From positions 16,575,208 through 16,639,207 of the forward strand of contig OX387609.1 in assembly GCA_947568835.1 (NCBI GenBank): DNA of 64,000 bases. The letters are read 5' to 3'. Made by a program: the position numbers and the translations under genes. Below are positions 1 to 64,000 of this stretch, piece after piece; the stretch's first letter is position 1, and every line of letters starts with the position of its first letter. Origin of the DNA: Protonemura montana. Its lineage: Eukaryota; Arthropoda; Insecta; Plecoptera; Nemouridae. Under the pieces are notes generated by a model. It was given only the letters and a program-made list of their open reading frames with translations. It was not told where the DNA came from and did not search any database.

Positions 1-899
1 CAGTGGGAAGTATATATGTTCAACTACAGAGCATCAGTGGGAAGTATATATGTTCAACTACAGAGCATCAGTGGGAAGTATATATGTTCAACTACAGAGC
101 ATCAGTGGGAAGTATATATGTTCAACTACAGAGCATCAGTGGGAAGTATATATGTTCAACTACAGAGCATCAGTGGGAAGTATATGTGTTCAACTACAGA
201 GCATCAGTGGGAAGTATATATGTTCAACAGAGCATCAGTGGGAAGTATATATGTTCAACTACAGAGCATCAGTGGGAAGTATATATGTTCAACTACAGAG
301 CATCAGTGGGAAGTATATATATGTTCAACTACAGAGCATCAGTGGGAAGTATATATGTTCAACTACAGAGCATCAGTGGGAAGTATATATGTTCGACTAC
401 AGAGCATCAGTGGGAAGTATATATGTTCAACTACAGAGCATCAGTGGGAAGTATATATGTTCAACTACAGAGCATCAGTGGGAAGTATATATGTTCAACT
501 ACAGGGCATCAGTGGGAAGTATATATGTTCAACTACAGAGCATCAGTGGGAAGTATTTATGTTCAACTACAGAGCATCAGTGGGAAGTATATATGTTCAA
601 CTACAGAGCATCAGTGGGAAGTATATATGTTCGACTACAGAGCATCAGTGGGAAGTATATATGTTCAACTACAGAGCATCAGTGGGAAGTATATATGTTC
701 AACTACAGAGCATCAGTGGGAAGTATATATGTTCAACTACAGAGCATCAGTGGGAAGTATAGATGTTCAACTACAGAGCATCAGTGGGAAGTATATATGT
801 TCAACTACAGAGCATCAGTGGGAAGTATATATGTTCAACTACAGAGCATCAGTGGGAAGTATATATGTTCAACTACAGAGCATCAGTGGGAAGTATACA
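1..899. repeat. 34-bp minisatellite, about 26 units, cut by window start
   Basis: Tandem units of 34 bp containing CAGTGGGAAGTATATATG followed by TTCAACTACAGAGCAT. Units are almost identical; one lacks 3 bp near 226 and one has an extra TA near 315. The left end lies outside the window. It sits upstream of the first UBR5 exon seen here, so it is most likely intronic. No stop codon occurs in the unit, which gives open frames in all three forward frames; these are not genes. Confidence 0.95.
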
Positions 900-1078
900 T
901 CCCACTAGTTTATCCCACAGCTCTGCTCAAAATATATAATTAAAATATATATTGAACCATTTTTGCAATAAACTAAAATACCATTCACAAAAAAAAAAGT
1001 CAAATAATAATAAAAGTTTGAAAGCATCCAACAAAGAACAGTCTTTTAATCACGTCACCGTTATCTCGATGCTTGCAG

Positions 1079-1282
1079 GAGGTGGCAAGGGGCGTCGCCA
1101 TCCGTTCTTGCAACGTTCCGACTCAACGCTATGTCTCGGCTGTTCTGCACCCGACCCGTTTGACACGCCCCTCCACGTAGCCCTGCCCCTTGCCGACCAG
1201 CCGCACCTGCTCCAGCCCAACGCACGACGTGAAGATCTGTTTGGCATGCCACGTCAACCACTCAGCATCGCTTCACTCGCAG
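1079..1282 (+). CDS. UBR5: UBR5 exon a (HLLQPNAR block)
   Basis: Acceptor TTGCAG and donor CGCAG/GTAATT. It encodes a peptide with [20 protein letters not shown] and [18 protein letters not shown], strongly conserved in UBR5 proteins upstream of the HECT domain. It starts at the second base of a codon and ends with one base of the next, which fits exon b. Confidence 0.9.
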
Positions 1283-4200
1283 GTAATTTCAGTTGCATTC
1301 TAGTTGACCGTGGCTCATTTTGTGCCCAACTTCTTACTGCAAGTTCAACAATCGTATTTGTTATGTGAACATATTGGACATCAGAACAAGTCTGGGATAT
1401 TATGACCTCAACGATCAAGCATTTTATGATCAGATGATCAGAGGATCCTATACTCTATCCAGGTTATTTGAGATCAGCTGACTGGATCCTATGTTCTATC
1501 CAGGTTATTTGAGATCAGCTGGCAGGATCCTATGCTCTATCCAGGATATTTAAGATCAGCTGGCTGGATCCTATGCTCTATCCAGGTTATTTGAGATCAG
1601 CTGACTGGATCCTATGCTCTATCCAGGATATTTAAGATCAGCTGGCTGGATCCTATGCTCTATCCAGGTTATTTGAGATCAGCTGACTGGATCCTATGCT
1701 CTATCCAGGTTATTTGAGATCAGCTGGCTGGATCCGATGCTCTATCCAGGTTATTTGAGATCAGCTGACTGGATCCTATGCTCTATCCAGGTTATTTGAG
1801 ATCAGCTGGCAGGATCCTATACTCTATCCAGGTTATTTGAGATCAGCTGGCAGGATCCTATACTCTATCCAGGTTATTTGAGATCAGCTGGCTGGATCCT
1901 ATGCTCTATCCAGGTTATTTGAGATCAGCTGGCTGGATACTATGCTCTATCCAGGTTATTTGAGATCAGCTGGCAGGATTCTATGCTCTATCCAGGTTAT
2001 TTGAGATCAGCTGGCAGGATCCTATACTCTATCCAGGTTATTTGAGATCAGCTGACTGGATCCTATGCTCTATCCAGGTTATTTGAGATCAGCTGGCTGG
2101 ATCCTATGCTCTATCCAGGTTATTTGAGATCAGCTGGTTGGATCCTATGCTCTATCCAGGTTATTTGAGTTCAGCTGGCAGGATCCTATGCTCTATCCAG
2201 GTTATTTGAGATCAGCTGGCAGGATCCTATACTCTATCCAGGTTATTTAAGATCAGCTGACTGGATCCTATGCTCTATCCAGGTTATTTGAGATCAGCTG
2301 ACTGGATTCTATGCTCTATCCAGGTTATTTGAGATCAGCTGACTGGATTCTATGCTCTATCCAGGTTATTTGAGATCAGCTGACTGGATTCTATGCTCTA
2401 TCCAGGTTATTTGAGATCAGCTAGCTGGATCATATGCTCTATCCAGGTTATTTGAGATCAGCTGACTGGATCCTATGCTCTATCCAGGTTATTTGAGATC
2501 AGCTGGCTGGATCCGATGCTCTATCCAGGTTATTTGAGATCAGCTGGCTGGATCCTATGCTCTATCCAGGTTATTTGAGATCAGCTGGCTGGATCCTATG
2601 CTCTATCCAGGTTATTTGAGATCAGCTGGCTGGATCCTATACTCTATCCAGGTTATTTGAGATCAGCTGGCTGGATCCGATGCTCTATCCAGGTTATTTG
2701 AGATCAGCTGGCTGGATCCTATGCTCTATCCAGGTTATTTGAGATCAGCTGGCTGGATCCTATGCTCTATCCAGGTTATTTGAGATCAGCTGGCTGGATC
2801 CAATACTCTATCCAGGTTATTTGAGATCAGCTGGCTGGATCCTATGCTCTATCCAGGTTATTTTAGATCAGCCGGCTGGATCCTATGCTCTATCCAGGTT
2901 ATTTGAGATCAGCTGACTGGATTCTATGCTCTATCCAGGTTATTTGAGATCAGCTGACTGGATCCTATGCTCTATCCAGGTTATTTGAGATCAGCTGACT
3001 GGATCCTATGCTCTATCCAGGTTATTTGAGATCAGCTGGCTGAATCCTATGCTCTATCCAGGTTATTTGAGATCAGCTGACTGGATCCTATGCTCTATTC
3101 AGGTTATTTGACATCAGCTGGCTGGATTCTATGCTCTATCCAGGTTATTTGAGATCAGCTGACTGGATCCTATGCTCTATCCAGGTTATTTGAGATCAGC
3201 TGACTGGATCCTATGCTCTATCCAGGTTATTCGAGATCAGCTGACTGGATCCTATGCTCTATCCATGTTATTTGAGATCAGCTGGCTGGATCCTATGCTC
3301 TATCCAGGTTATTTGAGATCAGCTGACTGGATCCTATGCTCTATCCAGGTTATTTGAGATCAGCTGGCTGGATCCTATGCTCTATCCAGGTTATTTGAGA
3401 TCAGCTGACTGGATCCTATGCTCTATCCATGTTATTTGAGATCAGCTGGCTGGATCCTATGCTCTATCCAGGTTATTTGAGATCAGCTGGCTGGATCCTA
3501 TGCTCTATCCAGGTTATTTGAGATCAGCTGACTGGATCCTATGCTCTATCCATGTTATTTGAGATCAGCTGGCTGGATCCTATGCTCTATCCAGGTTATT
3601 TGAGATCAGCTGGCTGGATCCTATGCTCTATCCAGGTTATTTGAGATCAGCTGGCTGGATCCTATGCTCTATCCAGGTTATTTGAGATCAGCTGGCTGGA
3701 TCCTATGCTCTATCCAGGTTATTTGAGATCAGCTGGCTGGATCCTATGCTCTATCCAGGTTATTTGAGATCAGCTGGCTGGATCCTATGCTCTATCCAGG
3801 TTATTTGAGATCAGCTGGCTGGATACTATGCTCTATCCAGGTTATTTGAGATCAGCTGACTGGATCCTATGCTCTATCCAGGTTATGAACTCTATGTTTT
3901 GTGTGTCAGGTCCAGGCCCACTTGGTGCCTGCCAGCCACTAGATCCGCTGCCGACTCGACTGGGATTATCTCAGCGAGCTCCTCCCCCGTCCCGGGAAGA
4001 CGGTGACTCGGAGCCGATGCCGGGCACGTCTGGCCAGCAGCCACAAGACCTCTCCTGCAAGGAGGCATGCGAGAGTGAAATGCAAGGTACTAGATTTTAT
4101 AAGTATTATTATTCATTAGATTATTCATGACTATCACATTTATAGCTTGTGTCTTTATTTATTATTATAATCATCTTTTAGGCTAGTTTAGGTTCATTAT

Positions 4201-7200
4201 CATCCTCATCATCACCCACTCATTCACTTACACTATTAGACCAGTGTTGCAAGGCTGGATGTCAAAACAGTAGCGTTGTTAAACAAATTATATCTTATAA
4301 TTCCTAGCCAAGTTTTGAGATGTAAACGTTGTTATGATGAATGAATTGAGGTTAATTTGTCAACAATGTTGCAGACTCTGATGAGATGACTGCAGCGTCT
4401 GAAGACGGCCGGGCTCCGATCATCGTTGCTCCGATCACCAAGAGTGTGATCGTCCGAGCCCCGCCCCCTACCACCCCCGGACGAGGGGCGGAGCCAGAGA
4501 CGGCTCGAGCGGGGCCGGAACTGCTGCTGGCAAGGTACACATCTGTTCCATGCGTTCCACATGTTCCACGCTTGTGCTTCTAGCAAGTCAACTGTTGGCA
4601 ACACCTGCTTCTTCATTGCATATTTCTCCGTCGGTCCACCGTGGACTTTTGTAGCCCGTTTTGTTTTGTTTTAAACTTTGGCTCCGCAAATGCATTTGGA
4701 GTCGCGGTAAAAGATGAGCGTAGCGTCAATTAGAAGCCGTTCTATTCTGAAGATGTTTTCAAAATTACGTTAGAAATTTGGGAAAAGAAATAAAAAGGAA
4801 AACATAAACGGACTGAAAAATTATGCAACTACTTAATTTTTATGTAATTCTTATCGTTGCAAAGTTAGGTGATAAAATATCGAAAACTTCTGGCGAAACA
4901 GCTACAAAAAGAGACTGTTAAGTCTGCAAAGTTTCGTAAACTTTGTATAGTTTCAAAACTATTAAACTAGGGGTGTGCGAAGCTTCGAACTTGACGAATA
5001 ATTCGGCTCGAATCGAATCGAATTATTTGACTTCGATCGTCGATTAGTTGTTTTAAAATCATTCGAAAATACTTCGGTTCGAAAGAAAATTATTCGCTGT
5101 TCGAATACTTCGAGGTCAACTTCGAAGTTGGTTCATGTAATGGCTACTAGGGAGCAGCACACGTCACAAAATTGAATTCCAAACATGAAATTCAAAATGG
5201 CCTTTACTCTGGTTCTTGCTTATTTAAATCTTCTTCTATTTACGTACTTTTGACCCCTTCTGGCTTCTACCATGGATATTGATATGAGCGAGGCAGAAAC
5301 GGAAAGGCAAGGTGATAACAATAACATCAATGATAATAATAGGAGTGTAATTTGGGACCACTACAAAAAGCTCATTTTTGTTATTTTATGATCATGCTGT
5401 TTAAAGTGTTTATCATGCTATGGTTATCTGTCACAACTCACCCTGATTTGATAAACATGAGATTTATGGGTAAACTTTTTAGTAGTACATAAAGGAAAGA
5501 GACTGGAGCTATAAGTATGTACCTTACGGAATGCTGTTTAACTGGAAGTTAAAACATGCTAAACTTGCTAATAAATACCAAAGTGACTATAAAAATTCAG
5601 AATTCTGCGTTTTGAAATTGAAATGAAGTGATAAAAGTAGCAATTCGAAAATTCTTCGATCAAATGAAATACTTCGACATTCGATTCGATATTCGACGTT
5701 TTTGTAAATAATTATTCGAAATTCGATTCGGTTTGAAACTGTTGACAATAATTCGGTTCGATATTCGATTCGAACTCAAAAACCACTATTCGCACACCCC
5801 TACATTAAACCGATTTTCAAAATTAAAGTGCAGGAGGTGTAAGTAAGAACTTGACAGAGTTGTTAAAATGGCCGCTGGAGCTGGAACATTAATGCAAATG
5901 AATTGAAGATATTTGTGTAAATTTGTAATGTGTTTCCCACCCAATAGATGGCGCTTGGCGCTGGGTCTCTTCGGCCGAGTCTTTACAGAAGATGTTGGTC
6001 TGGAGCCCGGCTCAGTCGTTTCCGAGCTCGGGGGATTCCCGGTCAAGGAGGCAAAGTTCCGTCGCGATATGGAAAAACTTCGCAACGCTCAACAACGAGA
6101 CCTCACTCTAGCCAAGGTAGGCCAGCACTTTGTTATCCCAGAACTTTGACACATTACAAATCAACATATTCTTGTTATCCCAGCACTTTGACACATTACA
6201 AATCAACATATTCTTGTTATCCCAGCACTTTGACACATTACAAATCAACATATTCTTGTTATCCCAGCACTTTGACACATTACAAATCAACATATTCTTG
6301 TTATCCCAGCACTTTGACACATTACAAATCAACATATTCTTGTTATCCCAGCACTTTGACACATTACAAATCAACATATTCTTGTTATCCCAGCACTTTG
6401 ACACATTACAAATCAACATATTCTTGTTATCCCAGCACTTTGACACATTACAAATCAACATATTCTTGTTATCCCAGCACTTTGACACATTACAAATCAA
6501 CATATTCTTGTTATCCCAGCACTTTGACACATTACAAATCAACATATTCTTGTTATCCCAGCACTGATGTGAAAGTTTTGATCCACAATGAAGTATTGAA
6601 ACCCCGGTTTAATTGCAGGTGGAACGAGAGCGCACTCAGCTGATTGTCTCAACGTTTAAGGAGTTAAACACGCAGTACAATAATTACCACCGCCGAGCCT
6701 CCAGCGTAGCTCCAGCTCTCGCTGTAAACCGTGTCAAGGTTACATTTAAAGATGAGCCGGGTGAGGGATCGGGCGTGGCACGTTCTTACTACACGGCCAT
6801 CGCAGAGGTGAGATCCTGAACCAAGCAGTTCGCTGGGTTTTTAGGTTAGGTTACTCTCGGGATATGCTAACCTGTCCGAGCAGATAGGCTAGAAGGCTGA
6901 TAATTGTAGAGTTGAGTCTGAAAACACATCAAAAGCATTGACAGTTTTTTGAAGGTTAGGATACGCCTGAAATTGGCCGCCGTTGAACAATGTTAACCTA
7001 TTGAAGTGGTTTTTTTATATAAATTTCTTACTTCCAGTACATTCAGAAAGAGCAAATGATGTTTCTTAATATTGGGAGAAAAAAAAAACCCTTCTTGTTT
7101 AAGTGTTCTTGGATTTTATACAAAGAAATAATAATTACAAAATTAGATGATTTCTTTTATAAATGTCACTGAATCCCTCGGGCTGTAGAAGGTGTTTCGA

Positions 7201-10200
7201 TGAAAGTGTGTTGATGGCTGCTTTAACTAATAATAATGAAATAATAATGTATGAGATGAAGAACAAGCAATGAGGCTCCTACACCAACAAGCGTAGGATC
7301 ACAACATTAAAAGACATTACATTAATAGACCAACTTGAATCAGCAAGGGATCGTAAATGTGATTATTGTTTAGCTTTCATCTAGAATTTTAAAACCTGAT
7401 AAATTTGACTTCTTTCCATGCTCCTTTACATTTAGCTCGCACCAAGCCAAGAGAAATATTGTTTTTTGTCTGTTTTTAAAGAAATAGAAATAAAATTGAA
7501 ATTGTTATTTGCTTAGGCGTTGCTTTCCAACGAGAAGCTGCCCAACCTTGAGCCAGCGCAGGTTGGCACAAAGTATGCCCAGTACAACTTGCTTCAGCGC
7601 CTGCGCACACGCGAGCGTGAAACCCTGCGCAGACACAATCAGGTTTGTACCCAGCGCTACTTTACTAAACACTGGTCATTAAGTCTCTTGTTGCAAACAA
7701 AGTATTATCAACCAGTTGCATTTTATAGATGGAAAGATGCATTGATAAAGATGGAAAATTTCATGAAAGATATTTATTTGAAAGTTTTGTGAAATATTTC
7801 GTGAAATATTGAAAAGTTGTGAAATTTTTTTTTTTTTTGCATTCAGAGTGTTTATTCTTAACTTACGATACCTCACTGAAACTTTTGGTGCTGAAATGAT
7901 TCCCCAATAAACGAATCTGATTGAACTGGGTGTGAAAACCTATAGGACGATATTCTACTGTCTGAAAGTGAATTGAAAATGTCATCAAAACATTGCCAAC
8001 TCACCGGGTCGCAAAATTGTCACAAGTGACGTACTTTTGCTATCTCCTGGAAAGTGGAAATATTACATTTGAAGTAGTTGAGTTACTTAGGGTTCCCAGA
8101 ATTATTAGCAAACAACAAGTCTAGTTATGATGGTTTTTAGACTCATGTCTACTTATTTATCCTTAGCACAAGTTTTTAGAAAAACTATTTGAACTGGGTT
8201 TTGAATGCTAAGTGAAGGGCTACTAAATTTCCCAATTTAGCAGCCCTAAAAAATACGTCAGATTTTACTTTAAACGCGTATTTGAACACAATGATAATAA
8301 TTAAATAATTATCTTAAGTAGATTTCCCAATTCTATCAGGAAACTTTTAGTTGAGCTTATTGAAGCAGAATGTTTGAATGTAGCTCTTGTTGATTTAGAT
8401 GCAGTCACGGCGATGTCGTGAAACCCGTCGCTTGCTGACAACGGAAGCTCGCGCCTTTGCTCCGCCCCCGGGCAGCAACGTAGGGGCAGCAGGGGCGGGG
8501 CCAGGGCCCGAGGCTAACAACGATCACCTGACTTTACATCAGCAACAACTGGGTGAACGGCTCTACCCCAAGGTATGTAGACACACAGTTGGGATGGATC
8601 TTTCCAACAGATCTTTTCAACAGATCTTTCCAACAGATCTTTCCAACAGATCTTTCCAACAGATCTTTCCAACAGATCTTTCCAACAGATCTTTCCAACA
8701 GATCTTTCCAACAGATCTTTCCAACAGATCTTTCCAACAGATCTTTCCAACAGATCTTTCCAACAGATCTTTCAACAGATCTTTCAACAGATCTTTCAAC
8801 AGATCTTTCAACAGATCTTTCAACAGATCTTTCCAACAGATCTTTCCAACAGATCTTTCCAACAGATCTTTTCAACAGATCTTTCAACAGATCTTTCCAA
8901 CAGATCTTTCCAACAGATCTTTCCAACAGATCTTTCAACAGATCTTTCAACAGATCTTTCAACAGATCTTTCAACAGATCTTTCCAACAGATCTTTCCAA
9001 CAGATCTTTTCAACAGATCTTTCCAACAGATCTTTCCAACAGATCTTTCCAACAGATCTTTCCAACAGATCTTCCAACAGATCTTTCCAACAGATCTTTC
9101 CAACAGATCTTCCAACAGATCTTTCAACAGATCTTTCAACAGATCTTTCCAACAGATCTTTCAACAGATCTTTCCAACAGATCTTTCAACAGATCTTTCA
9201 ACAGATCTTTCCAACAGATCTTCCAACAGATCTTTCCAACAGATCTTTCCAACAGATCTTTCAACAGATCTTTCAACAGATCTTTCCAACAGATCTTTCA
9301 ACAGATCTTTCCAACAGATCTTTCCAACAGATCTTTCAACAGATCTTTCAACAGATCTTTCCAACAGATCTTTCAACAGATCTTTCCAACAGATCTTTCC
9401 AACAGATCTTTCAACAGATCTTTCAACAGATCTTTCAACAGATCTTCCAACAGATCTTTCAACAGATCTTTCCAACAGATCTTTCCAACAGATCTTTCAA
9501 CAGATCTTTCAACAGATCTTTCCAACAGATCTTTCAACAGATCTTTCAACAGATCTTTCCAACAGATCTTTCAACAGATCTTTCAACAGATCTTTCCAAC
9601 AGATCTTTCAACAGATCTTTCCAACAGATCTTTCAACAGATCTTTCAACAGATCTTTCAACAGATCTTTCCAACAGATCTTTCCAACAGATCTTTCCAAC
9701 AGATCTTTCAACAGATCTTTCAACAGATCTTCCAACAGATCTTTCAACAGATCTTTCAACAGATCTTTCAACAGATCTTTCCAACAGATCTTTCCAACAG
9801 ATCTTTCCAATAGATCTTTCAACAGATCTTTCCAACAGATCTTTCAACAGATCTTTCAACAGATCTTTCAACAGATCTTTCAACAGATCTTTCAACAGAT
9901 CTTTCCAACAGATCTTTCCAACAGATCTTTCCAACAGATCTTTCAACAGATCTTTCAACAGATCTTTCAACAGATCTTTCAACAGATCTTTCCAACAGAT
10001 CTTTCCAACAGATCTTTCCAACAGATCTTTCAACAGATCTTTCAACAGATCTTCCAACAGATCTTTCAACAGATCTTTCAACAGATCTTTCCAACAGATC
10101 TTTCCAACAGATCTTTCCAACAGATCTTTCAACAGATCTTTCCAACAGATCTTTCCAACAGATCTTTCAACAGATCTTTCCAACAGATCTTTCAACAGAT

Positions 10201-13200
10201 CTTTCCAACAGATCTTTCCAACAGATCTTTCCAACAGATCTTTCCAACAGATCTTTCAACAGATCTTTCCAACAGATCTTTCAACAGATCTTTCAACAGA
10301 TCTTTCAACAGATCTTTCAACAGATCTTTCCAACAGATCTTTCCAACAGATCTTTCAACAGATCTTTCAACAGATCTTTCAACAGATCTTTCAACAGATC
10401 TTTCAACAGATCTTTCCAACAGATCTTTCCAACAGATCTTTCAACAGATCTTTCAACAGATCTTTCAACAGATCTTTCAACAGATCTTTCCAACAGATCT
10501 TTCAACAGATCTTTCCAACAGATCTTTTCAACAGATCTTTCCAACAGATCTTTCCAACAGATCTTTCCAACAGATCTTTCCAACAGATCTTTCAACAGAT
10601 CTTTCCAACAGATCTTTCCAACAGATCTTTCCAACAGATCTTTCCAACAGATCTTTCCAACAGATCTTTCAACAGATCTTTCAACAGATCTTTCCAACAG
10701 ATCTTTCCAACAGATCTTTCCAACAGATCTTTCCAACAGATCTTTCAACAGATCTTTCCAACAGATCTTTCCAACAGATCTTTCCAACAGATCTTCCAAC
10801 AGATCTTTCAACAGATCTTTCCAACAGATCTTTCAACAGATCTTTCAACAGATCTTTCAACAGATCTTTCCAACAGATCTTTCAACAGATCTTTCCAACA
10901 GATCTTTCCAACAGATCTTTCCAACAGATCTTTCCAACAGATCTTTCCAACAGATCTTTCCAACAGATCTTTCCAACAGATCTTTCAACAGATCTTTCAA
11001 CAGATCTTTCCAACAGATCTTTCCAACAGATCTTTCAACAGATCTTTCAACAGATCTTTCCAACAGATCTTTCCAACAGATCTTTCCAACAGATCTTTCC
11101 AACAGATCTTTCAACAGATCTTTCCAACAGATCTTTCCAACAGATCTTTCAACAGATCTTTTCAACAGATCTTTCCAACAGATCTTTCCAACAGATCTTT
11201 CAACAGATCTTTCAACAGATCTTTCCAACAGATCTTTCCAACAGATCTTTCAACAGATCTTTCAACAGATCTTTCCAACAGATCTTTCCAACAGATCTTT
11301 CAACAGATCTTTCCAACAGATCTTTCAACAGATCTTTCCAACAGATCTTTCCAACAGATCTTTCAACAGATCTTTCAACAGATCTTTCCAACAGATCTTT
11401 CCAACAGATCTTTCAACAGATCTTTCCAACAGATCTTTCAACAGATCTTTTCAACAGATCTTTCCAACAGATCTTTCCAACAGATCTTTCCAACAGATCT
11501 TTCCAACAGATCTTTCCAACAGATCTTTCCAACAGATCTTTCCAACAGATCTTTCCAACAGATCTTCCAACAGATCTTTCAACAGATCTTTCCAACAGAT
11601 CTTTCCAACAGATCTTTCAACAGATCTTTCCAACAGATCTTTCCAACAGATCTTTCCAACAGATCTTTCAACAGATCTTTCAACAGATCTTTCAACAGAT
11701 CTTTCCAACAGATCTTTTCTACAGATCTTTCCAACAGATCTTTTAACAGATCTTCCAACAGATCTTTCCAACAGATCTTTCAACAGATCTTTCCAACAGA
11801 TCTTTCCAACAGATCTTTCCAACAGATCTTTCAACAGATTGCAATCTTATTTGTATTTCACAATATTTTTATTCAATCTCGATCGGATTGTCCTCAATCT
11901 TTTTAAAAGATCAAGATCGTTTGCACGCTCGTTCCTTTCTTGGTGTTTGTTGTTGTGCAACAATTGACAATTGAAATTTGAATTTGGCAAATGGAAATAT
12001 TTTCCATAGCTTTCAGTTTCCTTCAAAGACTTGAAAGTGTTTCCAGGATTCCAAGTGGTTATTAGTTTTATTAATGCTTGCAAATGCTGCCTACTATGTC
12101 CACCGTGCTGTCTACGACCACAGCTTTTCTCAAATTGGTTCATCGAGATTCGAGGCCCACTTTCTGTTATGTTCCACTGACCACTGTCCGTTGTAGACAA
12201 AATGCAAGCCATTCTTGTTCCTGTTAAGTGCTAACAGACTGTTAAGTGTTAACAGACTGTTAAGTGTTTACAGACTGTTAATTATCTTATTTTATTCTTG
12301 ACTATAAGTCATAGTCCTCGTCACATTCTGTTCCAACTGTTTCCATATTAATCTTGTATTTCCCAGCACCTATAGCTGCTAAAAAACACTTTTTTTTTCT
12401 CGAGATCACATGATTTTTTTCGATAATGATCTTTTAAATGAACTTGATCTTTTATTGAAACAAATTTGAATTGGATCTTATAAAAAAAACGATCACGAAC
12501 TTTGATTTTCGATCGCGATAGTTTTTTGATGACGATCTTGATCTTCTAAAAAGATGAATTTCAAAACAATCTTCCCCAACAATAGGTGCAGGCTCTGCGG
12601 CCGGTGTTTGCTGGTAAGGTGACCGGGATGTTGCTGGAGTTGACGCCTGCCCAGCTTCTCATGCTGCTGGCTTCAGAAGATGCTTTGCGGTTGAAAGTCG
12701 ATGAGGCTGTGGAGCTGATCCTCGGACAGGAAGCTGTCCCCGACCCAACGCTGGCCGGTCAGTCACAATTTCAAACTAAATGTTGAGATCAAAACACTAA
12801 CAAAATTTACATCAAAAACTGGGCTCTGAATGCCAAGTGAAAAACAACTGAGCGCTGATTTCACCAACGCTTCTTAAATCTTGCTTAATCGACCGTTTAA
12901 CGGAGGTTTTAAATAGATTTCCCCCGTTAAGCTGACATTTTAAGAGATTTGAAAGAGGATTTTGAGATAAAAACACTAAAAATATGTTAAGTTCAATTTG
13001 AATTTGTTGATGATTCAGGAAGGCTTTGTCTTGTCTCAAAAATTTAATTTAATTTAGCAGCTGTCACTGTTTTCTCTCCGTGCAAATCATTGTTTAATAT
13101 TTAAACCTGGAAGACCGGGGTTTAACTTTTCAACTGTCATTTGGAGGTCAAAGTAAGAAGTCACATTGATATTTTGTTTGTATTTCCAAGTCACCAAATA

Positions 13201-16200
13201 TTCTGTTCCGAAGCAAACACATTGTTGAAAACTATTTTATTCTTGTTCTTCGTGTGTTGTCTCAGTTTATTGGTTTGCAATTATTAAAATATCATTGTTT
13301 TAAAGCAAATTACTGCGCCGGTTAAAATCACACCTTAACGGCGTTAAAAGTGGTACAAACTGCGTTAGTGAAATCGACCGTGAAAACCATAAATATCATG
13401 ATTAAGTTGACTTTGTAATTCTTGCAGACCTCGACGTCTTCAGCGTAGTCGGCAAGAAAGACGAGTCTACGTCGACTGCCGCCCCCAGCGGAGAATCGGC
13501 TGCCGCCCCCGACGACGCCCCACTGTTCTACGCCCCTGGCAAGCGTGGATTCTACGCTCCTAGACAAGGTTCGTTTCACTTCAAGCAACTTGTAGTTTAA
13601 AACATCATAGCTTATATATCATATATCAACATCCTAGCACAGTACGTTGTACACATCCTAGCACTGTTCCATCTCCAATATTTCCAGGTATAGCTGTCGG
13701 ATATTACTTCACCAACTTTTTATTATTATTTTCTCATTTTTACCAAATTTGCCAAAAACTTCTCACACAAATAACTTCCTCAATTTCTGACTCAAGAGAC
13801 CTGAAATAAAAATGGAACAAGCGCTTGCATTGGATCCAACCGTTTTTTGACATTCGAGACTCCAGGGTGGCATGGGCTCATTTTTTTTTTTACTTATTTT
13901 TTTTACTTTTTTCTTCCCAAAAAGAAAATACTTTTAGCCACCCGATTGTCTTCTCGTTACAAAAAACAGAACCGGACAATCATTGCGCTTCGAAACATGT
14001 CTTTGCTTTTTCTTAATTCAATCAGGGACCGTCAATCGAATCAAAGTTTTGATTCAATCGAGAATCCCTGTGCTTCCTGGGTTAAATTTCAGAAACTAAA
14101 AACGCTATAACTTTTTTGTCTTTCATAGTGAGGAGACGTTCTTATAATCAGCGTGTACAACAAACTTGGCTCTAGTGCCGCTTATCACTCTCGTTCGAAC
14201 CCCTCAACGTTTGCGCACTTTTAGGCTAGGTACAAAATATTTTCACTTTTTAATTGTGACGCTATACCACGTCACAACCTGTCAAACTCAAATAACTCCA
14301 ATTTGACGTTGGATTCGTTGCTGTATTAGGATGAAATCTTATTTAAATTGCAAACGCTTGCAATGCGCGGGGTATTTTATTATTAACAACACTATAACTG
14401 TCTCAAAATTTGATGCCCAAACGCGGACATATTTAGAGCTTACAAGAATACCACTTTGACAGGCATGATTTAGAACAAAAAGAACATATGATATATCATT
14501 ATTAAAATACATCTTTTCACATTAGCTGCCGTACTCTCATATAGAATTTTGATAATAACAAAAAATTAAATTATAATTATAAACAATAAGATCATCCTTT
14601 TTCATTCTACTCTACTACAATTTTATCCTGATCTTCTATCAACATTTTCTTTAACCTCAAGTTAAACATTTCTATGTCTGTTGTGGTAAGTAATGGACTT
14701 GCGGTCCTAATGGACTTGCTCTGTTGAGATTGACTTGCAGTCCTAATGGACTTGCTCTGTTGAGATTGACTTGCGGTCCTAATGGACTTGCTCTGTTGAG
14801 ATTGACTTGCGGTCCTAATGGACTTGCTCTGTTGAGATTGACTTGCGGTCCTAATGGACTTGCTCTGTTGAGATTGACTTGCAGTCCTAATGGACTTGCT
14901 GTGTTGAGATTGACTTGCAGTCCTAATGGACTTGCTCTGTTGAGATTGACTTGCGGTCCTAATGGACTTGCTCTGTTGAGATTGACTTGCGGTCCTAATG
15001 GACTTGCTCTGTTGAGATTGACTTGCAGTCCTAATGGACTTGCTCTGTTGAGATTGACTTGCGGTCCTAATGGACTTGCTCTGTTGAGATTGACTTGCAG
15101 TCCTAATGGACTTGCTCTGTTGAGATTGACTTGCGGTCCTAATGGACTTGCTCTGTTGAGATTGACTTGCAGTCCTAATGGACTTGCTCTGTTGAGATTG
15201 ACTTGCGGTCCTAATGGACTTGCTCTGTTGAGATTGACTTGCGGTCCTAATGGACTTGCTCTGTTGAGATTGACTTGCAGTCCTAATGGACTTGCTCTGT
15301 TGAGATTGACTTGCGGTCCTAATGGACTTGCTCTGTTGAGATTGACTTGCGGTCCTAATGGACTTGCTCTGTTGAGATTGACTTGCAGTCCTAATGGACT
15401 TGCTCTGTTGAGATTGACTTGCGGTCCTAATGGACTTGCTCTGTTGAGATTGACTTGCGGTCCTAATGGACTTGCTCTGTTGAGATTGACTTGCAGTCCT
15501 AATGGACTTGCTCTGTTGAGATTGACTTGCGGTCCTAATGGACTTGCTCTGTTGAGATTGACTTGCGGTCCTAATGGACTTGCTCTGTTGAGATTGACTT
15601 GCGGTCCTAATGGACTTGCTCTGTTGAGATTGACTTGCGGTCCTAATGGACTTGCTCTGTTGAGATTGACTTGCAGTCCTAATGGACTTGCTCTGTTGAG
15701 ATTGACTTGCGGTCCTAATGGACTTGCTCTGTTGAGATTGACTTGCGGTCCTAATGGACTTGCTCTGTTGAGATTGACTTGCAGTCCTAATGGACTTGCT
15801 CTGTTGAGATTGACTTGCGGTCCTAATGGAGTTGCTCTGTTGAGATTGACTTGCGGTCCTAATGGACTTGCTCTGTTGAGATTGACTTGCGGTCCTAATG
15901 GACTTGCTCTGTTGAGATTGACTTGCGGTCCTAATGGACTTGCTCTGTTGAGATTGACATGCAGTCCTAATGGACTTGCTCTGTTGAGATTGACTTGCGG
16001 TCCTAATGGACTTGCTCTGTTGAGATTGACTTGCAGTCCTAATGGACTTGCTCTGTTGAGATTGACTTGCAGTCCTAATGGACTTGCTCTGTTGAGATTG
16101 ACTTGCAGTCCTAATGGACTTGCTCTGTTGAGATTGACTTGCGGTCCTAATGGACTTGCTCTGTTGAGATTGACTTGCGGTCCTAATGGACTTGCTCTGT

Positions 16201-19200
16201 TGAGATTGACTTGCGGTCCTAATGGACTTGCTCTGTTGAGATTGACTTGCAGTCCTAATGGACTTGCTCTGTTGAGATTGACTTGCGGTCCTAATGGACT
16301 TGCTCTGTTGAGATTGACTTGCAGTCCTAATGGACTTGCTCTGTTGAGATTGACTTGCAGTCCTAATGGACTTGCTCTGTTGAGATTGACTTGCAGTCCT
16401 AATGGACTTGCTCTGTTGAGATTGACTTGCAGTCCTAATGGACTTGCTCTGTTGAGATTGACTTGCAGTCCTAATGGACTTGCTCTGTTGAGATTGACTT
16501 GCGGTCCTAATGGACTTGCTCTGTTGAGATTGACTTGCAGTCCTAATGGACTTGCTCTGTTGAGATTGACTTGCGGTCCTAATGGACTTGCTCTGTTGAG
16601 ATTGACTTGCGGTTCTTATGGACTTGCTCTGTTGAGATTGACTTGCAGTCCTAATGGACTTGCTCTGTTGAGATTGACTTGCGGTCCTAATGGACTTGCT
16701 CTGTTGAGATTGACTTGCGGTCCTAATGGACTTGCTCTGTTGAGATTGACTTGCAGTCCTAAAAAGTCAACGCCATCGCCGACGAAACTTCGACTTCTTA
16801 GGTCCTTTTTAGGACTGCAAGTCAATCTGAACAGAGCAAGTCCATTACTTACTACAACATTCACCCACGGCTCTGAACCACTTCACCAAACCATTTCTAT
16901 GTCTAATTTTCACAGATATCCTGGTAAAAAATTGTAATCTTTTAACTCTTGCAGGCCGTGCCGGTTTCGAGCGACTGAACGCATTCCGCAACGTTGGCCG
17001 TCTCATCGGCTTGTGTCTTCTGCAGAACGAGCTCTGTCCAATCTCCCTCACGAGACACGTCCTCAAGGCACTCCTGGGACGACCAATCAGGTAACAGCAA
17101 CCACATCGAGCCCCGCCCCCTAGCTTTGTCTCTGTCCAATCTCTCTCACGGGACACGTCCTCAAGGCACTCCTGGGATGACCAATCAGGTAACAGCAACC
17201 ACAACAAGCCCCGCCCCCTAGCTTTGTCGCTGTGTAACACATGACTGTCATGTGCTAGTGCTATATCAATATAGTGATCATATAATGTAGCTTTGTCTCT
17301 GCTTGTCCAGGTTCCACGACCTGGCCTTCGTTGACCCGGCAGTGTATGAGTCTCTACGTCAGCTGGTCAGGGATGCTGAGGGCCGAGATGCTGCTGGTTT
17401 GTTTGCTGCTCTGGAGCTCAGCTTCTCTCTGGACCTGGCTCCCGAGGAGGGCGGCGGAACAGCGGAGCTCGTGCCCGGAGGCCGTGACGTTGAGGTGAAC
17501 GCTACCAACGTTTACGACTACGTGAGGAAGTACGCAGAATACCGCATGGTTCGTGCTCAGGACAAAGCAGTTACGGTAAGTCCATGCTTATAGAATTATA
17601 ATAACCACTTATGTTTATTGCATGAATAATTATTAATACTTTTAGATGAAATCCTATTTAAATTGCAAACGCTTGCAATGAGAGGGGTATTTTATTATTA
17701 TCAACACTACAAACGTTTCAAAAATTGACTCCCAAGCGGGGACCCGAACCCCGATCTCCACCTTTGTGGAAATAGTCATATAACTCATATCATAACCTGG
17801 TTTCAACCCATTATATAACCAATATCAACCACAGGTTTAAGTCGCTGATTGGGCATCAATTTTTGAGCTGGTTATAGTAAGGTTATGATGTTCATAATAA
17901 TTTTAAAAAAGTTACTAAAACATGTCAAAGTTCAAATCAGTAATATTAAAAATCTATCCCCTAGCAGTACTTTGTGCTGTTCATTGCAACCTTCTTCTAT
18001 AGCCAGGACTACATTCAATTTGTTGTCTTCATATTGGTACAGTTTTTTCACTTCTGATATTTCTAGTCATGGGACTTGATTTGTTGGTTATAGTGCGAAC
18101 GAGGAGCAATATTTTCTTGTTGGTGGCGTCAAGTTTGAGTCTACCTTTTGGAGATGACGTATTGAAGTAATTATGTGATAGAATTATGATTGGTCAAATC
18201 TTCGCAGGCTCTTCGCACTGGAGTGTTCGATGTTCTCCCTGCCGGGGCTCTGGACGGCTTGACAGCTGAAGATCTGCGCTTGCTCCTGAACGGTGTTGGA
18301 GACATCAACGTGGCCGTGCTCATCTCGTACACGTCTTTCAATGACGAGTCGGGAGAATCCGCAGAACGGCTGCTCAAGTTCAAGCGCTGGCTCTGGTCTA
18401 TCGTGGAGAAAATGTCGCATCTCGAGCGTCAGGACTTGGTAAGAGTATTTACATTCTTTTATTTCCTTCAGCTCGGTTATGTTGCCATTAACGCTTGATA
18501 AATCTGGCAGAAGTTGCAAAACATCTGAAAATTAGTTGATTTCTACTAAGCATTCAAAGTGCAGTTGTAAATGGTAATTTGTAGTAAGGCATGAACGTAA
18601 AAACCATCAAGTAGAAGCAAGTTTGCTGAAATCTTGGATGCTTGAAGGCTATGCATAAGTTCACGGTGGTAATCAATGATTATTAATCAATTTCCTCTTA
18701 AATGGGAAGCAACTCCAAGCCAAGCCATCAAAGCCATCAAATATCTTGACATAATATCAAATATCTTGACATAATATCAAATATCTTGACATAATATCAA
18801 ATATCTTGTCATAATATCAAATATCTTGTCATAATATCAAATATCTTGTCATAATATCAAATATCTTGACATAATATCAAATATCTTGACATAATATCAA
18901 ATATCTTGACATAATATCAAATATCTTGACATAATATCAAATATCTTGACATAATATCAAATATCTTGACATAATATCAAATATCTTGACATAATATCAA
19001 ATATCTTGTCATAATATCAAATATCTTGTCATAATATCAAATATCTTGACATAATATCAAATATCTTGACATAATATCAAATATCTTGACATAATATCAA
19101 ATATCTTGTCATAATATCAAATATCTTGACATAATATTGACATAAAAAAAATATAAATAACACATTTTGTATCATACTTTCGGTTGGTCAAATTGAGTCT

Positions 19201-19466
19201 GCTGCTCATGCAATAAAAGAACCCGTGTGCCTGACGCTTTCTCTCTCCCGCAGGTTTACTTCTGGAGTGGATCACCGGCGCTGCCCGCAAGCGAAGATGG
19301 CTTCCAGCCGATGCCATCTGTTACGATCAGACCAGCTGACGATGGACACCTGCCCACAGCAAACACATGCATCTCTCGACTCTACATCCCGCTGTACTCA
19401 TCGCGAGCTGTTCTCCGACACAAGCTGGCACTTGCCATCAAGACCAAGAACTTCGGCTTCGTTTAG
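1079..19466 (+). CDS. UBR5: UBR5/hyd-type HECT E3 ubiquitin ligase, 3' part of gene (13 exons)
   Basis: Large nuclear/cytosolic E3 ligase that takes ubiquitin from an E2 onto its own cysteine and passes it to substrates. Exons: 1079-1282, 3910-4086, 4375-4534, 5948-6116, 6619-6807, 7517-7642, 8399-8572, 12586-12757, 13428-13568, 16955-17090, 17311-17575, 18208-18438, 19254-19466. Joined, they give 2 bases plus 785 codons including the stop, and every junction keeps phase. Family hallmarks in order: an [18 protein letters not shown] block, the [13 protein letters not shown] segment, the start of the HECT N-lobe ([18 protein letters not shown]), an inserted MLLE/PABC domain, then the rest of HECT ending [12 protein letters not shown] and KTKNFGFV. 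The N-terminal part of the protein, including the UBR box of this family, must lie upstream. Introns are swollen by minisatellites and transposons. Identification is from recognised family sequence; exon edges are inferred from GT-AG sites. Confidence 0.93.
1443..3886. repeat. 41-bp minisatellite, about 60 units, in a UBR5 intron
   Basis: Units of 41 bp reading GGATCCTATGCTCTATCCAG then GTTATTTGAGATCAGCTGGC plus one base. Variants alternate GGCT, GACT and GGCA before GGATCC. The array stops only about 23 bp before the next exon at 3910, so the branch-point region of this intron probably lies inside or at the edge of the array. The same unit recurs at 50694-51417 inside a Helitron. Confidence 0.96.
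3910..4086 (+). CDS. UBR5: UBR5 exon b (variable linker)
   Basis: Acceptor GTGTGTCAG and donor CAAG/GTACTA. It encodes a Pro/Ser/Glu-rich linker ([19 protein letters not shown] onward, ending [10 protein letters not shown]). The sequence is not conserved enough to recognise by itself. Support comes from phase: it completes the last codon of exon a, and its terminal single base is completed by exon c. Confidence 0.7.
4179..4285 (+). repeat. Dispersed repeat, copy 1 (related copy at 23777)
   Basis: About 105 bp with TAGGCTAGTTTAGGTT, a CATCATC-rich stretch, CACTCATTCAC, TTAGACCAGTG, and GTCAAAACAG near the end. The same blocks in the same order occur at 23777-23876. This suggests an interspersed retroposon family; the full element boundaries are not clear. 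Confidence 0.6.
4375..4534 (+). CDS. UBR5: UBR5 exon c (variable linker)
   Basis: Acceptor ATGTTGCAG and donor GCAAG/GTACAC. The peptide begins [15 protein letters not shown] and ends in PELLLAR, leading directly into the conserved [12 protein letters not shown] of exon d across a split AG/A arginine codon. Confidence 0.82.
4968..5802. mobile_element. Non-autonomous hAT-type DNA transposon
   Basis: The ends are inverted: left TAGGGGTGTGCGAA, right TTCGCACACCCCTA. Flanking 8-bp duplications are TATTAAAC (left) and CATTAAAC (right), one mismatch. An 8-bp target duplication and a TAGGGGTGTGC end are typical of hAT elements. Both subterminal regions are crowded with TTCGAA/ATTCGA motifs, a likely transposase-binding pattern. 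It retains a short transposase remnant at 5272. It lies in the UBR5 intron between exons c and d. Confidence 0.88.
5272..5391 (+). pseudogene. Remnant of hAT transposase N-terminus (BED-finger start)
   Basis: A 39-codon frame starts [15 protein letters not shown] and continues [10 protein letters not shown] before a stop at 5389. An acidic N-terminus followed by S-V-I-W-x-H-Y-x-K resembles the opening of a BED zinc finger in hAT transposases. The cysteines and everything downstream are missing, so this is a deletion remnant. Confidence 0.6.
5948..6116 (+). CDS. UBR5: UBR5 exon d (conserved pre-HECT segment)
   Basis: Acceptor CCCAATAG and donor GCCAAG/GTAGGC. It encodes [17 protein letters not shown], then a [19 protein letters not shown] stretch, matching the segment just before the HECT domain of UBR5. 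The first base completes an arginine codon from exon c. It ends in phase 0. Confidence 0.93.
6122..6566. repeat. 42-bp minisatellite, about 10 units
   Basis: Near-identical units read TTATCCCAGCACTTTGACAC then ATTACAAATCAACATATTCT plus TG. The array begins only a few bases after the donor of exon d. Because 42 is divisible by 3, it creates repeated 14-codon frames on both strands; these are not genes. Confidence 0.95.
6619..6807 (+). CDS. UBR5: UBR5 exon e (start of HECT N-lobe)
   Basis: Acceptor AATTGCAG and donor GCAGAG/GTGAGA; 63 codons in phase 0. It contains [20 protein letters not shown] and SYYTAIAE, the first strands and helix of the HECT N-lobe in UBR5. Confidence 0.95.
6808..7516. 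other. UBR5 intron, no further feature
   Basis: AT-rich intron between exons e and f. I see no repeat array, coding remnant or RNA gene in it. Confidence 0.7.
7517..7642 (+). CDS. UBR5: UBR5 exon f
   Basis: Acceptor TTTGCTTAG and donor AATCAG/GTTTGT; 42 codons in phase 0. [12 protein letters not shown] continues the HECT N-lobe, and [15 protein letters not shown] begins the basic, arginine-rich linker that precedes the MLLE domain. Confidence 0.93.
7643..8398. other. UBR5 intron, no further feature
   Basis: AT-rich intron with a short poly-T tract near 7827. No array, coding remnant or RNA gene seen. Confidence 0.7.
8399..8572 (+). CDS. UBR5: UBR5 exon g (linker and start of MLLE domain)
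   Basis: Acceptor TGATTTAG and donor CCCAAG/GTATGT; 58 codons in phase 0. It carries an arginine-rich then Gly/Ala/Pro-rich linker, ending in [11 protein letters not shown], the opening of the MLLE (PABC) domain, which binds PAM2 peptides. Confidence 0.92.
8594..11839. repeat. 12/13-bp minisatellite, about 3.2 kb, splitting the MLLE coding region
   Basis: An irregular mixture of GATCTTTCCAACA (13 bp), GATCTTTCAACA (12 bp) and rarer GATCTTCCAACA or GATCTTTTCAACA units, roughly 260 in all. It starts about 20 bp after the donor of exon g. None of the units contains a forward stop, so frames over 1100 codons run through the array in two forward frames; reverse frames are also long. The reading frame shifts at each 13-bp unit, so no defined protein is implied. 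Confidence 0.96.
11897..12555. repeat. Inverted repeat pair, 24 bp arms
   Basis: The left arm at 11897-11920 begins ATCTTTTTAAAAGATCAAGA. The right arm at 12532-12555 is its reverse complement with one mismatch. The roughly 610 bp between are AT-rich with many GATCTT motifs. I see no matching flanking duplication, so an inverted-repeat element is possible but unproven. Confidence 0.45.
12222..12280. repeat. 18-bp tandem repeat, about 3 units
   Basis: Three units of the CTGTTAAGTGTTAACAGA type followed by a partial unit. Each unit is itself nearly palindromic. Confidence 0.8.
12586..12757 (+). CDS. UBR5: UBR5 exon h (MLLE/PABC domain core)
   Basis: Acceptor ACAATAG and donor GCCG/GTCAGT. It encodes [20 protein letters not shown] and then [29 protein letters not shown] is the signature of the MLLE fold and ASEDALR begins a later helix. 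It ends with one base of a codon completed by exon i. Confidence 0.95.
12758..13427. other. UBR5 intron, no further feature
   Basis: AT-rich intron between exons h and i; no array or element recognised. Confidence 0.7.
13428..13568 (+). CDS. UBR5: UBR5 exon i
   Basis: Acceptor TTCTTGCAG and donor ACAAG/GTTCGT. An acidic and Ser/Ala/Pro-rich linker leads into [18 protein letters not shown], the conserved block where UBR5 returns to the HECT N-lobe after the MLLE insertion. Confidence 0.92.
14327..14430 (-). repeat. SINE-like fragment, copy 1
   Basis: Shares GATGAAATC, TATTTAAATTGCAAACGCTT and GGGGTATTTTATTATTA with 17641-17763 in the same order, followed by a diverged TCAAAATTTGATGCCCAAACG region. 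On the minus strand this corresponds to the body and tail of a probable tRNA-derived SINE. Confidence 0.55.
14680..16858. mobile_element. Inverted-repeat element (MITE-like) with a 36-bp minisatellite grown from its left arm
   Basis: The left end begins GTTGTGGTAAGTAATGGACT at 14680. The right end, read inward on the minus strand from 16858, begins GTTGTAGTAAGTAATGGACT, one mismatch. The right arm continues inward through CTTGCTCTGTTCAGATTGAC and TTGCAGTCCTAAAAAG to about 16805. The last forward unit (about 16724-16766) is its inverted copy, separated by only about 38 bp of unique sequence. Between the ends are 57 tandem 36-bp units of this same arm sequence, differing mainly at one position (TGCGGTCC or TGCAGTCC). 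A 13-bp direct repeat CATTTCTATGTCT lies at 14667-14679, abutting the left end, and at 16892-16904, 33 bp outside the right end. The superfamily is not determined. Confidence 0.75.
16955..17090 (+). CDS. UBR5: UBR5 exon j (HECT N-lobe)
   Basis: Acceptor ACTCTTGCAG and donor AATCAG/GTAACA. It encodes [20 protein letters not shown] then [19 protein letters not shown], a HECT N-lobe helical region conserved in UBR5. The split AG/G arginine codon is completed by exon k. Its last 58 bases and the donor are duplicated just downstream. Confidence 0.95.
17033..17228 (+). repeat. 98-bp tandem duplication spanning the end of exon j and its donor
   Basis: The first copy at 17033-17130 covers the 3' part of exon j, the GTAACA donor and intron sequence with CCCCGCCCCCTAGC. 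The second copy at 17131-17228 repeats all of it with a few changes. In the second copy the CGA arginine codon near the exon end has become TGA, so use of the duplicate exon end and donor would end the frame. Confidence 0.9.
17311..17575 (+). CDS. UBR5: UBR5 exon k (HECT N-lobe)
   Basis: Acceptor CTTGTCCAG and donor TTACG/GTAAGT. It encodes [32 protein letters not shown] and [14 protein letters not shown], all HECT landmarks. The first base completes an arginine codon from exon j; it ends in phase 0. Confidence 0.95.
17641..17763 (-). repeat. tRNA-derived SINE-like element, copy 2
   Basis: On the minus strand it has GGTTCGGGTCC (17740-17750 on plus), a near match to a polymerase III B box, then CCGCTTGGGAGTCAATTTTT and the body shared with 14327-14430. 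I could not find a convincing A box, so the 5' end may be lost. Confidence 0.55.
17836..17885 (+). repeat. SINE-like fragment, copy 3
   Basis: Contains GATTGGGCATCAATTTTTGA, the stretch that follows the B box in the related copies at 17641 and 22313, here in plus orientation. Confidence 0.45.
18208..18438 (+). CDS. UBR5: UBR5 exon l (HECT C-lobe region)
   Basis: Acceptor TCTTCGCAG and donor GACTTG/GTAAGA; 77 codons in phase 0. It contains [40 protein letters not shown] and [12 protein letters not shown], the HECT region leading into the C-lobe. Confidence 0.96.
18735..19135. repeat. 20-bp minisatellite, about 20 units
   Basis: Units read ATAATATCAAATATCTTGAC with a GAC/GTC variant, in the last UBR5 intron. 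It ends about 120 bp before the final exon. Confidence 0.95.
19254..19466 (+). CDS. UBR5: UBR5 last exon (HECT C-lobe, catalytic cysteine, stop)
   Basis: Acceptor CTCTCCCGCAG; 70 codons plus [23 protein letters not shown] is followed by [19 protein letters not shown] and ends KTKNFGFV. The cysteine of TANTC, codon 19368-19370, is the thioester-forming catalytic residue of HECT ligases, so the enzyme looks functional at its active site. Confidence 0.97.
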
Positions 19467-19609
19467 CCACGACGCTAACTCTTGCACCGAACTTGCAACG
19501 CTTTGTCTTTAGTTTTGTCTAGTTGTAACGAGGGATTTTGATTTCTTCTAAAGAAAAAAAAACACATTCTGATTCAGTCGCCAGGCTTGGAGAGCATCGA
19601 GAACTTTTA

Positions 19610-19615
19610 AATAAA
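19610..19615 (+). promoter_or_regulatory. UBR5 polyadenylation signal AATAAA
   Basis: A canonical hexamer about 145 bp after the UBR5 stop codon. It implies a short 3' UTR ending near 19635. Confidence 0.65.
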
Positions 19616-19639
19616 TTATTTTCTAGTTATGTAAATCCA

Positions 19640-21229
19640 TTTATAAACCGGCTGGTGACGTTGTTCGTTAAGGATTGCAAAGTGCAAGGTATTTGCACTG
19701 ACTACGCATGGCGTAGCGGTTGATTTTGTTGGTGGAGAAATTGTAAGCTGGCTGCTTAAGTCTGCCAATGGTCATGTGATGCTTAGAAATAAATACAGAC
19801 CGTGTAATACCACATTCGTGCCCAAGTACTCGATGCCTGCGTCCTGCTACAGCTTCGTCTTCTTCCTTATGCTGGGACATATTGAAACCTGACCGGTCCC
19901 CGATCTATTTACAGGTAATAGATTGAAATCCAACTCAACTGTCTGAGAAAGCCTGAAGACTGGAAACAGCCGCTTGAATTTCAGATCCACAATTAAAAGC
20001 TAAAAGTGATAAAAGGGAAGGTGGTTAATAGTGGGTTGGATTAAGTTTTTTCGAGTTTCCTCATTCACAGTAGCTGTAAATGGAGGAACACTTTTACTAT
20101 ACATGCATTACAGTTATTAGAACAACATATGTTTTTTCTAGAATTATGCAAGCATTTGTGGCTGAAATATCTGAAGTGACCCACTATATATACCACTTGA
20201 CTTGCCATGTACAACCCATGGTCTATGGTGGGTCACTATATGGTATAAACTGGGTCATTAATTATTGTAGATGGAACAATAGGTACCAAATGATATTATC
20301 TTCCTACAACATTTATATTGTTGTTAGAAAAAATATTTAGTTAATAGGAACTGCATCAAAAATCGACCTAGGCCAGCTTATAATTAGAAAAATCAAAATT
20401 GAAGAAAAGTTTTTGGGCAACTCTTTCTGTTTCCCTAAATGTAAATGTCGATAAATGTTATGTTAGAGAGCAGTTTGTAGTTGCACTTATATTAATCTTT
20501 CATTGCATTAAAACCAGACAGCAACTGCTAATATTTAAAATGTTCATACTCAGTACCTAGCGGAGATATGGTAATGACTCAGTATGGACCACCACTCAGG
20601 TTTTACTAGGTTAGTTGTTTATCTCTGCAATTAATACACCTGGAGGCATCACCAGGTAGCAGAGGGCCTACTTGTTTTATGCTTGCAAAAGTATTCTAGA
20701 GGTGCCAATAGCTGCTAATAGTATACAAATGCGTGAGTATTGGCATTAAGCGTTGCATTAGGCATTGATCAAATAAATCTTCTGTCTGGATACTATCGTT
20801 ATACTATGCTATTGAAAGGTAACAATATTGAAGCTCTGTTATCATTGACACTAAGTATAAACAGGCAATATGTACAGGTTGAGCTTCAAGAGGTAATGAA
20901 ATTGCCGAGCTTGTCAAAAACGTGCCTAACTAAAGAATGTCTGAACTGGCATGGAAAGTCTGGAACAAAGACATTTTGATCCTAGCCCAGCCCTTAGCCA
21001 AAATAAACTGTTCAGAACCAACGGTGAGTTAAAACCTTCGGCAGAGGGTCAGAGCTCGGTTAAAATCTAGCCGGGTTGATTTTTCGGGTTCTTTCCAACT
21101 GTATTTGGGGGTGTGGATTTGTTTAATTTGGTTCTGTAGTCTTTATTTAAAAGTTACCACTAGAATGTTGATTAGACCACAGTGCGGCCTGTGTTTGCCG
21201 ACGAAGTTGATCTTTTTGGCGGCCATTGT
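19640..21229. other. Intergenic region without a recognised gene
   Basis: About 1.6 kb of AT-rich sequence between UBR5 and the next gene. Open frames are short and lack splice logic or family resemblance. No repeat array or RNA gene is visible. Confidence 0.6.
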
Positions 21230-21236
21230 TATAAAA
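21230..21236 (+). promoter_or_regulatory. Possible TATA box of the gene at 21294
   Basis: TATAAAA preceded by GGCGGCCATTGT and lying about 60 bp before the ATG at 21294. The spacing would allow a very short leader. Circumstantial. Confidence 0.35.
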
Positions 21237-21293
21237 CACGCGTGTACTTGCAGAGCTGCCAAGGTGCTGCGTTCGTCTTCATTTTATAGCGTT

Positions 21294-22703
21294 ATGGGCT
21301 TGTTCCGTGTTCATAGAAAACCAAAGGTATACTTTTGAATGTGATTTCATCTCAATGTTTTTCAAGTCGATACCAAATTTGTTAGTATCCTGTTTTTTCC
21401 AAGTGCTTGGTGGTGTTTGATATGCCCGGCTCAGAAAGAACTACCTAATCATCTTGTATTTTCAAATTGTATTTTCAAATTGTCTTTTGCAAAAATTGGT
21501 AAAATATACGGATGGTTGAGAAACATTATTTCTCTCCAAAATATGCTAGACACATTGATCAAATTCTGCAAAGTTTTATGTTTTTGCTTAATGTCGTTGA
21601 CTTTCCAGATAGCGACATTTGCAAATCACTTGTTGGCTCCTCGTTATTTGAAACTGAGGTGTCGGAGCTCCAACAATTCCCACAAGTGTGGCAACAAGTG
21701 TGTGCTTATTGATATCCTCAAATATGCAAAGACTATGGTAGGTGTTTCTTATAGTTATCCCAGCTTATCCCAGCTTTAGACTTGTGCGTAACCATGGGCT
21801 GTGTTACAGAGGGATTGCACGGAGATTGTCAAGAAAAGTATGAAGCAAGCGGTGAAACGAATGGGTGAACTCGACAACGAACGTCCCTTTACGATGTCAA
21901 TTGCCGCCACAAAAGCCCGTGTCGTTCTGGTATGCGCCCGAAACATCAAAGTTCAAATGCGTGTCATGAGGAGATTGTGCAAGGTAATGTTTTCTAATTT
22001 CTTGAGTAATATCCTAGACAACTTAGTTCAAGAAAGGTGTTTCATAAGAGATGGCTCAAAAGTTAGCTACATACGAGTGACCAGTAAGAATCAGGCACAA
22101 TTTGCCTTCTCGGCTCAAAACTTGATAAAATCACGATGTTCATTCAAACTTATTATGTGATCTTGCCTGTGGTGGTACATTAGGAAGGTACCACACATAG
22201 ATTAAAGATTAGTTAGCTACTAACCTTACTTTTTACCTCTGATATCACAGCAGCTCCAATTGAATATCTATCACATTTATCAAATACACTAAAATCCTCT
22301 ATAAAAGGCCCTGTTCAATTAGCTCAAATGCTAATGGGTTTAAAACCCCGATTGGGAACATATTTTTGAGACTTAGGGTTTACATGAGAAAAGGCGATTG
22401 TTTATGTTTCACGGATGGGTGAAATTTAGCTTTGGTTGTCAATAAACCTCTAGTTCGAGTTTCTAGTTCCGCAAGAATACCGCTAACTCGTGACCGACGT
22501 TTCTGCCTCAGGTGGGACCTCCACTAGTTGCCAACCCCCTCCGAGTTCTTCCGCCCGGCAACCTGAACCGGGTGCAGCAGCTTGAACGTGGCCTGGCGCT
22601 TGCTGCCACTAACATGGCACGCATTGTCAAGGGCTGGGACACACTCGTGGCAGATGCCAACGTCTTCAGCAAAATCGCCAAGCGGCCGAGTTCAAAGAAG
22701 TGA
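21294..22703 (+). CDS. Unrecognised small basic protein (spliced gene)
   Basis: I do not recognise the family. The last two exons are clear. Exon 21810-21983 (acceptor GTTACAG, donor TGCAAG/GTAATG) encodes an alpha-helical, basic stretch with IVKKSMKQAVKRMGELDNER and KARVVLVCARNIKVQMRVMR. Exon 22512-22703 (acceptor TGCCTCAG) encodes VGPPLVANPLRVLPPGNLNR, a helix with LERGLALAATNMARIVKGW, and a lysine-rich tail ending PSSKK and TGA. The 5' end is less certain. Model 1 joins MGLFRVHRKPK (21294-21326) to 21609-21737 in phase 0, giving 175 residues. Model 2 inserts 21435-21498 and reads 21609 onward in another frame (SDICKSLVGSSLFETEVSEL), which looks more protein-like but needs a weak GTGTGT donor before its TGA. 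No signal peptide or membrane segment is evident. Confidence 0.6.
21810..21983 (+). CDS. Exon of unrecognised gene (penultimate)
   Basis: 58 codons in phase 0 between GTTACAG and GTAATG. It is helical and rich in K/R/M, with repeated basic pairs. Confidence comes from clean splice sites and phase with the last exon. Confidence 0.72.
22313..22375 (+). repeat. SINE-like fragment, copy 4 (tRNA-like)
   Basis: Reads TTAGCTCAAATGCTAATGGG then TTTAAAACCCCGATTGGGAA and ATATTTTTGAGAC. The self-complementary GGGTTTAAAACCC replaces the T-loop region of a tRNA. The following TTGGGAnnnATTTTTGAGAC matches the minus-strand copy at 17641. Confidence 0.5.
22512..22703 (+). CDS. Last exon of unrecognised gene
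   Basis: 63 codons plus TGA following a good polypyrimidine acceptor. It is GC-richer than its surroundings, as expected for coding sequence. It has a Pro-rich start, a central helix and a lysine-rich C-terminus. Confidence 0.75.
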   Translation: MGPPLVANPLRVLPPGNLNRVQQLERGLALAATNMARIVKGWDTLVADANVFSKIAKRPSSKK

Positions 22704-22800
22704 ATCGTCACCGGGGAGAGACGGGATGCGCTGTTTCGTTTAAGAACTTTATAGGCTGTGGATTGAAAGTTTCCTTACGATTTTCCTAACATGTACAAAT

Positions 22801-22806
22801 AATAAA
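22801..22806 (+). promoter_or_regulatory. Polyadenylation signal AATAAA of the 21294 gene
   Basis: Canonical hexamer 98 bp after the stop codon. Confidence 0.65.
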
Positions 22807-24389
22807 ATGTTTTCATGATACATCAAAACAAAATGGTTTGCGGTCATCTCTTTTGTCTATCATGTATGTTCACTAGCTCCAAATATTCCCCTGTGCGTGT
22901 AGGTTAAAGATTAACCAGATTAAGTGCTCGAAGATAAATGCAGTTTGCTATTTTAGTACAATGATCAATAAAAGCCGAGGAAATAGTATAACTGTATAAC
23001 TAGTGTATAACTGATCGTGGAGCTGAAACCGTGGTTAATTCATGGGTCCTTTCAATAGAGATGCATCACCTGTGCACATTTATGAAATTAGAGTTTAGGG
23101 ATCTGAAACATTAACTTCTCAACAATTTGGGAAAATCTACAAATGACAACAAAGAGTGCCCGCCTGCAGGACAGTAATTTTAACTGGACATTTTGCCATA
23201 CGGCAATCTCTTTTACAGCAAACATCTAATATCTCTGATCTAATCAGTTGCTTGTGACGTTTCGTTGACCTTGGAGTAATCAGACAAACTGGTATTTGGA
23301 TGGGACCAATGTGGGACTTCCCATTGTCAGATGGTACGATACGCTTATAACAACTCATACCCTCAAGTGCGAGACATCTGTTACCAGGTAAATAAATCTA
23401 GAGCAAACAATTCTGCTTCCAGTACAGTATAATCAAGCAAGGGCCAACAACCAAACGCTAAAGTAAGGTTACTTTTGTTAAAACCCCCTTTTAATGACCA
23501 TGGTTCTGTTCGGGTGAGAGGTTAGAGGGATGAAATTTGGACAGCAACTTCACTCACTTTGCCTATTTATTTATTTGAAGCGGCGGACAAGTACATAGTA
23601 TTTGTATGTGCTGTATGTGTTGTATCAACCTCTCGACAGCATGGATTTGTGGAGGAATCCTGTTGTTTGCGTTGTACCGTCCTTCGGAAGGGACGTCAAG
23701 CCTATGGTCCCCTTGGTGCTCACTGACTGGAGTTAGCCATCTGCCGGCCCCCGGTTTCCTCTCCTCCCTTCTAGCCTAGGCTAGGTTAGGTTTATCATCA
23801 TCCACATCCACTCATTCACCGACGCCATTAGACCAGTGCCACAGGGTCCGTTGTCAAAACAGTGCGTCGTTTAACACAATAATCAATTAATCAAACCGTT
23901 TCGATGTGCTGAGGCACACATATATAAAAAATTACTACAGCACGAAGATCTTTGGCCCAAAGATCTGTCTAGTCAAGATATCCGTAAATTAAAATATATT
24001 ATTAACGAGGATCTATCATTGTTGGCCATGATTGAACCTTAGATCTGCTCTGTAATCGAGCCCATAAGAGAAGCACTTGAAATTGTAATGCCTCCCCCAT
24101 TAATTTATTAACTCTTGAGGGAAATATGTTGCTAGAATGCTCTTGTATTGAACTAATATCTCTCTCGGGGGAGAAAACAATCTGGATCGACTGGCTCGTG
24201 AAGGCTTCCAGTAAAATCTACTGAAAGAATTAGGTTCAGTAACTCCTGTTTTGTTTTTTGCTCCAGTAGATTTTATGAGTTTCAGTATGCAAAGCCTACC
24301 AGTAAAACAACTCTAGAGCAGTATGGTTGAAATGTTGATCATTTTAATTACAAATATAACAAGTAATTTGATCACTACTTTTTTTTCAG
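22807..24389. other. Intergenic region with retroposon-like sequence, no gene
   Basis: About 1.6 kb without a supported frame. The stretch 23500-23880 looks like the 3' end of an invertebrate retroposon: a CCGTCCTTCGGAAGGGACGT near-hairpin, then GGTCCCCTTGGTGCTCACTG, then the block shared with 4179-4285. A perfect 10-bp-arm palindrome (AGATCTTTGG and its complement around one C) lies at 23946-23966. Confidence 0.5.
23777..23876 (+). repeat. Dispersed repeat, copy 2 (related copy at 4179)
   Basis: TAGGCTAGGTTAGGTT, CATCATCCACATCCACTCAT, TTAGACCAGTG and GTCAAAACAGTG occur in the same order as in the UBR5 intron copy. Confidence 0.6.
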
Positions 24390-24400
24390 TTACGATCAAA

Positions 24401-24745
24401 ATGGTAGTCAACTTCAGCCTGTTCGGGGGCCGCAGTAACTCTGCTGATGACCACAAAGGAAGTATCAAGGAACCTGTTGCTGCCACTTTACCTGTTGGTG
24501 CCTGGTCCAAATATGTTGTAGCTCCGCTCACTTATTTGAGTCATAGTTTCAAGAGAAGCAGCGATGGTGACACTGGGAATCGAGCTCTCACAGAGAGTGA
24601 TAAAAGCGTTAGCAACGAAGTTATCGATGGTAACCGAGGATTGAGCGCTGCCATCATGATGCCATGGCGTCAATATGTTGTGGCTCCGGCAAAGTATTTG
24701 AGTAAAAGCACTCAGTTCGCTGTCTTGGACAAGGTCAACATGGAG
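24401..24745 (+). CDS. Glycine-zipper gene exon 1
   Basis: 115 codons, donor ATGGAG/GTACAT. An in-frame ATG upstream at 24323 lies before the likely acceptor, so 24401 is the preferred start. Confidence 0.8.
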
Positions 24746-27524
24746 GTACATTTCTAGGAACAAATTATTCATGCACATTACAAACAGCTACTTTTCCGTT
24801 AGTTTGTGTTTGGTCAATGTTGTTTTCATCTAAATGAAGATCTTAAGGAATTCAGGGTAATTCTGAGTTATACTGCCTCAAATGTAAATGAAAATATTAA
24901 CTGAGTTTCACCTTGGATAGCGCTGTAATTAATATTTTTTTATTCCTCTGAGAAATTCTAAGTTGATTATGGTTACATGTAATGGTTTGGCTGGGGATTT
25001 TGGCCGTGGTACTCGCTGAAAGTTTGTGATTGCTGTGTATTGAAACTTCAACATCTTTTGAGGCCAATTCATTTTAAAAGAAAAGTCTATGTTATGTAAC
25101 TAGGCAGAAAAAAGTCTACAGTTGTGTTAGTCTTACCATGCCACAAGCTGGTGGACTCTGATTACACATTGCCATCTTTAGAATACAAAATAAAGCCAGT
25201 CTTCACCGGGGAGTTTGAAATTAACCAGAAAATTATGACCAAACAATGCATCATGCACTTAAATTCTTTGAGGATTCATCAGTTTATTTACGTGAAATTA
25301 ATTATATCGAAAAATAAGAACTTAAATGCAAAACTAAAAGTCCTAATGACGTCTGCTAAATACCTACCGAACACTAGCGGATTCTAGCAATGGCTGCCAA
25401 AAAGCAGTTTGCGAGCTTGGTTTCCTGCCTAAACCTGATAAAAGTTAAAAGTAATCCAAAATATATTAATTTTAACTTTGGTTGATAAACATTTATTGTT
25501 TTTCATTAAATATTTTATTTTCCTGAAATTATGAAATGTTTCAACCAAAGAAAAACATTATTTTGTTACTTTTAAATCGGATAGTTAACAGTAGCATCAT
25601 GGTGTCATGTTTTCTAGGTTGGTACAAGCGCTCCAGAAAGTGGCAAACTCAAATTAATCCTAGTGTCAGGAAAAATTCAGGAAAAATTCAACCTCTTTTC
25701 TTCATTGTCAGTGGCTGTTCCGCCTCGACAACGCCCATCCGAAGGGGGCCAAGTACCCGCACATAAATGTGAATCATCGGTTGACTGGAGTTCCTGATCC
25801 ACACACCCGCGTTTCTGGGGCGTTGGTGAAAGCCTCGGGACCCGCCGGGAAGGTGATGAGAAATGTAGGGGATATAGCGACCGTCGCAGCCATCGGCATT
25901 GACACATACAGGTAAGTGCTCTCAACGCTTTAACCTCTGGCAATTTTATGTCTTCAACCTGGCATTCTAGCGCAGACCAGACTTTACCTGATTTATCCAC
26001 TGCATTAAAGGTCTACACTTGTTTGAGATAACAACATGCATAGCACACAAGGATCTTAAAACTTAGTTATCATATGGGACTGCACACAATCAACACAACG
26101 TGCATAGCACACAAGGATCTTAAAACTTGGTTATCATATGGGACTGCACACAATCAACACAACGTGCATAGCACACAAGGATCTTAAAACTTGGTTATCA
26201 TATGGGACTGCACACAATCAACACAATGTGCATAGCACACAAGAATCTTAAAACTTGGTTATCATATGGGACTGCACACAATCAACACAACGTGCATAGC
26301 ACACAAGGATCTTAAAACTTAGTTATCATATGGGACTGCACACAATCAACACAACATGCATAGCACACAAGGATCTTAAAACTTGGTTATCATATGGGAC
26401 TGCACACTATTAACACAACGTGCATAGCACACAAGGATCTTTAAACTTGGTTATCATATGGGACTGCACACAATCAACACAACGTGCATAGCACACAAGG
26501 ATCTTAAAACTTGGTTATCATATGGGACTGCATACAATCAACACAACGTGCATAGCACACAAGGATCTTAAAACTTGGTTATCATATGGGACTGCACACA
26601 ATCAACACAATGTGCATAGCACACAAGGATCTTAAAACTTGGTTATCATATGGGACTACACACAATCAACACAACGTGCATAGCACACAAGGATCTTAAA
26701 ACTTGGTTATCATATGGGACTGCTCACAATCAACACAACGTGCCGGGGTCTAACATAACCTTCTTACTCTACTCTGTCAGGATTGGTGCCGTGGCGTACA
26801 AAGAGGTGACGGAGAAGGGAGGGATTGGGGCGGAGACGGGCAAGGTTGCAGCCGGCGTCGGGGCATCTTGGAGTCTTGGCTTGTTGGGCGCAGCTGTCGG
26901 CGGCAAGGTAGGCTCAAGAACTTGCAACTCTCACTTTATCAAGGGTGAAAACAGTCACGGCTTTTTTTCAATTACAAAAGAATCACAAAAATACAAACAA
27001 TCGCCTGGTTTAGGCACCCTTAATACATCTAAGTAAAATAACCAAATACAATATTTCAGAAAACAAACATATTTTAAATTTTCAACACAAAATGACCCCA
27101 AAAAAATTGGCTTTTTTTTAACTATTTTTACCAATTGGTGTGGGTGTGTCTAATTTTCTGTTTGACTTTTTACAACTTCTATCTCCCGTGATGAGTAACA
27201 GGCTTAAGTTGTTTTACATCAGGAATAGTACTATTAATATTAGTACTCTGCATTCAAAAGCCACCAAAAGCCAGCCAGTTAAAGTCGAGTAGAGATGAGT
27301 CTATGAACGAGAAATGAAACGTTGATTTTTTTGTGTTGCAGGCTAGCAGCGTTGCTGGGGGTCTGGTTGCTGGTCCAGTCGGAGCAGGAGTGTTTGGGAT
27401 ACTGGGGGCCGTGGCTGGGGGGGTTGGAGGCAGCATCAAGGGGCGTAGCATGGGAGAGAATGCTGCAGAGCAGGCAGCGGAACAATTGGCAGAGCATCAT
27501 GCTCAGGCCAAGTGTAAGCTGTGA
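24401..27524 (+). CDS. Glycine-zipper protein with DPH-type central domain (unnamed family)
   Basis: Four exons (24401-24745, 25712-25911, 26781-26907, 27342-27524) join in phase to give 284 residues. An acceptor TTTTTTTTCAG 12 bases before the ATG suggests a 5' UTR intron. Residues 1-115 contain a duplicated motif, WSKYVVAPLTYLSHS and WRQYVVAPAKYLSKS. Residues 116-182 (WLFRLDNAHPKGAKYPHINV, then LTGVPDPHTRVSG) resemble a domain I recall from uncharacterised invertebrate proteins. Residues about 183-260 are Gly/Ala-rich with many GxxxG spacings (AAVGGK, VAGGLVAGPVGAGVFGILG), a glycine-zipper pattern that can pack helices in a membrane. The C-terminus is an AEQAAEQLAEHHAQAK helix. No signal peptide is evident. 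Function is unknown; membrane association is inference. Confidence 0.82.
25712..25911 (+). CDS. Glycine-zipper gene exon 2 (DPH domain)
   Basis: Acceptor CATTGTCAG, donor ACAG/GTAAGT. It starts in phase 0 with WLFRLDNAHPKG and ends with two bases of an arginine codon. An alternative acceptor at 25617 opens a frame that stops without reaching the conserved domain, so it is not used here. Confidence 0.85.
26039..26744. repeat. 64-bp minisatellite, about 11 units
   Basis: Units contain CATAGCACACAAGGATCTTA, AAACTTGGTTATCATATGGG and ACTGCACACAATCAACACAA. It fills most of the intron between exons 2 and 3 of the glycine-zipper gene and ends 36 bp before the next exon. Confidence 0.94.
26781..26907 (+). 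CDS. Glycine-zipper gene exon 3
   Basis: Acceptor ACTCTGTCAG, donor GGCAAG/GTAGGC. It encodes IGAVAYKEVTEKGGIG and GVGASWSLGLLGAAVGGK; the first base completes the arginine codon from exon 2. Confidence 0.83.
27342..27524 (+). CDS. Glycine-zipper gene exon 4
   Basis: Acceptor TTGTGTTGCAG; 60 codons plus TGA. It is a dense GxxxG region followed by a polar Ala/Gln/Glu helix. Confidence 0.85.
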   Translation, partial: ASSVAGGLVAGPVGAGVFGILGAVAGGVGGSIKGRSMGENAAEQAAEQLAEHHAQAKCKL

Positions 27525-27627
27525 AAGCAGACGGTGCATGTTTTCGAGGGGATGGCTTTACAGTACTTGAAACCTACTTGAGCTAACGTGATATGATTAT
27601 TAAACGCTGCAAGAAAAATGACTCTTT

Positions 27628-27633
27628 AATAAA
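27628..27633 (+). promoter_or_regulatory. Polyadenylation signal AATAAA of the glycine-zipper gene
   Basis: Canonical hexamer about 104 bp after the stop. The sequence from here to 27994 holds nothing I can identify. Confidence 0.65.
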
Positions 27634-27994
27634 CTACAGCATCAAGTGCCTACTTATACTTACTTATACTTCTGTACATGTTTATATGCTTAACAATTGC
27701 CTTATTCACTAACTTTCCAAATATTCGGTCAGAATTCCAATATCCGGCATTAGACGATTTGTCGAATTCGTGGCATAAATCAAGGCATAGGAGGGGAAAT
27801 CAGAGTCAATGAGGCAAAGGCAGAGTGGAAAACTGATAAAATACTGCTGAATTATGAATTTGTTTTCGCTAAATTGACATTTCAAGAATTCTCCGTTTGC
27901 ACCTTCTTATTTTGCAACAACAAAATATCTCAGCCGAACACCACATCAATCATAACAAAATTTTCCTGAAAATCAGAAGAATATTCCTATTTAA

Positions 27995-30900
27995 TTAACC
28001 TTATATAAAAGCCTTAAAATGTGATGTTCAACTTTTTAGTTTGTGGGTGGGTGGCTGGCTGGCTGGCTGGGATGTAACCGGCCGCTCTACTGGTTATGGA
28101 AATTGTGAAATGAGACTCAAAACGTACGAAAATGGGCTAGAATTTTTCATAATTAACTTTTCCATTGGCAGGCGACATTTTCACAGCGATTTAAAATCGT
28201 GTTAATGGTGAAAAGTTGCTAAATATGACGGCAAGATATCTCAGAGCCAGGCAATACAGCTCGATTTTTAAAACTCTTTTTATACCAAAGTTTTTCTAGC
28301 CTTGAGCTCCACGGTTATTTTTCATGCATTTGTAATAAAGTTGTTGATGTAATTGAGAAAAAACACATTCAATTGCGATCGTTTAACGTGAAAAAGAATT
28401 AATTTTGCTAATAAACTGACAGCTTTGATCAATTGTTTGCTTTTTTGACACCACGGCAAGGTGTACGAAATCGTGAATGTATCTTTTCGGCAGTGCATTT
28501 AGGAAATACAAACGTCAAATTTAAACGTCAAAGTCAACGTCAATGTCAAATTCAATTTCAAAATCTCCAAAACTGAACGGAAAAACGTGTGAAATTGGCT
28601 TCTATTGTTCAAATACAGTTTAAAATCCCGCTTCGTCTTTTTCACGATGATTTAAAAGTGTTTTAGTATAGTAAAGTATCAAAAATATTGTTGGTGTTCG
28701 GCTATCAAGATACAAAAGAGTCACTTGATTGATCTCGACATTGTATGGTATTGTATATGATTGTATTATACTGCATGGTATTGTATGGTATTTTATTGTT
28801 ATGTATGGTATTCTTTGGTATTGGATGTTTTTGGATGGTATTTAATATTATTTTTCTATATTGTATGGTATTGAATGAAAATGTATGGTATTCTTTAGAA
28901 TTCGACAGTATTCTATGGTATTCTATGGTATTCTATGGTATTCTATGGTATTCTATGGCGTTCTATGGTGTTCTATGGTGTTCTATGGTGTTCTATGGTG
29001 TTCTATGGTGTTCTATGGTATTCTATGGTATTCTATGGTATTCTATAATATTCTATTAATTTCTATGGTATTCTATGGTATTCTATGATATTCTATGGTA
29101 TTCTATCGTATGCTATGGTATTATATGGAGTGCTATGGTATTCTATGATATTCTATGGTTTTCTATGGTATTATATGGTATTCTATTGTATTGTACGGTA
29201 TTCTATGGTATTCTATGGTATTCTATGGTATTCTGTGGTGTTCTATGGTATTCTATGGTATTCTATGGTATTCTATGGTATTCTACGGTATTTTATGGTA
29301 TTCTATGGTATTTTATGGTATTCTATGGTATTCTTTAATATTCTATGAAGTTCTATGGTATTCTATGATATTGTATGGTATTGTATGGTATTTTTTGGTA
29401 TTGTATGGTATTGTATGGTATTCTATGGTCTTCTACGGTATTCTATGGTATTCTATGGTATTCAATGGTTTTCTATGGTATTTTATAATAATCTACGGAG
29501 TTCTATGGTATTATATGGAGTTAATGGTATTCTTTGGTGTTCTATAGTGTTTTATGGTGTTCTATGGTTTTCTATGGTGTTTTATGGTATTCTATTGTGT
29601 TCTATGGTATTCTATTGTGTTCTATGGTATACTATTGTGTTTTATGGTATTCTGTGGTGTTCTATGGTATTCTATGGTATTCTATGGTATTCTATGGTAT
29701 TTTATGGTATTTTATGGTATTCTATGGAGTTCTATGGTATTCTATGATATTCTTTGCTATTCTATGGTATTCTTTGGCATTCTATGGTATTCTTTGGTAT
29801 TCTATAAAGTTTTATAGTATTCTATTATATACTATGGTATTTTATAGAGTTCTTTGGTATTCTATGATATTCTATGGTATTCTATGGTATTCTATGGTAT
29901 TCTATGGTAATCTATGGTGTTATATGGTGTTTTATGGTGTTCTATGGTATTCTATGGCATTCTATGGTATTCTATGGTATTCTATGGTATTCTATGGAGT
30001 TCTATAGAATTCTATGGATTTCTATGGTATTATATTGTTATCTAAGAATTATATGGTATTCTTTGGTATTCTATGGTATTCTATGGTATTTTATGGTATT
30101 CTATGGTATTCTATGGTATTCTTTGGTATTCTATGGAGTTCTATGGTATTCTTTGATATTGTATGGTATTCTATGGTATTCTATGGAAATATGATTTTAT
30201 TGTATGGTATTGTATGGTTTTCTATGGTTTTCTATGGTATTCTATGGTATTATATGGTAATCCATGGTATTCTATGGTATTCTATAGTATTCTATGGTAT
30301 TCTATGGTATTCTATGGTATTCTATAGTATTCTTCGGTATTCGAAGGTATTCTTTGGTATTCTATGGTATTCTTTGATATTGTATGGTATTCTATGGTAT
30401 TCTATGGAATTCTATGATATTGTATGGCATTGTATGGTATTCTATGGTATTCTATGGTATTCTTTGATATTCTATGGTATTCTATGGTATTATATGGAAT
30501 TCTATGATATTCTATGGTATTCTATGGTATTCTATGGTATTCTATGGTATTGTATTGTATTCTATGGTATCCTATGGTATTGTATGGTATTGTTAGGTTT
30601 TGTTTGGAAGTGTATGGTATTTAATGTTTTTGGATGGTATTCTATGAAATTTTATGGGTTTCTTTGATATAATATGGTTCTCTATGGTATTTGGAGGTAT
30701 TCGATAGTATTATTTGGAATCCTATGATGTTGTATGGAATGGTATGGTTTTCCATATGTTCCTATGGGTTTCTTTATTATTTTATGGTATTTTTTGGTAT
30801 CCTCTGGTATTTTATGAGTTTCAATGGATTTCTATGGTATAAGAAGATACTTTATGGTGTTGTTAGGAATTGAATGTTATTCGATGATACAGTTTGGTAT

Positions 30901-31138
30901 TCGTAGGTATTGTATGGTATTGTATGGTATTGTATGATATTGTTTGGTATTTTATGGGTTTGTTTGGTATTTTATGGCATTTTATGGTATTGTATTGTAT
31001 TGAATGGAATTTTATGGTTTTCTTAGGGTTTCTTTGGTATTGAATGGTTTTCTATCAAAGAAAACTCGAGACACGTTTAAACCAAAATGCCCACTCCCTC
31101 AAAATCGTAAGGTGCCGTTAGGCAGCGGGTACTGCTAG
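27995..31138 (+). mobile_element. Non-autonomous Helitron N1
   Basis: Starts TTAACCTTATATAAAAGC and ends with the 28-bp hairpin terminus at 31111-31138. That terminus has a TGCC-GTTA-GGCA stem-loop, then GCGGGTACTGCTAG. The first roughly 480 bp match all other elements of the array; a 10-bp minisatellite fills 28742-31053. No gene. It is the first element of the head-to-tail array, with unique host sequence on its left. Confidence 0.82.
28742..31053. repeat. 10-bp minisatellite (TATGGTATTC)n in N1
   Basis: About 230 units of TATGGTATTC with frequent TATGGTGTTC and TATGGTATTG variants. Long forward frames (repeating MVFYGILWYS) are by-products of a stop-free unit. Confidence 0.96.
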
Positions 31139-34100
31139 TTAACCTTATATAAAAGCTTTAAAATGCGATGTTCAACTTTTTAGTTTGTGGCTGGCTGGCT
31201 GGGTGGGTGGCTGGCTGGGATGTAACCGGCTGCTCTACTGTCTATGGAAATTGCGAAATGCGACTCAATACGTACGGAAATGGGCTAGAATTTTTCAGAA
31301 TGAACTTTTACATTGGCAAGCGAGATTTTCACAGCGATTTAAAATCGTTTTCATGGTGAAAAGTTGCTAAATATGACGGCAAGATATCTCAGAGCCAGGC
31401 GATGCAGCTCGATTTTAAAACTCTTTTAATACTGAAGTTTGTCTAGCCTCGAGCTTTGCGTTGATTTTTCATGCATTCGTAATAAAGTTGTTGATGTAAT
31501 TGAGCAAAAACACATACAATTGCGATCGTTTAACGTGAAAAAAGAATTAATTTTGCTAATTAACTGACAGCTTTGATCAATTGTTTGCTTTTTTGGCACC
31601 ACGGCAAGGTGTACGAAATCGTGAATGTATCTTTTTGGCAGTGAACCTAGGCTATACAAACGTCAAATTTAAACGTCAAAGTCAACGTCAATGTCAAATT
31701 CAATTTCAAAATCCCCGAAACTGAACTGAAAACGTGTGAAATTGGCTTCTATTGTTCAAATACAGTTTTACATCCCGCTACGTCTTTTTCACGATGATTT
31801 AAAAGTGTTTTAGTAAAGTAAAGTATCAAAAACATTGTTGGTGTTCGGCTATCAAGATACAAAAGAGTCACTTGATTGATCTCGACATTGTTTGGTATTG
31901 TATATGATTGTATTATACTGCATGGTATTGTATGGTATTGTATGGTATTTTATTGTTATGTATGGTATTCTTTGGTATTGGATGTTTTTGGATGGTATTT
32001 AATATTATTGTTTGATATTGTATGGTATTGAATGAAAATGTATGGTATTCTTTAGTATTCGACAGTATTCTATGGTATTCTATGGTATTCTATGGTATTC
32101 TATGGTATTCTATGGTGTTCTATGGTGTTCTATGGTATTCTATGGTATTCTATGGTATTCTATGGTATTCTATGGTGTTCTATGGTGTTCTATGGTGTTC
32201 TATGGTGTTCTATGGTGTTCTGTGGTGTTATATGGTGTTCTATGGTATTCTATGGTATTCTATGGTATTCTATGGTATTCTATAATATTCTATGAATTTC
32301 TATGGTATTCTATGGTATTGTATGGTATTGTATGGTATTGTATGTTATTCTAAGGTATTCTTTGGTATTCTTTGGTGTTATATGGTGTTCTATGGTGTTC
32401 TATGGTGTTCTATGGTATTCTATGGTATTCCATGGTATTCTATGGTATTCTTTAATATTCAATGAAGTTCTATGGTATTCTATGATATTGTATGGTATTG
32501 TATGGTATTGTATGGTATTATATGGTATTCTATGGTATTTAATGGTTTCTATGGAGTTATATGGTATTCTATGATATTGTATGGTATTCTATGGTCTTCT
32601 ATGGTATTCTATGGTATTCTATGGTATTCAATTGTATTCTATGGTATTTTATAATATTCTACGGAGTTCTATGGTAATATATATGGAGTTAATGGTATTC
32701 TATGGTGTTTTATGGTGTTCTATTGTGTTTTATGGTTTTGTTTTGTGTTCTATGGTGTTCTATGGTATACAATGGTATTCTATGGTGTTCCATGGTGTTC
32801 TATGGTGTGCTATGGTATTCTATGGTATTCTATTGTGTTCTATGGTATTCTTTGGTGTTCTATGGTATTCTAAGGTATTCTATGGTATTCATGGTATTCT
32901 ATGGTATTTTATAATATTCTATGGTATTCTATGGAGTTCTATGGTATTCTATGATATTGTATGGTATTCTATGGTATTCTATAATATTCTTTGGTATTAT
33001 ATGGTATTCTATGGTAATCTATGGTGTTCTTTGGTATTCTATGGTGTTCTATGGTATTCTATGGCATTCTATGGTATTCTATGGATTCCTATAGTATTCT
33101 GTTGTAATCTAAGAATTCTATGGTATTCTATGGTATTCTATGGTATTTTATGGTATTTTATGGTATTATATGGTATTCTTTGGTATTCTTCGGTATTCTT
33201 AGGTATTTTTTGGTATTCTATGGTATTCTTTAATATTCTATGGTATTCTAAGGTATTCTATGGAGTTTTATGGTATTCTTTGATATTGTATGGTATTGTA
33301 TGGTATTCTATGGAATTCTATGATATTGTATGGCATTGTATGGTGTTCTATGGTATTCTATGGCATTCTAAGATATTCTACGGTATTCGATGGTATACTA
33401 TGGTATTCTATGGTATTCTATGGTATTCTATGGTAATCCATGGTATTCTATGGTATTCTAAGGTATTCTAAGGTATTCTATGGTATTCTATGGTATTCTT
33501 TAGTATTTTATGGTATTCTATGGTATTCTATGGTATTCTATAGTATTCTTTGGTATTCGAAGGTATTCTTTGGTATTCTATGGTATTCTTTGATATTGTT
33601 TGGTATTCTATGGTATTCTATGGAATTCTTTGATATTGTAAGGCATTGTATGGTATTCTATGGTATTTTATGTTATTCTTTGATATTGTATGGTATTCTA
33701 TGGTATTCTATGGAATTCTATGATATTGTATGGTATTGTATGGTATTGTATGGTATTGTTTGGTATTGTATTCTATTCTATGGTATTCTATGGTATTGTA
33801 TGGTATTGTTTGGTTTTGTTTGGAAGTGTATGGTATTAAATGTTTTTGGATGGTATTCTATGAAATTTTATGGGTTTCTTTGATATAATATTGTTCTCTA
33901 TGGTATTTGGAGGTATTCGATAGTATTATTTGGTATCCTATGATGTTGTTTGGAATGGTATGGTATTCCATATGTTCCTATGGGTTTCTATATTATTTTA
34001 TGATTTTTTTTGGTATCCTCTGGTATTTTTTGAGTTTCAATGGATTTCTATGGTATAAGAAGATACTTTATGGTGTTGTTAGGAATTGAATGGTATTCGA

Positions 34101-35876
34101 TGATACAGTTTGGTATTTTTAGGTATTCTATGGTATTGTATGGTAGTGTATGGTATTCTATTGTATTGTATGGTATTCTAGGTCCCCTTTGGTATTGTAT
34201 GATATTGTTTGGTATTTTATGGCATTTTATGGTATTGTATTGTATTGAAAGGAATTTCATGGTTTTCTATCAAAAAAAACTCGAGGCATGTTTAAACCAA
34301 AATGCCATGGTATGCCCAGTTAATGGTATTCTATGGTGTTCAATGGTGTTCTATGGTGTTTAATGGTATTCTATTGTGTTCTATGGTGTTCTATGGTATA
34401 CTATGGTATTCTATGGTGTTCTATGGTGTTCTATGGTGTTCTATGGTGTGCTATGGTATTCTATGGTATTCTATTGTGTTCTATGGTATTCTTTGGTGTT
34501 CTATGGTATTCTATGGTATTCAATGGTATTCTATGGTATTCTATGGTATTCTTTGGTATTTTATAATATTCTATGGTATTCTATGGAGTTCTATGGTATT
34601 CTATGATATTGTATGGTATTCTATAGTATCCTATGGTATTCTTTGGTATTCTATGGAGTTCTATAGTATTCTATTATATACTATGGTATTCTATAGAGTT
34701 CTTTGGTATTCTTTGATATTCTTTAGTATTCTATGGTGTTCTATAGTATTAAATGGAGTTCTATGGTATTTAATGGAGTTCTATAATATTATATGGAGTT
34801 AATGGTATTCTTTGGTGTTCTATGGGGGTCTATGGTGTTTTATGTTATTCTTTTGTGTTCTATGGTGTTCTATGGTATTCAATGGTATTCTATGGTGTTC
34901 TATGGTGTGCTATGGTTTTCTATGGTATTTAATTGTGTTCTATGGTATTCTTTGGTGTTCTATGGTATTCTATGGTAATCTATGGAATTCTATGGTATTC
35001 TATGGTATTCTATGGTATTTTATGGTATTTTTATGGTGTTCTATGGTATTCTATGGAGTTCTATGGTATTCTATGATATTTTCTGGTATTCTATGGTATT
35101 CTATGGCATTCTATGGTATTCTTTGGTATTCTATGGAGTTCTATAGTATTCTATTATATACTATGGTATTCTATAGAGTTCTTTGGTATTCTATGATATT
35201 CTATGGTATTCTATGGTCTTCTATGGTATTCTATGGTATTGTTTTGTATTTTATGGTATTCTATGGTATTGTATGGTATTGTTTGGTTTTGTTTGGAAGT
35301 GTATGGTATTAAATGTTTTTGGATGGTATTCTATGAAATTTTATGGGTTTCTTTGATATAATATGGTTCTCTATGGTATTTGGAGGTATTCGATAGTATT
35401 ATTTGGTATCCTTTGATGATGTATGGAATGGTATGGTATTCCATATGTTCCTATGGGTTTCTATATTTTTTTATGGTATTTTTTGGTATCCTCTGGTATT
35501 TTATGAGTTTCAATGGATTTCTATGGTATAAGAAGATACTTTATGGTGTTGTTAGGAATTGAATGGTATTCGATGATACAGTTTGGTATTTTTAGGTATT
35601 CTGTGGTATTGTATGGTATTGTATGGTTTTCTATTGTATTGTATGGTATTCTAGGTCCCCTTTGGTATTGTATGATATTGTTTAATATTTTATGGGTTTG
35701 TTTGGTATTTTATGGCATTTTATGGTATTGTATTGTATTGAATGGAATTTCATGGTTTTCTTAGGGTTTCTTTGGTATTGAATGGTTTTCTTTCAAAGAA
35801 AACTCGAGACACGTTTAAACTAAAATGCCCACTTTCTCAAAATCGTAAGGTGCCGTTAGGCATCGGGTACTGCTAG
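31139..35876 (+). mobile_element. Non-autonomous Helitron N2, probably two fused elements
   Basis: Same 5' start (31139) and 28-bp 3' terminus (35849-35876). Inside the minisatellite, at 34268-34306, is a piece of a Helitron 3' subterminal region (TATCAAAAAAAACTCGAGG, then TTTAAACCAAAATGCC) without the hairpin. The roughly 420 bp before it (33840-34262) resemble the ends of the arrays at 30620-31050 and 35310-35790. The simplest reading is two neighbouring elements joined by a deletion that removed one 3' end and one 5' end. Confidence 0.78.
31890..35790. repeat. 10-bp minisatellite in N2, interrupted at 34268-34322
   Basis: The same TATGGTATTC family as in N1, broken by the internal 3'-end remnant. 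Confidence 0.94.
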
Positions 35877-36864
35877 TTAACCTTATATAAAAGCTTTAAA
35901 TTGCGATGTTCAACTTTTTAGTTTGTGGGTATATGGGTGGATGGGTGGCTGGGATGTAACCGGCCGCTCTACTGGTTATGGAAATTGCGAAATGAGACTC
36001 TAAAGGTACGAAAATGGGCTAGAATTTTTCAGAATTTACTTTTACATTGGCAGGCGACATTTTCACAGCGATTTAAAAGCGTTTTCATGGTGAAAAGTTG
36101 CTAAATATGACGGCAAGATATCTCAGAGCCAGGCGATGCAGCTCGATTTTTTAATTCTTTTAATACTCAAGTTTTTCTAGCCTCGAGCTCCACGGTGATT
36201 TTTCATGCATTCGTATTAAAGTTGTTGATGTAATTGAGCGAAAACACATTTAATTGCGATCGTTTTACGTGAAAAAGAATTAATTTTGCTAATAAACTGA
36301 CAGCTTTGATCAATTGTTTGCTATTTTGTCACCACGGCAAGGTGAACGAAATTGTGAATGTATCTTCTCAGCAGTGGATCATCAGGCCAAATTAAACGTC
36401 AAAATGGATTGAAATGTCAAACTATCTACTAAAACCCCTTTGTTTCTGGCGAAAATCGGTCAAAAACGACAGGAAATGGTTATAATTTGTACATGATTTC
36501 AAAGCATTATATGAAACGCGACATTTTTTAAGGTGAGTTGATGGGATACGGCGATTTAAACAGGACTTTAAATGCAACTTCATATGAAACAGGTAGGTAA
36601 AGAAAAAGTTTGACTCTTTACAGGCGTAAAAATTGTATTTTTATTGCACATTTTGTGCTCAATTGTGTTTCTTTAATAAGTTTTCAGATATATTTAGTAA
36701 TTATTTAACCCGTAATTAATAAGCTAACCTCTAAAGACACATTATTATGATCACTGACCGCAATAATTTGACTTCTGTTATATTCATTTACAGCGTGTTG
36801 CATCGACAGCTTCTTATGGCACGTAATTTAAATCGTCGCGCGTGGTGTAAAGTTTGAATTTCCG

Positions 36865-36872
36865 TGACGTCA
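36865..36872. promoter_or_regulatory. CRE-like TGACGTCA site 1 in A1
   Basis: Perfect 8-bp palindrome recognised by CREB/ATF bZIP factors, followed by TTTTACGTAGCGGG. Conserved at 51932-51939 in A2. Together with the second site it marks the likely promoter of the transposase gene. Confidence 0.5.
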
Positions 36873-36983
36873 TTTTACGTAGCGGGATGTTGGCTTAGCG
36901 CTTTTTGATCGGCATCTACGCTCGGCAATTAGTCACACTCCCAACGCCCGCCAACCGCCATTTGCTATAGCAGTTAGTCTAGC

Positions 36984-37046
36984 ATGAGAGTGCGGATTAC
37001 CTACACGGCGAAACACGGGGAAGAATTTCGTCGCTATTCAAGGTAA
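36984..37046 (+). CDS. Upstream short ORF of Helitron A1 leader
   Basis: ATG followed by 19 further codons (MRVRITYTAKHGEEFRRYSR) and TAA. The stop overlaps AAGGTAATC, a good splice-donor match. A2 has the same frame lengthened by exactly two codons. It may be a translated upstream frame, or a leader exon spliced to the CACAG just before the main ATG. Splicing there would not preserve the main frame. Confidence 0.35.
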   Translation: MRVRITYTAKHGEEFRRYSR

Positions 37047-37226
37047 TCTTATTTCAGATTTAATTTGCATGTCACAATATCCACTAATAGTCCACCCCTA
37101 ATGTCATCAAGTGATTCAATTATTTATAGTGATTTTATAGCGTTTAGCTTCTAAATTATGATTAAAATTGTCGTTCATCATCAAGACTGGAAAGCATACA
37201 TTTTGCCCGTCTTGTGGATATTTCCG

Positions 37227-37234
37227 TGACGTCA
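37227..37234. promoter_or_regulatory. CRE-like TGACGTCA site 2 in A1
   Basis: Second TGACGTCA in the A1 leader, matched at 52296-52303 in A2. It lies about 310 bp upstream of the main ATG. Confidence 0.45.
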
Positions 37235-37539
37235 CTTTTACGTAACATGATGCAATCGCTCGACGCGATTCTCATCCCCCTCCCCAACCCTCCCATGCCC
37301 TCCGTTCCAACAATTAGAAGTGTGTTCAAAATGGCGTCCAAGCTCGCATTCGAAGCAAATTAGCATATTTCTTTGTAAAGAAACTGAAGTGATTGTTGTG
37401 CATATTAAAGCATGCATTTAGACTGGCATGATATTTGGGTGAGGTAATTTTTGCGAAACATGGCGGTCGGTTCGTCCTCAGCCACGCTCCGCTTCAGCTC
37501 GGCGACGCTAGGCACTAAAACCTCGCTTTCTTCACACAG

Positions 37540-40500
37540 ATGCCACCTAAGAAGCGTGTAAATCTGACGTCTCGGAAAGGCGGGAAAGGTGCAACAGCAA
37601 GAGCGGAGAGCGCGGCGGCGAAGAAAAGGGCTGCTGCTGACGAGAGAGCGAGGACGAGAGAGACGGCCGAGCACGCCGACCATCAGGCGACTGCTAGCCC
37701 GTCGACGTCGACGCTCAACGAGCAGCGTCCTTTCCTTTCCACTGTTCTCGAAGAAGCCCCGGTGAGTGTCTTAAAGCATGATTCATTATTAGAACAGGCC
37801 GCCCCCGCTTCTCTTCCAGCTTTTTATGATAAACCCTCTACAAGCCGCTATATGCATTCCTTTCCCGACAATCTGCCATCTGTGCTCCCATCCCTTGACC
37901 AGACCCAGATCCTAGAAAATTCAGTTGGCCAGCTACAAGAGGACAAGAAAGTGCAAGTAGCAGCAAACGAACGGAGTGCCCGACTAGCGGAAAAAGCTAG
38001 AAATGCTCGCCAGCGCAGAAAGGCTGAGGATGAGGCCCAGCGTCTTCTGCGTCTGGCCCAGGTTGCCGAGTTAAAGCGTCAACGACTAGACGAAGCTTCT
38101 GAGGAACGACGCCTACAGCTTCTTGCTGAAAAGGCCGAGTCTGAGCGCCTTCGCTTGGCAAAATGTACGGAAGAACAGCGCCTTAAGCGACTGGCCCTTA
38201 AGGCAGAGTCAAAGCGTCGCCGCTTGAGTGACGAAGCGGACGAACAGCGCCTTCAGCGATTGGCCCTTAAGGCAGAGGCAGAGCGTCGCCGCTTGAGTGA
38301 AGAAGCTGACGAACAGCGCCTTCAGCGACTGGCCCTTAAGGCAGAGTCCAAGCGTCGCTGCTTGAGTGACGAAGCTGACGAACAGCGCCTTCAGCGATTG
38401 GCCCTTAAGGCAGAGTCAGAGCGTCGCCGCTTGAGTGACGAAGCTGACGAACAGCGCCTTCAGCGACTAGCCCTTATGGCAGAGTCCAAGCGTCGCCGCT
38501 TGAGTGACGAATCTGAGGAACAGCGCCTTCAGCGATTAAGCCAGAAGGCAGTTCAAACGCAGTCTGAAAGGCAGCATGAGACTCCAGAGGCGCGCGAGAG
38601 CCGTATAGTCGCCGCGCGGGAGCAATCTCAGCAGCGTCGAAATGCCGAGACCAGGGATAAGCTCGCGGCGTTAGAAGTGGAAGTCTCTCAGCGCGCTGAG
38701 GAGGAGGCGTCTCAACGCGCCCAAGAGGCTGAACTAGAGCAAAGCCAGCGAGTCGCGGTCGAGGCTATTGACGTGGCAGACGATCAGTTCGAACCTGATC
38801 TTGCTCCAGTGAACCTTCATCCTTTCCACTTTGAGGCTGCACGGCAAGACGTCGCTGACGTCGCCCTATTTCACTGCGGCAGCATGGACGAAGTATGCAG
38901 GGTGTGCGGCGCTCTGTACTTCGCAGGAGAGCGTCCTTCTGACAAAATTTACAAACTCTGTTGTCACTCGGGCAACGTAATTCTCGAGCCTCTCCTCGCG
39001 TATCCCGATTTAATGCGAGACCGGAGATCATTGCGAGTCTAAGAACTTCCGCAAAAATATCCGGTCGTACAACAGTTCGCTCTCCTTCGCTTCAGTCGGA
39101 GTTAAGACGGACATCCCCCAAGGCCGTGGCACATACTGTTTTCGTGTCCATGGCAACATCCAGCACAGGATCGGCCATATGGGGCAGGCGGTGCAGAAGC
39201 CCCTCTATTCGCACCTGTACTTTCTTGACGCGGAACAAGCGAAGACGCATCGAATGGACAGGCGCCAGAATGCTAATCTGCTACCCAACCTGCTTCATGA
39301 GCTGGACGCGCTGGTTCGCGAAATAAATCCTTTTGCCCAAGGGCTTAAAACGTTAGGTCAGGTGGAGGCCGACGACAGGATCCGTGCAGCTGCCGAGGGG
39401 CGACCCGAGGTCATGGCCGAACTGCGTTTCGTGGATGACCGACGGCGGCTGTACGAAAATCCTACGGCCCACGAGGTGGCCGTTGTTTATCAGAGCGTTG
39501 ACGGTGGCATGCCTCCTCTAGGACGTGATATTCGTATCCATACTCGTGGCGGATTTATTGAGCAGCTGTCTGTCCTGTCGCCCAACACGGATCCGCTCAG
39601 CTACGTGCTGTTGTTCCCGCGTGGAGAACCCGGCTGGCAACGAGGTATGCCGCACACCAGGCAATCTAAGCACAGCGTCGTCACTCTAATGGAGTTTTAT
39701 AGCCATCGGCTCCACGAGCGTGTCGGCGCCTTCCATCCAGTGCTGCACGCCGGCAAGCTGACGCAGCAGTTTATGGTAGACGCCTATATCAAGGTTGAGG
39801 GCAATCGCCTTGAGTTCGTCATCAGGAACCAGAAAACGCTGCGCGCCGAACTCTACAGTGGGCTCATGGACCACTTGGCGAACCGTGCTGAGCGGCAGGG
39901 CTGCAATGTCGGGAAGATGGTGATTCTGCCTTCCAGTTTCATCGGAAGCCCCAGGCATTGCCAGCAGCTATATCAAGACGCTATGAGTATCGTCACCAAG
40001 TTTGGAAAACCCGATCTTTTCCTTACTATGACGTGTAATCCGAAGTGGCCTGAGATTCAGACGAGCCTAGCGGCGTACGAAAGGGCAGAAGACCGACCCG
40101 ATCTCACCGCGCGAGTATTCCAACTTAAACTCAAGGAGCTCATGTCTGATCTCACCAAGAGGCACGTGCTGGGCGTTCCCATGGCTCACTTCCACGTGAT
40201 CGAGTTCCAAAAACGTGGACTCCCTCACGCCCACATCCTGGTAATCCTTCGCGACGAGGACAAGATCCGCACTCCCGAGGAGGTAGACGCACTTATCTGT
40301 GCCGAGTTGCCCGATCCGGTGACCGAGGAGAGACTGCACAAGGTCATCGTGTCGTCGATGATCCACGGCCCGTGCGGCGCTCGGAACATGTCCTCTGTGT
40401 GCATGGAGGACGGAAAGTGTAAGAAGAAGTTCCCCAAGTCGTTCACAGATGTGACTGTGGTCAACGAGGGGGGTTTCACCGTCTATCGCCGTCGAGAGAG

Positions 40501-43144
40501 CGGGCAGACGCATACCATCTCAGGAAGAGTGGTCGACAACCGAGACGTAGTGCCTTACAACAAGTACTTAAGCTCCAAGTTTGACTGCCACCTGAACATC
40601 GAGCACTGTGGATCCGCGAAGACGGTCAAGTACCTGTGCAAGTACGTGTACAAAGGTCACGACTGTGCCAGGGTCCAGCTCCGCGTCTCTGTCCCCGCGG
40701 AGGGCGATCATGAGCCACGTCCAGCGCACGGTGCCCAGCAAGAGTTGGTGTGGGACGAGGTCTCACAGTTCATCGACTCTCGCTACGTGAGTCCCCAAGA
40801 GGCTGCGTGGAGAATTTTCGGATTTGAAATGCACGAAAAGTCGCACACTATCATCCGTTTGGCGATCCACCTCGAGGGTGACCACATGGTCACGTTCCGT
40901 CCTGGAGACGAGGAAGCCGCAGCAGAACGCGGCAGGGCTGCGCTGACTACGCTGACGGCATGGTTTGCGCTGAATAGTAGCAACCCGGCGGCACGGCAGT
41001 ACAAGTACATCGACATCCCGTACCACTTCCGTTTCGAGGGCAAAGCGTGGAAGCCACGTAAGCGAGGTGCCGGCTCCATCATCAGCCGAATGTACTCCGT
41101 GACGCCCCGGCAGATCGAGCGATACCATCTTCGTCTCCTTTTGCTACACGTCGCCGGCGCCACCTCATTCGAGGACGTGCGCACGTTCCAGGGTAGGGTT
41201 TACGCTACCTTCAAGGAAGCTGCCATCGCACGCAACCTGCTAATGGACGACGACGAGTGGCAGAAATGTCTGCAGGAGGCGGTTGCTATAAAGATGCCAA
41301 ACGAACTTCGTCAGCTGTTTGCTATCATTTGCGCGTTCTGTCAGCCTCTTGACCCGCTGTCTCTATGGGAGCGTTTCAAGGGCGATTTCTGCGAAGATTT
41401 CGCCCGAGAACACGACCCCATCGAGGCAGAACAGTTGGCCCTGAATTCCATCCAGTCCGTCCTTGCCCTACACCGCCTGACCAACGCCGAAATCGGTTTG
41501 CCGGCGCCTCGAGTGCCAGTCATCGTTGCTGTCGACGAGCAGTTCGACCAGACCGCCGAAAGGGAAGAGGCCGAGGAGAACTTGGTGAAGCTCAACGGCA
41601 GGCAGCGCGTGGCATTCGACGCGGTGATGGCAGCAATCGACGACCCGAACGCCGAGCAGAGGTGCTTCTACCTGGACGGCCCGGGCGGCAGCGGGAAGAC
41701 CTTCCTATACAACACCCTCATCAGCACGCTGCGAGCCCGAGGCGAGCGAGCCGTGGCCGTCGCGTGGACGGGCATTGCGGCGACGTTACTGAAGGGAGGG
41801 AGGACCTGCCACTCGCGATTTCGATTGCCTGTTCCGATTGTGGAAAACAGCACGTCTGGCGTGAAGCCCAACTCCGCCGAGGGCGCTTCGCTGAGGGCGG
41901 CCAAGGTCATCATCTTGGATGAAGGACCCATGGCGCCTCTGCTGGCCCTGAACGTGATCGAGCGGACGCTAAGAGACGTGACCAACGATGAGCGTCCGTT
42001 CGGCGGAAAGGTGATCGTTATCGGCGGGGATTTTAGGCAGTGCCTCCCAGTCGTTCGAAATGGCAACCGAACGACCATTGTCGAGCAATGCATTAAGCGT
42101 GGCGCGCTTTGGTCGTTGTTCCGCACCCTCGAGCTGCGCGCGAACATGCGCGCCAACCCAGGCGAAGTAGAGTTCGTCGAGTGGCTCTTGCGTGTCGGAA
42201 ACGGCGAGATTTTGAATGACTGCCACCTCCCGGATGACACCATCGCATTACCTGTCCAATGCGTCGTGGACTGCGTCATTGACGCCGTCTTCGGCACGAG
42301 CATTAGTGCTGCCGAGATGGCCGTGATGCAAGACCATGCCATCCTCTGCCCGAAGAACGTGGAGTCTTTGAACATCAATGACAACGTTCTTGAGCGCCTC
42401 GAAGGTGACGTGTTCGAATACTGCAGCGCCGACACTGTCGATGTCAGTGAAGGCGAAGATGGCGACGTTTTGGCTACCGATTATCCCGTAGAATATCTAA
42501 ATTCATTAACGCCATCCGGGATGCCACCGCACAAGCTTCGTCTGAAAGTTCATGCAATCGTGATGCTCATGAGGAACGTCGACGTGAGAGCCGGCCTATG
42601 CAATGGGACTCGACTCAGCGTTGTTGCACTCCACGAGCACGTGATCGACTGCAGGATCATCGGAGGGCGCTGTGCGGGACGACGCACTTTCCTATGTAGA
42701 GTCAACCTAACTCCCTCGGACATTGGCATGCCCTTTACGATGACAAGGCGCCAGTTTCCGATCCGTCTGGCATTCGCCATGACCATCAATAAAGCCCAGG
42801 GTCAATCTTTAAAGAGGGTGGGAATTCATTTAGAAAAACCAGTATTCGGACACGGTCAGCTATACGTGGCGCTTTCTCGGGCTCGCTCTTTGGACTCGAT
42901 CTTCGTGGCAGTCGCCGGTAACGAGGCGCAGGGCAAGTTGATCGTCTCGAGCAACACCACCTTCACCAAGAACATCGTGTACCAGGAGGTGCTCGAGATT
43001 CATGCGCCGAACCACCAGGCAGCGGATCCTTCCTCGCGTAGTGGCTATCAAGAGGCTGACCAGCAGGCCCTTGAGCAGTCGCTTAGTCAACTCGCTGTAT
43101 CGGATGCGGATGAAGAAGTTCCAATGGACACCTCCTCCTCCTAA
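37540..43144 (+). pseudogene. Helitron Rep/PIF1-helicase gene of A1, broken by an 8-bp deletion
   Basis: Same gene as the intact copy at 52611. Frame 1 runs from ATG 37540 to a stop at 39042. The rest, including HUH nuclease and helicase, continues in another frame to TAA at 43144. The break is near 39015, where AATGCGAGACC replaces the longer AATGCATGCGTTGCTGACC of A2: a net loss of 8 bp, just after the zinc-finger region. The 5605-bp length differs from A2 (5751) by exactly this 8 bp plus two 69-bp coiled-coil units (five here, seven in A2). The Walker A motif is GPGGSGKT, closer to the usual form than A2. ATG is preceded by TTTCTTCACACAG, which looks like a splice acceptor. Downstream parts are otherwise open, so the break looks recent. 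Confidence 0.9.
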
Positions 43145-43486
43145 ATCCTATCATTGTTCTATCCCTTACATTTGCAATAGCGGTAACATTTCCTAGATAA
43201 ATTTAAATTCAGTAAGGCTAGGTAGGGCAGACCAGGAACCGTGACTAGCACGGCAGGTAGCAACCCAATTCCCATATATTTCACCATGCTGACACGCTTT
43301 TCTGCTGCAGGTATAAAGCACCGGACGCCGCATAGCCCTTTAACTTCACGACCATTGCGCTCGCATGTGGACACTCTAACGGAACTGCTCCTCCCAGAGC
43401 TAGACAATTATGCATGTAAATTAATTGATAGATTATATTGTACATACATTTAGTAAAGTAGTTACTTCTAACTAATAGTATTAGAA

Positions 43487-43929
43487 ATGCAGCCTGCTGT
43501 TTTCCATCTGCATGTCATGCATGTTCCAAAAAAAATAAAAATAAAAATAAAAAACATATCGTAGATTTATTAAAGTAGTTACTAAGTAGTAAGTAGTAGT
43601 AGTTGGTAAGCAAGTAGTTTATAGTTATGCAACCTGCTGTTTTCCATCTGCATGTCATGCATGTTCAAAAAAACAAAAAAACAAAAAAAAAATCATAGAT
43701 TTAGTAAAGTAGTTACTAAGTAGTAAGTAGTAGTAGTTGGTAAGTAAGTAGTTAATAGTTATGCAACCTGCTTTTTTCCATCTGCATGTCATGCATGTTC
43801 AAAAAAACCAAAAAACCAAAAAAAAATATCATAGATTTAGTAAAGTAGCTACTAAGTAGTAAGTAGTAGTAGTTGGTAAGTAAGCAGTTAATAGTTATGC
43901 AACCTGCTGTTTTCTATCTGCATGTTTGC
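43487..43929. repeat. About 136-bp tandem repeat, 3 to 4 units, A1 3' region
   Basis: Each unit has CCTGCTGTTTTCCATCTGCA, TGTCATGCATGTTC, an A-rich tract, and TAGTAAAGTAGTTACTAAGT with TAGTAGTAGTTGG. A2 has the same block at 58703-59157. AATAAA motifs in the first A-rich tract (about 43531-43550) could serve as the polyadenylation signal. Confidence 0.85.
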
Positions 43930-43990
43930 AATTTTTTTAAGGTCACAATCTTACTTTCGTGTCGGTCTTTTTACTGCATGTTTCTCTTTT

Positions 43991-44376
43991 CTTGATTCCA
44001 TCTTGGAATGTCAAACCAACTAACCACCAAGCATGATAGCATTGCACCAGTCTAAAAACTGATCAATGCATCCTACCTATCCGACACAGTTGATCCTTGC
44101 ATGAATCCTTGCATCTCTCTTCTTGATTCCATCTTGGAATGCCAAACCAACTAACAACCAAGCATGATAGCATTGCACCAGTCTAAAAACTGAACAATGC
44201 ATCCTACCTATCCGACACAGTTGATCCTTGCATGAATCCTTGCATCTCTCTTCTCGATTCCATCTTGGAATGCCAAACCAACTAACCACCAAGCATGATA
44301 GCATTGCACCAGTCTAAAAACTGAACAATGCATCCTACCTATCCGACACAGTTGATCCTTGCATGAATCCTTGCAT
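43991..44376. repeat. 131-bp tandem repeat, 3 units, A1 3' region
   Basis: Units begin CTTGATTCCATCTTGGAATG and include CAAGCATGATAGCATTGCAC and CCGACACAGTTGATCCTTGC. A2 has two units at 59218-59473. Confidence 0.88.
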
Positions 44377-44470
44377 GTCCGCACATCAGAGATTCCTGTT
44401 GCTTGCAACGGGCTGCACAATCTTTGATAGTGTAAGGCAGAGGCGATGTAGTGTGCGACGATCGCCATGC

Positions 44471-44497
44471 TGCCGGGGCGGGATGGGGGCCCCGGCA
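44471..44497. other. GC-rich hairpin in A1 3' region
   Basis: Perfect 9-bp arms TGCCGGGGC and GCCCCGGCA around a 9-base G-rich loop (GGGATGGGG). Conserved exactly in A2. It lies about 860 bp inside the 3' end, so it is not the terminal hairpin of the transposon. Confidence 0.7.
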
Positions 44498-45330
44498 TAA
44501 CAATTATTTTTAAAATTCTCTCACTTAACAGCTTGAATACATTTAGAAACTTTTTATTTCTCCAAGAATGGTGCCTCTCTCTTGCCGTCTTTTTTATTTT
44601 GTTTTAGACCCCCCCTCCCCCTGCCAATCGTGGAGAAGGAACTTCTTCATGGCACCATTGCGGAGATTACTTTCAATTACGAATGAACAGTGGCGATACT
44701 GCGACATGGCTGGTCTGCATTGACTGTTGCTTTCAAATGGTCAAAGTTTTCAATGCAAATCGTCGTAACCATGTGAATATTTCTTATATTTGTAAGAATG
44801 ATAATAATATTGGCAAATAAAAATTACAATAATTAATAGGTACATTTTTTTTTGTTTAATCTTCAAAAAAAAAACCTTCGTCACTGAAACCAAACCAAAA
44901 ATATTTGTAATGATTCCTTTCTGTCCAAAAAGCACACCAAATGGTTGTGTCCTTATAAGCAATGCTGCTGGTTAGCCATCATCGTTGAAGGTACTGGCGG
45001 AAATCAGGTATAGTATGGTATATCAAGTCGTAAGGGCATAATACTTTGTTTTCTTGACATTTTCTCAGTACTTTATTTTGTTGTCCCATAAAAGTTTCTT
45101 AAATGTATGCGTAGAGGCTACATTAAGTGTAAAGTCTCAGTTCGGTCCCAGGGCTTAGGGACTAGATTTTGGCCTAGGCCCATATATTTTTGTCATGACT
45201 TATCCTATCGGCACATGCCCTATGGGCATAGGGTACTAGAAAAATAGTAGTGAGCTATTTGTCATTGTTAATCAAAGTTCAAAGACAATACTAATATACT
45301 AAAATAAAACCACTAGGGATAAGAACAACA
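44498..45330. other. A1 3' non-coding region
   Basis: AT-rich sequence nearly identical in A2 (59594-60423). No coding signal. It includes a self-complementary CATGCCCTATGGGCATAGGG stretch near 45214. Confidence 0.6.
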
Positions 45331-45358
45331 GGTGCCGTTAGGCATCGGGTACTGCTAG

Positions 45359-48358
45359 TTAACCTTATATAAAAGCTTTAAATTGCGATGTTCAACTTTT
45401 TAGTTTGTGGCTGGGTGGCTGGCTGGGTGGATGGGTGGCTGGGATGTAACCGGCCGCTCTACTGGTTATGGAAATTGCGAAATGCGACTGAAAACGTACG
45501 AAAATGGGCTAGAATTTTTCAGTATTAACTTTTCCATTGGCAGGCGACATTTTCACAGCGATTTAAAATCGTTTTCATGGTGAAAAGTTGCTAAATATGA
45601 CGGCAAGATATCTCAGAGCCAGGCGATACAGCTCGATTTTTAAAACTCTTTTAATACTCAAGTTTTTCTAGCCTGGATCTCCACGGTGATTTTCCATGCA
45701 TTCGTTTTAAAGTTGTTGATGTAATTGAGCGAAAACACATTCAATTTCGATCGTTTTACGTGCAAAAATAATTAATTTTGCTAATAAACTGACAGCTTTG
45801 ATCAATTGTTTGCTTTTTTGACACCACGGCAAGGTGTACGAAATCGTGAATGTATCTTTTCGGCAGTGAACCTAGGCTATTCAAACGTCAAAGTCAACGT
45901 CAAAGTCAACGTCAATGTCAAATTATTTTCAAAATCTCCAGAACTAAATAAAAAACGTGTGAAATTGGCTTATATTGGTTCATAATTCAGGATATAATCC
46001 CGCTACGTCTTTTTCACGGTAATTTAAAGTGTATTATTATTATTATAGTAAAGTATCAAAAATATTGTTGGTGTCTTGGCTAGCAAGATGAAAAATAGTC
46101 ACTTGACAAGCCCGTGGCATTCTTGTGGAGGTTATTTACACGTCAAAAAGGTTTGGAAAGTTAAATAATCTATTAACACATTTATTGGAATCTTTTGTAA
46201 ACATATTTAAATAGATTTATTGTAAATAGTATACGAAAGACGAGAAATGTCGTGAAAATACGACGATTTTTCTTCATCCCCAGCCTAGACAAGATCACAC
46301 AGTTGATTCCAAGCCATCAATGATATTTGTGACAATTATGTAAATCAATAGCAATCCTTACTTTCTTTGCAGGTTTTTAAGACATTAAACAGGGTTTTTA
46401 AACAAACAAAACACACTTAATTAGTTTTTTATTGATAATTTTGCCAAAACTATATTAAAAGTGACATTGACAGATCAAAGATAAACATTTGACAGATATC
46501 TTTCATCGAATCAGGACGCCGTGGATATTTATTTTATTTTCGAGGATGCCGTGATCATTCAACAGGTATTAGAATTCAAAACGTCATTAATGACAGAGTG
46601 CAGTTTTATCAAATCTAATCCAAATACGCAATCTAAGTTTAATATGGTTTTCTATGGAATTGTATGGTATTGTATAGTACTTTATGGTGTTATATGGTAG
46701 TCTATGTTATTCTATGGTATTCTATGGTAATCTATGGAGTTATATGGTATTCTATGGTAATCTTTGGTATTATATGGTATTCTATAATATTCTATGGTAT
46801 TATTTGGTATCCTATGGAGTTCTATGGTATTCTATGGAATTCTATGGTATTCTATGGTATTCTATGGTATTCTATGAATATTCTATTGTGTTCTATGGTA
46901 TTCTATGATATTCTTTGGTATTCTATGATATTGTATAGTATTGTAAGGTATTCTAGGAATTCTATAATATTCTATGGTATTATATGGTATTCCATGGTAT
47001 TCTATGATATTCTATGTTATACTATGAAGATTCTATGGTATTTTATGGTATTCTAGTGAGTTCTATGGTATTCTATGGTATTATATGGTGTTCTATGATA
47101 TTGTTTGGTATTCTATGGTATGGTATGGTACTCTTTGGTATTCTATGATATTGTATGGTATTGTAAGGTATTATATGGTATTCTATAATATTATATGGTA
47201 TTATATGGTATTATATGGAGTTCTCTGGTATTCTATGGTATTCTTTGGTATTCTATGGTATTATATGAATATTCTATGGTATTCCATGGTGTTTTATGGT
47301 ATCATATGGTATTCTATAGAGTTCTATGGTATTCTATGATTTTGTTTGGTATTCTATGATATTTATGGTATTTTATTGTATGGTATGGTATTCTATGGTA
47401 TTCTATGGATTCCTATGGTCTTCTATGATATTTTATGGTATTCTATGGTATTCTATCGAGTTCTATGTTATTCCATGATATTTTATGGTATTCTATGATA
47501 TTCTATGGTGTTCTATGGTATTCTATATTGTTTGGTATTCTATGGTATTCTTTGGTATTCTATGGTATTCTATCGTATATTATGGTATTCTATGGTATGC
47601 TATGGTATTATATGGAGTTCTATGGTATTCTATGGTATTGTTTGGTGTTCTATGGTATTGTTTGATATTGTTTGGTATTCTATGGTATTCTATGATATTG
47701 TTTGGTATTCTATTATATTCTTTTAAGTTCTATGGTATTCTATGGTATTCTTTGGTATTCTTTGGAGTTCTTTGGTATTCTATGATTTTGTTTGGTATTC
47801 TTTGGTATTCTATGGAGTTCTATGGTATTCGATGGTATTGTTTGGTATTCTATGGTATTCTATGGTATTCTATTGTATTCTATGGAGTTCTTTGGTATCC
47901 AATGATATTGGTTGGTTTTCTATGGTATTCTTTGGAGTTCTATGGTATTCTATGATACTGTTTGGTATTCTTTGAAATTCTATTGAGTTATATGGTATTC
48001 TATGGTATTCTATGGTATTCTATGGTGTTCTATGGTATTCTATGATATTGTATGGTATTCTATGGTATTCTATGGTATTCAATGGAGTTATATGGTATTC
48101 TATGATATAGTTTGGTATTCTATGGTGTTCTATGGTATTCTATGGTATTCTATTGTATTGTATGGAATTGTATGGTATTTAACAATATTATTATGTGTTG
48201 TTTGGCACTTTTGGTTGTGGCTCTATTTAAAACTTTTGGAACGGCATCTGACAAATTTCGAAAACTTTTTAAAATAAGCTTCAAGTCAAGTAAAATATAA
48301 ATCAAAATGCCCACTCCCTAAAAATCTTAAGGTGCCGTTAGGCAGCGGGTACTGCTAG
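45359..48358 (+). mobile_element. Non-autonomous Helitron N3
   Basis: Starts TTAACCTTATATAAAAGC after the A1 CTAG; 28-bp terminus at 48331-48358. The first roughly 480 bp are shared with all elements. It then has a section shared with N4 (CCCCAGCCTAGACAAGATCA, GATGCCGTGATCATTCAACA) before the 10-bp minisatellite at 46643-48182. Its first 517 bp are identical to N5 at 63484-64000. Confidence 0.85.
46643..48182. repeat. 10-bp minisatellite in N3
   Basis: TATGGTATTC family, here with many TATGATATTG and TTTGGTATTC variants. Confidence 0.94.
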
Positions 48359-49694
48359 TTAACCTTATATAAAAGCCTTAAATTGCGATGTTCAACTTTT
48401 TAGTTTGTGGGTAGCTGGCTGGCTGGGTGGGTGGCTGGCTGGGATGAAACCGGCCGCTCTACAGGTTATAGAAATTGCGAAATTCGACTAAAAACGTACG
48501 GAAATGGGCTAGAATTTTTCAGAATTAACTTTTACATTGGCGTGCGACATTTTCACAGCGATTTGAAATTGTTTTCATGGTGAAAAGTTGCTAAATATGA
48601 CGGCAAGATATCTCAGAGCCAGGCGATGCAGCTCGATTTGATAACTCTTTTAATACTGAAGTTTGTCTAGCCTCGAGCTTTGCGGTGATTTTTTATGCAT
48701 TCGTAATAAAGTTGTTGATGTAATTGAGCGAAAACACATTCAATTGCGATCGTTTTACGTGAAAAAGAATTAATTTTGCTAATAAACTGACAGCTTTGAT
48801 CAATTGTTTGCTATTTTGACACCACAGCAAGGTGTACGAAATCGTGAATGTATCTTCTCAGCAGTGGATCATCAGGCCAAATTAAATGTCAAAATGGGTT
48901 GAAATGTCAAACTATCTACTAAAACCCCTTTGTTTCTGGCGAAAATCGGTCAAAAACGACAGGAAATGGTTATAATTTGTACATGATTTCGAAGCATTAT
49001 ATGAAACGCGACATTTTTAAGGTGAGTTGATGGCATACGGCGATTTGACAGGATTCCAAAGGCCACTTCATATGAAACAGGTAGGTAAGGAAAAAGTTTG
49101 ACTCTTTACAGGCGTGAAAATTGTATTTTTATTGCACATTTTGTGTTCAATTGAATTTCTATAGTTTAATTGTGTTTCATAAAGGTATAAACATCTTGCC
49201 GATTTAAGCCGAAATTGTTCATATACGACGCATACTATTCAACCCCAGCCTAGACAAGATTCCACCACCAATTTCAAACGGAAATGATATTTCCGACTTT
49301 TATGCAAATCACCTGTGGGTTAACTTTCCATTGCTAGCAACCTAAGCATGGAATATGGATTTCTTAACAACCAAACTATACTAAACATGTTTTTTAGAGA
49401 TTATTCCGACAAATCTTGATTTTGAGTGACAGATCGCAAAAACAGGTGAAAATTCTTTTGCATCGACGTAAGAAGCCGTGAAAAAAATTATAATTTTCAA
49501 GACTGTCGTGAATTAGCAACAGGTTTTCAAACGCAAAGTGTTTAGTGAGAACATTTTTATTAAAATTTGTGTTTTTTTTACCGCGCAAATACGTAATTGG
49601 TACCTATATCAAGGTACCTATTAATTGTTTTGAATGCGAAAAACAATGCATTCACAATTTCTTTGGCAATTTTAAAGGCTGTCCTGAACATTTG

Positions 49695-50602
49695 GCATAG
49701 CATAGCACAGCAAAGCATAGCATAGCATAGCAAAGCATAGCATAGCATAGCAAAGCATAGCATAGCATAGCATAGCAAAGCATAGCATAGCATAGCATAG
49801 CTTATCAAAGCATAGCATAGCAAAGCAAAGCATATCATAGCAAAGCATAGCATAGCAAAGCAAAGCAAAGCAAAGCATAGCATAGCATAGCATAGCATAG
49901 CAAAGCATTGCATAGCATAGCAAAGCATAGCATAGCATAGCATAGCAAAGCATAGCATAGCAAAGCAAAGCATAGCATAGCAAAACATAGCATAGCATAG
50001 CAAAGCATTGCATAGCATAGCAAAGCATAGCATAGCATAGCAAAGCATAGCATAGCATAGCAAAGCATAGCATAGCATAGCATAGCAAAGCATAGCATAG
50101 CATAGCAAAGCATAGCAAAGCATAGCATAGCAAAGCAAAGCATAGCATAGCATAGCAAAGCATAGCAAAGCAAAGCAAAGCATAGCATAGCATAGCATAG
50201 CATAGCATAGCATAGCATAGCAAAGCATTGCATAGCATAGCAAAGCATAGCATAGCAAAGCATAGCATAGCATAGCATAGCATAGCATAGCATAGCATAG
50301 CAAAGCATATCATAGCAAAGCATAGCATAGCAAAGCATAGCAAAGCATAGCAAAGCATAGCATAGAATAGCATAGCATAGCTTATCAAAGCATAGCATAG
50401 CAAAGCAAAGCACATCATAGCAAAGCATAGCATAGCAAAGCAAAGCAAAGCATAGCAAAGCATAGCATAGCATAGCATAGCATAGCAAAGCATAGCATAG
50501 CATAGCAAAGCATAGCAAAGCAAAGCAAAGCATAGCATAGCAAAGCATAGCATAACATAACATAGCATAGCATAGCATAGCATAGAATAACAAAGCATAG
50601 CA
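49695..50602. repeat. 5-bp microsatellite (AGCAT/AGCAA)n, about 180 units
   Basis: Pentamers AGCAT and AGCAA in irregular order. The minus strand has long stop-free frames (LCYAM repeats), which are not genes. Confidence 0.97.
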
Positions 50603-50693
50603 ATCTGACTTTAATGCAAATCACCTGTGGGTTTAATTTCTATTGCTAGCAACCTAAGCATGGAATACGGATTTTACAGGTTTTATATCTAGA

Positions 50694-51417
50694 GCTCTAT
50701 TCAGGTTATTTGAGATCAGCTGGCTGGATCCTATGCTCTATCCAGGTTATTTGAGATCAGCTGGCTGGATCCTATGTTCTATCCAGGTTATTTGAGATCA
50801 GCTGGCTGGATCCTATGCTCTATCCAGGTTATTTGAGATCAGCTGGCTGGATCCTATGCTCTATCCAGGTTATTTGAGATCAGCTGGCTGGATCCTATGC
50901 TCTATCCAGGTTATTTGAGATCAGCTAGCTGGATCCTATGCTCTATCCAGGTTATTTGAGATCAGCTGGCTGGATCCTATGCTCTATCCAGGTTATTTGA
51001 GATCAGCTGGCTGGATCCTATGCTCTATCCAGGTTATTAGAGATCAGCTGACTGGATCCTATACTCTATCCAGGTTATTTGAGATCAGCTGGCTGGATCC
51101 TATGCTCTATCCAGGTTATTTGAGATCAGCTAGCTGGATCCTATGCTCTATCCAGGTTATTTGAGATCAGCTGGCTGGATCCTATGCTCTATCCAGGTTA
51201 TTTGAGATCAGCTGACTGGATTCTATGCTCTTTTCAGGTTATTTGAGATCAGCTGGCTGGATCCTATGCTCTATCCAGGTTATTTGAGTTCAGCTGGGTG
51301 GATCCTATGTTCTATTCAGGTTATTTGAGATCAGCTGGCTGGATCCTATGCTCTATCCATGTTATTTGAGATCAGCTGGCTGGATCCTATGCTCTATCCA
51401 GATTATTTTAAATCAGC
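50694..51417. repeat. 41-bp minisatellite, about 18 units, same family as 1443-3886
   Basis: Units of GGATCCTATGCTCTATCCAG plus GTTATTTGAGATCAGCTGGC, in the same orientation and with the same common variants as the array in the UBR5 intron 47 kb away. Confidence 0.96.
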
Positions 51418-51931
51418 AGTTTGTATCTTTACATGTATTGGGCAATGGGCTTTAATAATGCCTTCTGAATGTACATTAAAAGACATATTTTAAAAAGAAA
51501 TATATCCCAGGTCTGAGGACCTAGGTAATGGACTAGGGCCATATTTGAGTAATGATCTGGCCATCGGGCATGCCCGCAGAGCATATGGTAGCTACTGGTG
51601 AAGAGGCAAAATGCTTATTTAAATCGAAAGGGCCAAAAACTATATTTTCTTATTCATTTTCTTAGTTCTTTGGGTGGTGGTCCCATAAAAAGCTTTAAAA
51701 AGGCACAGGTGCACATTTTGTGTTCTATTGTGTTTCTTTAATGAGTTTTCAGATAAATTTAGTAGTGATTTAACGCGTAATTAATTAGTTAACCTCTAAA
51801 GACACATTATTATGATCACTGACCACAATAATTTGACTTCTGACTTCATTCATTTACAGCGTGTAGCATCGACAGCTTCTTATGGCACGTAATTTAAATC
51901 GTCGCGCGTGGTGTTCAAGTTTGAATTTGCG

Positions 51932-51939
51932 TGACGTCA
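51932..51939. promoter_or_regulatory. CRE-like TGACGTCA site 1 in A2
   Basis: Counterpart of 36865-36872, conserved with its TTTTACGTAGCGGG flank. Confidence 0.5.
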
Positions 51940-52049
51940 TTTTACGTAGCGGGTTGTTGGTTACCGCTTTTTGATCGGCATCTACGCTCGGCAATTAGTC
52001 ACACTCCCAAAGCTCGCCAACCGCCATTTGCTATAGCAGTTAGTATAGC

Positions 52050-52118
52050 ATGAGAGTGCGGATTACCTACACGGCGAAACACTCTTGTGGGGAAGAATTT
52101 CGTCGCTATCCAAGGTAA
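52050..52118 (+). CDS. Upstream short ORF of Helitron A2 leader
   Basis: ATG plus 21 codons (MRVRITYTAKHSCGEEFRRY then PR) and TAA. It differs from A1 by a 6-bp in-frame difference (S-C) and one substitution. The stop overlaps AAGGTAATC, as in A1. Confidence 0.35.
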   Translation: MRVRITYTAKHSCGEEFRRYPR

Positions 52119-52295
52119 TCTTATTTCAGATTTAATTTGCATGTCACAATATCCAGTAATAGTCAACCACTAATATCATCAAGTGATTCAATTATTTATA
52201 GTGATTTTATAGCGTTTAGCTTCTTAATTATTAAAATTATCGTTCATCATCAAGACTGGAAAGCATACATTTTGCCCGTCTTGTGGATATTTCCA

Positions 52296-52303
52296 TGACG
52301 TCA
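52296..52303. promoter_or_regulatory. CRE-like TGACGTCA site 2 in A2
   Basis: Counterpart of 37227-37234; about 310 bp upstream of the ATG. Confidence 0.45.
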
Positions 52304-52610
52304 TTTTTACGTAACATGATGCAATCGCTCGACGCGATTCTCATCCCCCTCCCCAACCCTCCCATGCCCTCCGTTCCAACAATTAGAAGTGTGTTCAACA
52401 TGGCGTCCAAGCTCGCATTCGAAGCAAATTAGCATATTTCTTTGTAAAGAAACTGAAGTGATTGTTGTGCATATTAAAGCATACATTTAGCCTGGCATGA
52501 TATTTGCGTGAGGTCATTTTTATTGAACATGGCGGTCGGTTCGTGCTCAGCCATTCCCGCGTCAGCTCGGCTACGCTAGGCATTACTAAAGCCTCGCTTT
52601 CTTTACACAG

Positions 52611-55600
52611 ATGCCACCTAAGAAGCGTGTAAATCTGACGTCTCGGAAAGGCGGGAAAGGTGCAACGGCAAGAGCAGAGAGCGCGGCGGCGAAGAAAAGG
52701 GCTGCTGCTGACGAGAGAGCGAGGACGAGAGAGACGGCCGAGCACGCCGACCATCAGGCGACTGCTAGCCCGTCGACGTCGACGCTTGACGAGCAGCGTC
52801 CTTTTCTTTCCGCTATTCTCGAAGAAGCCCCGGTGAGTGTCTTAAAGCATGATTCATTATTAGAACAGGCCGCCCCCGTTTCTCTTCCAGCTTTTTATGA
52901 TCAACCCTCTACAAGCCGCTATATGCATTCCTTTCCCGACAATGTGCCATCTGTGCTCCCATCCCTTGACCAGACCCAGATCCTGGAAAATTCAGTTGGC
53001 CAGCTACAAGAGGACAAGAAAGTGCAAGTAGCAGCAAACGAACGGAGTGCCCGACTAGCGGAAAAAGCTAGAAATGCTCGCCAGCGCAGAAAGGCTGAGG
53101 ATGAGGCCCAGCGTCTTCTGCGTCTGGCCCAGGTTGCCGAGTCGAAGCGTCGACGACTAGACGAAGCTTCTGAGGGACGACGCCTACAGCTTCTTGCTGA
53201 AAAGGCTGAGTCTGAGCGCCTCCGCTTGGCAAAATGTACCGAAGAACAGCGCCTTCAGCGACTGGCCCTTAAGGCAGAGGCAGAGCGTCGCCGCTTGAGT
53301 GACGAAGCTGACCAACAGCGCCTTCAGCGACTAGCCCTTAAGGCAGAAACAAAGCGTTGCCGCTTGAGTGACGAAGCTGACGAACAGCGCCTTCAGCGAC
53401 TGGCCCTTAAGGCAGAGTCAAAGCGTCGCCGTTTGAGTAACGAAGCTGACGAACAGCGTCTTCAGCGATTGGCCCTTAAGGCAGAGGCAGAGCGTCATCG
53501 CTTGAGTCACGAAGCTGACGAACAGCGCCTTCAGCGACTAGCCCTTAAGGCAGAGGCAGAGCGTCATCGTTTGAGTGACGAAGCTGACGAACAGCGCCTT
53601 CAGCGATTGGCCCTTAAGGCAGAGGCAGAGCGTCATCGCTTGAGTGACGAAGCTGACCAACAGCGCCTTCAGCGACTAGCCCTTAAGGCAGAGTCAAAGC
53701 GTCGCCGCTTGAGTGACGAAGCTGACGAACAGCGCCTTCAGCGATTAAGCCAGAAGGCAGTCCAAACGCAGTGTGAAAGGCAGCATGAGACTCCAGAGGC
53801 GCGCGAGAGCCGATTAGTCGCCGCGCGGGAGCGATCTCAGCAGCGTCGAAATGCCGAGACCAGAGATAAGCTCGCGGCGTTCGAAGTGGAAGTCTCTCAG
53901 CGCGCTGAGGAGGAGGCGTCTCAACGCGCCCAAGAGGCTGAACTAGAGCAAAGCCAGCGAGTCGCGGTCGAGGCTATTGACGTGGCAGACGATCAGTTCG
54001 AACCTGATCTTGCTCCAGTGAACCTTCATCCTTTCCACTTGGAAGCTGCCCGGCAAGACGTCGCTGACGTCGCCCTATTTCACTGCGGCAGCATGGACGA
54101 AGTATGCAGGGTGTGCGGCGCTCTGTACTTCGCAGGAGAGCGTCCATCTGACAAAATTTACAAACTCTGTTGTCACTCGGGCAACGTAATCCTCGAGCCT
54201 CTCCTCGCGTATCCCGATTTAATGCATGCGTTGCTGACCGGAGACCATTGCGAGTCTAAGAACTTCCGCAAAAACATCCGGTCGTACAACAGTTCGCTCT
54301 CCTTCGCTTCAGTCGGAGTTAAGACGGACATCCCCCAGGGCCGTGGCACATACTGTTTTCGTGTCCATGGCAACATCCAGCATAGGATCGGCCATATGGG
54401 GCAGGCGGTGCAGAAGCCCCTCTATTCGCACCTGTACTTTCTTGACGCGGAACAAGCGAAGACGCATCGAATGGACAGGCGCCAGAATGCTAATCTGCTA
54501 CCCAACCTGCTTCATGAGCTGGACGCGCTGGTTCGCGAAATAAATCCTTTTGCCCAAGGGCTTAAAACGTTAGGTCAGGTGGAGGCCGACGACAGGATCC
54601 GTGCAGCTGCCGAGGGGCGACCCGAGGTCATGGCCGAACTGCGTTTCGTGGATGACCGACGGCGGCTGTACGAAAATCCTACGGCCCACGAGGTGGCCGT
54701 TGTTTATCAGAGCGTTGACGGTGGCATGCCTCCTCTAGGACGTGATATTCGTATCCATACTCGTGGCGGATTTATTGAGCAGCTGTCTGTCCTGTCGCCC
54801 AACACGGATCCGCTCAGCTACGTGCTGTTGTTCCCGCGTGGAGAACCCGGCTGGCAACGAGGTATGCCGCACACCAGGCAATCTAAGCACAGCGTCGTCA
54901 CTCTAATGGAGTTTTATAGCCATCGACTCCACGAGCGTGTCGGCGCCTTCCATCCAGTGCTGCACGCCGGCAAGCTGACGCAGCAGTTTATGGTAGATGC
55001 CTATATCAAGGTTGAGGGAAATCGCCTTGAGTTCGTCATCAGGAACCAGAAAACGCTGCGCGCCGAACTCTACAGTGGGCTCATGGACCACTTGGCGAAC
55101 CGTGCTGAGCGGCAGGGCTGCAATGTCGGGAAGATGGTGATTCTGCCTTCCAGTTTCATCGGAAGCCCCAGGCATTGCCAGCAGCTATATCAAGACGCTA
55201 TGAGTATCGTCACCAAGTTTGGAAAACCCGATCTTTTCCTTACTATGACGTGTAATCCGAAGTGGCCTGAGATTCAGACGAGCCTAGCGGCGTACGAAAG
55301 GGCAGAAGACCGACCCGATCTCACCGCGCGAGTATTCCAACTTAAACTCAAGGAGCTCATGTCTGATCTCACCAAGAGGCACGTGCTGGGCGTTCCCATG
55401 GCTCACTTCCACGTGATCGAGTTCCAAAAACGTGGACTCCCTCACGCTCACATCCTGGTAATCCTTCGCGACGAGGACAAGATCCGCACTCCCGAGGAGG
55501 TAGACGCACTTATCTGTGCCGAGTTGCCCGATCCGGTGACCGAGGAGAGACTGCACAAGGTCATCGTGTCGTCGATGATCCACGGCCCGTGCGGCGCTCG

Positions 55601-58361
55601 GAACATGTCCTCTGTGTGCATGGAGGACGGAAAGTGTAAGAAGAAGTTCCCCAAGTCGTTCACAGATGTGACTGTGGTCAACGAGGGGGGTTTCACCGTC
55701 TATCGCCGTCGAGAGAGCGGGCAGACGCATACCATCTCAGGAAGAGTGGTCGATAACCGAGACGTAGTGCCTTACAACAAGTACTTAAGCTCCAAGTTTG
55801 ACTGCCACCTGAACATCGAGCACTGTGGATCCGCGAAGACGGTCAAGTACCTGTGCAAGTACGTGTACAAAGGTCACGACTGTGCCAGGGTCCAGCTCCG
55901 CGTCTCTGTCCCCGCGGAGGGCGATCATGAGCCACGTCCAGCGCACGGTGCCCAGCAAGAGTTGGTGTGGGACGAGGTCTCACAGTTCATCGACTCTCGC
56001 TACGTGAGTCCCCAAGAGGCTGCGTGGAGAATTTTCGGATTTGAAATGCACGAAAAGCCGCACACTATCATCCGTTTGGCGATCCACCTCGAGGGTGACC
56101 ACATGGTCACGTTCCGTCCTGGAGACGAGGAAGCCGCAGCAGAACGCGGCAGGGCTGCGCTGACTACGCTGACGGCATGGTTTGCGCTGAATAGTAGCAA
56201 CCCGGCGGCACGGCAGTACAAGTACATCGACATCCCGTACCACTTCCGTTTCGAGGGCAAAGCGTGGAAGCCACGAAAGCGAGGTGCCGGCTCCATCATC
56301 AGCCGAATGTACTCCGTGACGCCCCGGCAGATCGAGCGATACCATCTTCGTCTCCTTTTGCTACACGTCGCCGGCGCCACCTCATTCGAGGACGTGCGCA
56401 CGTTCCAGGGTAGGGTTTACGCTACCTTCAAGGAAGCTGCCATCGCACGCAACCTGCTAATGGACGACGACGAGTGGCAGAAATGTCTGCAGGAAGCGGT
56501 TGCTATAAAGATGCCAAACGAACTTCGTCAGCTGTTTGCCATCATTTGCGCGTTCTGTCAGCCTCTTGACCCGCTGTCTCTATGGGAGCGTTTCAAGGGC
56601 GATTTCTGCGAAGATTTCGCCCGAGAACACGACCCCATCGAGGCAGAACAGTTGGCCCTGAATTCCATCCAGTCCGTCCTTGCCCTACACCGCCTGACCA
56701 ACGCCGAAATCGGTTTGCCAGCGCCTCGAGTGCCAGTCATCGTTGCTGTCGACGAGCAGTTCGACCAGACCGCCGAAAGGGAAGAGGCCGAGGAGAACTT
56801 GGTGAAGCTCAACGGCAGGCAGCGCGTGGCATTCGACGCGGTGATGGCAGCAATCGACGACCCGAACGCCGAGCAGAGGTGCTTCTACCTGGACGGCCCG
56901 GGCGGCTGCGGGAAGACCATCCTATACAACACCCTCATCAGCACGCTGCGAGCCCGAGGCGAGCGAGCCGTGGCCGTCGCGTGGACGGGCATTGCGGCGA
57001 CGTTACTGAAGGGAGGGAGGACCTGCCACTCGCGATTTCGATTGCCTGTTCCGATTGTGGAAAACAGCACGTCTGGCGTGAAGCCCAACTCCGCCGAGGG
57101 CGCTTCGCTGAGGGCGGCCAAGGTCATCATCTTGGATGAAGGACCCATGGCGCCTCTGCTGGCCCTGAACGTGATCGAGCGGACGCTAAGAGACGTGACC
57201 AACGATGAGCGTCCGTTCGGCGGAAAGGTGATCGTTATCGGCGGGGATTTTAGGCAGTGCCTCCCAGTCGTTCGAAATGGCAACCGAACGACCATTGTCG
57301 AGCAATGCATTAAGCGTGGCGCGCTTTGGTCGTTGTTCCGCACCCTCGAGCTGCGCGCGAACATGCGCGCCAACCCAGGCGAAGTAGAGTTCGTCGAGTG
57401 GCTCTTGCGTGTCGGAAACGGCGAGATTTTGAATGACTGCCACCTCCCGGATGACACCATCGCATTACCTGTCCAATGCGTCGTGGACTGCGTCATTGAC
57501 GCCGTCTTCGGCACGAGCATTAGTGCTGCCGAGATGGCCGTGATGCAAGACCATGCCATCCTCTGCCCGAAGAACGTGGAGTCTTTGAACATCAATGACA
57601 ACGTTCTTGAGCGCCTCGAAGGTGACGTGTTCGAATACTGCAGCGCCGACACTGTCGATGTCAGTGAAGGCGAAGATGGCGACGTTTTGGCTACCGATTA
57701 TCCCGTAGAATATCTAAATTCATTAACGCCATCCGGGATGCCACCGCACAAGCTTCGTCTGAAAGTTCATGCAATCGTGATGCTCATGAGGAACGTCGAC
57801 GTGAGAGCCGGCCTATGCAATGGGACTCGACTCAGCGTTGTTGCACTCCACGAGCACGTGATCGACTGCAGGATCATCGGAGGGCGCTGTGCGGGACGAC
57901 GCACTTTCCTATGTAGAGTCAACCTAACTCCCTCGGACATTGGCATGCCCTTTACGATGACAAGGCGCCAGTTTCCGATCCGTCTGGCATTCGCCATGAC
58001 CATCAATAAAGCCCAGGGTCAATCTTTAAAGAGGGTGGGAATTCATTTAGAAAAACCAGTATTCGGACACGGTCAGCTATACGTGGCGCTTTCTCGGGCT
58101 CGCTCTTTGGACTCGATCTTCGTGGCAGTCGCCGGTAACGAGGCGCAGGGAAAGTTGATCGTCTCGAGCAACACCACCTTCACCAAGAACATCGTGTACC
58201 AGGAGGTGCTCGAGATTCATGCGCCGGACCACCAGGCAGCGGATCCTTCCTCGCGTAGTGGCTATCAAGAGGCTGACCAGCAGGCCCTTGAGCAGTCGCT
58301 TAGTCAACTCGCTGTATCGGATGCGGATGAAGAAGTTCCAATGGACGCCTCCTCCTCCTAA
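52611..58361 (+). CDS. Helitron transposase: Rep (HUH) nuclease fused to PIF1-type helicase
   Basis: Intact 1916-codon frame. The N-terminus is basic (MPPKKRVNLTSRKGGKG), a possible nuclear-localisation signal. Residues about 150-430 form a charged coiled coil with seven 23-residue repeats of the LALKAESKRRRLSDEADEQR type. A zinc-finger-like cluster follows (C492, C499, C502, then CCH near 520). Rep: FLTMTCNPKWPEIQ, the HUH pair H945-A-H947 in GLPHAHILVIL, and tyrosines Y1080 and Y1084 in YLCKYVYK. Helicase: Walker A G1429-PGGCGK-T1436, Walker B D1509-E1510, IGGDFRQCLPVV, and a C-terminal FAMTINKAQGQSL and YVALSRARS. The last 30 residues hold a ubiquitin-interacting-motif-like EADQQALEQSLSQL. 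By family knowledge it nicks and unwinds DNA for rolling-circle transposition. A TAA lies in frame upstream of the ATG, and TTTCTTTACACAG sits immediately before it. Confidence 0.94.
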   Translation: MPPKKRVNLTSRKGGKGATARAESAAAKKRAAADERARTRETAEHADHQATASPSTSTLDEQRPFLSAILEEAPVSVLKHDSLLEQAAPVSLPAFYDQPSTSRYMHSFPDNVPSVLPSLDQTQILENSVGQLQEDKKVQVAANERSARLAEKARNARQRRKAEDEAQRLLRLAQVAESKRRRLDEASEGRRLQLLAEKAESERLRLAKCTEEQRLQRLALKAEAERRRLSDEADQQRLQRLALKAETKRCRLSDEADEQRLQRLALKAESKRRRLSNEADEQRLQRLALKAEAERHRLSHEADEQRLQRLALKAEAERHRLSDEADEQRLQRLALKAEAERHRLSDEADQQRLQRLALKAESKRRRLSDEADEQRLQRLSQKAVQTQCERQHETPEARESRLVAARERSQQRRNAETRDKLAAFEVEVSQRAEEEASQRAQEAELEQSQRVAVEAIDVADDQFEPDLAPVNLHPFHLEAARQDVADVALFHCGSMDEVCRVCGALYFAGERPSDKIYKLCCHSGNVILEPLLAYPDLMHALLTGDHCESKNFRKNIRSYNSSLSFASVGVKTDIPQGRGTYCFRVHGNIQHRIGHMGQAVQKPLYSHLYFLDAEQAKTHRMDRRQNANLLPNLLHELDALVREINPFAQGLKTLGQVEADDRIRAAAEGRPEVMAELRFVDDRRRLYENPTAHEVAVVYQSVDGGMPPLGRDIRIHTRGGFIEQLSVLSPNTDPLSYVLLFPRGEPGWQRGMPHTRQSKHSVVTLMEFYSHRLHERVGAFHPVLHAGKLTQQFMVDAYIKVEGNRLEFVIRNQKTLRAELYSGLMDHLANRAERQGCNVGKMVILPSSFIGSPRHCQQLYQDAMSIVTKFGKPDLFLTMTCNPKWPEIQTSLAAYERAEDRPDLTARVFQLKLKELMSDLTKRHVLGVPMAHFHVIEFQKRGLPHAHILVILRDEDKIRTPEEVDALICAELPDPVTEERLHKVIVSSMIHGPCGARNMSSVCMEDGKCKKKFPKSFTDVTVVNEGGFTVYRRRESGQTHTISGRVVDNRDVVPYNKYLSSKFDCHLNIEHCGSAKTVKYLCKYVYKGHDCARVQLRVSVPAEGDHEPRPAHGAQQELVWDEVSQFIDSRYVSPQEAAWRIFGFEMHEKPHTIIRLAIHLEGDHMVTFRPGDEEAAAERGRAALTTLTAWFALNSSNPAARQYKYIDIPYHFRFEGKAWKPRKRGAGSIISRMYSVTPRQIERYHLRLLLLHVAGATSFEDVRTFQGRVYATFKEAAIARNLLMDDDEWQKCLQEAVAIKMPNELRQLFAIICAFCQPLDPLSLWERFKGDFCEDFAREHDPIEAEQLALNSIQSVLALHRLTNAEIGLPAPRVPVIVAVDEQFDQTAEREEAEENLVKLNGRQRVAFDAVMAAIDDPNAEQRCFYLDGPGGCGKTILYNTLISTLRARGERAVAVAWTGIAATLLKGGRTCHSRFRLPVPIVENSTSGVKPNSAEGASLRAAKVIILDEGPMAPLLALNVIERTLRDVTNDERPFGGKVIVIGGDFRQCLPVVRNGNRTTIVEQCIKRGALWSLFRTLELRANMRANPGEVEFVEWLLRVGNGEILNDCHLPDDTIALPVQCVVDCVIDAVFGTSISAAEMAVMQDHAILCPKNVESLNINDNVLERLEGDVFEYCSADTVDVSEGEDGDVLATDYPVEYLNSLTPSGMPPHKLRLKVHAIVMLMRNVDVRAGLCNGTRLSVVALHEHVIDCRIIGGRCAGRRTFLCRVNLTPSDIGMPFTMTRRQFPIRLAFAMTINKAQGQSLKRVGIHLEKPVFGHGQLYVALSRARSLDSIFVAVAGNEAQGKLIVSSNTTFTKNIVYQEVLEIHAPDHQAADPSSRSGYQEADQQALEQSLSQLAVSDADEEVPMDASSS

Positions 58362-58702
58362 ATCCTATCATTGTACTATCCCTTGCATTTGCAATAGCGG
58401 TAACATTTCCTAGATAAATTTAAATTCAGTAAGGCTAGGTAGGGCAGACCAGGAACCGTGACTAGCACGGCAGGTAGCAACCCAATTCCCATATATTTCA
58501 CCATGCTGACACGCTTTTCTGCTGCAGGTATAAAGCACCGGACGCCGCATAGCCCTTTAACTTCACGACCATTGCGCTCGCATGTGGACACTCTAACGGA
58601 ACTGCTCCTCCCAGAGCTAGACAATTATGCATGTACATTAATTGATAGATTATATTGTACATACATTTAGTAAAGTAGTTACTTCTAACTAATAGTATTA
58701 GA

Positions 58703-59157
58703 AATGCAACCTGCTGTTTTCCATCTGCATGTCATGCATGTTCAAAAAAACAAAAACACAAAAAAAAATATCATAGATTTAGTAAAGTAGTTACTAAGTA
58801 GTAAGTAGTAGTAGTTGGTTAGTAAGTAGTGAATAGTTATGCAACCTGCTGTTTTCCATCTGCATGTCATGCATGTTCAAAAAAAAAAAAAAAAAAAAAA
58901 AAAATATCATAGATTTAGTAAAGTAGTTACTAAGTAGTAAGTAGTAAGTAGTAGTAGTAGTTGGTAAGTAAGTAGTTAATAGTTATGCAACCTGCTGTTT
59001 TCCATCTGCATGTCATGCATGTTCAAAAAAACAAAAAAACAAAAAAAAAATATCATAGATTTAGTAAAGTAGTTACTAAGTAGTAAGTAGTAGTAGTAGT
59101 TGGTAAGTAAGTAGTTAATAGTTATGCAACCTACTGTTTTCTATCTGCATGTTTGCA
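58703..59157. repeat. About 136-bp tandem repeat, A2 3' region
   Basis: Counterpart of 43487-43929, with longer A-rich tracts (about 26 A in one unit near 58880). Confidence 0.85.
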
Positions 59158-59217
59158 ATTTTTTTAAGGTCACAATCTTACTTTCGTGTCGGTCTTTTTA
59201 CTGCATGTTTCTCTTTT

Positions 59218-59473
59218 CTTGATTCTATCTTGAAATGTCAAACCAACTATCCACCAAGCATGATAGCATTGCACCAGCCGAAAAGCTGAACAATGCATCC
59301 TACCTATCCGACACAGTTGATCCTTGCATGAATCTCTGCATCTCTCTTCTCGATTCCATCTTAGAATGTCAAACCAACTAACAACCAAGCATGACAGCAT
59401 TACACCAGTCTAAAAACTGAACAATGCATCCTACCTATCCGACACAGTTGATCCTTGCATGAATCCTTGCATG
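59218..59473. repeat. 131-bp tandem repeat, 2 units, A2 3' region
   Basis: Counterpart of the three-unit array at 43991-44376. Confidence 0.85.
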
Positions 59474-59566
59474 TCCGCACATCAGAGATTCCTGTTGCTT
59501 GCAACGGGCTGCACAATCTTTGATAGTGTAAGGCAGAGGCGATGTAGTGTGCGACGATCGCCATGC

Positions 59567-59593
59567 TGCCGGGGCGGGATGGGGGCCCCGGCA
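59567..59593. other. GC-rich hairpin in A2 3' region
   Basis: Identical to 44471-44497: TGCCGGGGC and GCCCCGGCA arms with a G-rich 9-base loop. Confidence 0.7.
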
Positions 59594-60451
59594 TAACAAA
59601 TATTTTTAAAATTCTCTCACTTAACAGCTTGAATACATTTAGAAACTTTTCATTTCTCCAAGAATGGTGCCTCTCTCTTGCTGTCTTTTTTATTTTGTTT
59701 TAGACCCCCCCTCCCCCTGCCAATCGTGGAGAAGGAACTTCTTCATGGCACCATTGCGGAGATTACTTTCAATTACGAATGAACAGTGGCGATACTGCGA
59801 CATGGTTGGTCTGCATTGACTGTTGCTTTCAAATGGTCAAAGTTTTCAACGCAAATCGTCGTAAACATGTGAATATTTCTTATATTTGTAAGAATGATCA
59901 TAATATTGGCAAATAAAAATTACAATAATTAATTGGTACATTTTTTTTTGTTTAATCTTCAAAAAAAAACCTTCGTCACTGAAACCAAACCAAAAATATT
60001 TGTAATGATTCCTTTCTGTCCAAAAAGCACACCAAATGGTTGTGTCCTTATAAGCAATGCTGCTGGTTAGCCATCATCGTTGAAGGTACTGGCGGAAATC
60101 AGGTATAGTATGGTACATCAAGTCGTAATGGCATAATACTTTGTTTTCTTTACATTTTCTCAGTACTTTATTTTGTTGTCCCATAAAAGTTTCTTAAATG
60201 TATGCGTAGAGGCTACATTAAGTGTAAAGTCTCAGTTCGATCCCAGGGCTTAGGGACTAGATTTTGGCCTAGGCCCATATATTTTTGTCATGATCTATCC
60301 TATCGGCATATGCCCTATGGGCATAGGGTACTAGAAAAATAGTAGTGAGCTATTTGTCATTGTTGATCAAAGTTCAAAGACAATACTAATACTAAAATAA
60401 AACCACTAGGGATAAGAACAACAGGTGCCGTTAGGCATCGGGTACTGCTAG

Positions 60452-63400
60452 TTAACCTTATTAACCTTATATAAAAGCTTTAAAATGCGATGTTCAACTT
60501 TTTAGTTTGTGGGTATATGGGTGGGTGGATGGCTGGCTGGCTGGGATGTAACCGGCCGCTCTACTGGTTATGGAAATTGCGAAATGCGACTGAAAACGTA
60601 CGGAAATGGGCTAGAATTTTTCAGAATTAACTTTTCCATTGGCAGGCGACATTTTCACAGCGATTTAAAATCGTTTTCATGGTGAAAAGTTGCTTAATAT
60701 GACGGCAAGATATCTCAGAGCCAGGCGATGCAGCTCGATTTTATAATTCTTTTAATACTCAAGTTTTTCTAGCCTCGAGCTCCACGGTGATTTTTCATGC
60801 ATTCGTATTAAAGTTGTTGATGTAATTGAGCGAAAACACATTCAATTGCGAACGTTTTAAGTGCAAAAAGAATTAATTTTGCTAATAAACTGACAGCTTT
60901 GATCAATTGTTTGCTATTTTGACACCACGGCAAGGTGTACGAAATCGTGAATGTATCTTTTCGGCAGTGAACCTAGGCTATTCAAACGTCAAAGTCAACG
61001 TCAAAATAAACGTCAAAGTCAACGTCAATGTCAAATTATTTTCGAAATCTCCAGAACTGAAGGGAAAACGTTTGAAATTGGCTCATATTGGTTCATAATT
61101 CAGGTTTACATCCTGCTACGTCTTTTTCACGGTAATTTAAGGTGTTTTATTATTATTATAGTAAAGTATCAAAAATATTGTTGATGTCTTGGCTAGCAAG
61201 ATGAAAAATAGCCACTTGACAAGCCCGTGGACTTCTTGAGGAGGTTATTTACACGTCAAAAAGGTTTGGAAAGTTAAACAATCTATTAACACAACTATTG
61301 GAATCTTTTGTAAATATATATAAATATATTTATTGTAAAAAATATACGAAAGACGAGAAATTTCTTAAAATACAACGATTTTTTTCCATCCCCAGCCTAG
61401 ACAAGATCACACAGTTGATTCCAAGCCAGCAATGATATTTGTGACAATTATGTAAATCAATAGCAATCCTAACTTTCTTTGCAGGTCTTTAAGATTTTGA
61501 ATAGGGTTTTTAAACAAACAAAACACACTTGATTAGTTTTTTATTCGTGATTTTGCCAAAACTAGATTAAGAGTGACATTGACAGATCAAAGATAAACAT
61601 TTGACAGATATCTTTCATCGAATCAGGACGCCGTGGATATTAATTTTATTTTCGAGGATGCCGTGATCATTCAACAGGTATTTAAATTTAAAACGTCATT
61701 AATGACAGAGTGCAGTTTTATCAAATCTAATCCAAATACGCAATCTAAGTTTAATATAGTTTTCTATGGAATTATCTAATATTGTGTAGTACTTTATGGT
61801 GTTATATGGTAGCCTATGGTATTCAATGGTATTCTATGGTATTCTATAGTATTCTATGGTATTCTATGATATTCTATGGTATTCTATGGTATGCTAGGGT
61901 ATTCTATTGTATTCAATGTAATTATATGGTATTCTATGATATTCTATGGTATTCTATGGTATGCTATGGTATTCTATGGTATGCTATTGTATTCTATGGA
62001 GTGCTATGGTATTCTATGGTATTCTATGGTATGCTATGGTATTCTATGGAGTGCTATGGTATTCTATGGTATTCTATGATATTCTATGGTATTCTATGGT
62101 ATTCTATGGTATTCTATGGTTTGCTTTAGTATTCTATGGTATGTTTTGGTATTCTATGGTATTCTATTGTATTCTATGGTATTCTATGGTATGCTTTGGT
62201 ATTCTATGGTATTCTATTGAATTCCATGGTTTTGTTTTGTTTGTTTAGTATTGTATAAGTATTCTTTGGTATTATTTAGTATTCTATGGTATTGTATGGC
62301 ATTTTTTGGTCTCTTTTGGCAGTGTTTGGTGTTGTATGTAATTGTATGGTATTCTCTGGGATTTTATGGGATTTTATGGTACTCTATAGTGTTGTATGGA
62401 ATTTTATGGTATTCTACGGAATTCAATAGTATTTTATGGTGTTCTATGGTATTCTATGGTGTTGTATGGAATTGTATGGTATTACATAGTATTTTATGGG
62501 TTTCTATGGTATTGTATGGTAATGTATGATGTTGTTTGATATTGTATGTTATTGTATATTATTGTATGGTACTGTATGGTAATGTATGGTATTTTATGGG
62601 TTTCTATGGTATTGTATGTTATTCTATAGTATTCTTTATTTTTCTATGGTATTCTATGGTATTCTATTGGTTTCTATGGTATTGTATGGTGTTTATGGTA
62701 TTCGATGGTATTCTATGGTGTTGTATTGAATTGAATGGTATTCTATGGTGTTGTATGGAACTTTATAGTATTCTATGGTATTTTATGGGTAACTTTTGTA
62801 GTGTATGGTATTGTATGGTATTGTATGGTATTGTATGGTATTGTATGGCTTTGTATGGTATTCTATGGGTTTCTTTGGTATTGTATGGTTCTCTATGGTA
62901 TTGTATGGTATTGTTTAATATTTTATGGAAGTGTATGGTATTTTTTGGTTTTTTATGGCATTCTATGGTATTCTATGAGTTTTTTTGGTATTGTATGGTA
63001 TTATTTCATATTATATAAGTGCGTTTGATATTGAATGGTTTTGTGTGGTATTCTATGGTATTGTATGGTAATGTAAGGTATTCAATGGGTTTCAATGGTA
63101 TTTTTTAGTATTCAATTGTTTTGTATGGAAATATATGGTATGCTATGGTATTGTATGGTATTGTTTGGTATTGTTTGCTTTTCTTTGGTATTTTTGGTAT
63201 TCTATGATGTTGTATGGAAATTTATGGTATTCTAAGGTATTGAATGGTATTCTATGGTATTTTATGCGTTTCTTTGGGTTTCTATAGTATTATATGGAAT
63301 TTTATGGTGTTGTTAGGAATTGAATTGTATTCGATGGTATTGTATGGTATTGCATGGTTCATTTGAACGTGGTCCTTTTTAGAGGCTTTGGATAGGGCAT

Positions 63401-63483
63401 CAAAGAAAACTCGACAAACGTTTTAACTAAAATGCCCACTCCCTCAAAATCGTAAGGTGCCGTTAGGCAGCGGGTACTGCTAG
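60452..63483 (+). mobile_element. Non-autonomous Helitron N4
   Basis: The 5' end is duplicated: TTAACCTTA at 60452 is followed at once by TTAACCTTATATAAAAGC at 60461. 28-bp terminus at 63456-63483. It shares its internal section with N3 and carries the 10-bp minisatellite at 61754-63359. Confidence 0.85.
61754..63359. repeat. 10-bp minisatellite in N4
   Basis: TATGGTATTC family, with a TATGGTATGC variant common in the first half and TATGGTATTG in the second. Confidence 0.94.
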
Positions 63484-64000
63484 TTAACCTTATATAAAAG
63501 CTTTAAATTGCGATGTTCAACTTTTTAGTTTGTGGCTGGGTGGCTGGCTGGGTGGATGGGTGGCTGGGATGTAACCGGCCGCTCTACTGGTTATGGAAAT
63601 TGCGAAATGCGACTGAAAACGTACGAAAATGGGCTAGAATTTTTCAGTATTAACTTTTCCATTGGCAGGCGACATTTTCACAGCGATTTAAAATCGTTTT
63701 CATGGTGAAAAGTTGCTAAATATGACGGCAAGATATCTCAGAGCCAGGCGATACAGCTCGATTTTTAAAACTCTTTTAATACTCAAGTTTTTCTAGCCTG
63801 GATCTCCACGGTGATTTTCCATGCATTCGTTTTAAAGTTGTTGATGTAATTGAGCGAAAACACATTCAATTTCGATCGTTTTACGTGCAAAAATAATTAA
63901 TTTTGCTAATAAACTGACAGCTTTGATCAATTGTTTGCTTTTTTGACACCACGGCAAGGTGTACGAAATCGTGAATGTATCTTTTCGGCAGTGAACCTAG
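63484..64000 (+). mobile_element. Helitron N5, 5' part, cut by window end
   Basis: Starts TTAACCTTATATAAAAGC directly after N4. All 517 visible bases match 45359-45875 (N3) without a difference that I can see. The array therefore continues beyond the window. Confidence 0.85.

Follow-up and report, generated by a model that had tools for sequence, protein, structure and literature searches.

Head-to-tail arrays of autonomous and non-autonomous Helitrons in the genome of Protonemura montana

We examined a 64,000-nt stretch of the Protonemura montana genome (the window), in which a head-to-tail array of Helitrons begins at 27995 and, as assembled, extends rightward past 64000. A scan of the window returned seven exact TTAACCTTATATAAAAG starts (27995, 31139, 35877, 45359, 48359, 60461 and 63484, all on the + strand; 0.48 expected by chance with ≤3 mismatches allowed, seven reached in 0/100 shuffles) and six exact GGGTACTGCTAG ends (31127, 35865, 45347, 48347, 60440 and 63472), bearing out the initial annotation of a concatemer in which gene-carrying and gene-less elements are mixed. 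Host DNA to the left stops at ...TTTAA|TTAACC, with the A|T edge at 27994/27995, the flanks that the initial annotation gave for a TTAACC start. Elements abut exactly (CTAG|TTAACC) at 5 of 6 junctions; the earlier statement that no sequence separates them is correct for these and wrong at the A2/N4 junction, because nine additional bases, TTAACCTTA (60452–60460, +), stand there, which repeat the opening 9 nt of an element and are element-like rather than host-like.

All units of the window lie on the + strand. N1 (27995–31138; 3,144 bp) and N2 (31139–35876; 4,738 bp) are complete non-autonomous Helitrons with both ends; N1 has only its first ~500–530 bp and last 29 bp in common with A1 and A2, and the body of N2 consists of ~10-bp ATGGTATTCT-like repeats. 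A1 (35877–45358; 9,482 bp) is of autonomous type with both ends, and its transposase region (37540–43144) is broken near 39.02 kb into two frames, one with STPR repeats (37540–39042) and one with Rep and helicase (39179–43144). N3 (45359–48358; 3,000 bp) has near-identical copies elsewhere. A2 (48359–60451; 12,093 bp) is an autonomous Helitron with both ends, a GCATA pentanucleotide array (49695–50602), a 41-bp minisatellite (50694–51417) of the same family as that at 1443–3886, and a single unbroken transposase frame of 1,916 aa (52611–58361). N4 (60461–63483; 3,023 bp) is followed by a copy of N3 (N3′; 63484–64000), which the 20 kb read rightward of the window completes as a seventh element of 3,000 bp (63484–66483), with further starts at 66484, 70230 and 72932; same-strand Rep copies and N3-like junctions reach C12:16,749,178, ~146 kb from the array start, in a stretch that was partly read. 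Among the units read, autonomous members measure 9–13 kb; all that they share with non-autonomous units is ~500–530 bp at the left end and ~29 bp at the right. The commonest right ends, such as the 29 nt at 45330–45358 (+), carry a hairpin with a 6-bp stem and GTTA loop, then 12 nt to the CTAG end; Helitron 3′ hairpins usually lie ~10–12 nt upstream of a CTRR end. Separately, the solved structures nearest to a STING-like gene match it weakly (E 3e-9 for the best, 5cfl); they are from Nematostella.

The A2 protein matched Pfam PF14214 (E 5.8e-61) and PIF1 (E 8e-56), placing a Rep (HUH) domain at aa 768–950 (54912–55460, +; HAH motif at aa 945), a two-tyrosine motif downstream of it at aa 1079–1090, and a PIF1-like helicase domain at aa 1399–1607 (56805–57431, +). 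HAH and KYLCKYVYKGHD motifs were found in the transposase, which aligned to Helraiser over 1,494 residues (1,278 bits), and no endonuclease domain was present among Pfam matches (E up to 0.001) to the A2 frame or both A1 frames. Judged by these matches, the protein is a Helraiser-like RepHel without an endonuclease domain and, for that reason, not that of a Helentron. Its N-terminus bears an array of 23-aa STPR repeats, encoded in A2 by 69-bp tandem repeats (53244–53744, +), whose copy number varies among elements; Pfam did not find STPR in residues 6–97 of the Helraiser chain, and no work linking STPR with Helitrons was found in the literature searched. Genome-wide, 207 candidate Rep loci were detected, and an open frame of at least 1,800 aa was present in 116 of the 150 scored. 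The intact frames that we read (n = 11) differ in length by multiples of 23 aa and are under purifying selection (pooled pN/pS 0.14 for pairs among them).

The window crosses one of many such arrays in the genome. Of 973 exact 5′ ends genome-wide, 634 directly follow an upstream complete 3′ end, and 13 are preceded by a spacer of 1–30 nt after a 3′ end. Outside junctions, the base before an exact start is A in 299 cases, T in 14 and C in 0, and subtraction of these from 973 leaves 660 with G. The empty-site comparison suggested at the outset was run on a nested 3.6-kb copy (C7:76078–79701), whose flanks adjoin in 15 paralogous units (the BLAST mapping leaves a gap of one base at a mismatch); this fixed the ends and gave an A|T insertion without duplication. 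Joined flanks of three further insertions (L034, L036 and one on C1) had no clean empty site in the DNA compared, L036 lying within N-type repeats. The family target is between A and T, without target-site duplication.

An HUH Rep with two tyrosines and an SF1B helicase in one protein, together with a 3′ CTRR (here CTAG) with an upstream hairpin, are Helitron features that this family shows, as is its A|T insertion without target-site duplication. The canonical 5′-TC terminus is absent, and the available text of one paper calls the 5′ terminal dinucleotide absolutely conserved in Helitrons (PMC5876387); the starts are TTAACC after a host A, and we therefore file the family as a Helitron with a non-canonical 5′ end. 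The alternative reading of the junctions as those of a TT-targeting Helentron/Helitron2 was dropped, since the preceding-base counts, the nested A|T insertion and the domain search, which returned no fused endonuclease domain, are all against it.

Single units are common to several arrays. N3 occurs in four places (45359–48358, 63484–66483, C4:343166–346165 and C7:54093–57307) with 1–2 mismatches per 3,000 bp (the other three each differ from N3 at 45359–48358 by 1), the C7 copy additionally having a 215-bp gap, and N4 occurs in two (the window and C4:346166–349188) with 0 mismatches over 3,023 bp. These copies stand beside different neighbours at different loci, and N3 touches N4 on C4, while in the window A2 stands between them. 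In 4 of the 6 near-identical pairs listed, blocks of ≥99% identity end ≤66 bp from both unit borders. The N3′/C7_u06 block ends at the 215-bp gap; the N3/C7_u06 block extends 1.1 kb into the left neighbours, both of A type and alike there, so the second apparent split pair, A1|N3 in the window versus u04-u05-u06 on C7, may be recombination. These two exceptions tell against resident-site insertion. Comparison of C7_u03|u04 with N2|A1 did not support a single ancestral junction.

We consider it somewhat better than an even bet that the mixed arrays consist of single units inserted at resident cleavage sites, with contributions from local duplication and homogeneous concatemers. The family would be active or very recently active; in host DNA it inserts between A and T. 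A new copy would move as a single unit via a circle with joined ends (CTAG|TTAACC), and Helraiser forms joined-end circles that transpose, according to the available text of PMC4778049. The copy would enter exactly where the transposase cleaves a resident, at the start of its left end, where its neighbour's right end stops, and each insertion would restore both cleavage sites, so that arrays would attract more insertions and lengthen. Local duplications and homogeneous stretches would be added by unequal recombination and by multimers that form now and then. What we observe directly is the array structure, the counts of exact junctions, the A|T target, single units common to different arrays and intact frames under selection; the circle intermediate, the cleavage-site targeting and the choice of resident end are what we infer here. 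Exact junctions fit entry at the left neighbour's 3′ end or the right neighbour's 5′ end equally. The initial annotation was right to list targeted insertion at existing copies as an option; the 3′ end that it named is one of these two.

Inexact junctions were also compared. Among the 13 spacers, 8 are exact left-end prefixes (3, 4, 9, 11 or 14 nt) and 10 end in A. A second 9-nt spacer lies at C12:16727835, with a different A unit upstream (best 841-bp match 96.8% to A1) and N3 downstream (550/550), and this case gives no support to a spacer moving together with A2 or N4. The proposal that 9-nt spacers record integration at TTA|TAT within a resident's left end was also set aside; it predicts nearby CTAG|TATAAAAG remnants, of which a genome-wide search found one, on C14, and none on C12, a count that also stands against resident-site insertion. 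The 9-nt spacers may arise where the right-end cut overshoots or where the 5′ tip is doubled.

Rolling-circle read-through, in which the right end is skipped, multimers of a single element integrate and later recombination mixes their order, is an unlikely source of the mixed arrays. It is the published cause of bat, silkworm and plant arrays in the available portions of the literature (including PMC5876387 and PMC4067079), and it fits C8, where three complete 2,991-bp units stand in a row with 0–1 mismatch and four junctions have 2,991-bp spacing, as well as the adjacent C7_u09/u10, which are 96.7% alike. The homogeneous C8 units fit concatemers or local duplication, an observation that weighs against resident-site insertion. 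In the mixed C7 array, however, adjacent units resemble each other no more than distant ones do (adjacency versus similarity, Mantel r 0.16, p 0.90 for 11 A units, 6 kb each; r 0.05, p 0.67 for the first 520 bp of 14 N units), near-identical units are non-adjacent in C7, C12 and C4 (C7_u05/u14 are 99.8% identical, nine units apart), and most blocks end at unit borders. Plant arrays, as far as the review text available describes them, are truncated, and many have one 3′ end for several 5′ ends, whereas on C7:1–200000 a 3′ end stands directly before 27 of the 29 starts. Terminator bypass, mentioned in the initial annotation, is compatible with some arrays (C8) and not with the mixed ones. Amplification of an A-N unit, the other option of that annotation, finds no support in the same C7 comparison or in the fetched arrays, in which no block of ≥99% identity spans two whole units; and the alternation of element types seen locally in the window does not extend to C7, where several units of one type often stand in succession (A A N A A N N N N N A ...).

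Growth at the left edge only, whereby each new copy enters between a host A and the initial T of the resident at the far left and order along the array is order of age, seems quite unlikely. A does precede the array starts read on C12, C7 and, twice, C1; interior G|T would arise from geometry without any G|T insertion; and insertion between a host A and a resident's first T has been discussed for a maize pair (available text of PMC2267711). Yet the array start at L035 is preceded by T, A2 stands inside N3|N4, contiguous on C4, unless by coincidence, and targeting to a resident end would still be required for the observed frequency. Two observations on this point count against resident-site insertion: the N3–N4 adjacency on C4 could come from loss of A2, and left-edge growth at ordinary A|T yields identical junctions.

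It is improbable that host recombination (unequal exchange, gene conversion, template switching) built and shuffled the arrays from a few founder tandem pairs, with transposition minor. A shifted 4.7-kb tandem duplication in C7_u17-u20, a repeated segment within the C1 array, the N3 block reaching 1.1 kb into an A-type left neighbour on C7 and C12, and similar spacings on C7 and C8 all speak for it; the first two show recombination inside arrays and in that respect tell against resident-site insertion. Recombination breakpoints, however, would be expected anywhere in the homology, in contrast to the 4 of 6 listed pairs that end at both borders, and transposition is shown by the spread of copies over many contigs and by the 299 starts preceded by A. 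An assembly artefact from collapsed or misjoined repeats is scarcely credible, for although the element is repetitive and C7 (925,000) and C8 (890,000) have round sizes, the 634 exact junctions span many contigs, their flanking units differ in sequence where read, and a total of 258 Mb in no more than 34 contigs points to assembly from long reads.

The family resembles bat Helraiser/Helibat1 in its HUH two-tyrosine Rep and PIF1-like helicase, its A|T target without duplication and its CTAG-3′ end with upstream hairpin, but begins with TT rather than TC, carries the variable N-terminal STPR array and has most exact starts in head-to-tail junctions. Tandem centromeric Helitrons were reportedly described in plants by Xiong, Dooner and Du in 2016. 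As summarized in the review text available, those likewise form head-to-tail arrays of many repeats, whereas most of the present units retain both ends, their types are mixed, and many carry intact transposase frames. At maize r1, an exact CTAG|T junction joins two different Helitrons, and consecutive insertion was given as its origin (available text of PMC2267711); that is one pair, whereas the present genome has junctions by the hundred and arrays that run to tens of units. Helentrons and HINEs, in the available text of PMC4067079, share rolling-circle transposition, non-autonomous partners and, in some, internal tandem repeats, and differ from the present family in their endonuclease domain, not detected here, and their TT target.

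Helitrons in tandem have been described before; arrays this large whose elements are complete, intact and mixed appear new, no description of such long arrays having been found in the accessible parts of the literature searched, mainly non-subscription work. The available texts of PMC2267711 and PMC4067079 present the origin of tandem Helitrons as debated since 2007–2008, between read-through and consecutive insertion, on few cases. The question is directly testable here because of the hundreds of exact junctions, the 13 inexact ones, the near-identical units in different surroundings and the 11 intact frames. We tentatively suggest a self-targeting Helitron, whose preferred target would be resident cleavage sites. 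Its arrays would serve as landing platforms that renew themselves; they would collect parasitic as well as autonomous units, spare the genes of the host and preserve over 100 copies that look intact. How the transposase recognises such platforms may be set by the variable STPR array. If this is true, the family would be a source of natural, apparently intact animal Helitrons; Helraiser was rebuilt from inactive copies (available text of PMC5876387), and a natural active Helitron family has been described from wheat, in the text available. It would also be a rolling-circle transposon that limits harm to its host, builds long satellite-like regions and keeps its autonomous lineage alive.

We found that the head-to-tail Helitron array proposed in the initial annotation is real, with seven exact copies of the start TTAACCTTATATAAAAG and six of the end GGGTACTGCTAG in the window, all on the + strand. 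Exact start and end matches delimit the non-autonomous units N1 (27995-31138), N2 (31139-35876), N3 (45359-48358) and N4 (60461-63483) and the autonomous-type units A1 (35877-45358) and A2 (48359-60451), while a seventh exact start at 63484 opens N3', which reading beyond the window showed to be 3,000 bp long. The claim that the units abut directly held for five of the six window junctions (CTAG of one unit abutting TTAACC of the next) but failed between A2 and N4, where TTAACCTTA sits. The count of at least seven elements proved an understatement, as the array extends beyond the window: N3' is followed by a 3,746-bp unit, a 2,702-bp unit and an autonomous-type unit whose end lies past the 20 kb read. 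Positions 1-27994 are very rich in minisatellites (units of 34, 41, 42, 13, 36, 20 and 64 bp) and include UBR5-like HECT ubiquitin ligase exons at about 16979-19466 (+), for which one frame matched UBR5 structures and the others were judged by eye.

Outside junctions, the base before starts was A in 299 cases, T in 14 and never C. One T-preceded start (L036) belongs to a copy within N-type repeats where, judged by eye, counting one extra T as element would restore A|T. A 3.6-kb copy (C7:76078-79701; C numbers denote contigs, the window being on C12) is nested in another element's transposase gene, and its flanks, mapped separately, adjoin in 15 paralogous units with no duplication; the single base that separates them in the BLAST alignments disappears when the alignment is read gaplessly through a mismatch. 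The right end spans ~29 nt, most often a 6-bp stem and GTTA loop followed by 12 nt and CTAG. In the C12 array, six non-autonomous units resemble A1 and A2 over their first 499-534 bp (about 90-93%) and last 25-29 bp (96-100%), stretches that probably mark cis requirements. The family is a Helitron whose 5' end is non-canonical. On C1:281380-295226 (loci L001-L008), a short subfamily of ~1.1 kb with a mostly GGGTTCTGCTAG 3' end likewise lies in arrays, with a block including about 375 bp of host DNA repeated and an 11-nt 5' tip doubled at the array start.

A2 encodes, in a single frame, a 1,916-aa transposase with N-terminal 23-aa STPR repeats, a Rep domain and a PIF1-like helicase; residues 375 to 1868 align with the bat Helitron Helraiser, and the protein also matches fibroin-modulator-binding protein 1, an STPR protein of solved structure (E 6.8e-5). 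The A1 frame is broken near 39.02 kb. Eleven fetched units had intact frames, 1824+23k aa long with k from 0 to 5; their pooled pN/pS over the last 1,480 codons was 0.14 (all pairs among the 11 frames, pairs not independent). STPR arrays lie at window positions 53244-53744 and 38173-38535, and frame lengths vary by whole 23-aa repeats; members of one transposon family differ in how many copies of this DNA-binding-type repeat they carry. C7:69341-86301 and C7:195144 onward hold a divergent autonomous subfamily whose protein is about 82-90% identical to that of A2 and whose gene is split by a nested Helitron. A Rep frame at C7:200673 is of equal length (956), which would fit a duplication of the interrupted copy. 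The 41-bp minisatellite is free-standing at window 1443-3886 and lies inside five autonomous-type units read (A2, at 50694-51417, C7_u02, C7_u21, C7_u25 and W_u10); it may have been captured by a Helitron or seeded from one.

Across the surveyed genome (258.5 Mb; 34 contigs; window at C12:16575208-16639207), 973 exact starts were found, 386 joined exactly to GGGTACTGCTAG and 248 to GGGTTCTGCTAG (634/973, a lower bound). Within C7:1-200000, all 29 starts are on the + strand and 27 stand directly behind a 3' end; of the remaining two, the first start is preceded by host A and the other is nested. A PF14214 profile search gave 207 candidates, and among the best 150, which were scored and may favour intact copies, open frames reach 1,800 aa or more in 116 and have exactly 1831+23k residues (k 0-5) in 89. 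C7 holds 45 of these 150 loci and C8 33. Successive scored copies <30 kb apart share a strand in 98 pairs and are opposite in 4. Of the 53 scored loci on six contigs with known lengths (C1, C2, C4, C5, C11, C12; C1 without scored loci), 42 lie ≤2.2 Mb from a contig end, a zone of 18% of the length, with the cut-off picked after data inspection and the copies clustered; concentration toward contig ends is a lead only. C7 and C8 have round sizes (925,000 and 890,000), Rep copies in +/-/+ blocks, and some spacings and one 14-nt spacer junction in common, and are possibly two haplotypes of one region. On both, a 2,991-type junction (C7:680609; C8:663142) stands 7,904 bp ahead of a Rep copy, followed among the 40 matches scored by three further junctions at 2,991-bp steps on C8 and none on C7.

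Tandem Helitrons are already known, being reported from plants, bats and silkworm (PMC5876387, PMC4067079). Plant arrays are described as truncated in a review, whereas those of Protonemura montana comprise mostly complete, mixed units. In maize, two Helitrons that meet at an exact G|T joint were attributed to consecutive insertion (PMC2267711), and a 2026 wheat study describes a family that is active, forms circles and inserts at AT, reporting no genomic tandem copies for the tested element. For arrays on this scale in which autonomous and non-autonomous units stand together complete and intact, we found no earlier report in the accessible open-licence literature.

Full-length comparison revealed near-identical units in different arrays. 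N3 differs from N3' by one mismatch in 3,000, from a C4 copy by one mismatch, and from the C7 unit u06 by one mismatch plus a 215-bp gap; N3' and the C4 copy differ by two mismatches, and N4 and its C4 copy by none in 3,023. These N3/N4 copies have unlike neighbours as far as read (for the unit left of C4 N3, the last 3.2 kb). We assessed block borders (identity at least 99%) on six near-identical pairs, and in 4/6 (C7_u05/u14, N3/N3', N3'/C4, N4/C4) the block ends ≤66 bp from both unit borders, within the conserved element ends. For N3'/C7_u06 it ends at the 215-bp gap, and for N3/C7_u06 it continues leftward for 1.1 kb into A1 and u05, two A-type neighbours that resemble each other in this stretch. 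N3 and N4 adjoin on C4, whereas exactly one unit separates them in the window (N3-A2-N4). A1 and N3 adjoin in the window versus u04-u05-u06 on C7, a second one-unit separation but a weaker case given 40 mismatches between the A1-like copies and the common 1.1 kb. These arrangements point to single-unit insertion at internal junctions, with A2 as the clearest case. Array order on C7 was unrelated to likeness for 11 A units (6 kb each; Mantel r 0.16, p 0.90) and 14 N units (first 520 bp; Mantel r 0.05, p 0.67), with u11, u12, u20 and u29 (nested, mixed or cut) set aside.

Genome-wide, 13 junctions carry a 1-30-nt spacer, of which eight are exact left-end prefixes (TTA, TTAA twice, 9 nt twice, 11 nt, 14 nt twice); the other five comprise TTAT twice, one resembling a variant left end and two of other sequence, and the last base is A in 10/13. 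The C7/C8 and C14 spacer pairs may each go back to a single event that was later copied. Where short pieces of left end lie between units, the right-end cut may have overshot in an array donor, or the 5' tip may have been doubled, as is reported for 5' ends in Fusarium (PMC5148889); under either reading, it is at the cleavage site that spacer variation clusters.

Recombination or multimer formation is further indicated by a 4.7-kb shifted block at C7_u17-u20, a repeated segment within an array on C1, and three complete 2,991-bp units at C8:654001-664000 (0-1 base different), C8 having four junctions spaced 2,991 bp among 40 scored of 1,619 candidates. In C14:936097-987105, a Rep copy and an identical spacer junction each occur twice, 31,290 bp apart, which suggests local duplication; the genome's sole CTAG|TATAAAAG junction lies close by. 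We consider with moderate confidence that the best mechanism for these arrays is self-targeted insertion, in which single units would enter at the cleavage sites of resident copies, with concatemer formation and recombination contributing.
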